Assembly (NCBI GenBank): GCA_902781705.1
Contig: CACZKE010000001.1
Coordinates: 208,353 to 272,352, forward strand
DNA: 64,000 nt
Source of the DNA: an uncultured Bacteroidia bacterium
GTDB taxonomy: Bacteria > Bacteroidota > Bacteroidia > Bacteroidales > UBA932
Direction: 5' to 3'
Shown: one piece after another, positions 1 to 64,000 of the stretch
Layout of the letters: every line of letters starts with the position of its first letter
Numbering within the stretch: position 1 is the stretch's first letter
Notes under the pieces: model-generated
What the model was told of the DNA's origin: nothing
What the model saw: the letters and a program-made list of their open reading frames with translations, nothing else
The model's database searches: none
Position numbers and translations under genes: made by a program

Positions 1-521
1 GCGAAGGGCTCTGGGGCTGCGAGAACGACCCGGCGCTGCTGGAGCGTGTCACCGCCATCCCCGGCGTCGACTACATGACCGTCCATATCTGGCCCTACAA
101 CTGGAGTTGGGCCCATGCGGAAAGCCTCGTGGAGGACCTTCCGAATGCTTTCGAGAAGACAGACGAATATATCGCCGCCCACCTCGGGCTGGCGAAAAAG
201 TACGGGCAGCCCGTCGTCGTGGAGGAGTTCGGCTTCCCGCGGGATGGCTTCTCGCCGGAGCGCAGCGCGACGACCCAGGGGCGTGACGCTTATTACCGCC
301 ACATGTTCTCCAAGGTCGGAAAGGAACTCGCCGGTGCCAATTTCTGGGGCTGGAGCGGTTTCGCCCGTCCTTCCCACACCCAGTGGGAAAGCGGGGACGA
401 CTACACCGGCGATCCGGCCCAGGAGGCCCAGGGCCTGAACGGCGTCTATGCGGACGACACCACCGTAGAAATCATCAAACAATCCATAATCAACATCAAC
501 AATCAACCAAACAACCAGTAG
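1..521 (+). CDS. GH5 (subfamily 7-like) endo-beta-1,4-mannanase, C-terminal part
   Basis: The 5' end lies outside the window. The reading frame is open from base 3 and ends at TAG 519-521, leaving about 172 residues. The fragment carries the end of a clan GH-A TIM barrel: a VHIWPYNWSW strand, then a VVEEFGFPRDG strand whose second Glu (codon 225-227) fits the catalytic nucleophile of GH5, then FWGWSGFARP. This combination is typical of the GH5_7 mannanases of Bacteroidota, which cut internal beta-1,4-mannosidic bonds. The subfamily is assigned by motif recognition only. Four bases separate it from the following susC, so it belongs to the same operon. Localisation cannot be judged because the N-terminus is missing. 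Confidence 0.8.
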   Translation, partial: EGLWGCENDPALLERVTAIPGVDYMTVHIWPYNWSWAHAESLVEDLPNAFEKTDEYIAAHLGLAKKYGQPVVVEEFGFPRDGFSPERSATTQGRDAYYRHMFSKVGKELAGANFWGWSGFARPSHTQWESGDDYTGDPAQEAQGLNGVYADDTTVEIIKQSIININNQPNNQ

Positions 522-525
522 TAGC

Positions 526-3500
526 ATGAAAAACAAGCTGTTAACCTTCATGCTCGCGCTCCTCGCGACCGCAGGGTCCCTGTTTGCCCAGAACAGGGTC
601 ACCGGTACCGTCACCGACGATATCGGACCGGTCATCGGAGCCAGCGTGATGGAGAAGGGCACCCAGAACGGTGCCGTCACAGACCTGGATGGAAACTACG
701 TGATCACGGTGAAGCCCGGCGCGACGCTCGTGTTCTCTTCCATCGGCTATGCAACGCAGGAGATCGCCGTGGGCAGCCAGTCCACGATCAACGTCCTCCT
801 GAAGGAAGACACCGAATTCCTCGACGAGGTCGTCGTCGTGGGTTACGGTACCATGAAGCGGAGCGACCTCTCCGGCGCTTCCGTATCCATGAAGGAAGAG
901 GATCTAAAGGGGTCCATCATCACCAACCTGGACCAGTCCCTCCAGGGCCGCGCCGCCGGTGTCACCGCGGTGCAGACCTCCGGTGCCCCGGGTTCTTCCT
1001 CCTCCATCCGCGTCCGCGGCCAGGCGACGGTCAATGCCAACGCCGAACCGCTGTATGTCATCGACGGTGTGATCGTCCAGGGTGGCGGCAATTCCGGCGG
1101 CGACTTCGGTCTGGGCGGACTCGGAAACGGCAAGGTTTCCACCATCTCCCCGCTCGCCACCATCAACCCGGCCGATATCGTGTCCATGGAAATCCTCAAG
1201 GATGCTTCCGCGACGGCCATCTACGGTGCCCAGGGTGCGAACGGCGTCGTCCTCATCACCACCAAGCACGGTAAGGCCGGCGACGCCAAGTTCTCCTACG
1301 ACGGCATGTTCGCGGTTTCCCGCCAGAACAGCCGCATCGACATGATGGACCTCCGCCAGTTCTCCGAATACTACAACGACCTGGCCGAGCAGGGCCTCGT
1401 GGACCACAACGGGTATTATGCCGATCCGTCCATTCTCGGCAAGGGTACCAACTGGCAGGATGAGGTGTTCCGCACCGCGCTCCAGCATCAGCACCAGATC
1501 AGCGCCCAGGGCGGTTCCGAAAAGGTGCAGTACTATGTGTCCGGTTCCTACATGGACCAGCAGGGTACCATCATCGGTTCCAACTTCGACCGTCTGTCCT
1601 TCCGTACCAACCTGGATGCGCAGCTCAAGGACTGGTTCAAGCTGGGCGTGAATGCCACCTACGCCGTGACCAACGACGACATCAAGCTTGCCGACGGTCA
1701 GGAGGGTGTCATCTTCTATTCCCTGAGCACGCTGCCCGACATCCCGGTCTATGACCTGGACGGCAACTACTCCACGACGGTCCGTGAGGGTTACACCTCC
1801 GCCAACCCGGTGGCCCTCGCCATGCTGGACCAGAACCTCCTCAAGCGTCAGAAACTCACCGGAAACGTCTATGCGGACCTCACGCCCGTCAAGCATTTCA
1901 CCTGGCGCAGCGAAGTCGGCTTCGACGTTTCCAACTCCGAGGCGACGACCTACAAACCGATGGTGAACCTCGGCGGCTGGCAGCGCGGCAACAACTCCAT
2001 GAGCACCCAGCGCAACGCCAGCACCTACTGGTCCATCAAGAACTACCTGACCTATTCCAACACCTTCGGCAAGCACAGCCTGACGGCGATGGTGGGCCAG
2101 GAAGCCTGGGAATCCCGCTGGAACTACCTCGGTGCCAACAACACCGGCCTTCCTTCGGACGATATCCACAATATCAAACTCGCCACCGGCAACCCGACCG
2201 TGAACTCTGGTTTCGGTTCCTCCGCGATGGCTTCCTTCTTCACCCGTGAGACCTACAACTACGACGACCGCTACCTGGCTACCTACACCTTCCGCCGGGA
2301 CGGTTCCTCCAACTTCGGTCCGGACAACCGCTGGGCGAACTTCCATTCCTTCGCCGCCTCCTGGCGTTTCACCAACGAGGCCTTCCTGAAGGACTTCACC
2401 CGTTCCATCGGCCTGGACAACGGTAAGATCCGCGTGGGCTGGGGCCAGACGGGTAACGCCAACATCGGCGGCGGCGCCTGGGAGTCCGGCATGAGCAAGA
2501 TGCCCACCGGCCTCGGCGACAGCCAGCGTCCGGCGAACATCTCCAACACCGGTATCCACTGGGAGAAGCAGGTGCAGACCAACGTCGGTTTCGACCTGAA
2601 CTTCCTGAAGAACCGCCTCAACCTGACGGTGGACCTCTATAGGAAGGTCTCTTCCGACATGCTGATGTCCCTGACCCTCCCGTCCTACATGGGTACGCAG
2701 GGCAACGGTTCCTCCGCCCTCGCCGCGCCGAAGGGCAACTTCGGTACCATTGAGAACAAGGGTTTGGAAATCACCCTGGACACCCATCCGATCGACAACA
2801 AGAACTTCGGCTGGGACAGCAACTTCCAGGTCTCCTTCAACAAGAACAAGCTCGTCGCCCTGGACGGCTCCGCCAATGCGCAGCTCGTGGGCTACGGCCA
2901 GTGGAGCGACATCGTTTCCGTGACCGAGATCGGCCAGTCCCTCTACAACTTCTACGGCTATGTCGTGGAGGGTGTGTACGAGTCCCTCGAGGACATCCAG
3001 AACTCCCCGAAGGCGGAGAAGTATCCGGCCGACGGCGTGTTCAACCGCGCGACCACCGTGTGGGTGGGCGACATCAAGTTCAAGGATGTCAACGGCGACG
3101 GCGTCATCAACGAGCATGACCAGACCAACATCGGTTCCCCGCTTCCGAAGTTCACCTTCGGCTGGACGAACTCCTTCCGCTACAAGAACGTGGACCTGTC
3201 CGTGTTCCTGAACGGTTCCTATGGCAACAAGGTCCTCAACTACAACATGATGGGCCAGGGCTACAACGGCCTCGTGCACATGAACAGCACCTGGACGAAC
3301 CAGCACGTGTCCATCCAGGACCGCGCCCGCCTCGTGGTCGTGGACGCCGAGAAGACGTACGCCGACGGTTCCATGTGGTATGACGACATCACCAACGTGA
3401 AGGTCGCCAACTCCGGCACCAAGACCCCGCGTCCGACCATCCAGGACCCGAACGACAACGACCGCCTGAGCACCCGCTACATCGAGGACGGTTCCTACCT

Positions 3501-3741
3501 CCGCATCAAGAACATCACCCTGGGCTACACGTTCCCCAAGACCGTGCTCCAGAAGGTGAAGATCGACAATGTGCGCGTCTATATGAACATCCAGAACCTC
3601 TACACCTTCACGAAGTACACCGGCTTCGATCCGGAAGTGGGCGCCTCCACGCAGGATTCCTCCGGCCTGACCTTCGGTGTGGACAACGGACGTTATCCTT
3701 CTCCGATGACCTGTTCCTTCGGTCTGAACATCACTTTCTAA
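526..3741 (+). CDS. SusC-like TonB-dependent outer-membrane glycan transporter (pair 1)
   Basis: 1071 residues. A signal peptide ends at about residue 21 (SLFAQ). A CarboxypepD_reg-like domain follows (about 22-100: TGTVTDD, GAVTDLDGNYVI, LVFSSIGYATQEI). Next come the TonB-box/plug junction (DEVVVVGYGTMKRSDLSGA), the plug (VIDGVIV, VSMEILKDASATAIYGAQGANGVVLITTKHG) and a 22-strand-type barrel ending in an aromatic residue (LNITF). It imports oligosaccharides across the outer membrane with energy from TonB. It sits directly after a mannanase and 18 bases before its SusD partner, so mannan oligosaccharides are the inferred cargo. Confidence 0.95.
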   Translation: MKNKLLTFMLALLATAGSLFAQNRVTGTVTDDIGPVIGASVMEKGTQNGAVTDLDGNYVITVKPGATLVFSSIGYATQEIAVGSQSTINVLLKEDTEFLDEVVVVGYGTMKRSDLSGASVSMKEEDLKGSIITNLDQSLQGRAAGVTAVQTSGAPGSSSSIRVRGQATVNANAEPLYVIDGVIVQGGGNSGGDFGLGGLGNGKVSTISPLATINPADIVSMEILKDASATAIYGAQGANGVVLITTKHGKAGDAKFSYDGMFAVSRQNSRIDMMDLRQFSEYYNDLAEQGLVDHNGYYADPSILGKGTNWQDEVFRTALQHQHQISAQGGSEKVQYYVSGSYMDQQGTIIGSNFDRLSFRTNLDAQLKDWFKLGVNATYAVTNDDIKLADGQEGVIFYSLSTLPDIPVYDLDGNYSTTVREGYTSANPVALAMLDQNLLKRQKLTGNVYADLTPVKHFTWRSEVGFDVSNSEATTYKPMVNLGGWQRGNNSMSTQRNASTYWSIKNYLTYSNTFGKHSLTAMVGQEAWESRWNYLGANNTGLPSDDIHNIKLATGNPTVNSGFGSSAMASFFTRETYNYDDRYLATYTFRRDGSSNFGPDNRWANFHSFAASWRFTNEAFLKDFTRSIGLDNGKIRVGWGQTGNANIGGGAWESGMSKMPTGLGDSQRPANISNTGIHWEKQVQTNVGFDLNFLKNRLNLTVDLYRKVSSDMLMSLTLPSYMGTQGNGSSALAAPKGNFGTIENKGLEITLDTHPIDNKNFGWDSNFQVSFNKNKLVALDGSANAQLVGYGQWSDIVSVTEIGQSLYNFYGYVVEGVYESLEDIQNSPKAEKYPADGVFNRATTVWVGDIKFKDVNGDGVINEHDQTNIGSPLPKFTFGWTNSFRYKNVDLSVFLNGSYGNKVLNYNMMGQGYNGLVHMNSTWTNQHVSIQDRARLVVVDAEKTYADGSMWYDDITNVKVANSGTKTPRPTIQDPNDNDRLSTRYIEDGSYLRIKNITLGYTFPKTVLQKVKIDNVRVYMNIQNLYTFTKYTGFDPEVGASTQDSSGLTFGVDNGRYPSPMTCSFGLNITF

Positions 3742-3759
3742 ACATGGGAGGATCAGAAA

Positions 3760-5541
3760 ATGAAAAATACGCTTAAATATATCGTCCTCTCCGCGGCCCT
3801 CGTCCTGAGTTCCGTCTCCTGCGAGAAGTTCCTGGACCGTCCGTCCGAGGATTCCTACACCACCGCCGACTTCTATAAGAACGACGCGCAGGTCGAACAG
3901 GGTATCAACTACCTGTACAACTCCCCGTGGTACGACATCATCCGCTTCTACATCTATGGCTCCGAAACCATGTGCGGCAATGTCTATCAGGGCCAGAACG
4001 CCTATTCCACCCTGACCGTGAACGGAACGGACAAGGACCTCAAGAACATGGCCTATTCCCTCTGGGCGGTGAACGCGCAGTGCAACACGGTCATCAACAA
4101 CATCCTGAATGCGGAAACCACCGCTTCCCAGGCTGTCAAGGACCGCTGCATCGGCGAGGCCCTCGCCTGGAAGGCGATGACCTATTTCCTGCTGGTGCGC
4201 ACCTTCGGCGACGTCCCGATCATCCATGACAACACCGAGGTGATCAAGGAAGCCAGCTACAACGAGGTATTCAAGGTGCAGAAGGCCGATGTCTATGAGT
4301 ACATCGTCATGACCCTCGAGAAGGCCATGGAACTTCTTCCGAAGAACGCCTATATTGGCAAGCTCAACCGCATCGACTACTATGCCGCCGAGGCCCTTCT
4401 CTCGAAGGTCTATCTCACCAAGGCCGGTGTCTCCGGTTCCCTGAACCAGGACGATCTCGCCGCCGCGGCCCGCTATGCAAAGGATGTCATCGACAATTCC
4501 GGCCGTACGCTGACCCCGAAGTACTCCGACATCTTCCGGATGACTCCGGACAAGTACCAGCAGACCGGTGAGGAACTCTTCACCTGGCACTGGCAGTGCA
4601 AGCAGGAGGTCTGGACTTCCCAGAACTCCATCCAGTGCGACGTAGGTCTGGTCGGCTTCGACGAGAACGGTAACCTCTGGGGCGACTGGAAGGGCCCTTC
4701 CATTGACCTCCAGGAGGCCTTCGGCGTGCTGGCTACGGACGACCCGACCCAGCGGACCAATACCGACGACCGCCGCCAGGCGACCATGATGATGTTCGGT
4801 GACCAGTACGACTATTTCTGGACCGACATGGGCGGTTTCGACTTCTACCGCTTCTTCTATGACGACAGCTACGCTCCGGGCGGCCTCTCGGCCAACGCTT
4901 CCAGCAAGTCCTTCGGTTGCTCTTCCGGTGCCAACTATGCCAAGCACCTCTATGGCGACGTCGCCGACCACGTGGCTGCGTTCGGCTATCCGTCCTTCGG
5001 CATGTACAACCAGCTTCCGACGCACATCCTGCGCCTGGGTGACATCTACCTCGTCTATGCCGAGGCCGCTTTCCTGACCGGCAACACCTCCGACGCCCTC
5101 ACCTATGTGAACAAGATCCGCGAGCGTGCCCATGCCACTCCGCTCACTTCCGTCACTTACGAGGACATCTGGAAGGAGCGCCGCCTGGAACTCGCCCTCG
5201 AGGGCGACCGCTGGTACGACTATGTGCGCCGTTCCTACTACGATGTGGACGCCTGCATCGCCGACCTGCTGGCCCAGCACCGTTCCAAGTGGAGCGGGGA
5301 CCTGAACGGGGTGTACAAGACCTTCGTGACCGACGCCCAGGGCAATTATGTCGGCCCCGGCGCCCGCGAGTTTGACGCCAGCGCCATCACTTACGATCCT
5401 TCCGAGGACCTTGCCGACGTGAAGCCCTCCATGTTCACGATTCCTTTCCCGACGGAAGACGTCGTGATGAACCCGAACGTGGCCTCCACCGCCGAACCGG
5501 TCCATGTGGATGTCCGCGAGACTTATTCGTATGACTTTTAA
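3760..5541 (+). CDS. SusD-like surface glycan-binding lipoprotein (pair 1)
   Basis: 593 residues. The lipoprotein signal ends at VLSSVSC, so Cys is lipidated and the protein is predicted on the cell surface as the lid of the preceding SusC. The N-terminal CEKFLDRPSED start, the central helical repeats (YYAAEALLSKVYLTKAG) and the C-terminal HILRLGDIYLVYAEAAF and WKERRLELALEGDRWYD segments are hallmarks of SusD/RagB. The next gene overlaps its stop codon (TAATG), which shows tight translational linkage. The glycan specificity is inferred from the neighbours. Confidence 0.95.
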   Translation: MKNTLKYIVLSAALVLSSVSCEKFLDRPSEDSYTTADFYKNDAQVEQGINYLYNSPWYDIIRFYIYGSETMCGNVYQGQNAYSTLTVNGTDKDLKNMAYSLWAVNAQCNTVINNILNAETTASQAVKDRCIGEALAWKAMTYFLLVRTFGDVPIIHDNTEVIKEASYNEVFKVQKADVYEYIVMTLEKAMELLPKNAYIGKLNRIDYYAAEALLSKVYLTKAGVSGSLNQDDLAAAARYAKDVIDNSGRTLTPKYSDIFRMTPDKYQQTGEELFTWHWQCKQEVWTSQNSIQCDVGLVGFDENGNLWGDWKGPSIDLQEAFGVLATDDPTQRTNTDDRRQATMMMFGDQYDYFWTDMGGFDFYRFFYDDSYAPGGLSANASSKSFGCSSGANYAKHLYGDVADHVAAFGYPSFGMYNQLPTHILRLGDIYLVYAEAAFLTGNTSDALTYVNKIRERAHATPLTSVTYEDIWKERRLELALEGDRWYDYVRRSYYDVDACIADLLAQHRSKWSGDLNGVYKTFVTDAQGNYVGPGAREFDASAITYDPSEDLADVKPSMFTIPFPTEDVVMNPNVASTAEPVHVDVRETYSYDF

Positions 5542-5552
5542 TGCGTGATCCG

Positions 5553-6857
5553 ATGAAAGCAATTACCAAATATACCGGCTTCATCCTGGGTGCGATCCTT
5601 TCCGTCTCCTGTGCCAACCTGGACTATCCGGACCGTTTCAAGGAGACGACCGGTGTCCCGACGGTCCACTTCGTCCGTTACGCGGACCGGGACATCGCCA
5701 TCACCCAGGCCAACATGGAAGAGCTCGTGTGCGTGGTGGGCGACAACCTCACCAGCGTCCACGACATCTACTTCAATGACCAGGCCGCCGTCCTGAACTC
5801 GAGTTACATGACCCCGCACACCATCGTGGTGGCGGTGCCCAAGAACATGCCCGTCGAGCAGACGGACAAGATGTACCTGATCACCCGCGACAGCTCCGTC
5901 GTGGCCTATGACTTCAAGGTTCTCCCGCCGGCTCCGAAGATTTCCGGCATGTCCAACGAGTGGGCGAAGCCCGGTGAGACCGTGAGCATCTACGGCTCCT
6001 ACCTCTTCCCGCCGATTTCCGTCGAGTTCCCGGGTGCCGATCCTGTGGAGGTGACCACCGGCGACGGTACGGCCGTCAGCGTGGTCGTTCCTGCCACCGC
6101 CCAGCCGGGCAAGATCAAGGTCAACAACGACTCCGGTACCGCCCAGTCCGTGTTCATGTACCGGGATTCCCGCGGCATGCTGTTCGACTTCGACGGTGCG
6201 ACGGGCCTGGACAACCATGGCTGGAACGGCCACAGCTCCCAGGACGACGACGGAACGGGCGTGAGCGGACGGTACTTCCAGTTCGGCGACGGCGTCACGC
6301 CGCTCACCGGCGACTGGGAAGAGGCCCACTTCTCCTTCGTTTACTGGCCGGGTTCCTGGAACGATCCCGAGAATTATCAGGACGGTCCGATGGGTGCGCG
6401 CCTGATCGACCTTGCCGACTTCACCGACTGGAAGAACATGGCCCTCAAGTTCGAGATCTGCGTTCCTGCCTCCAATCCCTGGACGGGCACTCCGATGCAG
6501 CTCACCATGGCTGGTGTGGACAAGGTGTCCTTCGGCGGCGCTGTGACGGATATCTACGGAAACCAGTGCGCCGGTGCGAACAACACCTACATGTCCAGCA
6601 ACGACACGCCCCGCGGACTGTATCGTCCCTGGGCTGCGACAGGCAGCTTCGACACGGGTGGCCAGTGGGTGACCGCGACCATTCCGCTGGCGGAATTCAC
6701 CTACGGCTGGGACGGTAATCCTTCCTCCGGAACCCTGAATGCCGACAGCTTCTCCAGCCTGTGGATCTTCATCTGCGCCGGCGGTGCCGAGAAACCGGCC
6801 GAGCCTTGCACGCCGATCATCAAGATCGACAACATCCGCGCTGTCCCTTACAAATAA
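5553..6857 (+). CDS. IPT/TIG-containing surface glycan-binding lipoprotein (SGBP-B type)
   Basis: 434 residues if translation begins at the second ATG (5553). An ATG at 5541 overlaps the susD stop codon, but the signal peptide reads best from MKAITKYTGF, with Cys in LSVSC as the lipidation site. Two immunoglobulin-like IPT/TIG domains follow. A C-terminal domain of about 220 residues is rich in Trp and Tyr (YWPGSWNDPENY, FTDWKNMALKFEICVP, IIKIDNIRAVPYK) and resembles the glycan-binding end of SGBP-B proteins encoded after susD in other loci. The role is to hold glycan at the cell surface for the SusCD complex. Binding to mannan is inferred from context. Confidence 0.8.
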   Translation: MKAITKYTGFILGAILSVSCANLDYPDRFKETTGVPTVHFVRYADRDIAITQANMEELVCVVGDNLTSVHDIYFNDQAAVLNSSYMTPHTIVVAVPKNMPVEQTDKMYLITRDSSVVAYDFKVLPPAPKISGMSNEWAKPGETVSIYGSYLFPPISVEFPGADPVEVTTGDGTAVSVVVPATAQPGKIKVNNDSGTAQSVFMYRDSRGMLFDFDGATGLDNHGWNGHSSQDDDGTGVSGRYFQFGDGVTPLTGDWEEAHFSFVYWPGSWNDPENYQDGPMGARLIDLADFTDWKNMALKFEICVPASNPWTGTPMQLTMAGVDKVSFGGAVTDIYGNQCAGANNTYMSSNDTPRGLYRPWAATGSFDTGGQWVTATIPLAEFTYGWDGNPSSGTLNADSFSSLWIFICAGGAEKPAEPCTPIIKIDNIRAVPYK

Positions 6858-6875
6858 TGAGAGGAGATTGAGTCT

Positions 6876-9266
6876 ATGAAAAAAATACTGAAATACTCCG
6901 TAATGGCGTTCCTCTGCCTCTCCGCGGTCTCCCTGACCGGCTGCAAGCAGGAGGAATACGATACCGACCAGTATGCCGGCGCCGTGGCGCTGAGCGCCGT
7001 CGCCCCGAATCCGGTGATGCGCGGCGGTGAACTCCGCATCCTGGGCAGCAACCTGGAGAACGTCTCCGAGATCCGCTTTGCCGGCGATGTCACCGTGACC
7101 GACTTCACCGTCACCAAGTCCGGCGCCCACGGTGAACTGCGTGTCATGGTCCCGCTCGAAGGTCCTGTGGTGGGCAAGGTGTCCATCGTCACCAAGGACG
7201 GCACCGTCCTGGATTCCTTCGCGGACCTGGAGTTCACCGAACCCATCGAACTGGATTCCTTCGCTCCGGCGGAGGTCCTCTCCGGCGATGTGGTCACCGT
7301 CAAGGGTGAATACCTGAACAACGTGCAGGAGGTGATCCTGGGCGGTGTGTATATCACCGAATTCGTGAGCAAAGACCGCCACGAACTCAAGTTCGTCGTT
7401 CCTTCCGATGCCGTTACCGGCTATGTGATTGTGGGCGACGTGAACGAGATCGCGGATCCCAACACGATTCCGAACCAGATCTATTCCGCGACGGAGCTCG
7501 TCGTGGGCGACCCGACCGTGAACGCAGCCCAGAAGGCGACCTACAAGAGCGGTGACGTCATCACCGTGACCGGCGCCCATCTGGACATGATCGAGAAGGT
7601 GGACCTTGTCGGTGCCTCCGAGGTCGAGTTCACCGTGGCCGAGGATGGCAGCAGCCTGAGCTTCAACCTTCCCGCCAGCGCTACCGACGGTGGGATCACC
7701 CTCACTTCCTATGCCGGCAAGACCTTCACCGCCGGTGAGATCGAGACCGTGACGGTCGCCGACCTCGCTATCGAGTCCCTCGCCGAGGACGGCCGCTACA
7801 AGGCTGGCTCCGAGGTGAAGATCTCCGGCAGCGACCTCGACCTCGTGACCAAGGTGGACTTCACGAATGCCTCCGCCTCTTCCTGGTATTATTCCGACGG
7901 CGTCATCACCGCGACGATCCCTGCCGAGGCCAAGGACGGTGCCGTTACCGTCACCCTGGATTCCGGCAAACAGGCCTATACGCCTGAAATCGAGGTGGTG
8001 AAGCCGGTCGCGACCGGCGTGGACAAGACCGAGGCGGTCGCCGGCAAGGACAAGGTGGTCGTTTCCGGTACGGACCTCGACCTCGTGACCGGCGTCACGA
8101 TCGGTGACAAGGTCCAGTCTTTCATCACCTGCGAGTTCTCCGTGAACAGCGCCGAGGAAGCGGTCGTGACCATTCCTGCCGCCGCTTACGACGGTGTCCT
8201 CACCCTGACCGCGGAAAGCGGTTACACGAGCGAGACCGAGGTCATTGCCATTTCTTACAACGAAGAGATTTCCGTCGTCTACGACGCTCCTTCCTTTGAA
8301 ATGGGCGAGGTCATCTCCTTCACCGGCACCGACCTGCTGAAGGTGGAGTCCGTCTCCCTCAAGGGAAACAAGGTGCTTCAGTATCTTGTCCGTGAAGACC
8401 AGGCGATGGCCTTCACCATGCCGGAAGGCGTGGGCCCGGGCGTCTATCGCCTGGACTTCACGCTCATCGACGGCACGTCCCTGACCTGGCCGGTCCCGTT
8501 CGAGATCACGGCTCCTTACACCGAGACCTTCCTGTTCCAGGGCTCCCAGGATCTGGGTTCCTGGAGCATCAACTGGTCCCTGACGCCTGCCGATGCGATG
8601 GTTCAGGCCGGCGCCAAGGCCGGTGACATCCTCCGCATCTACGGCACGCCGACCGCCGACTGGTGGCAGATCCAGATGTTCGACGGCCATTGGGGCGGCA
8701 TGGACCTGGGTCTGGGCAATGGAAACAATGTCAATCCCAACATCTACGACCTCTCCGAAGGTTATATCGCCATCGAACTGGATGCGGATCGCGCCGAGAA
8801 GTTCACGACCCTGACCGACTGGGGCCAGTACGCCATCCTCCAGGGCGAGAACTTCATCGTAACCGGCATCTCCCTGATCCAGTTCGGCCTGACCGAGACC
8901 GTGGTCTGGGAAGGCCCCAGCGCCCACACGGGTGATTATGACCTGAATCAGGAACTGGGCTCTGAAGACGCCTGGCTGAACGCTGGTCTTCGTGAAGGAG
9001 CCGAAGTCCGCATCTATTTCACCCCGGATGACTGGAACGACTGGTCCATCCAGATCTTCGACGGCCACTGGAACGGCATGGGCTATGTCACGCCGAACGG
9101 TAAACAGTGGAATGTGGAGAATACACCCGATGCGGCCGAGAAACACTATGTGTCTTTCATCGCGGAAGGTGACGCCTTCAAGGCCCTGACGACCCCGGCG
9201 GGATGGGGCTATGCGATTGTCCTGCAAGGCAAGAACATGGTCTTCGACAAAGTCGTCTTCTTCTAG
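6876..9266 (+). CDS. Long multidomain IPT/TIG surface lipoprotein with twin C-terminal DGHW modules
   Basis: 796 residues. The lipoprotein signal ends at VSLTGC. About six IPT/TIG-like beta-sandwich repeats follow (starts such as SAVAPNPVMRGGELRILGSNL, then GDVVTVKGEYL, GDVITVTGAHL, GSEVKISGSDL, KVVVSGTDL and GEVISFTGTDL), forming a stalk to about residue 545. The rest is two copies of a module of about 125 residues with matching motifs: ILRIYGTPTADWWQIQMFDGHWGGM and VRIYFTPDDWNDWSIQIFDGHWNGM, each ending in a YA-ILQG-N strand. No catalytic motif is visible, so this is probably a mannan-binding protein held away from the membrane. It is the last gene before a hairpin at 9279. Confidence 0.75.
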   Translation: MKKILKYSVMAFLCLSAVSLTGCKQEEYDTDQYAGAVALSAVAPNPVMRGGELRILGSNLENVSEIRFAGDVTVTDFTVTKSGAHGELRVMVPLEGPVVGKVSIVTKDGTVLDSFADLEFTEPIELDSFAPAEVLSGDVVTVKGEYLNNVQEVILGGVYITEFVSKDRHELKFVVPSDAVTGYVIVGDVNEIADPNTIPNQIYSATELVVGDPTVNAAQKATYKSGDVITVTGAHLDMIEKVDLVGASEVEFTVAEDGSSLSFNLPASATDGGITLTSYAGKTFTAGEIETVTVADLAIESLAEDGRYKAGSEVKISGSDLDLVTKVDFTNASASSWYYSDGVITATIPAEAKDGAVTVTLDSGKQAYTPEIEVVKPVATGVDKTEAVAGKDKVVVSGTDLDLVTGVTIGDKVQSFITCEFSVNSAEEAVVTIPAAAYDGVLTLTAESGYTSETEVIAISYNEEISVVYDAPSFEMGEVISFTGTDLLKVESVSLKGNKVLQYLVREDQAMAFTMPEGVGPGVYRLDFTLIDGTSLTWPVPFEITAPYTETFLFQGSQDLGSWSINWSLTPADAMVQAGAKAGDILRIYGTPTADWWQIQMFDGHWGGMDLGLGNGNNVNPNIYDLSEGYIAIELDADRAEKFTTLTDWGQYAILQGENFIVTGISLIQFGLTETVVWEGPSAHTGDYDLNQELGSEDAWLNAGLREGAEVRIYFTPDDWNDWSIQIFDGHWNGMGYVTPNGKQWNVENTPDAAEKHYVSFIAEGDAFKALTTPAGWGYAIVLQGKNMVFDKVVFF

Positions 9267-9278
9267 CGACTCACTTTC

Positions 9279-9316
9279 AATCCGGAGGGGGCTGACCCTC
9301 CCTCCGGGTTCCATTT
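9279..9316 (+). terminator. Intrinsic terminator or attenuator inside the locus
   Basis: An 11-bp stem (9279-9289 with 9300-9310, one G-T wobble) has a 10-base loop and is followed by CCATTTTG. It lies 12 bases after the stop of the long surface lipoprotein. The U-tract is short, so it may only lower transcription into the mannanases. Confidence 0.55.
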
Positions 9317-9343
9317 TGTCATTCTGAGCGAAGCGGAGAATCT
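9317..9343 (+). repeat. Short REP-like intergenic element
   Basis: The 27-base segment starts TGTCATTCTGAGCGAAGCGG and ends GAGAATCT. It resembles the right arm of the larger repeat at 58803-58921 (TGTCATTTCGA, GAGCGAAGCG, GGAGAAATCT). It lies 7 bases before the next start codon, so it sits in the leader of the mannanase message. Family assignment is by visual similarity. Confidence 0.5.
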
Positions 9344-9349
9344 AAAGAT

Positions 9350-10765
9350 ATGACTATGAAACGATACCTGTATATCCTGGCCGCTGCCCTGACGGCACTC
9401 CTCGGGTCCTGTGAGAAGGAACCGGCCGGCAACACCGATCCTGTGGACAACACACCCAAGGACATCACCCTCAGCGCCACCTCCTTCGAGGCGGTGACCG
9501 CGGGCGGTGACTTTTCGCTTACCGTCACGGCCCCTTCCCGGCCCAAGGTTACCGGGGAACCTGACTGGATTACCGTTAAAGACGGTACTTACAGCAATTT
9601 CAAGATCACTTACGGATTGACCGTCAAGGAGAACACGACTTACGAAGAACGCACCGCGACGCTTACCGTCACGGCCGGAAGTCTCTCCAAGACCGTCTCC
9701 GTCAAGCAGGCGCCCGCCGAGAAGCCTGAGCCGGTGACGCCGGCCGGGATCGATGAGAACCTGACCAATGCCAAGGCCAGCGCCGCTGCGAAAAAGGTCT
9801 ATGCCTTCCTCCGCGAGCAGGCTGGCTCGAAGGTCCTGAGCGGCGTCCAGTCCGGTGGAACGGCCAACAACAATGACCGGATCAACGAGATTTTCCAGAA
9901 GACCGGCAAGCATCCCGCCCTGGCCGGCTATGATTATATCTTCCTGCAGTATTCGCCGACCCCGGCCGGCTGGAGCTGGGTGGTGAATTACGGCGACATC
10001 TCCGCAGCCAAGGAGCAGTGGAAGAACAACGGTCTCGTCTCCTTCATGTGGCACTGGAACGTCCCCAATTCGGAAGCGGACTGGACGAAGGGCAAGGCGG
10101 GCGATTTCTCCGGCTATAACTTCTACTGTGATAAGACTTACTTCAGCATCGTCCGTGCCCTTCAGGAAGGAACCTGGGAGAACGAGTTCATCCTCAAGGA
10201 CATCGAGAAGGTGGCCGGCTATCTGAAACTCCTTCAGGCGGAGGGGATCCCGGTCCTGTGGCGTCCGCTGCACGAAGCCGCCGGAAACTATACCCTGTAC
10301 GGTTCCAACGGTGCCTGGTTCTGGTGGGGGCGCGGCGGTGCCGAACCTTGCAAGAAACTGTGGAAACTCCTTCGTGACAAACTGGAAGGGGAGTACGGCC
10401 TGGACAACCTGATCTGGGTCTGGACCCTGGATGCGACGGTGGGCGCCGAGAAGGATTATGCGTCCTGGTACCCGGGAAATGATCTCGTGGACATCGTGGG
10501 CGTGGATATTTATGCCGATGACACCGAAGCCAAGTCCCGTCAGCACAAGGCGGCCGTAGATCTCTCCGGCGGACATAAACTGGTGACGGTGAGCGAATGC
10601 GGCAACATCCCCGATCCCGGAAAATGCCTCTCGGCCGGGGAAACGTGGAACTGGTTCCTGGTTTGGGATCTGGAAAGTTACAAACTGAATACGGACGCCT
10701 ATTGGAAGAGCCTGATGTCTTCCAGCCGCGTCCTGACCCGTGAACAAATGCCATCCCTGAAATGA
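9350..10765 (+). CDS. GH26 endo-beta-mannanase lipoprotein with N-terminal Ig-like module
   Basis: 471 residues from ATG 9350; ATG 9356 is an equally good start. The lipoprotein signal ends at LLGSC. An Ig-like BACON-type domain (about 35-125) precedes the GH26 barrel (about 135-471). Catalytic residues are seen as RPLHEA (acid/base Glu309) and VSECGN (nucleophile Glu416), with the usual WHWNVP and WFWWGRGG subsite strands. It would hydrolyse internal beta-1,4-mannosidic bonds at the cell surface. Its stop overlaps the next start (ATGA). The N-terminal domain closely matches that of the next gene, pointing to module sharing. Confidence 0.88.
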   Translation: MTMKRYLYILAAALTALLGSCEKEPAGNTDPVDNTPKDITLSATSFEAVTAGGDFSLTVTAPSRPKVTGEPDWITVKDGTYSNFKITYGLTVKENTTYEERTATLTVTAGSLSKTVSVKQAPAEKPEPVTPAGIDENLTNAKASAAAKKVYAFLREQAGSKVLSGVQSGGTANNNDRINEIFQKTGKHPALAGYDYIFLQYSPTPAGWSWVVNYGDISAAKEQWKNNGLVSFMWHWNVPNSEADWTKGKAGDFSGYNFYCDKTYFSIVRALQEGTWENEFILKDIEKVAGYLKLLQAEGIPVLWRPLHEAAGNYTLYGSNGAWFWWGRGGAEPCKKLWKLLRDKLEGEYGLDNLIWVWTLDATVGAEKDYASWYPGNDLVDIVGVDIYADDTEAKSRQHKAAVDLSGGHKLVTVSECGNIPDPGKCLSAGETWNWFLVWDLESYKLNTDAYWKSLMSSSRVLTREQMPSLK

Positions 10766-12297
10766 TGAAAAGATACCTGACCCTCCTGGCCGCGGTGCTG
10801 GCGGCCGTTTCCTGTGGCGGAGACGACCCCGTGGACCCGACGCCCACTCCTTCCGCACCTACGTCCATCACGCTGAGCAAGAGCTCCTTCGAGATTGCCC
10901 AGGCCGGAGAGACGGTGTCCCTGGATATCACCGCTCCGGCCCGTCCGCAGGTGACGGGCATGCCGTCCTGGATGACGTACAGGGACGGAACCTACAAGGA
11001 CTATAAAATGACGGTGAGTTTCGTTGTCACCGCCAATGACACGTACGAGAGTCGTACGGCCTCGCTCTCCGTCGCGGCAGCCGGAGCCTCCGCCCAGACC
11101 GTGACGTTTACCCAGCCCGGCAAGGATAGTATCCCTACGCCCCCGGAGCCGTCTCCAACGGATTGGGAATATGCTGCGACAGCCGTCCGCAACATGGGCG
11201 CCGGGTGGAACCTGGGGAATTCGCTGGATGCCAACAGCGGGGACCTGGACAACATGTGGATCGAGGCCTATTCGGACCGGAAGCCCGCGACCTATGAGAC
11301 GGCGTGGGGGCAGCCCGTCACGACCCGGGCGCTTTTCCATATGTTCAAGGAGGCTGGTTTCAACGCCATCCGCATCCCCGTGACCTGGTATCCGCATATG
11401 GGAAAGGTTACGGTGACGACCTATCATGCCGACGACGGCGAGTGGCGGGGCCGGTGGGATCCTTCCACCTGGACGGGCTACGACATCGACCCGGCCTGGA
11501 TGGCCCGGGTGAAGGAGGTCGTGGACTATGTCATCGACGAAGGCATGTATTGCATCCTGAATGTCCACCACGACACCGGTGCGGCCTCGACGGCCTGGCT
11601 TGTGGCCGACGAAGCCGGTTACAAGGCGGCGGAGGCCCGTTATCGGGCGCTCTGGCAGCAGATTGCCGATACGTTCAAGGATTACGGCGAGAAACTGCTG
11701 TTCGAGTCCTACAACGAAATGCTGGACCCGTATGATTCGTGGTGCTTCGCCTCGTTCGCCACGCCGGCGCGCTATGACGCCGCAGTGGCCGCATCGGCCT
11801 ACCAGGGCATCAACAGCTATGCGAAACTCTTCGTGGAGACGGTGCGCGCGAGCGGCGGGAACAATGCGACCCGGAACCTGGTCGTGAACACCTATGGCGC
11901 CTGCAGCGGGGACGGGACCTGGAACAACCATCTGAAGGATCCGCTTTCCTCCCTGGTCCTTCCCGAGGAGCCCGGCCACATCGCCGTGGAAGTCCACAGT
12001 TACTGGGAAGCCGTCAAATTCGAGGAACAGAAGGCCGACATCGACCGGCTCTTCTCCAACCTGAACCAGTATCTGGTCCGCCGCCTGGGCGTTCCCGTGA
12101 TCATCGGGGAATGGGGCGGCGGAGAGGCTACGGACGGGGAGACCGCCCGATTTGCCGGTTATTTCTCCCAGAAAGCCCATGACACCGGCATTGCCGCCCT
12201 GATGTGGATGGGGCTGTCGAGCGAAGCGGACCGGGCCGTCCCGGCTTGGACCATGCCCCTGACCAAGGACGCCATCCTGAAACCTTACCTGCAATAA
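10762..12297 (+). CDS. GH5 (subfamily 4-like) endo-glucanase/glucomannanase lipoprotein
   Basis: 511 residues. The lipoprotein signal ends at LAAVSC. An N-terminal Ig-like domain (about 35-125) resembles that of the preceding GH26. The catalytic domain begins at NMGAGWNLGNSLDA and has ETAWGQPVT, GFNAIRIPVTW, FESYNEM (acid/base Glu319) and VIIGEWGG (nucleophile Glu450). These are GH5_4-like motifs. Members of that subfamily attack beta-1,4-glucan, xyloglucan or glucomannan, so glucomannan is the reasonable substrate here. The 4-base overlap with the upstream GH26 indicates coupled expression. Confidence 0.85.
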   Translation: MMKRYLTLLAAVLAAVSCGGDDPVDPTPTPSAPTSITLSKSSFEIAQAGETVSLDITAPARPQVTGMPSWMTYRDGTYKDYKMTVSFVVTANDTYESRTASLSVAAAGASAQTVTFTQPGKDSIPTPPEPSPTDWEYAATAVRNMGAGWNLGNSLDANSGDLDNMWIEAYSDRKPATYETAWGQPVTTRALFHMFKEAGFNAIRIPVTWYPHMGKVTVTTYHADDGEWRGRWDPSTWTGYDIDPAWMARVKEVVDYVIDEGMYCILNVHHDTGAASTAWLVADEAGYKAAEARYRALWQQIADTFKDYGEKLLFESYNEMLDPYDSWCFASFATPARYDAAVAASAYQGINSYAKLFVETVRASGGNNATRNLVVNTYGACSGDGTWNNHLKDPLSSLVLPEEPGHIAVEVHSYWEAVKFEEQKADIDRLFSNLNQYLVRRLGVPVIIGEWGGGEATDGETARFAGYFSQKAHDTGIAALMWMGLSSEADRAVPAWTMPLTKDAILKPYLQ

Positions 12298-12307
12298 TCC
12301 ATTGACC

Positions 12308-13408
12308 ATGAATAAACTGATACCCATGCTACTGACCGCTGCGGCCCTCGCATCCTGCTCTTCCGGCGACAAGAAGCCGGTGGAGACGCCCAAGGACCGG
12401 CTGGTCCATGACCTGTTCTCCCACGTGGAAAAAGGAGAAATCCTCTATGGCCACCAGGATGACCTGTCCTACGGCCACAACTGGAAAGTGGAGGACTGGG
12501 AGAATGACGACCTCACCCGGTCCGACGTCAAAGCCGTGACGGGCATGTATCCCGCCATCGTGGGCTTCGACCTCGGTGGCATCGAAATGGGGGACAAGGC
12601 CAACCTGGACAGCGTCGATTTCGGCCTGATGCGGAAGGCGGTCCTCACGCATGCGAAGCGTGGCGGCATCGTCACGTTCTCCTGGCATCCCCGGAATCCG
12701 CTTACGGGCGGCGACGCCTGGGATGTCTCCTCCGACCAGGTGGTGAAATCCATCCTGGAAGGCGGCGAACTGCATAACCTGTTCATGGACAAGTGGCTGA
12801 GGAACCTCGGAGACTTTCTGGAGAGCCTGGAAGGAACCCCGGTCATCTTCCGGCCCTGGCACGAGAACGTGGGCAGCTGGTTCTGGTGGGGCGGCAAACT
12901 CTGCACCGAGCAGCAGTACAAGGAACTGTACCGGACCACCTGGACCTATCTCGTGAAGGCCCGCGGCCTGACCAACATCCTGTGGTGCTATTCACCGAAC
13001 AGCAACATCTCCGTGGAGGAGTACATGGGCCGCTATCCCGGCGACGAGTTCGTGGACATGCTGGGCCTCGACCATTACGAGTATGTGGGCGAAGAAGGCC
13101 TCGAGGAGGCCGGCGTCCGTTTTGCGGAAGAGCTCAAGCGCTCCCTTACCTACATCAACCGGGTCGTGACAGAGCATCACAAGCTCATGTGCCTGTCCGA
13201 AACCGGCCTGGAGAGCCTTCCGGACCCGGTTTGGTGGACGAAGGTCCTGTATCCTGCCATGGCGGATTTCCCGGTTGCCTATGTCCTCACCTGGCGCAAT
13301 GCGCATGACAAGCCGGAGCATTTCTACGCCCCCTGGGAGGGCTTTGCGAACGCCTCGGATTTCCAGGCCTTCAGCGCCCTGGACGATATCGTTTTTCTGA
13401 ATCCTTAA
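12308..13408 (+). CDS. GH26 beta-mannanase lipoprotein
   Basis: 366 residues from ATG 12308; a TTG six bases upstream is less likely. The signal ends at ALASC. The protein is almost only catalytic domain: ILYGHQDDLSYG, VTFSWHPRN, FRPWHENVGSWFWWG (acid/base Glu186) and CLSETGLES (nucleophile Glu298). This compact form is typical of Bacteroidota GH26 enzymes that release mannobiose from mannan or mannooligosaccharides. Mannobiose is the substrate needed by the epimerase and phosphorylase steps encoded nearby. Cell-surface or periplasmic facing cannot be decided. Confidence 0.88.
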   Translation: MNKLIPMLLTAAALASCSSGDKKPVETPKDRLVHDLFSHVEKGEILYGHQDDLSYGHNWKVEDWENDDLTRSDVKAVTGMYPAIVGFDLGGIEMGDKANLDSVDFGLMRKAVLTHAKRGGIVTFSWHPRNPLTGGDAWDVSSDQVVKSILEGGELHNLFMDKWLRNLGDFLESLEGTPVIFRPWHENVGSWFWWGGKLCTEQQYKELYRTTWTYLVKARGLTNILWCYSPNSNISVEEYMGRYPGDEFVDMLGLDHYEYVGEEGLEEAGVRFAEELKRSLTYINRVVTEHHKLMCLSETGLESLPDPVWWTKVLYPAMADFPVAYVLTWRNAHDKPEHFYAPWEGFANASDFQAFSALDDIVFLNP

Positions 13409-13420
13409 AACCTGACCGAT

Positions 13421-14581
13421 ATGACTTTCAACGAAAGGCTGGTTGAACTCAATTACAACCACGAAAAACTTCTTTCCCGTCCCAACGAACCCATTATGGG
13501 CAACGGTGTTTATGAACGGTACAAATATCCCATCGTGACGGCGGAGCATGCCCCGCTGTTCTGGCGCTATGACCTGGACGAAGCGACGAATCCTTACCTG
13601 ATGGAGCGCTTCGGTATCCACGCGACGCTGAACAGCGGCGCCATCAAGTGGAACGGCAAGTATGTGCTGGTCGTCCGCGTGGAGGGAGCCGACCGGAAGT
13701 CCTTCTTCGCCGTGGCGGAGAGCCCGAACGGGGTGGACAACTTCCGCTTCTGGGACCGTCCGATCACGATGCCGGAGTACGGAGAACCGGCGACGAATGT
13801 CTATGACATGCGCCTGACGGCCCATGAGGATGGCTGGATCTACGGGATCTTCTGCGTGGAACGGAAGGATCCGGACGCCGCCCCCGGCGACCTGTCTTCT
13901 GCGGTTGCGGCGGCGGGCATCGCCCGGACGAAGGACCTCGTGAACTGGGAGCGCCTTCCGGACCTCCAGTCCAAGAGCCAGCAGCGGAACGTCGTCCTGC
14001 ATCCCGAATTTGTGGACGGGAAATATGCCCTGTATACGCGTCCGCAGGACGGTTTCATCGACGCGGGCAGCGGCGGCGGCATCGGCTGGGCGCTCGTGGA
14101 TTCGATGGAGCATGCGGTCGTGGAGGAGGAGAAAATCATCAACTTCCGTCACTACCACACCATCAAGGAAGTCAAGAACGGCGAAGGCCCGCACCCGATC
14201 AAGACCCCGCAGGGCTGGCTGCATCTGGCCCATGGCGTCCGCGGCTGCGCGAGCGGCCTCCGCTACGTCCTATACATGTATATGACGGCCCTGGACGACC
14301 CCACCCGCGTGATTGCGGAGCCGGCCGGCTTCTTCATGGCACCGGAAGGGGAGGAGTACATCGGCGACGTGATGAACGTACTCTTCGCCAACGGCTGGAT
14401 TGCCGATGAGGACGGGAAGGTGTTCATCTACTACGCTTCCTCCGACACCCGGATGCACGTGGCGACCTCCACGGTGGACCGCCTGGTGGACTACTGCCTG
14501 CATACGGCTCCGGACGGCCTGCGGACGGGACTCTCCGTGGTGACCCTGAACCGGCTCATCGACAAGAATCTCAGAAAATAG
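13421..14581 (+). CDS. GH130 4-O-beta-D-mannosyl-D-glucose phosphorylase
   Basis: 386 residues without a signal peptide, so it is cytoplasmic. The sequence matches GH130_1: PNEPIMGNGVYERYKYPIVT near the start, NVYDMRLTAH with Asp129 at the position of the known proton donor, NVVLHPEF and HTIKEVKNGEGPHPIKT. The enzyme uses phosphate to split mannosylglucose into mannose 1-phosphate and glucose. It follows a mannobiose-producing GH26 and precedes a sugar symporter. This is the mannanase-phosphorylase-transporter order known from Bacteroides mannan catabolism, where a 2-epimerase supplies the substrate (here at 55135-56310). Confidence 0.92.
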   Translation: MTFNERLVELNYNHEKLLSRPNEPIMGNGVYERYKYPIVTAEHAPLFWRYDLDEATNPYLMERFGIHATLNSGAIKWNGKYVLVVRVEGADRKSFFAVAESPNGVDNFRFWDRPITMPEYGEPATNVYDMRLTAHEDGWIYGIFCVERKDPDAAPGDLSSAVAAAGIARTKDLVNWERLPDLQSKSQQRNVVLHPEFVDGKYALYTRPQDGFIDAGSGGGIGWALVDSMEHAVVEEEKIINFRHYHTIKEVKNGEGPHPIKTPQGWLHLAHGVRGCASGLRYVLYMYMTALDDPTRVIAEPAGFFMAPEGEEYIGDVMNVLFANGWIADEDGKVFIYYASSDTRMHVATSTVDRLVDYCLHTAPDGLRTGLSVVTLNRLIDKNLRK

Positions 14582-14583
14582 TG

Positions 14584-14591
14584 TATATTTG
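14584..14591 (+). promoter_or_regulatory. Candidate -7 box ahead of the GPH symporter
   Basis: TATATTTG matches the Bacteroidota TAnnTTTG element and lies 20 bases before the symporter start. No TTTG-type -33 element is seen at the expected distance. It may allow independent expression of the transporter. Confidence 0.45.
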
Positions 14592-14611
14592 TAGGAAATA
14601 ACACTTTCGCT

Positions 14612-15955
14612 ATGGCCAAACTCTCCGAAAAAATCGGATATGCCCTGGGCGATGCCGCCGCCGGCGGCATCACTTGGAAAGTCATGTCCATCGCCTTCCC
14701 GCTGTTCTTTACCAATGTCTTCGGCCTCACCGTGGCCGACACGGCGACCCTGATGCTGGTGGCCCGCCTGTTCGACGTCGTGACGGACCCGATGATGGGC
14801 GCCCTGGCGGACCGGACACAGTCCAAGTGGGGTACCTACCGTCCCTGGCTCATCTTCGGCGCCATTCCGCTGGGCATCGTCTTCGCCCTGCTGCTGTACA
14901 CGCCGGACTTCGGTCCCGTGGGCAAGCGGATCTGGGCCTATTCGCTGTATCTGCTGATGATGGCGGTCTATACGGCCGTGAACGTGCCCTACGGCTCGCT
15001 CCTGGGCGTCATGACGGACGATGACAACGAGAAGAACGAATTCTCCTCCTACCGGATGGTGGGCGCCTATGCCATGGGCTTCGTCACCCTGCTCTCCTTC
15101 CCGTACCTGCAGAAGATGGTGGGCGGAAGCGAGGCGCACCAGTACGCCACCCTCGGCGTCATCCTGGGCGCGCTGGCGGCCCTGGGCACCCTGGCCTGCG
15201 GCCTCCTCACGAAGGAACGGCTCAAGCCCATCCGGGCGGAGAAGTTCTCCTTAAAGCCCTTTGCGGACCTGTTCCGGAACCGGCCGTGGATCATCCTCAC
15301 GCTCATCGGCATCTGCACGAACTTCTTCAACGGATTCCGCTATGCCGTAGCGGGTTACCTGCTGGAATACTGCCTGCACGGGGATGTGACCGTCTCCGGC
15401 CTCATCATCAACTACACCGTGTTCATGACCTTCGGTGAGGTGACCTGCATGATCTTCGGCGGCCTGTCCCCGAAGTTCACCAAGTGGGTGGGCTCCAAGC
15501 GCAAGGCCTTCGTATGGTCGGCCATCATCTGCGCCGTGACCTCCATCGCCTTCTTCTTCATCCCGATGGACCCGAAGTACATCTGGCTGATGATCGTGAT
15601 GGTCATCCTGACTTCCATCGGCATCGGCTTCTATTCCCCGCTGCTGTGGTCCATGTACGCCGACGTGGCGGATTACGCCACCGAGAAGAACGGCACCTCC
15701 TCCACGGGCCTCATCTTCTCCTCCGGTACCATGGCCCAGAAGTTCGGTTCGGCCATTTCCGGCGCCCTGGTGGCCCTTCTGCTCGGCATCGCCGGCTTCG
15801 TCTCCGGCACCGACCCGGCCACCGGCCAGACGGTCGTCACCATCACCAACGAGGCCTCCGTCCAGCACATGATCTGGGCCCTGTTCTCCATCTTCCCGGC
15901 GGCCATCGCCCTCCTCATCGTCCTGCTGATGCGGTTCTATCCGATCCAGAAATAA
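14612..15955 (+). CDS. GPH-family (MFS) cation:sugar symporter, probable mannobiose/mannosylglucose importer
   Basis: 447 residues with about 12 hydrophobic segments. The N-terminal EKIGYALGDAAAGG start, the LFDVVTDPMMGALADRT loop and the KWGTYRPWLIFGAIPL segment are GPH (melibiose-carrier-like) signatures. It would bring disaccharides across the inner membrane with Na+ or H+. It directly follows the mannosylglucose phosphorylase, as in characterised Bacteroides mannan clusters. It is the last gene of block 1, with a terminator immediately downstream. Confidence 0.88.
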   Translation: MAKLSEKIGYALGDAAAGGITWKVMSIAFPLFFTNVFGLTVADTATLMLVARLFDVVTDPMMGALADRTQSKWGTYRPWLIFGAIPLGIVFALLLYTPDFGPVGKRIWAYSLYLLMMAVYTAVNVPYGSLLGVMTDDDNEKNEFSSYRMVGAYAMGFVTLLSFPYLQKMVGGSEAHQYATLGVILGALAALGTLACGLLTKERLKPIRAEKFSLKPFADLFRNRPWIILTLIGICTNFFNGFRYAVAGYLLEYCLHGDVTVSGLIINYTVFMTFGEVTCMIFGGLSPKFTKWVGSKRKAFVWSAIICAVTSIAFFFIPMDPKYIWLMIVMVILTSIGIGFYSPLLWSMYADVADYATEKNGTSSTGLIFSSGTMAQKFGSAISGALVALLLGIAGFVSGTDPATGQTVVTITNEASVQHMIWALFSIFPAAIALLIVLLMRFYPIQK

Positions 15956-15961
15956 ACGAAA

Positions 15962-15992
15962 GAATCCCGGCTGTGAGGCCGGGATTCCTTTT
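15962..15992 (+). terminator. Terminator between converging symporter and AraC genes
   Basis: A perfect 10-bp stem (15962-15971 with 15978-15987) has a 6-base loop and is followed by CTTTT. It ends the + strand operon. Its last bases overlap the stop codon of the AraC gene on the other strand. Confidence 0.85.
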
Positions 15993-16851
15993 AGTATTTG
16001 ATCAGCATCTGGCTGATGAACTTGCGGTATTCGATGGGCGCCATGCCTTTCTTCTTCCGGAAGATGCGGATGAAATTGGACTTGTTGTTGAAACCGCAGT
16101 CGTAGCAGATTTCCGAGGCGCTGAGGGTGGTTTCGGCAAGGAGGGTGCAGGCCTTGGCGACGCGCTGGTTGTTCACATAGTTGATATAGGACATGCCCGT
16201 GCGTTTCTTGAAGAAGTGGGAGAAGGCCGAGTCGGACATGTTCACGAGAGCGGCCACTTCGCTGAGACTCAGTTCCTTGTCCAGGTTCTTGTCGATGTGC
16301 TCGCACACTTTGGAGATGCGGCGGCTCTTCGCGTTGGCGCCGAGTTCCTGCTCGTACAGGTTGGTGACCAGCCGTTTCCGGTTCGCGTTGGCCATGAGGT
16401 TCAGGATGCCGAGGAAAGTCGTGACCGACTGGAAACCCTGCATCCGGGTCAGGGCGATGATCTGTTCCTTGATGGCGGCCTGCTCCGGCCCTTCGAAACT
16501 GAGCCCGTGGACGGAATCCTGGAGCAGTTGCCGGATCGGGGCGAAAATCCGCTTGGAGACCATCGGGTAGGTGAGCATGTCGGCCGAGAACTGGATGGTG
16601 ATCACATGGTTGGTTTCCGCTTCGGATTTCCAGGCGTGGGGCAGGGAAGGGCCGACCATGACCAGGTCCGACCGGCCGAAAGTCTCCTCGGAATCTCCGA
16701 CCACCCGCGTTCCCGTGCAGTCCATGACCAGGTTGATCTCGTATTCCGGATGATAATGGACCGGATAGTCGAACTTGGCGTTGGGGTGGTTGAGGATGAT
16801 GAAGAGGTCATCCTTGTTGATGGGGACGATTTCCTGCTGGAACTCACTCAT
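15991..16851 (-). CDS. AraC-family regulator of the mannan locus
   Basis: 286 residues from the ATG at 16851. An in-frame upstream start exists at 16956, but it would run through a promoter-like sequence and add a non-conserved Cys-rich stretch. An N-terminal cupin sugar-sensing domain (VHYHPEYEINLV, LVMVGPSLPHAW) is joined to a C-terminal double helix-turn-helix (LSLSEVAALVNMSDSAFSHF and ASEICYDCGFNNKSNFIRIF). The soluble cupin suggests it senses an intracellular sugar. It sits between blocks 1 and 2, divergent from the SSS symporter. No HTCS, SusR-like or sigma/anti-sigma regulator is found in the locus, so it is the only candidate local regulator. Confidence 0.9.
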   Translation of the reverse strand: MSEFQQEIVPINKDDLFIILNHPNAKFDYPVHYHPEYEINLVMDCTGTRVVGDSEETFGRSDLVMVGPSLPHAWKSEAETNHVITIQFSADMLTYPMVSKRIFAPIRQLLQDSVHGLSFEGPEQAAIKEQIIALTRMQGFQSVTTFLGILNLMANANRKRLVTNLYEQELGANAKSRRISKVCEHIDKNLDKELSLSEVAALVNMSDSAFSHFFKKRTGMSYINYVNNQRVAKACTLLAETTLSASEICYDCGFNNKSNFIRIFRKKKGMAPIEYRKFISQMLIKY

Positions 16852-16867
16852 GGTGCTGTGGTTTGTA

Positions 16868-16875
16868 CAAAGGTA
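16868..16875 (-). promoter_or_regulatory. Candidate -7 box of the AraC gene
   Basis: On the - strand this reads TACCTTTG, a full TAnnTTTG match 16 bases before the chosen ATG at 16851. It supports the shorter start of the regulator. Confidence 0.5.
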
Positions 16876-16960
16876 GCAAGAATTCGGAAAAGAGAACCGG
16901 CTTTTCAAAAAAGTACACTTTTTTAACCGATATATACAACCTACCGTCCGTCGCATGCGC

Positions 16961-16968
16961 TATCTTTG
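16961..16968 (+). promoter_or_regulatory. Candidate -7 box of block 2 (SSS symporter onwards)
   Basis: TATCTTTG is a full match to TAnnTTTG and lies 24 bases before the ATG at 16993. Together with the AraC promoter at 16868 it makes the 141-base divergent region 16852-16992 the natural site for AraC binding. A clear -33 TTTG is not seen. Confidence 0.55.
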
Positions 16969-16992
16969 CATTACCACAGAAACTAAAGCGCC

Positions 16993-18573
16993 ATGGGGTC
17001 CATTGCTATCGGTTGGGTCGATGTCGCCATCATCGTCCTGTATCTTGTCTTTATCGTCTGGTGGGGACTCCGCCACGGCAGGAGCGGGGATGCCGGATCG
17101 TATTTCCTGGCCGGACGGTCCATGCCCTGGTGGGTGGTGGGGCTTTCCCTGTTCGCAGCCAGCATCTCCTCCACGACCCTGATCGGCCAGTGCGGGGATG
17201 CCTATGACACCGGCATCGCCGTGTTCAATTACAACCTGACCGGCGTCGTGGTCATGGTCCTGTTCGCTACTTTCCTGCTGCCCCTTTACCTGAAGTCCCG
17301 GATATTCACCATTCCGGAGTTCCTCCAGAAACGTTTCGACAGGCGGTCCCGTTACTATTTTTCCGCCATCTGCATCATCGTCAACATCTTCCTGGACGCG
17401 GCCGGGGCCCTGTATGCCGCGGCGCTCATCATCAAACTGGTGTTCCCGCAGGCGGACCTGCATCTGATCATCCTCATCTTCGCCTTGCTTGCCGCTTCCT
17501 ATACCATCCCAGGCGGCCTGTCGTCGGCCATCAATGCGGAACTGATCCAGGCGCTCATCCTGATCGTCGGCTCCGTGATCCTGACCGTGGCCTGTTTCGC
17601 CCGGGGAGGCGGGGAGTACCTCTCCGGCCTGCTCGCTTCCGGCGACCTTTCCATGAAACTGATCCGGCCGCTTGACGATCCGGCGACCCCGTGGCTGGGC
17701 CTCATCGTGGGCATGCCCGTTTCCGGCATCTATTTCTGGGCCAACAACCAGACGCTCGTCCAGCGGGTGCTCAGTGCCAGGAGTGTGGACGAAGGACGGA
17801 AAGGGGTCATGCTCGCCGGCTTCCTGACGCTGCTCACCCTCGTGATCATCGTTTTCCCCGGCGTCATCGCCCGGAACCTGTTCCCCGGAATCGAACGCCC
17901 CGACATGATCTATCCGACCCTGGTGCTGAAACTGTTGCCCACCGGCCTGCTGGGCATCATGCTGTCGGCCCTGCTGGCCGCCCTGACCTCCACCATCAGC
18001 GCCATCCTCAATGCTACGGCCACTTTGTTCACCATGGATTTCTATGCCCAGGCCCGGCCCGGGGCGGATTCCCGGAAACTGGTCGTCGTGGGGAAGGTTA
18101 CGGCGCTCGTGGTCATTGTCATCGCTGCCCTGTGGGCTCCCAATATCGGCAGGTTCGGCTCCCTGCTGAAATACTACCAGGAAATGCTTTCGTACATCGC
18201 ACCGCCGGTCGTGGCCGCATTCCTGATGGGCATGTTTTCCAAACGGGCCAACGGGAGCGGCGCCTTCATCGGCCTGCTTTCGGGACTCGGGATGGCGGTG
18301 GTCATGCTGCTGTGGCGGCATCGGATCTTCGGCGACCTGCATTTCCTGCTGATCATCCCTATCCTGCTCGTCTTCAGCATGGCCGTCATCGGACTTTCGT
18401 CCCTGGCGTTCCCGCGTCCGACCGCTGACCAACTCCGGGATACGACCTTTTCCCTCAGGGATTTCCGTGCGGAAGGCGCCGCTCTCCGCAAAGGACCTTT
18501 CTATCAGAATTATCGCTTCTGGGCCGGTTGCCTTCTCGCCGCCTGCGCCCTTATCCTCATCCTTTTCCAGTAG
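16993..18573 (+). CDS. SSS-family sodium:solute symporter
   Basis: 526 residues with about 13-14 hydrophobic segments. SSS (SLC5) features include SYFLAGRSMPWWVVGLSLFAASISSTTLIGQ cut across the first loops, FTIPEFLQKRF, and the YTIPGGLSSAINAELIQ segment. The last helix ends close to the C-terminus. Such carriers import sugars, sialic acid or similar solutes with Na+. Its position 3 bases before a GH130 gene suggests a manno-oligosaccharide or mannoside substrate, giving this locus two inner-membrane sugar carriers of different families. Confidence 0.88.
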   Translation: MGSIAIGWVDVAIIVLYLVFIVWWGLRHGRSGDAGSYFLAGRSMPWWVVGLSLFAASISSTTLIGQCGDAYDTGIAVFNYNLTGVVVMVLFATFLLPLYLKSRIFTIPEFLQKRFDRRSRYYFSAICIIVNIFLDAAGALYAAALIIKLVFPQADLHLIILIFALLAASYTIPGGLSSAINAELIQALILIVGSVILTVACFARGGGEYLSGLLASGDLSMKLIRPLDDPATPWLGLIVGMPVSGIYFWANNQTLVQRVLSARSVDEGRKGVMLAGFLTLLTLVIIVFPGVIARNLFPGIERPDMIYPTLVLKLLPTGLLGIMLSALLAALTSTISAILNATATLFTMDFYAQARPGADSRKLVVVGKVTALVVIVIAALWAPNIGRFGSLLKYYQEMLSYIAPPVVAAFLMGMFSKRANGSGAFIGLLSGLGMAVVMLLWRHRIFGDLHFLLIIPILLVFSMAVIGLSSLAFPRPTADQLRDTTFSLRDFRAEGAALRKGPFYQNYRFWAGCLLAACALILILFQ

Positions 18574-18576
18574 GTT

Positions 18577-19602
18577 ATGAAACTTGTCAAATATATAGGT
18601 AATCCCATCCTGTCCCCGCATCCCGACCATCCTTGGGAGAGTCTCGTGACCAGCAATCCCGGTGTTATCTACGACCAGGGTACCTTCCATATGCTGTACC
18701 GGGCTGCCGGTGACGATGAGGAGCACGTCATCCGTTTCGGCCATGCGGTGAGTACCGACGGATTCCATTTCACCCGCGTTTCCGATGCGCCGGCCTTCGG
18801 CCCCAGTGAGGACGGGCCGGACAGCGGCTGCGTGGAGGATCCCCGCATCGTCAGATTCGGCGACACCTTCTATGTCACGTACGCGTACAGGCCCTATGCA
18901 CCAGGACGCTACTGGACTTTCCCGCACGATACGGTCCGGTATCCCGAGGCCGATGCTTCCGCGCCCGAGGCCTGGAAGCAGAACCTGGGAAACACAGGGC
19001 TGGCGATGACAAAGGATTTCAAGCGCTTCCGTCGTTTAGGCCGGATTACGTCCCCGGTCCTGGACGACCGCGATGTCATCCTTTTCCCGGAGAAGGTGGC
19101 GGGGAAGTATGCACTGTTGCATCGGCCCAAACAATACGTGGGGCCTGCGTATGGGGTGGCGTATCCCTCCATCTGGATCAAGTTTTCGGACGATCTCCTG
19201 GACTGGGAGGACAAGCCCAGCCACCTGCTCCTGGCCGGACGTCCCGGCACTTGGGAGGAGAAGGTGGGTGGAAGTACGCCGCCCGTCCTGACGGAGGAAG
19301 GCTGGCTGATGCTCTACCATGGCGTGGCCGACGGCGGCCGTTCCCGGTACAGCGTCGGTGCCGCGCTGCTGGACCGGGACGATCCCCGGAAAATCATTGC
19401 CCGGCTGAGGGAACCGATCCTGGTACCGGAGTTCCCTTACGAGACGCAAGGGTGCTACGAAGGATGCGTCTTTCCGACGGGAAACGTCGTTGTGGACGGA
19501 ACGCTCTATGTCTATTACGGCGCGGCGGATCAGTATGTAGGCGTTGCGACCTGCCGCTTGGACGAACTCCTGCACGAATTGCTCGATTTCAAAAAAGTAT
19601 AA
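18577..19602 (+). CDS. GH130 mannoside phosphorylase or mannosidase (second type)
   Basis: 341 residues, no signal peptide, cytoplasmic. GH130 five-bladed-propeller motifs include GNPILSP at the N-terminus, GCVEDPRIV with the conserved Asp88, RDVILFPEK, VGGSTPPVLTEEGWLMLYHG and CYEGCVFPTG. It is distinct from the MGP-type enzyme at 13421. GH130_2-like enzymes phosphorolyse beta-1,4-mannooligosaccharides, while some relatives hydrolyse beta-1,2-mannosides, so the exact reaction is uncertain. Pairing with an SSS carrier suggests it acts on sugars imported by that carrier. Confidence 0.8.
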   Translation: MKLVKYIGNPILSPHPDHPWESLVTSNPGVIYDQGTFHMLYRAAGDDEEHVIRFGHAVSTDGFHFTRVSDAPAFGPSEDGPDSGCVEDPRIVRFGDTFYVTYAYRPYAPGRYWTFPHDTVRYPEADASAPEAWKQNLGNTGLAMTKDFKRFRRLGRITSPVLDDRDVILFPEKVAGKYALLHRPKQYVGPAYGVAYPSIWIKFSDDLLDWEDKPSHLLLAGRPGTWEEKVGGSTPPVLTEEGWLMLYHGVADGGRSRYSVGAALLDRDDPRKIIARLREPILVPEFPYETQGCYEGCVFPTGNVVVDGTLYVYYGAADQYVGVATCRLDELLHELLDFKKV

Positions 19603-19685
19603 TCATTGAGCAGAAATTAGAATTTATCTTAGGAAAAAACACGGTTACTTTGCAATGTAAGATCAGGACCACATTTCTGACACGG

Positions 19686-21131
19686 ATGAAACGCTTTTGG
19701 TTGGTTGTTATGGTGATGCTTGCCTGCGGGTGCTCCCGGACGGAGCGCCTGCGGGTCAGCGTATCGGATGCGGTCCTGCAGTCTTCCTATCTGGGCAACG
19801 GTGTCGAATGGGACCCCTACGACGAAGCCCCCGGCTGGGGTGTCGAAGTCTCGGATGCCGATTGGAAGAAATTGACCGCCCGCATGGATTTCCTCCGCCC
19901 CGGTTTCATCCGCTGCATGATCGGCGGCCAGAACTTGTATTATGACCACGGTGCCTTCGACCGGGAAAGGAACGCCGGCCCGCTCCTGAAACTGCTCGCT
20001 TACTGCCAGGAGCGGGGCATCGAAGTCCTGTTCGGAGAATTCAACCCGCCGGACAAGTCCCTGAAGGCCGATCCGGCCTGGGTGAAGATGAGCGTGGATT
20101 ATCTGGACTGGCTGGTGCAGGAAAAAGGTTTCGACTGCATCCGCCATTTCATCATCTTCAACGAACCCGACGGGGACTGGGCCACCCCGGAGGGCGATTA
20201 TGCTTTCTGGAAGTCCATGATGGAGCGTTTCCATCAGGAGATGGCCCTCCATCCGGGTCTGCTGGACAAGGTCTCCCTGGCGGGACCGGATGTGGTGGTG
20301 GAATACCGCAACCCGGCATCGGCCTATGACGCCCCCGGCTGGGTGGCGCAGACTGCGGCTGACCTGGACTCCCTGGTCGGCCTGTATGACATTCACGCCT
20401 ATCCGGGACAGCAGCAGGTCCGGAGCGGCGCTTTCGCCGATCTGCTGCAGGAATACCGCATCCCGGAGGGGAAGCGGCTCGTCCTCGGAGAGGCCGGTTA
20501 CAAGTACTGGCGCGAAGAGGATGCGGCGCTGCAGGCGGAGAACGACCGCCGGGCGGCGGCATCCCCTTATACCCAGGGGACGGACAGCCAGATGCTCTGC
20601 GGTGATTTCTTCTATGGGCTGGACCTTTCCGTCCTGGCGATGGACGTGATGAACGGCGGCGTGTCCGGCATGGCCGTCTGGATGCTGGACGATGCGCTGC
20701 ACGCCGGCGGCGACAGTCCCCGGAACCTCAAGGTATGGGGCTTCTGGAATATTCTGGGAGAGGAACTCTTCGGTGATCCCTCCCTGGAAGATCCCAAACC
20801 TTCTTTCTACGGCTGGGCACTGATGAGCCGGTTTTTCCCAGCCGGCTGCGACATCCTCCGGGTGGAGGCGCCGCCGATGGAAGGCCTGCGGATGGCCGCC
20901 GCCGTCCTGGACGGACGGCACACGCTGGCCGTCGTGAACTTCTCCGACACGGACCGGAACCTGGAAGTGCATCTGCCGCTTTCGGGCGCCGTCCGTTATG
21001 AATACGTGGAGGGTGCCTGTCCGGCCGATGCAGACGGCCTGCCCGTCCCCGTATCGACCGGTATCGGCGGGAAACGGCACGAAGTGGCCGTGCCCGCGCA
21101 GAGCCTGGTCCTCCTGACCGACATGCCATAA
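19686..21131 (+). CDS. Clan GH-A glycoside hydrolase lipoprotein of unassigned family
   Basis: 481 residues from ATG 19686; upstream in-frame sequence belongs to the preceding gene's shadow. The signal ends at MLACGC. The TIM barrel shows HFIIFNEPDGDW, where NEP marks the acid/base Glu, KRLVLGEAGYKYW with a candidate nucleophile Glu, and VSGMAVWMLDDALH. A C-terminal beta-sandwich follows (HTLAVVNFSDTDRNLEVHLPL). GH39 or GH5-like affiliation is possible, but I do not recognise a specific family. An 83-base gap with a TTACTTTG box (19645-19652) separates it from the GH130 gene, so it may start a sub-operon. Confidence 0.65.
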   Translation: MKRFWLVVMVMLACGCSRTERLRVSVSDAVLQSSYLGNGVEWDPYDEAPGWGVEVSDADWKKLTARMDFLRPGFIRCMIGGQNLYYDHGAFDRERNAGPLLKLLAYCQERGIEVLFGEFNPPDKSLKADPAWVKMSVDYLDWLVQEKGFDCIRHFIIFNEPDGDWATPEGDYAFWKSMMERFHQEMALHPGLLDKVSLAGPDVVVEYRNPASAYDAPGWVAQTAADLDSLVGLYDIHAYPGQQQVRSGAFADLLQEYRIPEGKRLVLGEAGYKYWREEDAALQAENDRRAAASPYTQGTDSQMLCGDFFYGLDLSVLAMDVMNGGVSGMAVWMLDDALHAGGDSPRNLKVWGFWNILGEELFGDPSLEDPKPSFYGWALMSRFFPAGCDILRVEAPPMEGLRMAAAVLDGRHTLAVVNFSDTDRNLEVHLPLSGAVRYEYVEGACPADADGLPVPVSTGIGGKRHEVAVPAQSLVLLTDMP

Positions 21132-21152
21132 AAACTTTATAGTCTTAACGAT

Positions 21153-22190
21153 ATGAATACATTCGTCAACCGATTCGTCATCGGGGCATCCGCCTTTGTC
21201 GCCGTGCTTTCCTGCACCGAGGCGCCCCGCAACACGGAACCCCTGGTGGACCCCTGGCTCCGTGAGCGTACGCCGGTCAATCTCCGCCTGGAGTCCCAGA
21301 TCGGCGCCGCCGTCATCTCCGACGACTGGCGCAACGACGGGGAAGGATCCATTGTCGTGAACCTCATCACCAGCGGACTGGACATGTCCGCCGTGAAAGT
21401 GGAAGCCCTGGATTTCAAGTTCCCGGACAGCGAGTACTGCCCGAAGGCCAGCGTCGCCCCCGGCGGGACGCTGGACTTCAGTTCTGGAAAGGCATCCTTC
21501 ACCGTGACGGCCTACAACGGTGAAACACGCACGTACACGGTAAGTTACACCCAGTTCAAGGACCCGCTGGAAGGAACGTATACCTTTACCCAGGTCGGTG
21601 GTCTGCTTGACGGCAGCGCTCCTCCCTGTGCCTTCATCATCGTGGGTGGATGGGACGACGCGGTCGTGCGTTCCACGGTCATGGACAAATGGTGGCACTG
21701 GGGCACCGGCTACATGCCTACCGACGAGGACGACAACACCCTGAGTTTCCGTCTGGAGGAGGCCGATCCCGAGACCGGCGCCACTTACGGCACCCTGGTG
21801 AATACCCCTGGCGACAACGGCCTGTATGCCAATTACATGTACAACAACAGCATCGATGTCAACGACAAGTACCGGATCTTCCCGGCCGGAAAGAGCCGCT
21901 GGGCGAAGCCCGGTGACGGGACGATCGTCGTTTACGACTATGCGGACGAGGAGTATGCGAACCCGCTCTGGAGCGTGGAACTCGTCGAAGGAGGCGACCA
22001 TACTTATGCCGGCCAGACGTTCAACGTACCGAACCTCGCCTTCGGCCGCAGTTTCCCGGGTCCCTTCGACGTCATCGACTGGAACTGGCCGGACACCCGC
22101 TGGTTCACGGACAACGTCCGCAATACCTTCTGGCTCGTGAAGAAGGACGCCGACACGCCCATCCCCGACCACTCCGATTATCTGGACTAA
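21153..22190 (+). CDS. Putative surface glycan-binding lipoprotein
   Basis: 345 residues. A lipoprotein signal ends at VAVLSC. The first half is an Ig-like domain (VNLRLESQIGAAVISDDW, KASFTVTAYNGETRTYTVSYT) of the type seen in DUF5018-like surface proteins. The second half is aromatic-rich (DKWWHWGTGYMP, NYMYNNSIDVNDKYRIFPAG, VIDWNWPDTRWF) and lacks any catalytic signature. A comparable TG..NG..NY....D....Y...P.G pattern recurs twice in the lipoprotein at 40270. It lies between a hydrolase and a GH26, so a mannan-binding accessory role is inferred. Confidence 0.65.
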   Translation: MNTFVNRFVIGASAFVAVLSCTEAPRNTEPLVDPWLRERTPVNLRLESQIGAAVISDDWRNDGEGSIVVNLITSGLDMSAVKVEALDFKFPDSEYCPKASVAPGGTLDFSSGKASFTVTAYNGETRTYTVSYTQFKDPLEGTYTFTQVGGLLDGSAPPCAFIIVGGWDDAVVRSTVMDKWWHWGTGYMPTDEDDNTLSFRLEEADPETGATYGTLVNTPGDNGLYANYMYNNSIDVNDKYRIFPAGKSRWAKPGDGTIVVYDYADEEYANPLWSVELVEGGDHTYAGQTFNVPNLAFGRSFPGPFDVIDWNWPDTRWFTDNVRNTFWLVKKDADTPIPDHSDYLD

Positions 22191-22205
22191 GCCATGCGGA
22201 AGGAC

Positions 22206-23654
22206 ATGAATACGATCCTTTCCCTCTTCGCCCTCGTCGGTGTGCTGGTCTCCTCCTGCGGCAAACCGGATCCGGATCCGGTCGTCCCGTCGGACACCCG
22301 GCACATGAGCTTTGCCAAGGACGCCGTGGAGGTGGGCTACGCCGAGACGGGCTTCTCCGTCAGCGTCGATGCCAACTTCGACTACTCCGTGGATATCCAG
22401 GCCGACTGGATCGTCGCCGATCCGGCCCGGACCTCCACCTCCACCACACAATACTTCATCGCCCGGGCGAATGAAACGACTTCCTCCCGGTCGGCCAAGA
22501 TCCGTTTCGCCGACAAGAAGGACCGCTACTTCGCCAAGGACGTGACCGTCACCCAGGCGGCCAATCCGGTGGAGAAGGTGACTCTCAAGATCGTGGACAA
22601 GGACGCCACGGATGAGACGAAGGCCCTCCTCGCGAACCTCTGGGCCGTTGCCGACAAGGGATGGATGTTCGGCCACCACGACGACCTCTGGTACGGCCGC
22701 TACTGGTATGACGAGGCCGGAAACTCCGATACGAAAGCCGTCTGCGGCGATTATCCGGGCGTTTTCAGCGTGGATTTCGCCGAAATCATGGACGACCGCC
22801 ACGGAAGCAGCGCCAACGCCATCCGCCGCCGCGTGATCCTCGAAGCCCGCGAAAGGGGAGAGGTGATCCTCGCGTGCATCCACATCAACAATCCCAAGAC
22901 GGGAGGCGATTCCTGGGACAACTCTTCCAAGGACGTCGTGAAGGAAATCCTTACGGCGGGAACGGCTACCCGGACCAAGTACCTGACCTGGCTGGACCGC
23001 TGCGCCGACTTTGCGAACAACCTCAAGGACAGCCGCGGAAAACTCATTCCGGTCATCTTCCGGATGTACCATGAACATACTCAGGGCTGGTCCTGGTGGG
23101 GCTCCTCCTGCACCACCGCCTCCGAGTTCGTGGAGTTCTGGCAGTTCACGGTCAAGTACCTCCGCGACACCAAGGGCGTCCACAACTTCCTGTATGCGGT
23201 TTCCCCGCAGATGGATGCCAATTACGGCGACGGTACGAAGGACCGCCTCCTGTTCCGCTGGCCCGGCGACGATTGGGTGGACTTCATCGGCATGGACTGC
23301 TACCATGGCACCAACGATGACGCTTTCCAGTCCAACGTCAAGGCCCTGGAGGCCCTCTCCCTGGAGAAGAAGAAGCCCTGCGGAGTGACCGAGGACGGCA
23401 AGGAATCCTTCACCGAGACGGATTTCTGGACCCGTCACGTCGTGGCCCCCGTCGGTGACCGGCGCATTTCGCTGGTGACGATGTGGCGCAACAAATATGT
23501 CGGGAACAACGAATCCGACAAGCACTACTACAGCGTCTATCCCGGCCATCCGTCCGAGGACGATTTCCGGAAGATGTACAACGAGCCGCGCAGTCTGTTC
23601 AGCCGGGACCTCCCGGACATGTACACCCTGCCGGAAGGCTATGAAATCAAATAA
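22206..23654 (+). CDS. GH26 beta-mannanase lipoprotein with BACON-type domain
   Basis: 482 residues from ATG 22206. The ATG at 22194 adds four residues, but MNTILSLFALVG makes the better signal, ending at LVSSC. A BACON-like Ig domain (about 35-125, ending DVTVTQAANP) leads into the GH26 barrel: MFGHHDDLWYGRYW, ACIHINNPKTGG, FRMYHEHTQGWSWWG (acid/base Glu290) and GVTEDGKES (candidate nucleophile Glu396). It is the third GH26 of the locus. YHEH in place of the usual WHEN and TED in place of SEx suggest a different subsite architecture. Confidence 0.85.
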   Translation: MNTILSLFALVGVLVSSCGKPDPDPVVPSDTRHMSFAKDAVEVGYAETGFSVSVDANFDYSVDIQADWIVADPARTSTSTTQYFIARANETTSSRSAKIRFADKKDRYFAKDVTVTQAANPVEKVTLKIVDKDATDETKALLANLWAVADKGWMFGHHDDLWYGRYWYDEAGNSDTKAVCGDYPGVFSVDFAEIMDDRHGSSANAIRRRVILEARERGEVILACIHINNPKTGGDSWDNSSKDVVKEILTAGTATRTKYLTWLDRCADFANNLKDSRGKLIPVIFRMYHEHTQGWSWWGSSCTTASEFVEFWQFTVKYLRDTKGVHNFLYAVSPQMDANYGDGTKDRLLFRWPGDDWVDFIGMDCYHGTNDDAFQSNVKALEALSLEKKKPCGVTEDGKESFTETDFWTRHVVAPVGDRRISLVTMWRNKYVGNNESDKHYYSVYPGHPSEDDFRKMYNEPRSLFSRDLPDMYTLPEGYEIK

Positions 23655-23666
23655 AACCTTACGATA

Positions 23667-26600
23667 ATGACTAAGACACTGAAAACTGTCCTGGCATGCG
23701 CGCTTGCCGCGCTGCTCGGAACCGTCGGCCCGGCGCTGCAGGCGCAGGGTACGCGGACGGTCGGAGGTACCGTCTTGGACGAACGCGGGGAGCCCCTGTA
23801 CGGCGCCTTCGTCGTCCAGCAGGGGACTTCCAACGGCGTCTCCACCGACTTGGACGGCAAGTACTCCATCCGGGTACCGGCCGGGCAGGTCGTGCTCGAA
23901 TTCCAGTTCATCGGGTACACGACCCTCGCGAAGACCGTCCCGGCGTCGCAGAGCGTCCTGGATGTCACGATGTCGATGGACACCAACCTCATGGACGAAG
24001 TCGTGGTCACGGCCTTCGCCACCCAGAAAAAGGTGAACGTGACGGGCGCCATCTCCTCCGTGAACGGCAGCGACATTCTGTCGGCCCCGGTCTCCAACAT
24101 CTCCAACGCCCTCATCGGCAACACCCCGGGCGTGGCCGGTCTCCAGACTTCCGGTGAGCCGGGCCGCAACGCGGCGAACATCTATGTCCGCGGTGTCTCC
24201 ACCTACGGATCTTCCACCCCGCTCATCATCATCGACGGGGTCGAGCAGGCGTCCGAGCAGGCCTTCGCCGAGTTCAATGCCATGGACCCGAACGAAATCC
24301 AGGGCATCAGCGTCCTCAAGGATGCGGCCTCCACGGCCGTGTACGGTGTCCGCGGTGCGAACGGCGTCATCATCGTGACGACCAAGCGCGGTTCCCAGGG
24401 TAAGCCGGTCATCAACTTCTCCGCCAACTACGGCCTTACCCAGGCGACGCAGTTGCAGGAGGGCGTGACGGCCTACGAGTACGCCCTGTTCCGCAACGAG
24501 GCCATCCGCAACGAGCAGAAGGCCTATCCGGGCAACGAAGGCCTCAATTCGTACATCTATGACGACTACGACCTGTGGAAGTTCAAGAACAACCGCGACT
24601 TCACCCCGCAGGAAGTGGATGCGATGACGAACCTCACCGACGCGCAGAAGGAGCAGCTCAAGAACAGCCCGGCCCTCTACTATGCCGACCACAACCTGTA
24701 CAAGGAGCAGTTCAACAAACTGGCGCCGCAGTACCAGGCGAACCTGAACGTGGCGGGCGGTACCGACCGGGTGAAGTACTTCGTCTCCTTCGGTTACTTC
24801 CGTCAGGAGGGTATCACGAGTTCCGTGCAGTACTATGGGGCCGACACCCGTTCCCTGTTCAACCGCTACAACTTCCGTTCGAACTTCGACATCAAGATCA
24901 CCGACCGCACCACCCTCACCGTCAATTCCGCCGGCCAGTTCGGCGAGACCACGGGCCCGGGCAACGGCGCGGACGCCTACGACCTCTCCGGCCGTTACAA
25001 GATCATCATGCAGTACATCTACGACTGTAATCCGTTCATCAGCCCGGGCATCGTGGAGGACCATCTGATCAGCGGCTTCGCCGGCATCGCCGGTTCCGCC
25101 CAGAACCCCCTCGCCACGAAGACCAACAGCAGCATCGGCTTCCAGAACGCCGTGTACAACCTCCTGACGAGCGGAACGGCCACCGTCTACAACAGCCTTC
25201 TGGACAACACCCTGAAGTTGAACCACAGGATGGACTACCTGCTGAAGAACCTCTCTTCCCATGTCACGGTATCCTATCAGGACAACTACAACCGGTATGT
25301 CCGGTACACCCCGTCCCTCCCTTCCTACAGCATCCAGCGCAATGCGGAGAATCCGCTGAAGTACGACTTCTTCGGCGGCTCCATGGGCGGCGGCTCCTTC
25401 AATTCCTACGGCTATTCCAACTGGAACAAGTTCTATGTGGACGCCGGCTTCGACTGGAACGGATCCTTCGGGGACCACAACTGGTCGGCCCTCCTCCTGG
25501 GCAAGGCCTCCAAGTTCACGATGCCGTCCGACTCCTACCACGTGCCTTCCGGCATCATGGGTTTCGTGGGCCGTGTCACCTACAACTACGCCGACCGCTA
25601 CATGGCCGAGGTGAACGTGGGTTACAACGGTACCGAGCAGTTCGCGGAAGGACACCGGTTCGGTCTGTTCCCGGCCGTCTCGGTGGGTTGGGTTCCGACC
25701 CTGGAACCCTGGTTCCCCCAGAACGATGTCCTGAGTTTCCTGAAACTCCGCGTTTCTTACGGCGAGGTGGGTAACGACCAACTCGGCGCCAGCCGCCGGT
25801 ATTACTACCTGCCCAACACCTGGAACCTGAACCAGGGCGGCTACTGGCTCGGAAACGGCGACGGATCGGCTCCCAACACCTATTTCGAAGGTGCGACCGA
25901 GGGCAGTCTCGGCAACAAGGACATCACCTGGGAGCGTGCTCGCAAGTTCGACGCCGGCGTGGAATCCAAGTTCTTCCGGAACCGCCTCTCCATCGACTAT
26001 GACTGGTTCTACGAGAAACGTAACAACATCCTCACCACCCTGGGCATCATCCCGGCCATCTACGGTGTGAGCCAGAGCGATGTCCCGCCGGCCAACGTGG
26101 GTATTACGATGAACAAGGGTTACGAGGTCGTGGTGAACTGGACCGACAAGGTCGGTGACCTGCTTTATACGCTGGGAGCGGACCTGAGTTATTCCCGCAA
26201 CAAGATCATCTACATGGCCGAGGCCAACAACCCCTACGAGTGGATGAACAAGACCGGCCACATGATCGGCCAGCGTTTCGGCCTGCAGAGCGACGGCCTG
26301 TTCAACACCCAGGCCGAACTGGACGCCCGTCCCGAGAACACCTATACCGGCAACCAGGCCACCCTGGGCGACATCCGCTACAAGGACCTGGACGGGGACG
26401 GCAAGATCAACCAGAACGACGTGGGCCCCATCGGCTTCCCGCGCTACGCGATGTACCACTTCAACTTCAAGGTACAACTCGGTTACAGGGGCTTCGACCT
26501 GAAACTGCTCTTCACGGGCAGCAAGGACGGCTCCTACTACCTGCCCAGCGGTTACACCATCCCGTTCTACAAGAATGCGGGCAACGCCTGGAAATGGCAG

Positions 26601-26954
26601 TACGACGGCCGCTGGACCGAGGCGAAGTACCTCGCCGGGGAAGAGATCACCTATCCCCGTGCCGTGTACTCCGGCGACACCTCCCACAACAACTTCCTGA
26701 CCAGCGACTACTGGATGGTCTCCTCCGACCACTTCAAACTCAAGAACGTGGAACTCGGCTACACCTTCGACCTGGGCAAGGGCGGCCGCGACACCATCCT
26801 GCAGGGCGTGCGCCTGTATGTCAATGCGAACAACATCTACACTTTCCGGAACGCGCTGACCCGCTACGGAATCGACCCTGAAGCGACGGACGGCAGCACC
26901 TACGTGTATCCGCTCACCCGGATCATCATGGCCGGCATCAGTTTCCGTTTCTAA
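23667..26954 (+). CDS. SusC-like TonB-dependent glycan transporter (pair 2)
   Basis: 1095 residues. A signal peptide ends at GPALQAQ, followed by a CarboxypepD_reg-like domain (VGGTVLDERGEPL, SNGVSTDLDGKYSI, VLEFQFIGYTTL), a TonB-box region (DEVVVTAFATQKKVNVTGAI), a plug (LIIIDGVEQ, ISVLKDAASTAVYGVRGANGVIIVTTKRG) and a barrel ending ISFRF. Its SusD partner begins 13 bases downstream. It is the second of three SusC proteins in the locus and diverges clearly from the first, so it probably takes another mannan fragment size or decoration. Confidence 0.95.
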   Translation: MTKTLKTVLACALAALLGTVGPALQAQGTRTVGGTVLDERGEPLYGAFVVQQGTSNGVSTDLDGKYSIRVPAGQVVLEFQFIGYTTLAKTVPASQSVLDVTMSMDTNLMDEVVVTAFATQKKVNVTGAISSVNGSDILSAPVSNISNALIGNTPGVAGLQTSGEPGRNAANIYVRGVSTYGSSTPLIIIDGVEQASEQAFAEFNAMDPNEIQGISVLKDAASTAVYGVRGANGVIIVTTKRGSQGKPVINFSANYGLTQATQLQEGVTAYEYALFRNEAIRNEQKAYPGNEGLNSYIYDDYDLWKFKNNRDFTPQEVDAMTNLTDAQKEQLKNSPALYYADHNLYKEQFNKLAPQYQANLNVAGGTDRVKYFVSFGYFRQEGITSSVQYYGADTRSLFNRYNFRSNFDIKITDRTTLTVNSAGQFGETTGPGNGADAYDLSGRYKIIMQYIYDCNPFISPGIVEDHLISGFAGIAGSAQNPLATKTNSSIGFQNAVYNLLTSGTATVYNSLLDNTLKLNHRMDYLLKNLSSHVTVSYQDNYNRYVRYTPSLPSYSIQRNAENPLKYDFFGGSMGGGSFNSYGYSNWNKFYVDAGFDWNGSFGDHNWSALLLGKASKFTMPSDSYHVPSGIMGFVGRVTYNYADRYMAEVNVGYNGTEQFAEGHRFGLFPAVSVGWVPTLEPWFPQNDVLSFLKLRVSYGEVGNDQLGASRRYYYLPNTWNLNQGGYWLGNGDGSAPNTYFEGATEGSLGNKDITWERARKFDAGVESKFFRNRLSIDYDWFYEKRNNILTTLGIIPAIYGVSQSDVPPANVGITMNKGYEVVVNWTDKVGDLLYTLGADLSYSRNKIIYMAEANNPYEWMNKTGHMIGQRFGLQSDGLFNTQAELDARPENTYTGNQATLGDIRYKDLDGDGKINQNDVGPIGFPRYAMYHFNFKVQLGYRGFDLKLLFTGSKDGSYYLPSGYTIPFYKNAGNAWKWQYDGRWTEAKYLAGEEITYPRAVYSGDTSHNNFLTSDYWMVSSDHFKLKNVELGYTFDLGKGGRDTILQGVRLYVNANNIYTFRNALTRYGIDPEATDGSTYVYPLTRIIMAGISFRF

Positions 26955-26967
26955 AACTCCGCGAGAC

Positions 26968-28794
26968 ATGAAAAAGATTATCACCATACTCTTCACGACG
27001 GCGGTTCTGTCCGTCACCTCGTGCAGCCTCTTCCTCGAGAAGCCGGATACCACGGGTACCGTGGACCAGGAGGCGGTGTTCTCCACCACGAAGAATGCCC
27101 GCGCCGCCCTGATGTCCTGCTATCGCAACGTCCTCCGCCACGGCTGGCCGGGCGGCATGGGCATCGGCCACTGTACCTACGGGGCCATCTCCGGCGAGGT
27201 GGGCCGCGGCTACAACTGGCACGGCAGTTACCATATCTCCCAGCAGGGCCTGACCGTGAACGGCACGGACGGCTCCGATGCGGGTGCCGAAAACTACGGC
27301 AACAACTGGCGCTTCATCCGGGAGTGCTACATCGTCATCGAGAACGTGGACAACGTCGCGGACATGTCCGACGCGGACAAGGCCGTGATCAAGGCCGAAG
27401 CCACGGCGCTCATCGCCTATCGCTACATGGGCATGTTCTACCGCTACGGCGGCGTGCCCATCGTGGAGAAGTCCTTCGAATCCTCCGACGACCTGAGCGC
27501 TCCGCGCGCCTCGCTCGCCGAGATGGTCGAATTCATCACCCGCCTTTGCGACGAGGCCGCCGAGGTCCTTCCCGCCAAGTGGGACGGGGCCAACACCGGC
27601 CGTATGACCAAGGGCGCCGCCCTAGCCATCAAGGCCCGGACGCTGCTTTTCGCCGCCCGTCCGCTGTTCAACAGCGCGACCCCTTACCTGGACAACGGCG
27701 AACACAATGACTTGATCTGTTTCGGAAATGCGGACAAGGAGCGCTGGAAAGCGGCCATCGACGCCAACGAGGCGGTCCTCGCCTGGGCGGCCGCGAACGG
27801 CGTGGCCCTCTTGAACACCGGCGGCGCCGGTGCGGGGCAGCCCAATCCGAATGCCTTCGACGACTACGGCAAGGCGACGTCGGTCCCCGCCAACGAGGAA
27901 CTGATCCTCGCCTACAAGTTCGACGACACCGGCGGCTGGGATCCCCTGGTGAACTTCATCAACACCTCCCGCTACCAGGGCAACAACCGTTACGATACCG
28001 ACTGCAGCGGCGTCCTGACGAACCACCTGGAGAAGTACTGGGCCGCCGACGGCTCCGAGATGTCCTGGCCGAAGGTCGGTGACGCGCTTCCCCGGAACGG
28101 CTCCGACTGGGTCGCCAACGTCGCGAAGATCGAGCCGCGCGCCAAGGCCGACATCAAGTTCGGCGGTCACGACTCCGCGAACAATCCCGGCGACTATTAC
28201 TGGCAGAATGCCGGCTGGAACCGCGGCGGCTATGCGGCCGACAAGGACAAGGGCGACGTCTTCCCCAATGCCATCGACAGTGACAAGGGCTGCGGCGAGC
28301 GCACGAAGTTCTTCTACCATGCGGGCAGCCGTACCTGGTTCGAACCGCCGCTCTTCCGCCTGGCCGAGACCTACCTCAACCTGGCGGAGGCCTACAACGA
28401 GTACGGCAACAGCGCCAAGGCCCTGGAGAACCTGAACAAGGTCCACAACCGCGCCGGTCTCCCGGCCGTCACCGAGACCGACCAGGCGAAACTCCGCGCC
28501 ATCATCCAGCGCGAATGTGCCGTCGAATTCTTCCAGGAGAACCACCGTTACTACGACGTGAAGCATTGGAAACTGGCCGATATCGGGAACGGTATCTGCG
28601 GCGGTGCGATGCGGATGCTCCAGTTCAACATCAAGAACGATGACAGTGTGGTTTGGCCGTACGCGGCGAACAATGTCGAGACTTACTGGGACGCCGTCGC
28701 CTACAATTCCTACTGGTCCGACGCGATGTTCCTGGAGCCGTTCCCCCAGACCGAAATCAACAAGGGAACCATTACCCAGAACCCCGGTTATTGA
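26968..28794 (+). CDS. SusD-like surface glycan-binding lipoprotein (pair 2)
   Basis: 608 residues. The lipoprotein signal ends at VLSVTSC, followed by SLFLEKPDTTGTVDQEAVF. SusD/RagB features are the ALIAYRYMGMFYRYGGVPIVE helix, the GAALAIKARTLLFAARPLFN helix and the C-terminal PLFRLAETYLNLAEAYNEYG and FFQENHRYYDVKHWK segments. It pairs with the SusC encoded 13 bases upstream. A third susC follows after 17 bases. Confidence 0.95.
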   Translation: MKKIITILFTTAVLSVTSCSLFLEKPDTTGTVDQEAVFSTTKNARAALMSCYRNVLRHGWPGGMGIGHCTYGAISGEVGRGYNWHGSYHISQQGLTVNGTDGSDAGAENYGNNWRFIRECYIVIENVDNVADMSDADKAVIKAEATALIAYRYMGMFYRYGGVPIVEKSFESSDDLSAPRASLAEMVEFITRLCDEAAEVLPAKWDGANTGRMTKGAALAIKARTLLFAARPLFNSATPYLDNGEHNDLICFGNADKERWKAAIDANEAVLAWAAANGVALLNTGGAGAGQPNPNAFDDYGKATSVPANEELILAYKFDDTGGWDPLVNFINTSRYQGNNRYDTDCSGVLTNHLEKYWAADGSEMSWPKVGDALPRNGSDWVANVAKIEPRAKADIKFGGHDSANNPGDYYWQNAGWNRGGYAADKDKGDVFPNAIDSDKGCGERTKFFYHAGSRTWFEPPLFRLAETYLNLAEAYNEYGNSAKALENLNKVHNRAGLPAVTETDQAKLRAIIQRECAVEFFQENHRYYDVKHWKLADIGNGICGGAMRMLQFNIKNDDSVVWPYAANNVETYWDAVAYNSYWSDAMFLEPFPQTEINKGTITQNPGY

Positions 28795-28811
28795 TTGAAA
28801 GGAGGATTGCT

Positions 28812-31601
28812 ATGAAACAATTGATTACTAGATATTCCGCGCTCCTTTGCGCCTTTCTCGCGGCCGTGACGCTCCCGGCCCAGGAATATGGCACGGGCGC
28901 CATTTCCACCGCCTCCGGCGACCAACTTTACAAGACCGAGAACGCCAACCTGTCCAATACCTTCGCCGGTGCCTTCAACGGGCTCGCGGTGATGCAGGGA
29001 AGCGGCGAACTGGGCAACAACACGGCCAAGTGGCTTGTCCGCGGCATGGGATCCTACGGCGTGGGCTCCTGGTCCACCGCCAAGATCTTCGTGGACGGGT
29101 TCGAGGTGAACAAGGAGTATATGTCCGCCATCTCGCCGGCTGAGATCGAGAAAGTCGAAGTCCTCAAGGACGCCGCGGCCCTCGCCCTCTACGGCGAACG
29201 GGGCGCCAACGGCGTCATCCGGATCACCACCCGGCGCGGAGCCGAAGGCCGTCCGACCGTGAGCGCCCGCGTGCGGTCCGGCCTCCAGGCGCCCGCTTTC
29301 CTGAACAAGCCGCTCGGCTCCTACGAGTTCGCCTCCCTGTACAACCAGGCCGTGTCCAATGACAACGGCATGGTGTGGACGCCCGCCTATTCCGCGGAGC
29401 AGTTGAATGCGTACAAGGACGGAACCGGCGTGGACGTCGATTGGTATGACACCGCGCTGCAGCGCTTCGGAACCTTCCGGGACGCCGACATCATCCTGAA
29501 CGGCGGCTCCAAGGACGCCCGCTACAACATCAACCTGGACTACCTCGGAGGCGAGGGCATCCTGGGCACGCGGAACACCGACCAGACGAAGAATCTGGGC
29601 TACAACCGGTTCAACGTCCGCGCGAACCTGGACTTCAACGTCCTGAAGATCTTCGAGGTCCGCTTCGACATGGGCGGCCGGATCGAGATGCTGCACCGTC
29701 CGAACTACGCGGTGTCCAGTCTCTTCGGAGACCTAGCCCGCTATCCGTCCAACATCTACGATGTCTATGACGACGCTGAGCGGACGCACTTGAGCGGTAC
29801 GGCCGTGTTCCCGAACAACCCGTACGGCTCCGTCAACGAGCTGGGCTGGTATTCCTACAAGGGCCGCAGCCTGCAGACGAACCTCGCCGTGCGGGAGCGC
29901 CTGGATATGATCGCCAAGGGCCTGTATCTGGAAGAGGCGGTGTCGCTGTACAGTTACACGCTCAGCACCTATTCCAAGACAAAGGACTACGCCCGCTGGC
30001 ACAACGGCGTCAATACCACCACCAACCAGACCACGACCATCACCGCGAGCGGCTACGGCTCCGGCGGTATGCAGGACTGGAAGCAGGGCCGGGTGACGCT
30101 GGGGTACGACAAGACAGAAGGCCCGCACTATGTGAGCGCCGCCTTGAACGGCTACGTGTCCGCCTACAAGGGTGACGGCTACTTCTCCTACAAGTACAAC
30201 ACGCTGAACCTGAACGGCTACGTGAAGTATGACTATGACCACCGGTACATCCTGGAGGCCGCCTTCTCCGAGTTCGGCAACGATGCCTATGCGCCGGGAC
30301 ACCGCTGGGCCTTCTATCCGACGGGCTCTTTCGCCTGGGTCCTCTCCAATGAGGAATTCCTCAAGGGATCGGCCTTCAACCTCCTGAAACTGCGCGCGTC
30401 GGCGGGTCTTTCCGGTTTCTCCGATTCCGGTTCGACCTCGGTCCTTGCGGATTACTCCTCCAACGGCCGTTACCTGTTCAAGGATTACTACACCTACAGT
30501 TACATCGGTTCCTTCTACACCGGCGCCACCAATCCGGCCTGGCAGAGCACCCTCGTCCCGATGTTCGTCCCCAATGAGGACGTGCACGCCGAGAAGAGCC
30601 TCAAGTTCAACGTGGGCCTGGACGCCCGGGTCGGCGGGTTCTCGCTGACGGCGGACGCCTTCCTGGACAAGCGCTCCGACATCCTCACGCTGGACAACTC
30701 CCTGATGGGCTACTACGGCAAGCAGTACAGTTTCTCCAACATCGGCAAAATGACCAACAAGGGTGTTGAGCTGGAGATGGCTTACGAGGGTGTCAGCGGC
30801 GTTTTCGGCTACCGGATCTTCGGATCGGCCGCCTATACGCACAACACTGTGGACTATATGGCGGAGGTCACGCCGGCTAATGCCTTCAGTGCCGCCACCG
30901 GCCGTCCCTACGGCACGTACATCGGCCTGGTGGCCGACGGATTCTATGACATCGACGACTTCGACGACGCCGGGAACCTCGTCTCCGGCATCGCCCTGCC
31001 GGCCTTCGGCGCCGTGCAGCCGGGTGACGTGAAGTACCTGGACCTGGACAAGAATGGCATCGTGGACCAGAACGACGTCACCAAGATCGGCCGCAGTTGG
31101 GTCCCTGAATGGAACTTCGCCTTCGGCGGTAAGGTTTCCTACAAGGGCTTCGACCTCGAATGCCTGTTCCAGGGCATGGCCGGGGTGAGCGCGAACCTGC
31201 TGGACAACTGGACCCAGACCGTCGCCTTCGTGGACAACGGCAACGCCTACCCGATTGCGAAGGGCGCCTGGGCCTACTATCCCACGGAAGGGATCGACAA
31301 CCGCGCGAACGCCACCTACCCGCGCCTCACCACGCAGGGCAATTCCAACAAATACCGGGCGAGTTCCCTGTGGATCAAGGACGCTTCCTTCCTGAAACTG
31401 CGGAACCTGGAACTGGGGTACACCTTCGCGTCCAAGGATCCGGACAAGGCAGGCGTCAAGGCCTTCCGCTGCTTCGTGAACGGACAGAACCTCCTCACTT
31501 TCAGCCCGCTGCTGAAAGAGTGGGGACGGGATCCCGAGAACCTGTCCGGACTGTATCCTACGCTGAAGTCCTTCAATGCCGGCATCGCCATAACCTTCTA
31601 A
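28812..31601 (+). CDS. SusC-like transporter lacking the N-terminal domain (pair 3)
   Basis: 929 residues from ATG 28812. The reading frame is open further upstream inside susD, but the start is fixed by the signal peptide MKQLITRYSALLCAFL ending at LPAQ. After the signal the protein enters the plug almost at once (NTFAGAFNGLAVMQGSGELG, KIFVDGFEVNKEY, KVEVLKDAAALALYGERGANGVIRITT). The CarboxypepD_reg domain and the DEVVV TonB-box segment of the other two SusC proteins are absent. The barrel is complete and ends AGIAITF. A SusD partner follows after 13 bases. Import activity is expected, but coupling to TonB may differ. Confidence 0.88.
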   Translation: MKQLITRYSALLCAFLAAVTLPAQEYGTGAISTASGDQLYKTENANLSNTFAGAFNGLAVMQGSGELGNNTAKWLVRGMGSYGVGSWSTAKIFVDGFEVNKEYMSAISPAEIEKVEVLKDAAALALYGERGANGVIRITTRRGAEGRPTVSARVRSGLQAPAFLNKPLGSYEFASLYNQAVSNDNGMVWTPAYSAEQLNAYKDGTGVDVDWYDTALQRFGTFRDADIILNGGSKDARYNINLDYLGGEGILGTRNTDQTKNLGYNRFNVRANLDFNVLKIFEVRFDMGGRIEMLHRPNYAVSSLFGDLARYPSNIYDVYDDAERTHLSGTAVFPNNPYGSVNELGWYSYKGRSLQTNLAVRERLDMIAKGLYLEEAVSLYSYTLSTYSKTKDYARWHNGVNTTTNQTTTITASGYGSGGMQDWKQGRVTLGYDKTEGPHYVSAALNGYVSAYKGDGYFSYKYNTLNLNGYVKYDYDHRYILEAAFSEFGNDAYAPGHRWAFYPTGSFAWVLSNEEFLKGSAFNLLKLRASAGLSGFSDSGSTSVLADYSSNGRYLFKDYYTYSYIGSFYTGATNPAWQSTLVPMFVPNEDVHAEKSLKFNVGLDARVGGFSLTADAFLDKRSDILTLDNSLMGYYGKQYSFSNIGKMTNKGVELEMAYEGVSGVFGYRIFGSAAYTHNTVDYMAEVTPANAFSAATGRPYGTYIGLVADGFYDIDDFDDAGNLVSGIALPAFGAVQPGDVKYLDLDKNGIVDQNDVTKIGRSWVPEWNFAFGGKVSYKGFDLECLFQGMAGVSANLLDNWTQTVAFVDNGNAYPIAKGAWAYYPTEGIDNRANATYPRLTTQGNSNKYRASSLWIKDASFLKLRNLELGYTFASKDPDKAGVKAFRCFVNGQNLLTFSPLLKEWGRDPENLSGLYPTLKSFNAGIAITF

Positions 31602-31614
31602 ATGCGCACCTGAG

Positions 31615-33279
31615 ATGAAAACAAGATATATCGCACTGGCCATCCTGGCGGCAGCCCTCACCGTTTCCTGCGACAAGTTCCTGGACACCAGTCTGGACCT
31701 GAACTCGTCCGGAGAAACCGTGGAAACCAACCGCGGTACCATCTGGAGTTTCGCGAACGCTTTCTATTCCCCGATCATCTACGGATACGGGGTGCTGGAC
31801 GGCAACCTGTTCGCCGCCGCCTCCGACGAGGCGCAGCAGACGGCCGCGTCCTCCAATGCCCTGTTCTTCAACAAGGGCATGCTCAACGCGAGCGTGAATC
31901 CGATGTGGACCTACTACAACAACTGCTACGAAGGAATCCGCGCGGCGAACTTCTTCCTTGACTATGTGGCCGACGGGAAGGGTGTGGCCCTGCTGCAACT
32001 CAATCGCAACCTGATCACCGATGCGGCGAGTTATGCCCGCGACCTCGCTTCCCTGAACTGGTACATCGCCGAGGCCCATGTCGCCCGCGCCTATTACTAC
32101 AGCGAACTGATCAAGATGTACGGCGGCGTTCCCATCGTGGAGCAGACCCAGCAGCAGAGCGGCGGTGAGTTCGTGGAGCGTTCCTCCTACGACGCCTGCG
32201 TGGAGTACATCGTGAAGGAAATCGACGGCTGGAAGGACCAACTCGCCCTGAACTGGGATGCCGACAACACCCGTGAAGGCCGGTTCACCCTGGGCGCCGC
32301 GCTGGCCATCAAGGCCCGCACCCTGCTCTATGCCGCTTCTCCGCTGCACAATCCTTCGAACGACCGCGCCAAGTGGGTCCGGGCTGCCGAGGCCGCCAAT
32401 GAACTGATTTCCAATACGAACCTGTCCTATACGCTGGACAGCGACTATGAGGCCCTTTTCCGCGGAGGCAACTCTCTGGGAAGCAAGGAGGCCATCTACA
32501 TCGTCCGCCGTGCCGCGAACAATACGATGGAGACGAACAATTACCCGATCGCCACTTCCGGCGGCAAGAGCGGCGTGTGCCCGACCGAGAACCTGGTCTC
32601 CGCCTATGAGTGGATCGGAGAACCCGACCCGGCCAACCCGTACGCCAACCGCGACCCGCGCCTTGCCGCTTCCATCGTCACGAACGGCAGCACCTGGAAC
32701 GGCCGTGTCATCGCCCAGGGCGCCGGCGAGACCGACGACATGGCCCGGGCCAATGCCAGCAAGACCGGTTATTACCTCAAGAAGTTCCTCACCGACGGAC
32801 TGAACCTCACCCAGGGCCAGACCGCCCAGCACAACTGGATCGCCTACCGCTATGCGGAGGTCCTGCTGAACTATGCGGAGGCCGTGAACGAGGCCTGGGG
32901 CCCGACCACGGTGCCTGCCGGTTTCCCGATGAGCGCCGCCGAGGCCCTGCAGCGGGTTCGTAACCGCGCTAGCGTGAGTCTTCCGGCCGTCGCTGCGGGG
33001 ACGGTCGATTCCTTCCGCAAGGCCGTCAAGCACGAGCGCCAGGTGGAACTCGCCTTCGAGGACCATCGCTACTGGGACCTTCTCCGCTGGAAGGATGCCA
33101 TGACGGTGCTTAACCAGCCGGTCCAGGGCGTGAAGGTCACCCGTACGGGCAATACGTATTCCTACAAGGTTGTGGATGTGGCCGACCGTACTTTCGCCGC
33201 CCGCAACTATTACCTGCCGCTGATGCGTTCCGAGATCGAGAACGCCGCCGGAACGTTGGAGCAGAACCCCGGGTATTGA
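31615..33279 (+). CDS. SusD-like surface glycan-binding lipoprotein (pair 3)
   Basis: 554 residues. The lipoprotein signal ends at ALTVSC and continues DKFLDTSLDLNSSGE. Conserved SusD segments include AEAHVARAYYYSELIKMYGG, GAALAIKARTLLYAASPLHN, YRYAEVLLNYAEAVNEAWG and ELAFEDHRYWDLLRWKDA. Partner of the shortened SusC upstream. A tiny in-frame ATG (31602, three codons then stop) sits between the two genes and is not considered coding. The next hydrolase starts one base after the stop. Confidence 0.94.
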   Translation: MKTRYIALAILAAALTVSCDKFLDTSLDLNSSGETVETNRGTIWSFANAFYSPIIYGYGVLDGNLFAAASDEAQQTAASSNALFFNKGMLNASVNPMWTYYNNCYEGIRAANFFLDYVADGKGVALLQLNRNLITDAASYARDLASLNWYIAEAHVARAYYYSELIKMYGGVPIVEQTQQQSGGEFVERSSYDACVEYIVKEIDGWKDQLALNWDADNTREGRFTLGAALAIKARTLLYAASPLHNPSNDRAKWVRAAEAANELISNTNLSYTLDSDYEALFRGGNSLGSKEAIYIVRRAANNTMETNNYPIATSGGKSGVCPTENLVSAYEWIGEPDPANPYANRDPRLAASIVTNGSTWNGRVIAQGAGETDDMARANASKTGYYLKKFLTDGLNLTQGQTAQHNWIAYRYAEVLLNYAEAVNEAWGPTTVPAGFPMSAAEALQRVRNRASVSLPAVAAGTVDSFRKAVKHERQVELAFEDHRYWDLLRWKDAMTVLNQPVQGVKVTRTGNTYSYKVVDVADRTFAARNYYLPLMRSEIENAAGTLEQNPGY

Positions 33280-33280
33280 T

Positions 33281-34915
33281 ATGAAAAAGTTGCTGACCTC
33301 CCTTGCCGTGATTTTCTGTGCCCTGACGGCCGTCGCCCAGGTGGTGTCGGTCCAGGGGCCTGCCGCCCGCGTGCCGCAGTACGGTCGGGCCGATTTCACG
33401 GTCATCCTGAAAGGGGAGTGGAACAACCCTTGGCTTCAGGAAGAAGCCGCCCTGGACCTGCTCCTGACGGCTCCTTCTGGAAAGCAGCTCGTGCTGCCCT
33501 GTTTCTATGTCGATGGCAAGAGCGGGGCGGAGAGCCGCTGGGCGGCCCGTTTCACCCCGCAGGAGAAGGGAACCTACACCTACCTGTTCCGCTATAGCGA
33601 GGACGGCCGTCCTGTCTCGGAATCTGCGAAAGGAAGTTTCGAGACGGGGAAGCCGGCCGGCCACGGCATCCTGCATACGCGGGACAACTGGACGCTCCGG
33701 TACGATGACGGGACCCCGTTCCGGGGTGTGGCGGAGAACATCTGCTGGGAATCCCGTGCGAACGACGATTCCAAGTTCTTCAGTTCCCTCCACGAGATGC
33801 ACGACCGGTACAACTATGACGTGATGCTTCCGCAGTTCGCGGCCGCCGGCGGCAATTTCACCCGGATGTGGATGTGCTCCTGGAACTTCCCGATCGACCG
33901 GCAGGACCGTTTCAACAACCCCCGCTACGAAGCGTCGGACGAGTATATGAACCCGAGCGCCGTCGCGCGGCTGGACCACACCGTGGATCTGGCCGAGCGG
34001 CTGGACATCCGCATCATGCTGTGCATGGGCGGCGGCAATGTCCGGACGGACCGGGATTTCTTCAATTCGGCGGAAGCCAAAGCCCGTTACCGCAACTACC
34101 TCCGCTACATCGTCGCCCGCTGGGGCTACAGCCCGGCCATCGGCATGTGGGAGTTCTTCAACGAGATCGACAACATCCAGTTCCGCGACCAGCGGAATCC
34201 GATCCCGGCCTCCGAAATCGTGGCCTGGCATACGGAGATGTCGGCCTACCTGAAGTCCATCGATCCTTTCGGCCATATCGTCACCACCTCCATCTCGCAC
34301 CGCGACCTGGAAGGGCTGAACAGCGTGAAGGACATGGACATCAATCAGAAGCACATCTACCGGGCCACCTCTTCCATCCCGGGTACGATCACCCGCTATG
34401 AGCAGCAGTTCGGGAAGCCGTATGTCATCGGCGAGTTCAGTTACGAGTGGGACTGGTCCCGGAATTTCGACGATTTCGCCGAGGACATGGACCTGGACTT
34501 CAAACGGGGACTCTGGTACGGTATCTTCTCGCCGACGCCCATTACGCCGATGAGTTGGTGGTGGGAGTATTTCGAGAACCGCGGCATGGTCCCGTACTTC
34601 CGGCATGTCCGGTATGTAAGCGACCGGATGCTCAAGGATGGCAAGGGATCCTTCGAGACGGTCCCCGTACAGGCCGATGGCGCCGACGCTTTTGCCGTCC
34701 GTTGCGGGAAGAAGGTGTATGTCTATGCCTATAACGTATCCGACAAACCGGTGTCTTCCGTTTCCATCCCGATGGGAGGACGGTGCAAAGTGACGCCGTA
34801 CGACTTCGGAAAGACCGCATTCCGGGGGGGAAAACGGGTGAAGCCGCAGGACGGCCGCCTCGTCATCCCGCTGGACCTGGCTCCGCGCTGCGAAGCCCTC
34901 TTTGAAATCAAGTAA
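33281..34915 (+). CDS. DUF5060-type clan GH-A glycoside hydrolase
   Basis: 544 residues. The signal peptide ends at LTAVAQ with no Cys, so it is periplasmic. An N-terminal beta-sandwich (about 22-115; GEWNNPWLQEEAALDLLL, YTYLFRYSEDGRPV) matches the DUF5060 type. The catalytic TIM barrel has HGILHTRDNWTLRYDDGTPF, FTRMWMCSWNFP, MWEFFNEIDN (acid/base Glu) and YVIGEFSYEWDW (nucleophile Glu). A C-terminal all-beta domain closes the protein. Substrate is unknown; position beside GH2 and GH30 suggests removal of a side chain or exo-action on mannan oligosaccharides. Confidence 0.75.
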   Translation: MKKLLTSLAVIFCALTAVAQVVSVQGPAARVPQYGRADFTVILKGEWNNPWLQEEAALDLLLTAPSGKQLVLPCFYVDGKSGAESRWAARFTPQEKGTYTYLFRYSEDGRPVSESAKGSFETGKPAGHGILHTRDNWTLRYDDGTPFRGVAENICWESRANDDSKFFSSLHEMHDRYNYDVMLPQFAAAGGNFTRMWMCSWNFPIDRQDRFNNPRYEASDEYMNPSAVARLDHTVDLAERLDIRIMLCMGGGNVRTDRDFFNSAEAKARYRNYLRYIVARWGYSPAIGMWEFFNEIDNIQFRDQRNPIPASEIVAWHTEMSAYLKSIDPFGHIVTTSISHRDLEGLNSVKDMDINQKHIYRATSSIPGTITRYEQQFGKPYVIGEFSYEWDWSRNFDDFAEDMDLDFKRGLWYGIFSPTPITPMSWWWEYFENRGMVPYFRHVRYVSDRMLKDGKGSFETVPVQADGADAFAVRCGKKVYVYAYNVSDKPVSSVSIPMGGRCKVTPYDFGKTAFRGGKRVKPQDGRLVIPLDLAPRCEALFEIK

Positions 34916-34921
34916 CTGTCT

Positions 34922-37656
34922 ATGAGAAAGTCCATTCTCCTGATTATGGGTATGACCCTCATGGCCTGCCCGCTCGGGGCACAGGAAAGGCATCGCCAGC
35001 AGGTGTCCTCCAACTTCGGGCTGACCGCTCCCCACGACCCGGCGGACCTGCCGGTGTCGCGGGCGGCGGTCGTATGGCCGGAGCGGAATCCGAAGCAGGT
35101 GCCGGCCCCGCGGCTGGACCTCCAGGAGGATGGCACCTGGCTGCTTGTCGGCGGCTGGGAACTCCGCGCGGGGGATTCCGACGAATGGCTGGACGCCGTC
35201 GTTCCGGGAACGGTCCTGACGTCACTGGTCGCTGACGGAATCTATCCGGATCCGCATTACGGGCTGAACAACCTGGTCATTCCCGAAGACCTGTGCCGCA
35301 AGGACTGGTGGTACCGGACGGAACTGTCCCTGACGGATGGATTGCTGGCCAAGGAAAAACTGGAACTGCTCTTCAACGGCATCAATTACCGGGCGGAGGT
35401 CTGGCTGAACGGCGGGAAACTCGGCCGTATCGACGGCGCTTTCGTCCGCGGCCGCTTCGACATCACGGCCCTGGCCCGGAAGGAGAACCTGGTCGAGGTC
35501 CATATCTTCCCGCCGGCTAACCCCGGCATCCCGCACGAGCAGTCGGCGCGGACCGGACGGGGACCGAACGGCGGCGTCCTGTGCCTGGACGGCCCCACCT
35601 TCATCTGCAGCGAAGGATGGGACTGGGTGCCGGGCGTCCGGGACCGCAATATCGGCATTTGGCAGGATGTGCGTCTGATCGCCTCCGGCGGACTGACGCT
35701 GGGGGATACCCGGGTCGTCACGGACCTGCCGCTGCCTTCCACGGAGTATGCCGACCTGACGGTCCGGACCTCCGTGACCAATTCCCTGGAACATGCCGCC
35801 CCGGTCACCGTCCGGGCCGCCGGCGACGGTTTCTCGGCAGAGACCTCCGTGACCGTTCCTGCGGGCGCTACCGTCCCGGTCGAACTGCATGCCCGGATGG
35901 ACCATCCGGCGCTCTGGATGCCGAACGGTTATGGCGAACCCAACCTCTATGACCTTTCGCTTACCTGCAGCGTCGACGGCCGGGTGTCCGACCGCCAGTC
36001 GCTCCGTTTCGGCGTCCGGGAATTCACCTACGAACTGACGGCCGATGCGCCCGGACGACCGGGCCTTCGGATCGGCTACGACCCCGCTCTCGGGGCCATC
36101 TTCAACAACCGCCTTCTCCGAGGCGTCGGAGGCGGCGTTTCGGTCCCTTCGCTCAAGGAAGGGGTCGATCCGGACCGGCTTCCGCTTCTGGAACCGGACG
36201 CCATGGCGCCCTATCTCGTGATCCGGGTGAACGGGGTCCGCATCTTCTGCAGAGGCGGCAACTGGGGTATGGACGACATGCTCAAGAATACGGCCCGGGA
36301 GCATCTGGAACCCTATTTCAAACTCCATCGGGCCGCCGGATTCAACATGGTCCGGAACTGGACCGGCGAGAATACGGAAGAGATCTTCTACACCCTGTGC
36401 GACGAGTACGGCCTCCTGGTCTGGAACGACTTCTGGATGTCCACGGAAGGGTACAACCTCCAGCCGGTGGACGAGAACCTGTTCATGGCCAATGCCGCCG
36501 ATGTCGTCCGCCGGTTCCGGAACCATCCTTCCATCGCCGTCTGGTGCCCCCGCAATGAGGGGTATGCCCCGGAGAGTCTGGAAGCGAGACTGTCGGCCCT
36601 GATCGCGAAGGAAGACGGAACCAGGCTCTATCTCCCGAATTCCCGGGATTGCAACCTGCGGCCGAGCGGGCCCTGGCACTATTTCACCGATCCGGCCCGT
36701 TACTACACCGAGACCGCCGCCGGTTTCAATACCGAACTGGGGTCTCCGTCCGTCCCCACGGCCCGTTCCATGCGGAGATTCCTGCCGGAGGCCGACCTGT
36801 GGCCGATCGGGGATGCCTGGCATTACCATGACCTGCATCCCGAGACGAAGGTGTTCCGCGAGTCGCTGGAGCGCCTCTACGGCCCGGCGACGGACCTGGA
36901 CGACTTCTGCCGCAAGGCCCAGCTCATGGGCTACGACAGTTACCGCGCCATGTTCGAGTCCTGGAACAGCCGGCTGTGGGACAATACCTCCGGCGTCCTC
37001 CTCTGGATGTCGCATCCGGCCTGGCCCAGCGTGGAATGGCAGAGTTATTCCTGGGACGGCGAGACCATGGGCTCCTGGTTCGGCAGCAAGAAGGCCTGTA
37101 CGCCGTTGCATGTCCAGATGAATCTGCACGACCGGAAAGTGGTCCTGGTGAATACGACCCCGTCCGATACGCCGGACCTCATGGTGGAACTGACCGTGAC
37201 GGACCTCTCCGGGAAAGTGCTTTATCGCCGTTCCGACCGGAAGGTCTCGGTCGAAGCCAATTCGTCAGTCCCTGTCTTTACGGCGGACATTCCCTCTTTC
37301 GAGGGGGTGGTTCTGGCCCGGCTGCGTTTGCTCGACATGGACTCGAAAGTGCTGGAAATCAATGATTATTTGCTCTCTGGCGGAGATGATTTCCTCCCCT
37401 TGAACGATCTTCCAAGCGTGACGCTGAAGGCGCGCCGCCTCCGGGACGGCCGCTATGAAATCTCCAATCCGTCCAGGGTCCTGGCCGTGGGCGTGAAACT
37501 GAATCTGATGCGTGGCGGCGAGCAGGTGCTCCCGGCCCTTTTCTCCGACGGATACTTCCATCTGCTTCCCCGGGAGAAGCGCATCATTGACGTGGAATAT
37601 GACGGCGGCGGGGTGGTTACCCTTTCCGCCGAAGGCTATAACATTGACGGAATCCG

Positions 37657-37660
<4 letters not shown>
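34922..37660 (+). CDS. GH2 beta-mannosidase-like exo-hydrolase
   Basis: 912 residues. A signal peptide ends at PLGAQ, giving a periplasmic enzyme. The GH2 order is visible: jelly-roll (VPGTVLTSLVADGIYPDPHYG, WWYRTEL), Ig-like domain, TIM barrel (FCRGGNWGMDDML, GFNMVRNWTGE, LLVWNDFWMS) and C-terminal beta domains. Acid/base is Glu546 in CPRNEGY and nucleophile is Glu605 in FNTELGSPSVP. This architecture is shared by beta-mannosidases and exo-beta-glucosaminidases. In a mannan locus, release of mannose from non-reducing ends is the likely role. The stop overlaps the GH30 start by four bases. Confidence 0.83.
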
Positions 37661-40250
<2,590 letters not shown>

Positions 40251-40269
40251 CGATTAAACATTTACCGAT

Positions 40270-42219
40270 ATGAAAAAAGCATTGATCCTTTTGGTCCCCG
40301 CCCTGGCGCTGCTGGCGTCCTGCGGCGATGCCATCGAGATTCCCGATGTGAGCGGCTCCGGGAATACGCCCGGCAACGTGAACCCGGACGTCCCGCTCGC
40401 GGGCGACGTCGTGTTCACGGCCACCCTGGCGGATCTGCCTGACGGGTCCCAGCCCACCTGGGCGCAGGGCGACGCCATCCTCCTGTCGGACGGTTCCACG
40501 GTCCAGACGCTCACGAACCGGGCCGCCGCCGGTCAGGTGGCCGAGTTCCCCGGCAAGGTGACGGAAGGGAAGACTTCCTTCGTCGCCGTCTCTCCGGCTG
40601 CGGAAGGGATTTCTTTCAGCGGGAGCGGTTTCTCGTTCGAGATTCCCGTGACCCAGTCCGGCGCCGGTGCCGCCTTCCGGGTGGCGAAGGCCTCCGGGAC
40701 GCACCTGTTCTTCCAGAGCCTGGTCTCCGAGATCCGCTTCACGGTGGATTTCGAAGGGGCGACCAAGGTCCGGTTCCAGACCGCCGGTGAGAAGATCGCC
40801 GGAACGGTCACGGTCGATTATTCCGGGGAGAAACCCGTGGCGGCCGGTTCTTCGGACTATGTGGAGGTGGCTGGCCCCTTCGAGAAGGGAAAGACCTATG
40901 CTTTCTCCGCCCTTCCCGGCAGCCTGGACGGCTACAGCGTCATCGTCTATGCCGGCGATGCGGAAAAGGCCCATATCTCCGGTGAAGCCGTGGAACTGAA
41001 GGAGGGACTTTCCGCTACGCTGCCTGCTTTCGCCGAGGATATCCCGACCTACCGCATCACCAACCTGTGGGTCGGCGGCGGTACCGGTCCGGAGTACGGC
41101 GGTGGCGGAATCATCGACATCCTCACCAAGCCCGACTATTTCAACGATGAGGACGGCCGCGGCGTCACGGCGCTGGCGGACAACTATTACCAACTCCGTC
41201 CGGACGGGACGTTCGTGAACTATGCCGGAGAGGACGCCCGCAACTGGTGGTTCGTCTATTCCGGCAGCGTGAATCCTGTGAACGGGAAGGACATCGACCT
41301 GAGAAAGTTCTATGACGTCCTGCCGCTTTCCGAGGGACAGTATGCCATTGACGGCTCCACGGTCACTTTCACCAAGGCTGACGGTACGACCACGACGGCT
41401 GCCTGGATGGCTCCGGGCGAGTATGATGTGCCGGGTACGGGCAAGAAGGTGACCCTCACGCATCAGGCCCTGGCGTTCACCGTCACGGGCGGCAAGGACG
41501 ACTGGAACAACATCTACAAGGACTACGACAAGATCGCGGCCCGGCCGCGGGCCTTCATCATCGAACTGGAGCAACTCCCGGACGGATTCGTCGTTCCCGA
41601 GGCTTCCCGCACCTTCGATGCGGACTTCGAGTATGTCCCGCCGGTGGATCCGGGCGACAAGTTCGACTGGGCCAGCCTGCCCGGCAGCTGGAACGTGTTC
41701 GGCGGCAACGCTTCGCCGTACGGCATCTTCGTCCTGGGCGGTTCCGGCGACGACCCGGCCTTCGTGAGCCCCATCGACAAGAGTTGGGACTGGGACGACA
41801 GCATCTGGAAGGAATCCGACAACGGTTTCGTGATTGCCGTGACCTCCATGGAGGGAACGACCGTCAAGGGAACGACCAACTGGTGGGCCGGAAACGACGG
41901 TGCCTTCTGGAACTACACCTGGAAGAATACCGGTGAGGACCTGTCCCGCTTCTATGACCAGATCCCGAAGGGCAAGCACGAGTTCACGCTGGACATGGTC
42001 ACGATGACGGTCACCCTGGGCAACGGGCATGTGGCGAAGTTCCTCACGCCGGGTACGCACGAGTTCGTCTATGGCAAGACCTTCGAAGTGCGCGACGGCT
42101 GCTTCGCCCTGGCCTTCCACCTGATGGACCCGATTGCGGCCACCTCCCAGCGCTGGACCGACGTGGACCGCTTCGTGAACGCTCCGCTCGAGTATGTGAT
42201 CATGTTTGAGAAGCAGTAG
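40270..42219 (+). CDS. Putative surface glycan-binding lipoprotein with repeated aromatic module
   Basis: 649 residues. The lipoprotein signal ends at ALLASC. Residues about 40-255 form a beta-rich, fimbrillin-like region (TWAQGDAILLSDG, FFQSLVSEIRFTV). The remainder is two related modules: one around RNWWFVYSG with DLRKFYDVLPLSEGQYAIDG, one around TTNWWAGNDGAFWNY with DLSRFYDQIPKGKHEFTLD. Each ends in a beta-strand that precedes a conserved ALAF/ALAFHL strand. No catalytic signature. Last gene of block 2, so probably an additional cell-surface mannan binder. I do not recognise a named family. Confidence 0.65.
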   Translation: MKKALILLVPALALLASCGDAIEIPDVSGSGNTPGNVNPDVPLAGDVVFTATLADLPDGSQPTWAQGDAILLSDGSTVQTLTNRAAAGQVAEFPGKVTEGKTSFVAVSPAAEGISFSGSGFSFEIPVTQSGAGAAFRVAKASGTHLFFQSLVSEIRFTVDFEGATKVRFQTAGEKIAGTVTVDYSGEKPVAAGSSDYVEVAGPFEKGKTYAFSALPGSLDGYSVIVYAGDAEKAHISGEAVELKEGLSATLPAFAEDIPTYRITNLWVGGGTGPEYGGGGIIDILTKPDYFNDEDGRGVTALADNYYQLRPDGTFVNYAGEDARNWWFVYSGSVNPVNGKDIDLRKFYDVLPLSEGQYAIDGSTVTFTKADGTTTTAAWMAPGEYDVPGTGKKVTLTHQALAFTVTGGKDDWNNIYKDYDKIAARPRAFIIELEQLPDGFVVPEASRTFDADFEYVPPVDPGDKFDWASLPGSWNVFGGNASPYGIFVLGGSGDDPAFVSPIDKSWDWDDSIWKESDNGFVIAVTSMEGTTVKGTTNWWAGNDGAFWNYTWKNTGEDLSRFYDQIPKGKHEFTLDMVTMTVTLGNGHVAKFLTPGTHEFVYGKTFEVRDGCFALAFHLMDPIAATSQRWTDVDRFVNAPLEYVIMFEKQ

Positions 42220-42247
42220 CATTCCAACGCTCTCCAAGACTATTTTG

Positions 42248-42290
42248 CGTACAAGGTGTGCTGCCTGGAATCACACCTTGTACGTTTTTT
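42248..42290 (+). terminator. Strong intrinsic terminator ending block 2
   Basis: A perfect 13-bp inverted repeat (42248-42260 with 42272-42284) has an 11-base loop and is followed by six T. It isolates the downstream esterase and metallopeptidase genes from read-through. Confidence 0.95.
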
Positions 42291-42302
42291 ATGGAAAATG
42301 CC

Positions 42303-42310
42303 TATCTTTA
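42303..42310 (+). promoter_or_regulatory. Candidate -7 box of the esterase-metallopeptidase unit
   Basis: TATCTTTA differs from TAnnTTTG only at the last base. It lies just after the terminator and 17 bases before the ATG at 42328. Confidence 0.4.
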
Positions 42311-42327
42311 TGGGGATAAACACTGAT

Positions 42328-43776
42328 ATGATGAAACGAATTCTTCTGAGTCTGGCGCTGCTTCTGGCGGCGACGGCCCTGTTCGCGGGAAATCTCCGCG
42401 TCGCGCACATTTTCTCCGACCACATGGTCCTCCAGCGGGAGACCACGGCTCCGGTGTGGGGCTGGGGCGATCCCGGGAAGACGGTGCTGGTGGAAACCTC
42501 CTGGGACGGGAAGACTGTCCAGACCAGGGTGGCCAAGGACGGCACCTGGCGGGTGGACATCGCCACCGGGAAGGCCGGCGGCCCGTTTGTCGTGACGGTC
42601 CGGTCCGGACGCGATGCGGTTTCGTTCGGCGATGTGCTCCTGGGCGAGGTGTGGGTCTGCTCCGGCCAATCCAACATGGAGATGCCTGTCGGCGGTTTCG
42701 GTTTCCAGGAAGTGGCGGGAGCCCGGGAGGCCATCCTGAAGGCGGGGACCTATGCCAATAAGGTCCGTGTGTTCCATATCCACACTCCTAAATGCAAAGA
42801 ACCCATTGACGACGTGGATGCGGCCTGGACCCGGGCATCGGCCGGTGTCTGCGCCGGAACGTCTGCCGTGGGCTGGTTCTTCGCGACCGGATTGGCCGAT
42901 AACCTGGACGTTCCCGTAGGCATTGTCGTGAATCCCTGGGGCGGAAGCCGGATCGAGCCGTGGATGACCAACGAGGCCATCGATGCTGCCGGCATCACGG
43001 CCGAGGAGCGCGCGGCCATTGACGCCATCGAGGAACAGCCCGACCGCTGGCCGGAGACGCCGGAACTGATCTGGAACGGTCGCATGGCCCCGATCGCGGG
43101 CTATGCCGCGAAGGGCTTCCTGTGGTACCAGGGCTGCTCCAACATCGGCCAGAACTGCTATGACAAACTCCAGACCGCGATGGTGAAACTCTGGCGCGAC
43201 CGCTGGGGAAGGGGAGACATGCCGTTCATCTTCGCCCTGCTGGCTCCCTATGAGCATGGCGATGCCAACGGCCGCTGGCGCCCGCAGTTCGTGGAAACCC
43301 AACTCCGCAGTCTCAAGACCATCCCGAACAGTTACGCTGTCTCCACCGAAACCTGGGGCAACCAGGTGACGGTGCATCCTTCCCAGAAGCAGGAAGTGGC
43401 CGACATGATGCTTCTCCGTGCCCTGCAGTCCGTATATGGGCAGAACCTGAATTTCGATATCGAACTCCCTGAATTCAAGAGCATTGAGTATCTGGAGGAC
43501 GGCAGCGTGAAAGTCCTTCTGACCCATGTGTGGTCCAACCTGATGAGCATCTCCTCCCGCAAGATCGTGGGCTTCGAACTCGCGGGTGCGGACAAGCAGT
43601 TCCACCTCGCCGAGGCGGAGGTCGACTGGGACGGCCAGACCATTATCGTGAAATGTCCCGATGTCCCGAAGCCCATCGCCGTCCGCTACGGATTCCGCAA
43701 CTGGATGGGCGCGAATCTGGAAAAGACCCCGGGCATCCCTGTTCCGCCGCTGCGGAGTGACGACTGGAATCTGTAG
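42328..43776 (+). CDS. SASA-type carbohydrate acetylesterase (sialate O-acetylesterase family)
   Basis: 482 residues from ATG 42328; ATG 42331 is equivalent. Upstream in-frame codons run through the terminator and are not coding. The signal peptide ends at TALFAG. Family hallmarks are HIFSDHMVLQRE near the N-terminus, VCSGQSNMEMP with the SGNH-type Ser, WGGSRIEPWM, GFLWYQGCSN and a late VHPSQKQEVADMM segment that supplies the His. These enzymes hydrolyse O-acetyl esters on sugars. In this position acetylated mannan is the inferred substrate, complementing the CE1-like esterase. Confidence 0.85.
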   Translation: MMKRILLSLALLLAATALFAGNLRVAHIFSDHMVLQRETTAPVWGWGDPGKTVLVETSWDGKTVQTRVAKDGTWRVDIATGKAGGPFVVTVRSGRDAVSFGDVLLGEVWVCSGQSNMEMPVGGFGFQEVAGAREAILKAGTYANKVRVFHIHTPKCKEPIDDVDAAWTRASAGVCAGTSAVGWFFATGLADNLDVPVGIVVNPWGGSRIEPWMTNEAIDAAGITAEERAAIDAIEEQPDRWPETPELIWNGRMAPIAGYAAKGFLWYQGCSNIGQNCYDKLQTAMVKLWRDRWGRGDMPFIFALLAPYEHGDANGRWRPQFVETQLRSLKTIPNSYAVSTETWGNQVTVHPSQKQEVADMMLLRALQSVYGQNLNFDIELPEFKSIEYLEDGSVKVLLTHVWSNLMSISSRKIVGFELAGADKQFHLAEAEVDWDGQTIIVKCPDVPKPIAVRYGFRNWMGANLEKTPGIPVPPLRSDDWNL

Positions 43777-43780
43777 GCCC

Positions 43781-44653
43781 ATGAAACGTTTCGTCCTTCT
43801 CTCCCTCTGCGTCTGCCTGGCCGTGTCAGGCTGCGCCAAGCGTCCGTATGATCCCGCTACCGACCCGAAAGGGCAGACCGAGCAGGACCCCGACGCCATC
43901 ACCGCCCCGCCGGCGGACCTGCTGCAGTGGCTGGACGGAAAGTCTTCGCCGCTCAGTTCCTGGTACAAGAAGTATATCGCCGACGAAGGGTTCCCCATCC
44001 TGGCGTCGGCCGTAGTCCGCGACGAGGCGCTGATCCAGTGCCGCTACATCGTCCACACGATGCTTGAGAAGCATCCCGAGGCCCGGAAAAAGATGATCGA
44101 GATGCACTGGCGCGTGGTGATCTGCGGCTATCAGCAGAACATCACCGACATCCCGGAGTGCGCCATCATGCCCATCTGGTGGCCGGATACCGACTGGAAT
44201 GCCCGGGGGCGCGGTTACGGCGCCACGGAGGCGCTTCCCGTCATGAGCATCGGCGAAGAGAATATCGTCAAGATCCCGAATTTCACGGAGCGTTACGCCA
44301 CCGAAAGCATCATGGTCCACGAGTTCGCCCATAATGTGGACTACGCCCTCCGCAAGGCCTGGAACGGGTTCGAGAAGAAACTCCTGGACTGCTACAACCA
44401 TGCGAAGACGACCGGCCTTTGGCAGGGCGGCGTGTATGACTACGCGATGACGAACTCCGAAGAGTATTTCGCCGAGGCCTCCCAGGCCTGGTACAATACC
44501 TGCCGCATGATCGTCAAGGATCCGGCCACCGGAAAGAACTTCACGCTCAAGACCCGTGAACAACTCAAGGAGCACGATCCGCAGATGTATGAGCTTCTCT
44601 CAACGGTATATACGGAGGAGTATCTGAAGGGTTATCACTTTGATTACGAGTAA
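43781..44653 (+). CDS. Lipoprotein zinc metallopeptidase (HExxH)
   Basis: 290 residues. The lipoprotein signal ends at LAVSGC. HEFAH (residues 180-184) is the zinc-binding and catalytic motif. A downstream NSEEYFAEA (about 226-233) offers a third Glu ligand, the arrangement of gluzincins related to anthrax lethal factor-like peptidases. Family members occur as unassigned putative zinc-binding metallopeptidases in Bacteroidota. It starts four bases after the esterase stop, so it is co-transcribed with a mannan enzyme. A role in trimming glycoprotein or processing surface lipoproteins is conjecture. Confidence 0.75.
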   Translation: MKRFVLLSLCVCLAVSGCAKRPYDPATDPKGQTEQDPDAITAPPADLLQWLDGKSSPLSSWYKKYIADEGFPILASAVVRDEALIQCRYIVHTMLEKHPEARKKMIEMHWRVVICGYQQNITDIPECAIMPIWWPDTDWNARGRGYGATEALPVMSIGEENIVKIPNFTERYATESIMVHEFAHNVDYALRKAWNGFEKKLLDCYNHAKTTGLWQGGVYDYAMTNSEEYFAEASQAWYNTCRMIVKDPATGKNFTLKTREQLKEHDPQMYELLSTVYTEEYLKGYHFDYE

Positions 44654-44681
44654 TCGCCTGATTACCAGATGGATAAAATTT

Positions 44682-44709
44682 AAGAGGTGCACCGCGCGGT
44701 GCACCTCTT
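44682..44709. terminator. Bidirectional terminator
   Basis: A perfect 28-base palindrome (14-bp arms) lies between the converging metallopeptidase and AzgA-like permease genes. T-rich sequence lies on its right (GATGTTTATTTT), and A/T-rich sequence on its left can serve the - strand. Confidence 0.88.
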
Positions 44710-44737
44710 GATGTTTATTTTGCTGCGTGTCAGCGCT

Positions 44738-46054
44738 TTAGATGAAGATGTACTTGCAGATGAACAGGGCTGCGAGGATCCACATCGTGACGGAAATCTT
44801 CTTGAACTTGCCCGCGCAGGCGTTCAGGAGCGCGTAGGAGATGACGCCGAGGAGGATACCGTCGGAGATGGAGTAGGCGACGGGCATCATCAGGATGGTG
44901 ATGAACGCCGGGATGCTCTCGGAGTAATCCTCCCAGTCGATCTTCGCGACCGGGCTCATCATCATGACGCCCACGATCACCAGGGCCGGAGCCGTGGCGG
45001 CGCCGGGGATGGCGAGGAAGATCGGGGAGAACAGGAGCGCCAGGGCGAACAGGATCGCGACGGTGAAAGCCGTGAGGCCGGAACGTCCGCCTTCGCCCAC
45101 GCCGGAAGCGCTCTCGACGTAGGTCGTGGTGGTGGAGGTGCCCAGGCAGGCGCCGCACACGGTGGCGATGGAGTCGGCCATGAACATCTTGTCGATGCCG
45201 TCCACATTGCCCTTCTCATCCACCATGCCGGCCTTCTGGGACACGCCGATGATGGTGCCCATGGTGTCGAACATGTCGATGAACAGGAAGGTGAACACGA
45301 CGGCGAGCATGTCCCAACTCAGGATCTGGCTCCACTCGAACTGGCAGAAGATGGGGGCGACGCTGTCCGGGGCCGAAATGACGCCGGTGAAGTGGGTGAG
45401 CGCCGCACCGTCCGCTCCCTTGATGAAGAGGCCGATGACCGAGGTCACGAGGATGCCGATGAGGATGCTTCCCTTGACCTTCAGGATGACGAGCGCGCCG
45501 GTGATGACGATGCCGATGACCCCGAGGAGGGCGGCTCCGTGCGTGATGTCACCGAGGGCGACGAGGGTAGAGTCGTTGTTGGCGATGATGCCGGCGTTCT
45601 GCAGGCCGATGAAGGCGATGAACAGGCCGATGCCCGCGCCGATGGCGTGCTTGAGGGACAGCGGAATCGCATTCAGGATCCAGGAACGGACCTTCGTGAC
45701 CGTGAGGAGGATGAACAGCAGGCCCTCGAGGAACACGGCCGTCAGGGCGAACTGCCAGCTGTGGCCCATCGTCAGGCACACCGTAAAGACGAAGAAGGCA
45801 TTGAGGCCCATGCCCGGGGCGAGGGCGAACGGCTTCTTGGCGTAAAGCGCCATCACGAGCGTACCGATGAGGGCGGCGAGGGCGGTGGCGGTGAAGACGG
45901 AACCCTTGGGCATGTCCAGCGCGCTGAAGATGCTCGGGTTGACGGCCAGGATGTAGGCCATCGTCAGGAAGGTGGTGATGCCCGCGACGATCTCCGTCCG
46001 GACACTGTGCTTCTGGGGATCGAACCCGAAAGCCTTGGTCAGGAAGTTAGCCAT
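44738..46054 (-). CDS. AzgA-like purine (hypoxanthine/guanine/adenine) permease
   Basis: 438 residues with about 12-14 hydrophobic segments. Diagnostic AzgA/PbuG segments of the NCS2 superfamily are TEIVAGITTFLTMAYILAVN, ALAPGMGLNAFF, FIDMFDTMGTIIGVS and GTSTTTTYVESASGVGEGGR. It imports purine bases with protons across the inner membrane. It is the last gene of a three-gene - strand unit with a uracil-type permease and a small outer-membrane protein, spaced 12 and 21 bases apart. Confidence 0.9.
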   Translation of the reverse strand: MANFLTKAFGFDPQKHSVRTEIVAGITTFLTMAYILAVNPSIFSALDMPKGSVFTATALAALIGTLVMALYAKKPFALAPGMGLNAFFVFTVCLTMGHSWQFALTAVFLEGLLFILLTVTKVRSWILNAIPLSLKHAIGAGIGLFIAFIGLQNAGIIANNDSTLVALGDITHGAALLGVIGIVITGALVILKVKGSILIGILVTSVIGLFIKGADGAALTHFTGVISAPDSVAPIFCQFEWSQILSWDMLAVVFTFLFIDMFDTMGTIIGVSQKAGMVDEKGNVDGIDKMFMADSIATVCGACLGTSTTTTYVESASGVGEGGRSGLTAFTVAILFALALLFSPIFLAIPGAATAPALVIVGVMMMSPVAKIDWEDYSESIPAFITILMMPVAYSISDGILLGVISYALLNACAGKFKKISVTMWILAALFICKYIFI

Positions 46055-46066
46055 AGTTCTCCAGGA

Positions 46067-46762
46067 TTAGAAGACCCACTTGGTACCCAGGCAAGGCATC
46101 ACATGGAAGCCCTCCATGCCGGCGAAATTGTAGCTGAACTCCACCTCGCCGCCGATGTTGAAGTGGTCGAAGACCTGGAACCAGAGCTGCGGCTCGGAGA
46201 GGAATACGACATGGTCGAGTTCGCACCAGACATCGGCGAAGCCGGAGAAGCGCAGACCGCCCAGGCCGAACAGGTCCTGAAGGCCCCAGACGGCGGTGAA
46301 CTGCATGGGAATCTTGCTCTCGAGGCCCACGAAGTGCTTGTACAGGAGTTTGAGGTTCAGGGTGTTCTTGAAATCGCCGGAATGGATGAAGTAGTCCACG
46401 CCGACGAGGAACGCGTTATTGACCGGGAAGGAATAGGCCATGTTGCCGCCCGTACCGAAGCCGCCGTTGTATTCCACCTGCAGGCTCAGCGGAGCGAGCG
46501 CCGAGTCACCCCAGAAATTCAGGCAGCGGGCGATCTCGAAGTACGTGTTGTTCGGGGAAATGACCTTGTTCCCGTCCTTGTTGTTGTAGTCGTAGTCGAT
46601 GAAGAAGAACGTGTTTCCCCAGTTGTCCGTGTGGAAACCTTCGAGGGTGGTGGTGAAATGCTTCCGGCCGAAATCGTAGAAGGTCTGGAAGTTGGTCTGC
46701 GCCTGGGCGACGGATCCCAGGGCGAGGGCTGCGAGGGCAGCGACGATGATTTTTTTGCTCAT
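46067..46762 (-). CDS. Small outer-membrane beta-barrel protein, DUF5020/Tsx-like
   Basis: 231 residues. The signal peptide ends at SVAQAQ. The mature part alternates aromatic beta-strands (FQTFYDFGRKHFTTTLEGF, NTFFFIDYDY, YFEIARCLNFWG, LSLQVEYNGG) and ends in a terminal Phe, as in outer-membrane barrels. It resembles DUF5020 proteins and the nucleoside channel Tsx in size and strand pattern. Lying between two nucleobase permeases, it is probably the outer-membrane pore that lets nucleobases or nucleosides into the periplasm. Confidence 0.75.
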   Translation of the reverse strand: MSKKIIVAALAALALGSVAQAQTNFQTFYDFGRKHFTTTLEGFHTDNWGNTFFFIDYDYNNKDGNKVISPNNTYFEIARCLNFWGDSALAPLSLQVEYNGGFGTGGNMAYSFPVNNAFLVGVDYFIHSGDFKNTLNLKLLYKHFVGLESKIPMQFTAVWGLQDLFGLGGLRFSGFADVWCELDHVVFLSEPQLWFQVFDHFNIGGEVEFSYNFAGMEGFHVMPCLGTKWVF

Positions 46763-46783
46763 AAAGCGTGGTTTAGGAAAGAA

Positions 46784-48151
46784 TTATTTGGTAGATCTGT
46801 CTTTTCTCAGGGACGGGTTGATCTCGAAGTCCACCGCCCGGTCGCCCTTCGGATTCTTGCCGAACTCGTAGTCCTTGCCCGGCAGGACGGCATTCAGGAT
46901 GATGCCCACGAGGGCGGCGACGGCGAGGCCGGAGAGGGAGGTGAAGCCCAGGGAGATGCTGTCGTTCGCCCCGTACTTGATGCCGATGGCGAGTACCAGG
47001 ATGAGGGCGGCGATGATGACGTTCCGCGAAGCGGTGAAGTCCACCTGGTTGTCCACGATGTTGCGGACACCCACGGCGCTGATCATACCGTACAGGACCA
47101 GGGACACGCCGCCGATGGTCGCGGCCGGCATCGCGCTGATGAGGGCCGAGAATTTCGGGCAGAAGGACAGGATGATGGCGAAGACGGCGGCGATCCGGAT
47201 GACGCGCGGGTCATACACGCGGGTGAGGTTCAGCACGCCGGTGTTCTCGCCGTAGGTGGTGTTCGCCGGGGCGCCGAAGAGGGAGGCCAGCGCCGTGGCG
47301 AGACCGTCGCCCATGAGGGTGCGGTGCAGCCCCGGATCCTCCAGGTAGTTGATGCCCACGGTGGAGGAGATGGCGCACATGTCGCCGATGTGCTCGATCA
47401 TCGTCGCGAGCGAGATCGGCAGGATGGCGATGATGGCGGCGACCACCAGGCCCCAGTTCGGGTTCTGGAACACGTGGAAGGCCGTGTTCTCCCAGTGGAA
47501 CGGAAGGCCGATCCAGGCGGCCTCCTTCACGGTGGAGAAGTCGCACAGGCCGAAGCAGGCGGCCACGAGGTAGGAACCCAGAACGCCCAGCAGGATGGGG
47601 ATGATCTTGATCATCCGCTTGCCCCAGATGTTGCACACGATGATGATCGCGATCGCGAGGAGGGCGATCCACCAGTTCTGCGTGCAGTTCTGGATGGCCG
47701 ATCCGGACAGGGTGAGGCCGATGGCGATGATGATCGGACCCGTGACGATGGGCGGGAAGAACCGCATCACCTTCTTCGCGCCGAAGGCCGCGAACAGCCC
47801 GGCCAGCACGAAATAAAAAAGGCCTGCACAGAAGACTCCGATGCAGGCGTAGGGGAGGGATTCGGCGGTAGTCAGCCCTTGCTCGGTTCCCATGGAGACG
47901 ACGGCCGCATAACCGCCGAGGAAGGCAAAGGACGAGCCGAGGAAAGCCGGGACCCGCATCTTGGTGAGGAGGTGGAAGAGAAGGGTGCCGAGACCTGCGA
48001 ACAGGAGGGTGGCACTCATCGAGAGGCCGGTGATGACCGGAACCAGGACCGTGGCCCCGAACATGGCGAACATGTGCTGGAGGCCGAGGGTAAGCATCTT
48101 GCCGCGACCGAGGGTGCGGGCGTCATAGATCGCTTGCTGTTGTTGAGCCAT
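46784..48151 (-). CDS. Uracil/xanthine permease (NCS2, UraA-like)
   Basis: 455 residues with about 14 hydrophobic segments. The UraA-type start LGLQHMFAMFGATVLVPVITG, SSFAFLGGYAAVV, PIVTGPIIIAIGLTLSGSAIQN and NTTYGENTGVLNLTRV (the NAT-family signature area) identify a nucleobase:proton symporter. The AENTGV-like motif is written here as GENTGV. The gene begins the - strand nucleobase operon. Its promoter must lie in the AT-rich region 48152-48371, although no clear - strand TAnnTTTG box is seen there. Confidence 0.9.
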   Translation of the reverse strand: MAQQQQAIYDARTLGRGKMLTLGLQHMFAMFGATVLVPVITGLSMSATLLFAGLGTLLFHLLTKMRVPAFLGSSFAFLGGYAAVVSMGTEQGLTTAESLPYACIGVFCAGLFYFVLAGLFAAFGAKKVMRFFPPIVTGPIIIAIGLTLSGSAIQNCTQNWWIALLAIAIIIVCNIWGKRMIKIIPILLGVLGSYLVAACFGLCDFSTVKEAAWIGLPFHWENTAFHVFQNPNWGLVVAAIIAILPISLATMIEHIGDMCAISSTVGINYLEDPGLHRTLMGDGLATALASLFGAPANTTYGENTGVLNLTRVYDPRVIRIAAVFAIILSFCPKFSALISAMPAATIGGVSLVLYGMISAVGVRNIVDNQVDFTASRNVIIAALILVLAIGIKYGANDSISLGFTSLSGLAVAALVGIILNAVLPGKDYEFGKNPKGDRAVDFEINPSLRKDRSTK

Positions 48152-48371
48152 ATGTATAGTTTTAAGGTTGTCCTTGCGTCAAGATCCCCACAAAACCACT
48201 CAAAGTTCGTTAAAATCGGTGGGGATTCCAAAGAAACTTTTCCACAGGTTGTTGTTGAAAACTTGCCAATTCTGAATATCCTTAACTTATATCCGTTTGA
48301 ATTGAAATTATTCTTACCAATATGCGCGGAATCCGGTAAATATGTTATATTTGTGGAAGAATTGAAACGAT
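48152..48371. other. AT-rich divergent intergenic region with DnaA-box-like site
   Basis: A 220-base gap, clearly AT-richer than its surroundings, separates the divergent nucleobase and arginine operons. It contains an 8-bp inverted repeat (ATCCCCAC 48184-48191, GTGGGGAT 48219-48226) and TTTTCCACA (48238-48246), which fits the relaxed DnaA box TTWTNCACA. A + strand promoter box lies at 48346. No reading frame or RNA gene is recognised. Confidence 0.5.
48346..48353 (+). promoter_or_regulatory. Candidate -7 box of the arginine operon
   Basis: TATATTTG matches TAnnTTTG and lies 18 bases before the ATG at 48372. No TTTG -33 element is visible at the expected distance. Confidence 0.5.
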
Positions 48372-49286
48372 ATGGAATTACACGTAACCAACGAAACCGC
48401 CCGCCTGCGGGAAGTGGTCCTGGGCCTGCCCTGGTCCAGCGGCCCCACCCCGGCGCTGGAAGATACCTACGACAGCAAATCCTATGAGTCCGTCCTGAAG
48501 GGCGTCTATCCCGACGAGAAGGACATGATCTCCGAGATGAACGCCTTCGAGGCCGTCCTGAAAAAGTATGGCGTGAAGGTGTACCGGCCGGCCCTGGTGC
48601 CGGACTGCAACCAGGTCTTCGCCCGGGACGTGGGCTTTGTCATCGACGACAAGATCATCGTCTCCAACATCATTCCGGACCGCCAGGAGGAGATCGACGC
48701 CTATGGGCACATCTACCAGCAGATCCACTACAAGAACATCTACAACCTGCCGGAAACCGTCCATGTGGAGGGCGGCGACGTCGTCCTTTACGGGAACTAT
48801 ATCTTCCTGGGCCAGTACGACTTCCATGACTATGCGTCCCTGAAGACGGCCCGGACGAACCGCCTGGCGCTGGATTACCTGCAGATGCTCTTCCCTTCGA
48901 AGACCATCATTCCGCTGAACCTCCGCAAGAGTGACACTGACCCTTACGAGGGCATCCTGCACCTGGACTGCACCTTCATGCCGGTGGGCCGCGACAAGGC
49001 CATCATCTACCGGGACGGCTTCATGAATCCCCGCGATGCAGCGCATCTGGTGGAACTGTTCGGCCCGGAGAACGTCTTCGAACTCACGAAGGAGGAAATG
49101 TACTGGATGAACTCCAACGTTTTCTCCATCAGCGAGGACGTCGTCGTGACGGAAGAGCATTTCACCCGGCTGAACGAGCATCTCCGGAATGTCTGGGGAA
49201 TGACCGTGGAGACGGTCCCGTACCGGGAGATCTCCAAGATGGGCGGCCTGCTGCGCTGCTCCACGCTTCCGCTGCGAAGAGACTGA
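48372..49286 (+). CDS. Arginine deiminase/amidinotransferase-superfamily hydrolase
   Basis: 304 residues, cytoplasmic. Pentein-fold motifs are [37 protein letters not shown] with the catalytic His, and LLRCSTLPL with the nucleophilic Cys near the C-terminus. It is about 100 residues shorter than classical ArcA and closer in size to dimethylargininase or CtlX-type citrulline hydrolases. Co-location with ornithine carbamoyltransferase and carbamate kinase argues that it makes citrulline from arginine. A citrulline or methylarginine hydrolase remains possible. Confidence 0.75.
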
Positions 49287-49311
49287 TACACAAAACACTA
49301 ACCACATAACT

Positions 49312-50541
49312 ATGACTGACCACAAGTATACTGCTGCCGAGCTCATCGCGCTCGAGGAAAAGTACGGCGCCCATAACTACCATCCGCTTCCCGTCGTCCT
49401 GGAAAGGGGAGAGGGCGTTTTTGTCTGGGATGTGGACGGAAAACGCTATTTCGACTTCCTGTCGGCCTATTCCGCCGTGAACCAGGGACACTGCCATCCC
49501 AAGATCGTGAAGGCCCTCTGCGACCAGGCCCACAAGCTGTGCCTGACCTCCCGCGCCTTCTACAACGACTGCCTGGGACCCTATGAGGAGATGGCCACGA
49601 AGTTCTTCGGCTACGACAAGCTCCTGCCCATGAATTCGGGCGCCGAGGCCGTGGAGACGGCCCTCAAGCTCGCCCGCCGCTGGGGCTACAAGGTGAAGGG
49701 CATTCCCGAGAACGAGGCCCTCATCATCGTCGCGGAAGGGAACTTCCACGGCCGTACCATCACCATCGTCACCATGTCCTCCGATCCGGACAGTTACTCC
49801 CAGTACGGCCCGTTCACCCCGGGTTTCGTGTCCATCCCGTACGACGACGTGGACGCGCTTAAGAAAGTCCTGGACGAGAAGGGCGACAAGGTGTGCGCCA
49901 TGATTGTGGAACCCATCCAGGGCGAGGCCGGCGTGTATGTCCCGAAAGAGGGTTACATCAAGCAGTGCTATGACCTGTGCCACGCGCACAACGTCCTTTT
50001 CATTGCCGACGAGGTGCAGACGGGTATCGGCCGTACCGGCAGGATGTTCGCCTGCGACCATGAGGGCGTCCGTCCGGACGTCGTCACCATCGGAAAAGCC
50101 CTCTCCGGCGGCACGCTGCCGGTATCCGCGGTCCTCGCCGACGACGAGGTGATGCTGACCATCGGCCCCGGCGAGCACGGGTCCACGTTCGGCGGATTCC
50201 CGCTGGCCGCGAAGGTGGCCGTCGCCGCCCTCGAGGTCATCCGCGACGAGCACCTGACCGAGAACGCCGCCCGTCTGGGCGAGATCTTCCGCGAGGAAAT
50301 CGGCAAGATCCGTTCCCCGTACTTCAAGTTCGTCCGGGGCAAGGGCCTGCTGAACGCAGTCGTGACCGAACCGCAGAACGGGATCGAGGCCTGGGACATC
50401 TGCCTCCGCCTGGCGGAGAAGGGCCTGCTCGCGAAACCGACGCACCGGCATATCATCCGTTTCGCCCCGCCGCTCGTCATCACCGAGGAGCAACTTCGTG
50501 AAGCCATCGGGATCATCAAGGAAGTCTTCGAGACGATATGA
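49312..50541 (+). CDS. rocD: Ornithine aminotransferase
   Basis: 409 residues. Class-III PLP aminotransferase of OAT type: [26 protein letters not shown] at the N-terminus (split here by context), [50 protein letters not shown], and the PLP-binding Lys in [10 protein letters not shown]. It transfers the delta-amino group of ornithine to 2-oxoglutarate, giving glutamate semialdehyde. Next to the deiminase pathway it would channel ornithine carbon towards glutamate or proline. Its stop overlaps the carbamate kinase start by four bases. Confidence 0.93.
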
Positions 50542-51476
50542 GACCGCTCGCGATGATCGCCTTCGGTGGCAACGCCCTCCTGCGCAGCAACCAAAAGGGG
50601 ACCTACGCGGAGCAGTTGCAGAACATCGAGGAGACCTGTAATGAACTGCTGCCCTTGCTGGAGCGGGGATACCACCTGGTGATCGGACACGGAAACGGTC
50701 CCCAGGTGGGCAATGTCCTGCTGCAGCACGAGGCGGGCGCCCGCGAATACGGCCTGGAGGCGATGCCCATGGACGTGTGCGGGGCGGAGACCCAGGGAGC
50801 GATCGGTTACCTGATCGAGAACGCGCTGGACCGTCTGCTCACGACGCACGGCATCCACCGCCGGGTAATTTCCCTCGTGACGCGGGTGGAGGTGTATCCC
50901 GACGACCCGATGTTCCAGAAGCCTACAAAGCCCATCGGCCCGTACTATACGGCCGAGGAGGCCAAGTACCTGAGCGAGAAGACCGGCGCCGTTTATCGGG
51001 AGGATTCCGCCGGAAGGGGCTGGCGCAAGGTCGTCCCGTCCCCGACGCCCCGGCGGATCGCCAACATCGACCTGGTGAGCCGGCTCGCCCGGGAGGGAAA
51101 CATCGTCGTCACCGTCGGGGGCGGCGGCATTCCTGTCGTACGGGACCACATGGGCTGGCACGGGGTAGAGGCCGTCATCGACAAGGACCTCGCCTCGGCC
51201 CTGTGCGCCTACGAGATCGGCGCCGACTATCTGTACATCCTGACGGATGTCCCGCAGGTGTACATCAATTTCCGCAAGCCCGACCAGAAGGCCCTTTCCA
51301 CCCTGACGGTGGACGAGGCACTGGATTACCTGGCCCAGGGCCAGTTCGCCGAAGGGTCCATGGCCCCGAAGGTGCGGGCGGCGATCTACTTCGTCACCAA
51401 CGGCGGAAAGGAAAGTATCATCACGGAGGCGGGCCAGCTGGGAAATCCTGCCTGCGGAACCCGGATTGTCCCTTAA
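50538..51476 (+). CDS. arcC: Carbamate kinase
   Basis: 312 residues, the usual length. Motifs are IAFGGNALL at the N-terminus, [69 protein letters not shown] and MAPKVRAA near the C-terminus. It makes ATP from carbamoyl phosphate and ADP, the energy-yielding last step of arginine deiminase fermentation. It overlaps rocD by ATGA and is followed after a short gap by ornithine carbamoyltransferase, which supplies its substrate. Confidence 0.95.
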
Positions 51477-51485
51477 TTGAACTTA

Positions 51486-52493
51486 ATGAATATGGCTGTC
51501 AACCTGAAAAACCGCAGTTTCCTGAAACTGCTCGACTTTACTCCGGAGGAAATCCGGTATCTGCTGGACCTCGCCCGCACCCTCAAGCAGGCCAAGAAGG
51601 CCGGCACGGAGCGCAAGACGCTCACGGGCAAGAACATTGCCCTCATTTTCGAAAAGACGTCCACCCGGACCCGCTGCTCCTTCGAAGTGGCGGCCTACGA
51701 CCAGGGTGCGCACGTGACCTATCTCGGCCCCTCGGGCTCGCAGATCGGCATCAAGGAATCCATGAAGGACACCGCCCGGGTGCTGGGCCGGATGTTCGAC
51801 GGCATCGAGTACCGCGGCTTCGCGCAGACGACCGTGGAGGAACTGGCCCGGTATGCGGGCGTTCCCGTCTGGAACGGCCTCACGAACGAGTTCCATCCCA
51901 CGCAGATCCTGGCGGACTTCCTCACGATGTCCGAGCATGTGGACAAGCCTTTGAATAAAGTTTCCTACGCCTACCTCGGCGATGCCCGCTTCAACATGGG
52001 CAACTCCCTCCTGGTGGGCGGCGCGAAGATGGGCATGGACGTCCGGATCGTGGCCCCGAAGGCCCTCCAGCCGGATGCGGCGCTCGTCGCGACGTGCCGG
52101 GAAATCGCCGCGGAAACCGGCGCCCGGATCACCATCACCGACGATGTGGACGCCGGCGTGAAGGGCTGCGACTTCGTCTATACCGATATCTGGGTGTCCA
52201 TGGGCGAACCCGCCGAAGTGTGGAAGGAACGCATCGCGATGCTTATGCCTTATCAGGTCAATGCGTCCCTGATGCAGCGCACCGGCAATCCCGCCTGCAA
52301 ATTCATGCACTGCCTCCCGTCTTACCACAACCTGGAGACCAAGGCCGGCCGCGACGTCTATGAGCAGTTCGGCCTGGACGGCATCGAGGTGACGGAGGAC
52401 GTCTTCGAATCCCCGAACAGCATCGTCTTCGACGAGGCGGAGAACCGCATGCACACCATCAAGGCCGTCATGGTCGCGACGCTGGGCGAGTGA
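51486..52493 (+). CDS. argF: Ornithine carbamoyltransferase
   Basis: 335 residues from ATG 51486; ATG 51492 is also possible, while TTG 51477 is unlikely. Carbamoyl-phosphate binding is seen in [11 protein letters not shown] and [10 protein letters not shown], and the active-site loop in [23 protein letters not shown] and SMGEP complete the ornithine-type signature, unlike the N-succinylornithine enzymes used for biosynthesis in many Bacteroidota. In this operon it probably runs in the catabolic direction (citrulline to ornithine and carbamoyl phosphate). Only 12 bases separate it from the converging GH3 gene. Confidence 0.93.
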
Positions 52494-52505
52494 TTCGATA
52501 CGGGA

Positions 52506-55052
52506 TTAACGGTACTTTTCAACCCTTCCGTCCCGGATGACCCCGCTCCAGTCCATGCCGAAGGCGAAGTCGTAGGTGTTCCCGTTCCGGTCGGTGTAAG
52601 GAATCATGTCGCGGGGGACGTCTTCCTTCTGAGTTTCCACGGTCTCCATGTCGGCAGGTAATTGCATGGGCAGCAGGCCCGTGGGCTCGCTTTTCCCGCT
52701 TACGATGTCCAGGACCGCCTGGTTCTGGACGCCGAAGGAGACGAGGATGGCGTCGGCCGAGGGTTCGAACTCGCCCACCACCGCGGGCTTGTCCAGGCGG
52801 AGGACCACCACGACGGGTTTCCCGCCCATGGCCGCCTTGGTCTCCCGGACCAGGAGGAGGTCATCGTAGTTCCGGGTCGTGACGGTCTTTCCCTTGTAGG
52901 AACGGTTGGTGAAGGACTCCGTGTGGTGCCCGCCGGCGATGCTTGTCGCCCGGGCACTCCGGGCTGTGTAGGGTTCGTACTGGAGGCTGATGGGAATATA
53001 GCCGTTGCCGCCCCGTTTCACGTCCGCGGCATCCCAGCCGACGCTGATGGAGGGGCCGTCGATCACCACGAGGGCGAAGTCCGCTTCCTCCGGGGTGGCG
53101 GCGATGTCATAGTATTTGGACACCAGCTCGGGGCTCATCGGATAGTCCGTATGGTCCTCGGACATGCCGCCCCAGAGGCCGGGGATGGCGGGGAAGTGCT
53201 TCTTCGGGAACCAGACCTTCTTCTTCCCGGTCTGCGGGAGGGCCTGGTTGTCCGTGTTCTTCAGGAGGACCAGCGAGCGGAGCTGCGCCTGGTAGCCCTC
53301 TTCCATGAACGCAGGGTTGCCGACGGTGCGTACGGTCTCCTCCGGGTCCAGGTAGGGATTCTCGAACAGGCCCACGCGGAACATGTTCAGGAGGATTCTC
53401 CGGGCGGATTCCCGGAACCGCTGCCGTGCGTTCTCCTCGCCGAAGTCACGCACCCAGAGGGCATAGGCGTCCCGGACATACTCGGCATTGTTGGATCCGC
53501 CGATCTGGTCGCAGCCAGCCAGGAAAACGCGGTAATGGCGCTCGGCCACGGTAAGTCCCTCTACGCCCCAGGGCTCGCCGCCGCCGGTGTAGTCCACGCC
53601 GGTGTTGTCCAGGGTGACGCCCCAGTCCGTGCAGACGACCCCGTCGAATCCCGCTTCCTCGCGGAGTTTCTTTCCGATGATCCACGCGGAGAAGGCCCCG
53701 CCGACCTGCTCGCCGGAAGGATCCTGGCCCCACAGGATGGAGTAAGTGGGCATGACGGCCGAGGCGCTGCCGGTGCCGCCATTCAGCTGGAAGGCTCCCT
53801 CTACGAAGGAACGCAGGTGCTCTTCGAGGTTGTTGCCCGGGAAGACTGCGTACTTGCCGTTGGCGAAGTGGCTGTCACGGCCGCCCTCCTGGGCGCCGTA
53901 GCCGTACCAGTGCTTGGCCATGGCATTGACGCTTCCATAACCCCAGGCGCCGTCGATCCGCTGCCCTTCGGGACTCGTCTGGAAGCCGTCGCAGTAAGCC
54001 CGGGCCAAGTCCGTGGAGAGGTCCGGATCCTCCCCGAAAGTGCCGTCGAAACGCCACCAGCGGGGCTCCGTGGCAATGTCCACCTGCGGACTCAGGGCGG
54101 TCGTGACGCCGAGCGCCCGGTACTCGATGGAGGCAACCTGTCCGAACCGCTCCATCAGGGAAGGGTCGAAGGTTGCGGCGAGGCCCAGGGAAGAGGGCCA
54201 GCGGGAGATGGTCCCGCCGCTGCCGGCATAGAACTCCAGGTCCGACGCCGCCTGATGGCGGGGATCCGAATGGATGGTCACCGGGACGCCCTGTCCCATC
54301 CCTTCCGCGTATGCCTGGACCGTGTTGTTCCAGCAGGCTGCCACTTCGGGGCTTTCCACCGAGGTGACGAGCATCCCGCGGAGATGCCCCTCGCCGAGGA
54401 ACTGTTTCTGCTGGTCGGTCATTTCCCAGGGATGGGCGCCGCTCGCCTTGAAGGAGGTCCCGTTGTAACTCTGCACGGAACCGGTCCGTTCCATCATATA
54501 GGCGACGAAGGCCGTGATGGTCTTCTCGTCGGAGAGGTACTGTTTCTCCTCGGGGGTAAGTTCCGACATGTCGATGGTCGTGGGGTAGGGTTCCCCGTTC
54601 CACGCGGCCTGGAAGAAGTTGCGGAGGGCCCTGACGAAGGTGGGTTTCCGCATGAGTTCCTTTTGGGCGTCGGTGAGTTCCACCTCCGGTTTGACGGTGC
54701 CGCGTCCCTCCGAAGGGACGGCCTGGTGGTTGCTGACGAGGAGGAGGCCCGCGATCTCATTGACGGAGAGGCGTTCCGCCAGGTCCTCCGCCCGCTCCGC
54801 CGGCGTGAGCCGCCAGTCCTCGTAGGGATCCAGCATGCCATTACGGTTGAGGTCCTTGAAGGCCTTTCCGTCGATCTTGAGGAGCGTCACGCCCGAAGCG
54901 GGACTGTAACTGAGGACGGGGCCGTCCTTCTGCGTGACGGTGATGAAATCCCCGTGGGATGTCTCGCGCGGGCCACAGGAGAATACGGCAAGAAGGAGGA
55001 GAGCCGCCGCAGCGGTCCGGAAAGGATGGAGGGAAAAAGGTGCAGGTGTCAT
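52506..55052 (-). CDS. GH3 beta-glycosidase lipoprotein
   Basis: 848 residues from ATG 55052. An in-frame ATG further upstream (55190) would cross the divergent promoter region. The signal ends at LAVFSC. The N-terminal part has an EF-hand-like calcium loop (DLNRNGMLDPYEDW). The barrel has PVTIHSDPRH, GVTTALSPQVDIATEPRWWR, AKHWYGYGAQEGG and VVCTDWGV, where Asp of the TDW motif is the expected nucleophile. The alpha/beta sandwich and fibronectin-like end follow. Beta-glucosidase or xylosidase activity is typical; removing glucose from glucomannan oligosaccharides is plausible. Confidence 0.85.
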   Translation of the reverse strand: MTPAPFSLHPFRTAAAALLLLAVFSCGPRETSHGDFITVTQKDGPVLSYSPASGVTLLKIDGKAFKDLNRNGMLDPYEDWRLTPAERAEDLAERLSVNEIAGLLLVSNHQAVPSEGRGTVKPEVELTDAQKELMRKPTFVRALRNFFQAAWNGEPYPTTIDMSELTPEEKQYLSDEKTITAFVAYMMERTGSVQSYNGTSFKASGAHPWEMTDQQKQFLGEGHLRGMLVTSVESPEVAACWNNTVQAYAEGMGQGVPVTIHSDPRHQAASDLEFYAGSGGTISRWPSSLGLAATFDPSLMERFGQVASIEYRALGVTTALSPQVDIATEPRWWRFDGTFGEDPDLSTDLARAYCDGFQTSPEGQRIDGAWGYGSVNAMAKHWYGYGAQEGGRDSHFANGKYAVFPGNNLEEHLRSFVEGAFQLNGGTGSASAVMPTYSILWGQDPSGEQVGGAFSAWIIGKKLREEAGFDGVVCTDWGVTLDNTGVDYTGGGEPWGVEGLTVAERHYRVFLAGCDQIGGSNNAEYVRDAYALWVRDFGEENARQRFRESARRILLNMFRVGLFENPYLDPEETVRTVGNPAFMEEGYQAQLRSLVLLKNTDNQALPQTGKKKVWFPKKHFPAIPGLWGGMSEDHTDYPMSPELVSKYYDIAATPEEADFALVVIDGPSISVGWDAADVKRGGNGYIPISLQYEPYTARSARATSIAGGHHTESFTNRSYKGKTVTTRNYDDLLLVRETKAAMGGKPVVVVLRLDKPAVVGEFEPSADAILVSFGVQNQAVLDIVSGKSEPTGLLPMQLPADMETVETQKEDVPRDMIPYTDRNGNTYDFAFGMDWSGVIRDGRVEKYR

Positions 55053-55074
55053 AGTCGGGTCAGTGAGTGATTCG

Positions 55075-55105
55075 TAAAGATAACGATTTTGGAAATGAAT
55101 CGCAA
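55075..55105 (-). promoter_or_regulatory. Candidate promoter of the GH3 gene
   Basis: On the - strand, TTG (55103-55105) and TATCTTTA (55075-55082) are separated by 20 bases, the usual Bacteroidota spacing. The -7 box lies 22 bases before the GH3 ATG. The last base of the box deviates from consensus. Confidence 0.4.
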
Positions 55106-55122
55106 TTCTCCGCCGTTTTGTG

Positions 55123-55130
55123 TATCTTTG
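55123..55130 (+). promoter_or_regulatory. Candidate -7 box of the epimerase, almost abutting its start
   Basis: TATCTTTG is a full consensus match and ends 4 bases before the ATG at 55135. Transcription would start at or very near the ATG, predicting a leaderless message. Confidence 0.5.
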
Positions 55131-55134
55131 TACT

Positions 55135-56310
55135 ATGAACCGGACCGATATTTTTCGCAGGGAGGTCGAGGATGTCCTCCTGAACAACATCCTTAATTGG
55201 TGGCTGACGATGAAGGACCCGCGGGGCGGGTTCTACGGCGAGGCGGACGGTACGGGGGAGATCCTCCGGGACGCGCCGCGCGGGGTCATCCTGAACGCCC
55301 GCATCATCTGGGCCTTTGCGGCCGCGTATCGGCAGTATCCCGATCAGGAGTACCTGGATGCCGCCGTGCATGCGGCGGATTGGTTCCTGGCGCATTTCTG
55401 CGACCAGGAGTGCGGGGGAGTCTATTGGGGCGTGGAAGCCTCCGGCGCCCCACAGGATACCAAGAAGCAGCTCTATTCGCAGGGGTTCGCCATCTACGGC
55501 CTCAGCGAACTGTATAAGGTCTGTCCCGAGAAGAAGTATCTGGACGCGGCCGTCGCCCTGTACGGGATCGTGGAATCCAGATTCCGGGACAAAGAGTTCG
55601 GCGGCTATACGGAGGCGCTTGCACGCGATTTCTCCCCGCTCGAGGACATGTCCCTCAGCGCCCACGACATCAATGCCGACAAGACCATGAACTCGCACCT
55701 CCATATCCTGGAGGCCTATGCCAACCTGTACCAGGTCTGGCCGGACGAGGGACTGCGGAAGGCCGTGGAGGAACTGCTGGACATCGTCTGCACGAAGGTC
55801 ATGGCCCCGGACGGGCACCTGCAACTGTATTTCCGGAGGAACTGGTCCGTCCTTCCGGGCGGCGTTTCCTATGGGCATGACATCGAGACTTCCTGGCTGG
55901 CGCTGGAGTGTGCCTCGGCCATCCGGGACATCGATGTCATCAACCGCGTGCGTCCGGCGGCGCTTCTGATGGCCCGCGCCGGCAACGAAGGACTCCGGGC
56001 CGACGGTTCCATGATCTACGAGAAACTGGAGGACGGCACCCTGGACCTGTCCCGGCAGTGGTGGGTCCTTGCGGAATCGGTCGTGGGCAATCTCTGGCTC
56101 TGGAAGTTCCACGGCGACGTGGAGGCACCGGACCGTGCCCTCTCCACCTGGGCCTACATCCGCGACAACATCGTGGACCGGGACAACGGCGACTGGCTCT
56201 GGGGCGTAGGTGCCGACGGCACGCCCGACAAGGACTCCCCGAAGGCCGGCTTCTGGAAGTGTCCTTATCACAACACCCGCATGTGCCTGCAGGTGCTTTC
56301 CCTTATTTGA
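55135..56310 (+). CDS. Cellobiose/mannobiose 2-epimerase
   Basis: 391 residues from ATG 55135, cytoplasmic. This is an (alpha/alpha)6-barrel of the N-acylglucosamine 2-epimerase family: NNILNWWLTMKDPRGGFYG, KKQLYSQGFAIYGLSE, NSHLHILEAYANLY, GHDIETSWLALE, RQWWVLAESVVGNLWL and KCPYHNTRMCLQ carry the conserved His residues. It interconverts the reducing-end glucose and mannose of beta-1,4-disaccharides. It supplies mannosylglucose from mannobiose for the GH130 enzyme at 13421. Unlike in Bacteroides, where epimerase, transporter and phosphorylase genes adjoin, it lies 40 kb from the phosphorylase gene. Its 3' end overlaps the converging gene by eight bases. Confidence 0.9.
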   Translation: MNRTDIFRREVEDVLLNNILNWWLTMKDPRGGFYGEADGTGEILRDAPRGVILNARIIWAFAAAYRQYPDQEYLDAAVHAADWFLAHFCDQECGGVYWGVEASGAPQDTKKQLYSQGFAIYGLSELYKVCPEKKYLDAAVALYGIVESRFRDKEFGGYTEALARDFSPLEDMSLSAHDINADKTMNSHLHILEAYANLYQVWPDEGLRKAVEELLDIVCTKVMAPDGHLQLYFRRNWSVLPGGVSYGHDIETSWLALECASAIRDIDVINRVRPAALLMARAGNEGLRADGSMIYEKLEDGTLDLSRQWWVLAESVVGNLWLWKFHGDVEAPDRALSTWAYIRDNIVDRDNGDWLWGVGADGTPDKDSPKAGFWKCPYHNTRMCLQVLSLI

Positions 56311-58486
56311 CGATTACCTCGTCGATAAAGAACCAACAGGGGTTGCCGACACCATAATGCCATTCCGGGCAGGTCTTGGTGCCGGTAACTTCCACCTTGA
56401 TGTACCGGGCCGTCGTGTCGCAAGTGGCGGTGACGGGGATGAATTCCACCTTGCTGCCGCGGTCTTCGGGAATGTCGATGGTGGCGATTTCAGTGTAGTT
56501 CTCCCCGTCCGGGGATACGCTGTAACGCACCTGCATCGGCATCAGGATCCAGGCGCCGAGCTGGCGGAGGAAATCGGTGGCGATGCTGTGGATGGCCGTC
56601 GGCGCGCCCAGGTCGATGATGAAGGCGCCGTCCGTCCCTTCCCAACCTACCCAGTTCTCCACGTAGGTCGTTCCTCCATACAGTCCGTCGGTCAGGGCTT
56701 TCTTACTCAGTTCCAGATATTTGGGCCTCGGGTCGATGAGGTAGGTGACGGGCTTCCCATAGGCGAGGTTGTCGCGGGCGTCGCTCATATACCGCTGCCG
56801 GTACAGGGCGCAGTACTCGTCCGGGAGGTTGTGCCGTTCGTTGATCATCTCCACCCGGTATTCCCGGGCGCGTGATTCGAACAGGTCCAGCGCCTTTCCG
56901 ATGGCTTCGAAGTCACGTTCCGGTTCCGTCCGGGCGATTTCCAGGGCGGAATACTGCAGGGGAAGCCGGGTACGCCGGACACGGGCGAGCCGGACCGGAT
57001 CGTCCTTCACGGCCGCTTCCGCCTCGTCGAAGAGGGCGTTGTAACGCCGCATCAGCGCGGGACGGAGGATGTTGCCCTTGTAGGAAACGGGGGAGTCATA
57101 GATGAAAAGGTCCACGTCCGTACCCACGGCCGCACCTTCCATCAGTTTGATATACTTGTAGACAGGCCATCCCGCCTTCCCGTAATACCGGGTGAGGAAC
57201 CGCTTCTGGAGGGAATCCAGGGAGGCCCCGGCATCCCACATCAGGTTGTTGACGAGATAGGAACGCAGTTCCGCGAAGTCGCCGCCCCGGACGGAAGCGA
57301 TCTGCGAGAAGTGCATCTTCACGTTATGGTCCCGGAAAATGACCATGTTGTCCTTGATGGTAGAGAGGTTCGGGAAAGGGGAGAGGTAGTTGTCGAAGTT
57401 GATACCGTAGTCCCAGACGAACAGGTTGTCGCAGATCTTGGACCAGCCTTCCAGGGCTTTCATGAATTCCTGTCCGGACGGGTTCTCGGTCAGGGCGGTC
57501 TGCCGGCGGCAGTCGATATCGCACAGCATGATGGACACGTTCTTCCGGGGCACCGTCTTCTTGGGCGGCTGGACGGAGAACAGGTAGGCCAGGGTCGATA
57601 TCTCCTTGTCCGGGAACCGGTCCGCCACGGCGTTGATGAAACGGAGAATGGGGCCGGACGGACCGCCTTCCTCGTCCAGGATCCGCTGGCACTCCGGGCA
57701 TCGGCAGTAGGTGTCCGATCCGTCGTTCTGGCTGATACTGATCATCTTCCGGTCCGGATAGGCCTTGAACAGACTGTCCAGGCGCTGGCACACGATCTCC
57801 AGCACCTCCGGATTGCTCATGCACCATTGGCTGGCGCTGCCGGGATTGCGTTTCCCGTTATAATAGGCGTAATACTCCGGATGCTCTTTCCCGTAGCGGG
57901 AAGCGGGTAGCAGGCGGTCGCAGGTATGGACCCAGTAACTGGCCACGAACACCTCCGAGGGTTCCTCCAAGTGATACCAGGTCTTGTACAGCGGGTCGGT
58001 CCGGAGCATGTAGTTCTGGCTTTGCCGATACCGGAAGGTCGGGGTGATGACCGTATCTACGGGATTTAAGGTGAGTTCCTGATGACGGGGCTCGTAGGCC
58101 TCACCCTCTCCCCAGTAGTCGATGCCCGCGTATCTTTTCAGGAATTCCACGGTGCCGTACACCAGCCCCTTTCCGTGTCCATGGATCCAGACGTTCCGGT
58201 CGTCGATGACGATCCGGCAGCCGTCCTCGCCGAATTCTTCCGTGGGCGTTTCGCTCAGGACGATATCGCCTTTGCGGATGGCCATGGACCATTCCTGGGT
58301 TTTCGTAGGAGCGTCGGCGATGAGAAAGTGAGCGGCGAGGTCCAGCGCCTCCTTCTCGGCTGCGGATTTCCCGGGATGGGCCGTAATGAACCGTCCGGTC
58401 ATTTCACCCTTGTGGACGATCCGCACCTGCGCCGGCATCGGCATCGCCGCCAGCGCCATGACAATCAGAATCAATGCTCTTTTCAT
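56303..58486 (-). CDS. DUF4838 protein with C-terminal discoidin-like domain
   Basis: 727 residues from ATG 58486. The signal peptide ends at AMPMPAQ. Residues about 25-120 resemble the N-terminal domain of alpha-glucuronidases and GH20 enzymes (YGTVEFLKRYAGIDYWGEGE). The central barrel has the DUF4838 signature SQNDGSDTYCRCPECQRIL and VSIMLCDIDCRR. The C-terminal part (GTTYVENWVGWEG, FIIDLGAPTAIHSI, ARYIKVEVTG) is an F5/8-type sugar-binding domain. A glycoside hydrolase activity is suspected for this family, but the substrate is not known to me. It lies downstream of rpmH, tail to tail with the epimerase. Confidence 0.8.
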   Translation of the reverse strand: MKRALILIVMALAAMPMPAQVRIVHKGEMTGRFITAHPGKSAAEKEALDLAAHFLIADAPTKTQEWSMAIRKGDIVLSETPTEEFGEDGCRIVIDDRNVWIHGHGKGLVYGTVEFLKRYAGIDYWGEGEAYEPRHQELTLNPVDTVITPTFRYRQSQNYMLRTDPLYKTWYHLEEPSEVFVASYWVHTCDRLLPASRYGKEHPEYYAYYNGKRNPGSASQWCMSNPEVLEIVCQRLDSLFKAYPDRKMISISQNDGSDTYCRCPECQRILDEEGGPSGPILRFINAVADRFPDKEISTLAYLFSVQPPKKTVPRKNVSIMLCDIDCRRQTALTENPSGQEFMKALEGWSKICDNLFVWDYGINFDNYLSPFPNLSTIKDNMVIFRDHNVKMHFSQIASVRGGDFAELRSYLVNNLMWDAGASLDSLQKRFLTRYYGKAGWPVYKYIKLMEGAAVGTDVDLFIYDSPVSYKGNILRPALMRRYNALFDEAEAAVKDDPVRLARVRRTRLPLQYSALEIARTEPERDFEAIGKALDLFESRAREYRVEMINERHNLPDEYCALYRQRYMSDARDNLAYGKPVTYLIDPRPKYLELSKKALTDGLYGGTTYVENWVGWEGTDGAFIIDLGAPTAIHSIATDFLRQLGAWILMPMQVRYSVSPDGENYTEIATIDIPEDRGSKVEFIPVTATCDTTARYIKVEVTGTKTCPEWHYGVGNPCWFFIDEVIVK

Positions 58487-58499
58487 GCCTGCAAGATAC

Positions 58500-58530
58500 A
58501 AAAAAAATGCAGGCCCTGGAAGGTCTGCAT
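58500..58530 (-). terminator. Terminator of rpmH
   Basis: On the - strand a 9-bp stem (one G-U pair; 58507-58515 with 58522-58530) has a 6-base loop and is followed by seven or more T. It lies 25 bases after the rpmH stop and just upstream of the DUF4838 start. Confidence 0.88.
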
Positions 58531-58555
58531 TCGATTTCTGTGTGTCGGTCGCGGA

Positions 58556-58708
58556 TTACCAGCGCTCTTCGTCGGAGACGGTGAGCTTCTTGCGGCAGTG
58601 ACGACGACGGGAAGCGAGCACGCGGCGGCCGTTGGCGGAGGCCATGCGGGCACGGAAGCCGTGCTTGTTCACGCGCTTGCGGTTGGAAGGTTGGAACGTT
58701 CTTTTCAT
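58556..58708 (-). CDS. rpmH: 50S ribosomal protein L34
   Basis: 50 residues, the normal size for L34. It begins [20 protein letters not shown] and continues with the family pattern [16 protein letters not shown], then KKLTVSDE, ending in ERW. Basic residues make up more than a third of the protein. It binds 23S rRNA in the large ribosomal subunit. It stands alone here, with its own promoter and terminator, and without the rnpA neighbour usual in other phyla. An unusual RHCRKK replaces the common RKGRKK-like stretch. Confidence 0.97.
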
Positions 58709-58762
58709 GATATCTCTTTTTTATATTTTACGGTTAATCGGCCCGTTTTCACGGACGGAGTG

Positions 58763-58794
58763 CAAAGGTAGATATTTTGAAGGAAACTGCCAAA
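58763..58794 (-). promoter_or_regulatory. Promoter of rpmH
   Basis: On the - strand TTTG (58791-58794), a 20-base spacer and TACCTTTG (58763-58770) match the full Bacteroidota -33/-7 consensus. The -7 box is 54 bases before the L34 start codon. The best promoter in the window. Confidence 0.8.
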
Positions 58795-58802
58795 TTTAAT
58801 TT

Positions 58803-58921
58803 GAGATTTCTCGACAAGCTCGAAATGACAGGGGTACCTGAGGCTCGAAATGACAGAAGTACCAAAGTTCGAACGACAGTGCCTTTGTCATTTCGACCGA
58901 GCGAAGCGAGTGGAGAAATCT
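58803..58921. repeat. Intergenic REP/MITE-like element
   Basis: About 119 bases with inverted ends: AGATTTCTC at the left and GAGAAATCT at the right, each next to TCGAAATGACA/TGTCATTTCGA. A GCTCGAAATGACAG unit is repeated directly (58818-58831 and 58843-58856). The right end overlaps the rsmG stop codon by two bases. A shorter relative is at 9317-9343. No coding capacity. Confidence 0.65.
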
Positions 58922-59573
58922 ATTTCTCAATATGAATGACGAGTTTCCCGTCATAATACGGATCGTGGAGCCAGGAGGAGACGGGCCAGGTGTGGACGGA
59001 GCCGCGGCGGAGCCGGTGACGGGCCATGACCTCGGCGATCTCTTCCACGACATCGCCGCCCTTGAGGTACAGGATGCCTTCGGAGAACTTGCCTTTCACC
59101 CAGGGGTAGAAGTCCGTAAGGGACGCGACGGCCCGGGAGACGACGAAGCCGAAGGGTTGGGTGAGGGATTCCGCCCGGGCGTTGACAACCGTGACGTTCT
59201 TGAGCCCCAGGCTCTCCGCAACTGCCTTTGCCACAATGGTTTTCTTGCCCACGGAATCGCAGAGGACAAACTGCGCCTCCGGGAACAGGATCGCGAGCGG
59301 GATGCCCGGGAAACCGCCGCCGGTGCCGAGGTCCAGCACCGCCGCCGTGCGGAAGCGTTCCAGCAGCTCCGGCTGCGTAAGCAGGTACCGGGCGATGGCG
59401 AGGGAGTGGAGGATATGGTGGTCATACAGCCCGTCGATATCCTTCCGGGAGATGACGTTGATCTTGGCGTTCCAGTCGCGGTACAGCGCGTCGCAGGCGA
59501 GGAACTGCTCCTCCTGCACGGAGGTCAGGTCCCAGTCGGCCCGGACAAAGTCGATAAATTCCTTCGGTGTCAT
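58920..59573 (-). CDS. rsmG: 16S rRNA (guanine-527-N7) methyltransferase
   Basis: 217 residues from ATG 59573. RsmG/GidB signatures are RDWNAKINVISRKDIDGLYDHHILHSL (split at ISRK), VLDLGTGGGFPGIPLAI as the S-adenosylmethionine site, VGKKTIVAKAVAESLGL and SRAVASL. It methylates G527 of 16S rRNA. Its start overlaps the stop of the sigma-factor gene (ATGA), making it the third gene of a polA-sigma-rsmG operon. Confidence 0.95.
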   Translation of the reverse strand: MTPKEFIDFVRADWDLTSVQEEQFLACDALYRDWNAKINVISRKDIDGLYDHHILHSLAIARYLLTQPELLERFRTAAVLDLGTGGGFPGIPLAILFPEAQFVLCDSVGKKTIVAKAVAESLGLKNVTVVNARAESLTQPFGFVVSRAVASLTDFYPWVKGKFSEGILYLKGGDVVEEIAEVMARHRLRRGSVHTWPVSSWLHDPYYDGKLVIHIEK

Positions 59574-60154
59574 TCGATTTCCCCCCTGAGCATCATTTCG
59601 GCGAGGTGCTGCTTGCCCCGACGGATGCGGGTGCGGACCGTGTTGAGTTCCAGATTCAGTGCCTTCGCGATTTCCTCGTATTCCAGTTCTTCGATCATGT
59701 ATTTGACCATCACTTCCTTGTACAGCGGCGAGAGTTCGTCGATGAAGGCCATCAGGCGCTCGTGGTTCTCGCTGTTGATGATCTCTTCCTCCGGATCCGC
59801 CTCGGTGAGCGGTCCCTGGCCTTCCAGTCCGTCTTCCTCCGCCTTGTGTAGGATGCCCTCCTTCTTCGCGTCCTCGCGCTTGATGCCGGCCAGGTGGTCC
59901 AGGGCCGTCCGGGTGGCGATGGTGGAGAGCCACGGCCGCAGTTCCCGGGTCGTGTCGAAGTTGGCCAGGTTCAGGAAAGCCTTCTGGAAACTCTCGGAGA
60001 CGACGTCATCCACATCGGCTTTCCACTTGAAATAGCCGCTCACGCGGCCGCGGATGGCTTTTTCGTGCAACTGGTAGATGGCGCGGTAGGCCATCTGGTC
60101 CCCGGCGACGGCGCGTTCCACCAGTTCTTTCTCAGGCATGTCCAGGTATCCCAT
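59570..60154 (-). CDS. ECF-type sigma-70 family factor
   Basis: 194 residues from ATG 60154; ATG 60139 is an alternative. Region 2 is recognised in YRAIYQLHEKAIRGRVSGYF and DVDDVVSESFQKAFLNLANF, with RPWLSTIATRTALDHL following. A long acidic linker separates it from region 4 (DELSPLYKEVMVKYMIEELEYEEIAKAL, then a helix-turn-helix ending RTRIRRGKQHL). No anti-sigma gene is adjacent. It begins two bases after polA and overlaps rsmG, so its level follows housekeeping genes. Its target promoters are unknown. Confidence 0.88.
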   Translation of the reverse strand: MGYLDMPEKELVERAVAGDQMAYRAIYQLHEKAIRGRVSGYFKWKADVDDVVSESFQKAFLNLANFDTTRELRPWLSTIATRTALDHLAGIKREDAKKEGILHKAEEDGLEGQGPLTEADPEEEIINSENHERLMAFIDELSPLYKEVMVKYMIEELEYEEIAKALNLELNTVRTRIRRGKQHLAEMMLRGEIE

Positions 60155-60156
60155 AC

Positions 60157-62787
60157 TCAGTGTGCCTCCAGCCAGTTTTTGCCGCCGCTGCACTCCACGG
60201 TGAGTGGAACGGACAGTTTCAGGACGTTTTCCATGGTCTCCACGACGATCTTTTCCAGGGCCGGGACTTCCTCCGGAACGGCGTCGAACATGAGTTCGTC
60301 GTGGATCTGGAGGACCATCCGGCTGCGGAGGCCGGCTTCGGTCAGCCGCTCGTCCACCCGGATCATCGCAAGTTTGATGATGTCGGCCGCCGTGCCCTGG
60401 ATCGGGGCGTTCACGGCGTTGCGCTCCGCCAGGGAGCGGACGGTGGCATTCTTCGCGTTGATGTCCGGAAGGAAGCGCCGTCGTCCGAAGAGCGTCTCCA
60501 CGTATCCGTTCTCGCGGGCGAAGGAGATGCTTTCGTCGATGAAAGAACGGATGGCGGGGAAGGAGGCGAAGTAACCGTCAATCAGTTCCTTGGCCTCTTT
60601 ACGGCCCAGGTTCAGCCGCTGGGCGAGACCGAAGGAGGAGATGCCGTACATGATGCCGAAGTTCGCCGTCTTGGCCCGGCCGCGTTGCTCGCGGGAGACT
60701 TCCTCCACGGGGATGTGGAAGATGCGGGCGGCCGTGGCGGCATGGACATCCACCCCGTCACGGAAGGCTTTCACCAGGTGCTCGTCCTGGCTGAGGTGCG
60801 CCATGATGCGGAGTTCGATCTGCGAGTAGTCGGCCGATACGATCACCCCTTCCGGCGTCCCCGGAATGAAGGCCTTGCGGATTTCCTTGCCCCGCTCGGT
60901 GCGGATGGGGATGTTCTGCAGGTTCGGGTTGGAGCTCGAGAGCCGGCCGGTGGCCGTAAGCGCCTGGTTGAATGTCGTATGGACGCGGCCGTCCACCTGC
61001 GATACATAGGTCGGGAACGGCTCGATGTAAGTCGATAACAGTTTCTTGACGGCCCGGAACTCCAGGATCTCGTTCACGACCGGATGCCGGTCCGCGATGG
61101 CGAGGAGCGTGGCCTCGTCGGTGGAATACTGGCCCCGGGCGCTCTTTTTCGCCTTCGGGTCCAGCTTGAGTTTGTCGAAGAGGATGTCACCCACCTGCTT
61201 GGGGGAGGAGATGTTCAGCCCCGGTTCGTCCACCAGTTCGCGGATATGGGCCTCCCGTTCCGTCATTTCTCGGCGGAGTCCCTCCGCGAAACGGTCCAGT
61301 TGCTGCAGGTCCACCTTCACGCCGGCGCGCTCCATCTTGGCGAGGACCTTTGCCAGCGGTTCTTCCATGTCGTCATAGAGCCGGGTGCGGTCGCCGAGTT
61401 CTTCCCGGACCTTCTGTCCCAGCAGGGGAAGGACGGCCGCCTCGCGGATGCGGGCGTTCCCGCCTTCCTCGGGAACCTCGTCAAAGAGCGAGCCCGTGCT
61501 GACCTCTGCCGGCGTCTCTTCCAGTTCCACGTCCAGGTAACTCCGGGACAGGATGTCCACGGCGTGACTCTTTTCCGGATCCACCAGGTAGTGCATCAGG
61601 GCGATGTCGTACCATTTCCCCTGAAGTGCAATACCCGCGTGGTCCAGCAGGTTCGCCTGCAGTTTGAGGTCGTAGCCGTATTTGTCGATGCCGCCGTCTT
61701 CCAGGATGTCCCGGACAATGTCGATCCGGTCGCCAGGAACGGTGCATGCCTTGTCCCCGCAGCCGAGGACGAGCCGCTTGACGGGGGAGAAGATCCCGTC
61801 GCCGTACCCCTCCGTGATGAGGCCGCTGTGGCCGGCCGCACGGACGGCCTTTACGATCTCATCGACCGAAACTTCATTGACAATGAATTCCTTCCGCTCC
61901 TTGGCGGCCGTGGAAGGGCCGATATGGGCGATGAACCGCTTGAGGGAGTTGAACTCGTATTTTTCGAAAAGGTCCGCGATGGCGGGGGAGAAGTTCATGT
62001 CCAGGCGCATGTCCTCAGCCGTCGTTTCCAGCGGGATGTCGGTCTTGATCGTGACCAGTTCCTTGGAGAGCCCGATATGGTCCCGGGCCTCCTCGAACTG
62101 CGCCTGCTGGCGGGGGGAGAGTTCGCCGAGATGGGCATAGATGTTCTCGATGCTGCCGTACTTGGACACCAGTTTCCCGGCACCCACTTCACCCACGCCC
62201 TTCACGCCGGGGACATTGTCCGCCGCATCGCCGCAAATGGCCAGCATGTCGATGATCTGGACCGGGTCCAGGATGCCCCATTTCTCGCAGATGGCACGGC
62301 GGCCGATGACCTCGTCATCCCCGCCGGCCTTCCCGGGCTTGTACTGGAAAACGTGCTCGGAGATGAGTTGGCCGTAGTCCTTGTCGGGCGTGACCATATA
62401 CACGTCCATCCCTTCCCGGGCGCTGCGGAGGGCCATCGAGCCGATGACGTCGTCGGCCTCGTACCCCTTGACCATCAGCACGGGAATGTTCATTGCCTGA
62501 ACCAGTTCCGTGAGGGGTTCCAACGCGTCGATGATGAGTTGCGGGGTAGGCGGACGCGTGCCCTTGTAGGCGGGGTACAACTCGTTCCGGAACGTTCCGC
62601 CCGGCGGGTCGAACGCCACGGCGAGGTGCGTGGGCTTCTCCCGCTCCACCATCTCCAGTAGGTATTTGGTGAACCCGTAGAGGATGGACATGTCCGCTCC
62701 CTTCGAGTTGACTATCGGCCTCCTCAGGAAGGCGTAGTACATCTTGAAGATGAGCGCATGCCCGTCAATGAGAAACAGTTTGTCCAT
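60157..62787 (-). CDS. polA: DNA polymerase I
   Basis: 876 residues from ATG 62787. The 5'-3' nuclease domain (1 to about 290: LFLIDGHALIFKMYYAF, GYEADDVIGSMAL, TPDKDYGQLI) is complete. The polymerase domain has DYSQIELRIMAHLSQDEHLV, TANFGIMYGISSFGLAQRL and QIHDELMFDA with its metal ligands. The middle 3'-5' exonuclease-like domain (about 300-500) looks degenerate: the Asp of the first DTE motif reads ITE (324-326), and a late Asp motif is replaced by REAAVL. It opens the operon with the sigma factor and rsmG. Confidence 0.95.
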   Translation of the reverse strand: MDKLFLIDGHALIFKMYYAFLRRPIVNSKGADMSILYGFTKYLLEMVEREKPTHLAVAFDPPGGTFRNELYPAYKGTRPPTPQLIIDALEPLTELVQAMNIPVLMVKGYEADDVIGSMALRSAREGMDVYMVTPDKDYGQLISEHVFQYKPGKAGGDDEVIGRRAICEKWGILDPVQIIDMLAICGDAADNVPGVKGVGEVGAGKLVSKYGSIENIYAHLGELSPRQQAQFEEARDHIGLSKELVTIKTDIPLETTAEDMRLDMNFSPAIADLFEKYEFNSLKRFIAHIGPSTAAKERKEFIVNEVSVDEIVKAVRAAGHSGLITEGYGDGIFSPVKRLVLGCGDKACTVPGDRIDIVRDILEDGGIDKYGYDLKLQANLLDHAGIALQGKWYDIALMHYLVDPEKSHAVDILSRSYLDVELEETPAEVSTGSLFDEVPEEGGNARIREAAVLPLLGQKVREELGDRTRLYDDMEEPLAKVLAKMERAGVKVDLQQLDRFAEGLRREMTEREAHIRELVDEPGLNISSPKQVGDILFDKLKLDPKAKKSARGQYSTDEATLLAIADRHPVVNEILEFRAVKKLLSTYIEPFPTYVSQVDGRVHTTFNQALTATGRLSSSNPNLQNIPIRTERGKEIRKAFIPGTPEGVIVSADYSQIELRIMAHLSQDEHLVKAFRDGVDVHAATAARIFHIPVEEVSREQRGRAKTANFGIMYGISSFGLAQRLNLGRKEAKELIDGYFASFPAIRSFIDESISFARENGYVETLFGRRRFLPDINAKNATVRSLAERNAVNAPIQGTAADIIKLAMIRVDERLTEAGLRSRMVLQIHDELMFDAVPEEVPALEKIVVETMENVLKLSVPLTVECSGGKNWLEAH

Positions 62788-62793
62788 ATCAAG

Positions 62794-62801
62794 CAAAGAT
62801 A
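62794..62801 (-). promoter_or_regulatory. Candidate -7 box of polA
   Basis: On the - strand this reads TATCTTTG, a full consensus match ending 6 bases before the polA ATG at 62787. Such proximity predicts a leaderless or nearly leaderless message. Confidence 0.5.
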
Positions 62802-62814
62802 GGTAAAAAAACCG

Positions 62815-62822
62815 TATCTTTG
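62815..62822 (+). promoter_or_regulatory. Candidate -7 box of the NUDIX gene
   Basis: TATCTTTG is a full consensus match 23 bases before the ATG at 62846. It forms a near-perfect inverted repeat with the polA box 13 bases away, so the two promoters overlap. Confidence 0.5.
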
Positions 62823-62845
62823 TGTCCTTGTTCCGTGAATCGCCT

Positions 62846-63406
62846 ATGAAAAATACCATCAACCAGGACGGAAAGTGGAAGATCCTCTCCAGCGAATACC
62901 TGGTGCGCCGGCCCTGGCTCACCGCCCGGCGCGACGTGGCCGAACTTCCCGACGGCCGGGTCAATGACGAATACTACGTCCTGGAATACCCGGACTGGGT
63001 GAACATCATCGCCGTGACCGAGGATGGGCAGATGGTGATGGAACGGCAGTACCGCCACGCCCTGGGAAACACTTGCTACGAGCTTCCCTGCGGGGTTATC
63101 GAGGCCGGGGAAACCCCGCTGGAGGCCGCCAAGCGCGAACTGCTGGAAGAAACAGGCTATGCGGGAGGAACCTGGACGGAGTGGATGACGCTTTCGCCCA
63201 ATCCGGCCACCTGCACGAATCTGGCGCACAGTTTCCTCGCCACGGGCGTGCAGAAGGTTTCCGGTCAGCACCTGGACCCGACGGAGGACATCGAAGTGCG
63301 CCTGGAGAGTCCCGCATTCGTCCGGGACCTCCTGATGGACAACCAGATCCTCCAGGCCCTCATGGCCGCTCCGCTCTGGAAGTATTTTTACGGAAAGATC
63401 CTTTGA
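62846..63406 (+). CDS. NUDIX hydrolase, ADP-ribose pyrophosphatase-like
   Basis: 186 residues from ATG 62846. The NUDIX box is complete: GVIEAGETPLEAAKRELLEE followed by TGY, fitting GX5EX7REUXEEXGU. The preceding strand MERQYRHALGNTCYELPCG is typical of ADP-ribose or nucleotide-sugar pyrophosphatases (NudF-like). It splits nucleoside-diphosphate-linked compounds into the monophosphates. It is transcribed divergently from polA. A short lipoprotein reading frame follows after 5 bases. Confidence 0.88.
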   Translation: MKNTINQDGKWKILSSEYLVRRPWLTARRDVAELPDGRVNDEYYVLEYPDWVNIIAVTEDGQMVMERQYRHALGNTCYELPCGVIEAGETPLEAAKRELLEETGYAGGTWTEWMTLSPNPATCTNLAHSFLATGVQKVSGQHLDPTEDIEVRLESPAFVRDLLMDNQILQALMAAPLWKYFYGKIL

Positions 63407-63411
63407 AAACC

Positions 63412-63546
63412 ATGAAAAGAGTTCTATCCCTCTTATTGTGCGTGCTGCTCTTCGCGTCCTGCTCCAGGCGGACGGCTCATCCGATGCGGACACGAAAAAA
63501 GGGCGTCACCCGGATGGATGGCGCCCTTCTCCATGAGAATGGTTAA
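63412..63546 (+). CDS. Tiny lipoprotein reading frame, possibly a remnant
   Basis: 44 residues. The first 17 form a convincing lipoprotein signal (MKRVLSLLLCVLLFASC), but only about 27 mostly basic residues follow. The second half of the frame coincides with the terminator hairpin of the opposing hsp20 gene. It may be a truncated lipoprotein gene or a real small lipoprotein. No family is recognised. Confidence 0.4.
   Translation: MKRVLSLLLCVLLFASCSRRTAHPMRTRKKGVTRMDGALLHENG
63495..63528 (-). terminator. Terminator of the hsp20 gene
   Basis: On the - strand a 10-bp stem (63499-63508 with 63519-63528, one G-T wobble) has a 10-base loop and is followed by T residues (A tract 63495-63500 on +). 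It lies 26 bases after the Hsp20 stop and inside the small lipoprotein frame. Confidence 0.75.
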
Positions 63547-63554
63547 TCTGTCTG

Positions 63555-63986
63555 TTACTGGACGGCAATCTGCTTGACGGTTTCGGGTTGCTGAGCCTTC
63601 TCCTTCTTCGGGATATGGACATTCAGCACGCCGTTTTCCACCTTGGCTTCAATCTTGTCGGCCTCGGCATCCTCCGGCAGCAGGAGCGTCTGCTGGAACT
63701 TCTCGTAGGAGAATTCGCGGCGGAGGTATTTGCCGTGCTTCTTGCCCTCCTTGTTCTCGGACTTCTTCTCCATCTCGATGTGCAGGTTGTTGTCCTCGTC
63801 GATATGGACCTTGAAATCTTCCTTGGTGAGTCCCGGTGCGGCGAGTTCCACATCGTACTCTTTTTCGTTCTCAATCACATTGATGGCCGGAGCCGTGTAG
63901 TTCGTCCGTTCCATCCAGCTGTTGTCGAAAAAGTCGTTGAAAATGTCCGGCAACCAGCTATCATGCGTTCTTCTTGCAGGTAACAT
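63555..63986 (-). CDS. Hsp20/alpha-crystallin small heat-shock chaperone
   Basis: 143 residues, complete. The alpha-crystallin domain (about 33-135) shows PAINVIENEKEYDVELAAPG, KEDFKVHIDEDNNLHIEME, YLRREFSYEKFQQTLLLPE and the C-terminal strand VENGVLNVHIPKK. The N-terminal WLPDIFNDFFDN is the usual oligomerising arm. It holds unfolding proteins during heat or other stress. Only 14 bases of upstream sequence remain in the window, so its promoter cannot be read. Confidence 0.95.
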   Translation of the reverse strand: MLPARRTHDSWLPDIFNDFFDNSWMERTNYTAPAINVIENEKEYDVELAAPGLTKEDFKVHIDEDNNLHIEMEKKSENKEGKKHGKYLRREFSYEKFQQTLLLPEDAEADKIEAKVENGVLNVHIPKKEKAQQPETVKQIAVQ

Positions 63987-64000
63987 AGTTCAAAAACTTT

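Follow-up and report, generated by a model that had tools for sequence, protein, structure and literature searches.

Analysis of a 64,000-nucleotide stretch of DNA from an uncultured Bacteroidia bacterium with a gut-type Bacteroidales genome (the window) indicated that the 44-kb region at 1-44653, previously described as one beta-mannan locus, probably comprises two loci for the utilization of plant beta-mannan that adjoin and are regulated independently. Two units side by side most likely make up the region, as opposed to a single system of a new kind. Unit A runs from an AraC regulator upstream of the window to position 15955 and contains one SusCD pair; unit B (15991-44653) is equipped with a separate, divergent AraC regulator and an SSF symporter, and with a GH130 unlike that of unit A, a GH26 similar to BoMan26A and two SusCD pairs in tandem. 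Gene content, families, order, conservation and predicted boundaries are described for both units, and cell locations, substrates and regulation are predicted.

Pfam and NCBIfam scans bore out the gene inventory of the preliminary description (three SusC/SusD pairs, three GH26, two GH130, GH5s, a GH2, a GH30, two esterases and two inner-membrane carriers), and lipobox motifs confirmed the four lipoproteins outside enzyme families (starting at 5541, 6876, 21153 and 40270). The two GH5 genes counted there, at 10762 and 33281, were recovered, but a third, ending at 521 and cut by the window edge, had been missed. Of its "two other hydrolases", one is a GH-A-like enzyme (19686-21131), and the other is a secreted metallopeptidase-like lipoprotein (43781-44653). 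Its extent, 1-44653, needed correction at the start, which lies about 1.8 kb (~1.76 kb) before the window; the missing part comprises the AraC regulator and the 5′ part of a GH5_7-like gene. The beta-mannan theme is well supported by the three GH26 enzymes, the GH5_7-like enzyme, GH130_1 and the nearest structures. An Rfam scan returned nothing at gathering score and a tRNA scan found none.

Unit A resembles canonical beta-mannan loci

The genes of unit A are as follows.

L001:16597-17472, upstream of the window: AraC regulator of unit A (Pfam)
L001:17549-18871: whole GH5_7-like gene (Pfam), after the AraC gene and starting ~770 bases before the window
1..521, +: 3′ end of this GH5, presumably of GH5_7 type; nearest exo-beta-mannosidase Man5A (PDB 1uuq, 330 bits)
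526..3741, +: SusC1, outer-membrane TonB-dependent transporter (TIGR04056, 913 bits)
3760..5541, +: SusD1 lipoprotein (PF07980, PF14322)
5541..6857, +: surface glycan-binding lipoprotein with SGBP_B_XBD domain (PF18329, 143 bits)
6876..9266, +: 796-aa lipoprotein (lipobox) of no Pfam family, conserved in place; probably a second binding protein
9350..10765, +: GH26a, lipoprotein with BACON domain (PF02156, 182 bits); nearest 6hf2 (212 bits), which we take to be BoMan26B, a surface endo-mannanase
10762..12297, +: GH5 lipoprotein with BACON domain; nearest GH5_4-type endoglucanases (6xso, 353.5 bits; 6xsu is named GH5-4)
12308..13408 (start 12302 in the domain scan), +: GH26b lipoprotein; nearest 4zxo (316 bits), presumably BoMan26A, a mannobiose-releasing beta-1,4-mannanase
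13421..14581, +: GH130a, GH130_1-type mannosylglucose phosphorylase without lipobox (3was, 705.5 bits)
14612..15955, +: GPH-type (MFS_2) inner-membrane sugar:cation symporter (TIGR00792, 268 bits, over cut-off)

Unit A combines adjacent SusC-like and SusD-like genes, CAZymes and a regulator, the composition of a PUL, and its GH26 and GH5_7 enzymes, GH130_1 and inner-membrane carrier are those of a beta-1,4-mannan PUL. All three GH26 proteins of the region carry catalytic motifs: HE, which we take to be the acid/base, and S/T-E-x-G, likewise assumed to hold the nucleophile. Judged by these genes, unit A is most likely a canonical, well-known type of beta-mannan PUL, with close characterised equivalents in Prevotella, Segatella copri and Bacteroides cellulosilyticus. 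As in published gut and rumen mannan PULs, GH26a and the GH5_4-like enzyme would cleave (gluco)mannan at the surface, the glycan would be retained by SusD1 together with the binding lipoproteins, and SusC1 would take in oligosaccharides, which GH26b and the GH5_7-like enzyme would shorten in the periplasm. Mannobiose or Man-Glc would then enter through the GPH carrier; an epimerase encoded elsewhere would turn mannobiose into Man-Glc for phosphorolysis by GH130a.

Unit B carries two tandem importers and a candidate GH-A enzyme

The genes of unit B are as follows.

15991..16851, -: araC2, AraC-family regulator divergent from unit B (PF12833, PF00165; PF07883 cupin below cut-off)
16993..18573, +: SSF sodium:solute symporter (PF00474, TIGR00813)
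18577..19602, +: GH130b; nearest beta-1,2-oligomannan and beta-1,2-mannobiose phosphorylases (9fj8, 194 bits; 7fip, 171; 5b0p, 144; versus 65 for 3was)
19686..21131, +: GH-A-like lipoprotein, TIM barrel, with invariant NEP (Glu160) and GEAG (Glu269)
21153..22190, +: 345-aa lipoprotein (lipobox), mostly beta
22194..23654, +: GH26c with BACON domain; nearest 4zxo (by our assumption BoMan26A), 247 bits
23667..26954, +: SusC2 (domain scan)
26968..28794, +: SusD2 (domain scan)
28812..31601, +: SusC3, directly in tandem (PF07715)
31615..33279, +: SusD3 (domain scan)
33281..34915, +: DUF5060 and GH5-like enzyme (PF16586; PF00150 just over cut-off; 9gmj, 136 bits)
34922..37660, +: GH2 (domain scan; every NCBIfam model below its cut-off)
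37657..39129, +: GH30; nearest endo-1,6-beta-glucanase BT3312 (5ngk, 223 bits; NF053856, 313 bits, cut-off 700)
39126..40250, +: CE1-like, feruloyl-esterase-domain-like esterase (PF00756; NF041944, 149 bits, cut-off 1200)
40270..42219, +: 649-aa lipoprotein (lipobox), no family
about 42328..43776, +: SASA-type acetylesterase (PF03629)
43781..44653, +: lipoprotein (lipobox) with HEFAH metallopeptidase motif (PF07737 and PF06167 below cut-off), end of unit B

The protein encoded at 19686-21131 gave no significant match in Pfam or PDB-sequence searches and no GH30 profile match, the only hit being DUF6001 (E 0.029, below cut-off). Its structural model (mean pLDDT 83.9) displays the features of clan GH-A, namely a TIM barrel with the NEP motif and, close to strand 7, another Glu, and its structural matches share 11-17% identity. 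The gene is conserved, and in 8/8 other genomes examined it lies no more than 10 kb from an SSF symporter. It probably encodes a new GH-A enzyme linked to the unusual GH130. The adjacent 345-aa lipoprotein, for which a fold search gave no match with E ≤0.001, is probably a glycan-binding protein.

Beta-mannan is most likely the substrate of both units, and for unit B we infer the glycan. GH26c provides unit B with a mannanase bearing catalytic residues. GH130 enzymes of the beta-1,4-acting subfamilies 1 or 2, which are frequent although not strictly required, were not found in unit B, where GH130b is nearest to beta-1,2-acting enzymes; the mannan label of unit B comes only from its GH26 and its context. 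Under its own AraC regulator, unit B would combine two different tandem SusCD importers with a BoMan26A-like GH26, the SSF symporter and a second, non-MGP GH130, and the GH5/DUF5060, GH2 and GH30 enzymes and two esterases would act on side groups. The target would most likely be a different, more decorated beta-mannan or oligosaccharides of such. Joint handling of several mannan types by units A and B, as proposed in the preliminary description, is a fair hypothesis.

We also considered, tentatively and as a doubtful proposal, that unit B represents a portable module for mannoside catabolism, not described before, with the core AraC - SSF - non-MGP GH130 - GH-A enzyme - GH26, paired with differing SusCD importers across Bacteroidales. 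The GH-A lipoprotein would found a new GH family yielding a mannosyl disaccharide (possibly beta-1,2-linked), which SSF would import and GH130b phosphorolyse, so that mannan would be broken down phosphorolytically by a second route alongside epimerase/GH130_1. The data draw attention to a tandem-SusCD mannan module that is conserved and to what is probably a new GH-A enzyme tied to an unusual GH130, which together would give a testable second phosphorolytic beta-mannoside route in gut Bacteroidales.

It is unlikely that unit B instead targets another mannose-containing glycan (a fungal wall glycan or beta-1,2-linked mannosides, for instance) and owes its place next to a mannan PUL to chance or a common ecology. 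The kinship of GH130b to beta-1,2 phosphorylases and of GH30 to a beta-1,6-glucanase would suit such a target. GH130b also has a lysine after PE, which may be the beta-1,2 determinant described for GH130 (PMC4599007), an equivalence that we infer. Among relatives, the tandem order susC2-D2-C3-D3 occurred in 66/79 SusC2 loci, the other 13 being cut by contig ends (66/66 where there was room); GH26c was present in 20/79 and not seen in 59/79 within the stretch fetched, some of these being cut, which leaves room for a tandem transporter not specific to mannan. A cultured relative, Prevotella ruminicola KHT3 (L069), has the greater part of unit B. On the other hand, GH26c is nearest to 4zxo, presumably a mannobiose-releasing beta-1,4-mannanase, in loci L080-L083 and L096 of Chitinophaga and Pedobacter the tandem pair adjoins a gene resembling GH130a (60-66% identity), and the GH76, GH92 and GH99 families are absent from the window scans. 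A Pfam census of 76 chosen flanking genes (loci L055-L077, with L078-L132 left out) returned GH2, GH26, esterases, GH20 and BT_3987-like domains, too few matches to name a substrate.

Predicted boundaries and genomic separation of the two units

Full co-orientation of the region, as first described, is broken by the minus-strand AraC gene from 15991. Whereas one regulatory unit would lack an internal terminator and a second regulator, the sequence of 1-44653 predicts both. The predicted signals are as follows.

9279..9310, +: terminator-like hairpin of 13 pairs, within unit A and separating the binding-protein genes from the enzyme genes
15959..15990: intrinsic terminator, predicted to act in both directions, where the convergent GPH and araC2 genes meet at the A/B boundary; stem of 13 pairs (11 in the + strand reading)
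16852..16992: divergent promoter-like region, TATCTTTG on the + strand and TACCTTTG on the - strand
44680..44711: terminator closing unit B, predicted to be bidirectional, with a 14-pair stem

As a class, terminator-like sites were not commoner than in shuffles (3 vs 1.7, 10 vs 13.5 and 16 vs 12.2), and the boundary argument therefore rests on stem length and position. The last comparison counts the sites of one scanned stretch, in which the 9279..9310 hairpin, a possible attenuator, has the longest stem. Because sigma-70 promoter scans were at or below shuffle level, we scanned for what we take to be the Bacteroidota consensus, obtaining 18 plus-strand matches with ≤2 mismatches across 46.4 kb, some of which read a single site in shifted register. 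A 10/10 match, TTTG-20-TATCTTTG, precedes the GH5_7-like gene; for the + strand element before SSF, no -33 box was found within 2 mismatches. The start of araC2 is uncertain, its ORF extending to 16956; initiation at codon 36 (16851) would suit the promoter-like element.

Three SusCD pairs among mannan enzymes in conserved order is no chance pattern. Nevertheless, SusCD pairs are common in this genome, given 32 SusD (PF07980) matches, 31 of them over cut-off, and proximity alone does not make one locus. Unit A genes were present in 16/16 fetched same-genus neighbourhoods, most of which reached only a few kb past the unit. A search for SusC2 relatives found none with >50% identity in 13 of these 16 genomes, and the remaining three (G016, G021, G057) carry unit B on another contig than unit A. 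Genes do pass between the units: in G057, unit A is followed immediately by a SASA gene that shares 67% identity with the one in unit B.

A single large locus, in which 28 genes including the upstream AraC would respond jointly to acetylated galactoglucomannan and the three SusCD pairs would serve different fragment sizes or decorations, is quite improbable. Unit A adjoins unit B in a nearly identical sequence (L054), and in L055 and L056, where the regulators are arranged differently, A-type GH26b and GPH genes adjoin unit B; this retention may be functional and co-induction may occur. Likewise, the available text on S. copri reports a PUL 8 gene (GH5_7) co-induced with the adjacent PUL 7 (PMC12704710). 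Against one locus stand the two AraC regulators, the predicted convergent terminator, the separate promoter-like elements and the three genomes with the units apart. Moreover, unit B in L055 again starts behind a hairpin with a T-run and its own TACCTTTG element (terminator-like sites there: 2 vs 1.9 in shuffles). Two adjacent, separately regulated loci thus remain our preferred reading. A chimeric assembly at the A-B junction was rejected, since L054, another contig, runs from GPH (98% identity) into araC2 (99%).

The "whole-plant-cell-wall" locus of the preliminary description was discarded, as xylanase, arabinofuranosidase and pectinase families are all absent from the region scans, the only hints of other glycans being the GH5_4-like enzyme, the GH30 and the esterase nearest a xylanase/feruloyl esterase NCBIfam model.

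Comparison with described loci

The Bacteroides ovatus BoManPUL is smaller than the present region and includes a GH36 alpha-galactosidase; no alpha-galactosidase family was found in scans of unit A or unit B. Its two GH26 mannanases, BoMan26A and BoMan26B, as described in excerpts of two reports, have relatives here (PMC5217682, PMC6556568). Like unit A, the rumen mannan PUL of Prevotella sp. PREV32 is described in the available sections as having SusCD, hypotheticals, a subfamily 4 GH5, a mannanase GH5, two GH26, a GH130, a GPH transporter and an epimerase; unlike unit A, it has CE7 and the epimerase nearby, and those sections do not mention tandem SusCD (PMC6784887). B. cellulosilyticus BcMUL shares GH26A, GH26B, GH5_7, GH130_1, MFS and SusC/SusD, and its proteins were abundant on acetylated galactoglucomannan and konjac glucomannan, but it contains GH5_2, GH3 and CE7, and the excerpt lists a single SusC/SusD pair and a single GH130, without an SSF (PMC13276840). 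S. copri PUL 7 and PUL 8 are adjacent and glucomannan-responsive, with GH26, GH5_4, GH5_7, GH130 and a separate epimerase; the same partial text differs from our region in one GH26 without catalytic residues and a single SusC/D transporter in PUL 7 (PMC12704710). A Muricauda sp. 22-protein PUL, as excerpted, has GH26s, a GH130, a symporter and an adjoining second SusC/D pair, but also GH27 and GH5_26, and the second pair was not mannan-induced. On the two-unit reading of the present region, large "multi-SusCD" loci read from sequence can be adjacent PULs under separate regulation.

Double-SusCD PULs are known, e.g. the B. thetaiotaomicron rhamnogalacturonan I PUL with two SusCD complexes for one complex glycan; according to the part of the review available, it takes pectin, not mannan (PMC8002723). 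Our search of open-licence literature on DUF5060, mannan PULs and doubled SusC with mannan found no description of unit B, whose type, with its doubled sugar importer, is conserved but has been little described.

Genes downstream of the locus

Two further genes lie outside the locus.

52506..55190, -: GH3, possible accessory (domain scan)
55120..56310, +: mannobiose/cellobiose 2-epimerase-like enzyme (PF07221, 132 bits; NF041848, 287 bits, cut-off 800)

A minus-strand ORF at 55063-56271 was rejected as a gene because the overlapping plus-strand ORF is the epimerase. The genome has epimerase-like genes at 55120-56310 and on another contig (C3), neither inside unit A; the GH130_1 route would need such a 2-epimerase as that at 55120-56310.

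Probably two units in the mannan region

Window positions 1-44653 had been read as one 44-kb beta-mannan locus in the preliminary description. Family scans of the window bore out its gene inventory and the mannan theme is supported; the single-locus reading found no support in the sequence evidence, namely a predicted terminator, separate promoter-like elements and the location of the units on different contigs elsewhere. The region most likely comprises two units. Unit A extends from the upstream AraC gene (araC1) to a GPH carrier gene with its 3′ end at 15955, and unit B from araC2, on the minus strand, to a lipoprotein gene with its 3′ end at 44653. The region starts upstream of the window, with the AraC gene and the 5′ portion of a GH5 gene, both in the fetched stretch L001; the closest structure to this GH5 is Man5A (1uuq, 330 bits). 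The genome comprises 3.07 Mb in 43 contigs. The window occupies positions 208353-272352 of contig C1, up to the contig end (272352 bases), and its GC content, taken every 2 kb, spans 57-64%.

The convergent GPH and araC2 genes have in common a predicted bidirectional terminator with a 13-pair stem, and one with a 14-pair stem follows the final unit B gene. Because terminator-like sites as a class are no commoner than in shuffles, this argument rests on stem length and place. Bacteroidota-type promoter-like elements stand upstream of araC1 (1 mismatch to the consensus), the GH5_7-like gene (0) and araC2 (2). Upstream of the SSF gene, the element TATCTTTG is present, for which the consensus scan returned no upstream box within 2 mismatches.

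Unit A neighbourhoods were fetched from 16 genomes. In 13 of these the SusC2 search gave no relative of >50% identity, and the other three (G016, G021 and G057) carried unit B on a different contig from unit A. Two observations count against a purely accidental neighbourhood. The A-B junction in the Bacteroidales bacterium UBA3289 locus (L054), whose SusC2 is 100% identical, has the same layout as the window, and in loci L055 and L056 A-type GH26b and GPH genes adjoin unit B. The SusC2 identity with L054 places the source organism among uncultured Bacteroidales, in or close to the UBA3289 species. In L055 and L056, araC2, SSF and GH130b are absent beside unit B, and a Bacteroidota-like promoter element, read by eye, precedes unk345, a 345-aa lipoprotein gene. 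RUG193 (L055) shows a different mosaic of the two units: a GH5-like gene (L055:5467-7242) separates GPH from unit B, and araC2, SSF and GH130b were not found at that place. Record titles give ruminant gut samples as the source of many relatives.

Unit A is a known kind of mannan PUL

The closest solved structures were 6hf2 (BoMan26B) for GH26a (212 bits), 4zxo (BoMan26A) for GH26b (316 bits) and GH5_4-type endoglucanases for GH5b. For GH130a, the closest was 3was (705.5 bits). 3WAS is described as the phosphorylase BF0772 with bound Man-beta-1,4-Glc (PMC4599007). Unit A is thus a further, new representative of an established kind of mannan PUL: as described, PREV32 (PMC6784887), BcMUL (PMC13276840) and S. 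copri PUL 7/8 (PMC12704710) contain almost the same set of parts.

SusC1 matches (E <= 1e-150) occurred in 30 of 101 genomes searched, own included. In all 16 same-genus neighbourhoods fetched, mostly with <=4 kb of sequence beyond the unit, the order SusC1-SusD1-SGBP-unk796 (the last a 796-aa lipoprotein) was kept. GH130a was seen in 12; three of the remaining four reach contig ends after unk796 or inside GH5b, and G021 has no GH130a in the 3.7 kb past GH26b. GH5b-like genes were seen in 13/16 at just 28-34% identity, so this enzyme varies among the neighbourhoods. In G057, the gene after GH130a is a SASA gene sharing 67% identity with its unit B counterpart. Between the binding-protein and enzyme genes of unit A lies a third long hairpin, with a weak T-tract (9279-9310), in a position that would suit an attenuator.

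An additional GH26 in the same genome (contig C5, L003:10271-12355) is fused behind a GH5; S. copri has a similar bimodular GH26/GH5_4, in which the two domains come in the opposite order.

Unit B carries an apparently old tandem SusCD pair

Literature searches of open-licence papers found no description of unit B. Two SusCD complexes within one PUL are known for a different glycan (PMC8002723), Muricauda has a second SusC/D pair beside its mannan PUL that proteomics showed not to be induced (PMC9860051, PMC6298971), and X. ruminicola KHP1 is reported to have a PUL without GH26 that is induced by gluco- and galactomannan (PMC11107044).

SusC2 matches (E <= 1e-100) occurred in 33 of 101 genomes searched, own included. 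Five other same-genus genomes carry SusC2 at 72-86% identity, and in all five GH26c and unk345 precede SusC2-D2-C3-D3 (SusD3 of G056 is cut by a contig end). A named-genome scan yielded at least 567 stretches encoding a SusC2 relative, the best 80 of which gave 79 loci, viewed over <=10 kb per side. Within these, the tandem order was present in 66, the other 13 ending too close to judge; GH26c was present in 20/79, GH5c in 21/79, GH130b in 7/79 and a GH130a-like gene in 6/79. The tandem pair also occurs in Prevotella ruminicola KHT3 (L069), Pedobacter, Chitinophaga and Capnocytophaga, a spread by which it looks old.

A portable core with a candidate new enzyme family

The following gene encodes a 481-aa lipoprotein of unit B:
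19686-21131, GH-A-like lipoprotein

It had no significant match in Pfam, NCBIfam or PDB sequences (top PDB-sequence match, 'GH2 catalytic domain-containing protein', E 0.057). The best fold matches of its structure model (mean pLDDT 83.9), with 11-17% sequence identity, were enzymes of GH30, GH39 and the GH79-type glucuronidases. The F.IFNEPDG and LGEAG motifs were invariant in 10/10 aligned rows, which include the window copy and the near-identical L054. This conserved lipoprotein with a modelled GH-A fold is a candidate for a new glycoside hydrolase family.

The gene was found in 9 of 393 sampled genomes of the order, own included (E <= 1e-30). In fetched stretches from the eight others, an SSF gene lay within 10 kb in all eight, GH130b nearby in seven (the eighth stretch begins at SSF) and a GH26c-like gene in four; the tandem SusCD was present in one and other SusC types in seven. 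These co-occurrence counts indicate that SSF, GH130b and the GH-A enzyme move together while the importer differs; judged from such gene neighbourhoods, the unit B core is portable. Two tandem copies of the lipoprotein gene occur in G368 and G432, and two copies further apart in G439.

GH130b, in which a lipobox was not found, is closest to beta-1,2-oligomannan and beta-1,2-mannobiose phosphorylases. In the window copy, as in 6/9 orthologs, the PE motif is followed by a lysine; the pattern used did not read the other three. A lysine is given as beta-1,2 determinant in PMC4599007, and we infer that the two residues correspond.

The last unit B gene (43781-44653) encodes a lipoprotein with a HEFAH zinc-peptidase motif. 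It weakly matches PF07737, whose name refers to lethal-factor domains, and, below cut-off, M90; nothing observed hints at a toxin role. Some 8-11 kb past unit B lie two further genes:
52506-55190, GH3, divergent from the epimerase-like gene
55120-56310, epimerase-like gene

Between these and unit B are two permeases, DUF5020 and a set of deiminase-like, aminotransferase, kinase and carbamoyltransferase genes.
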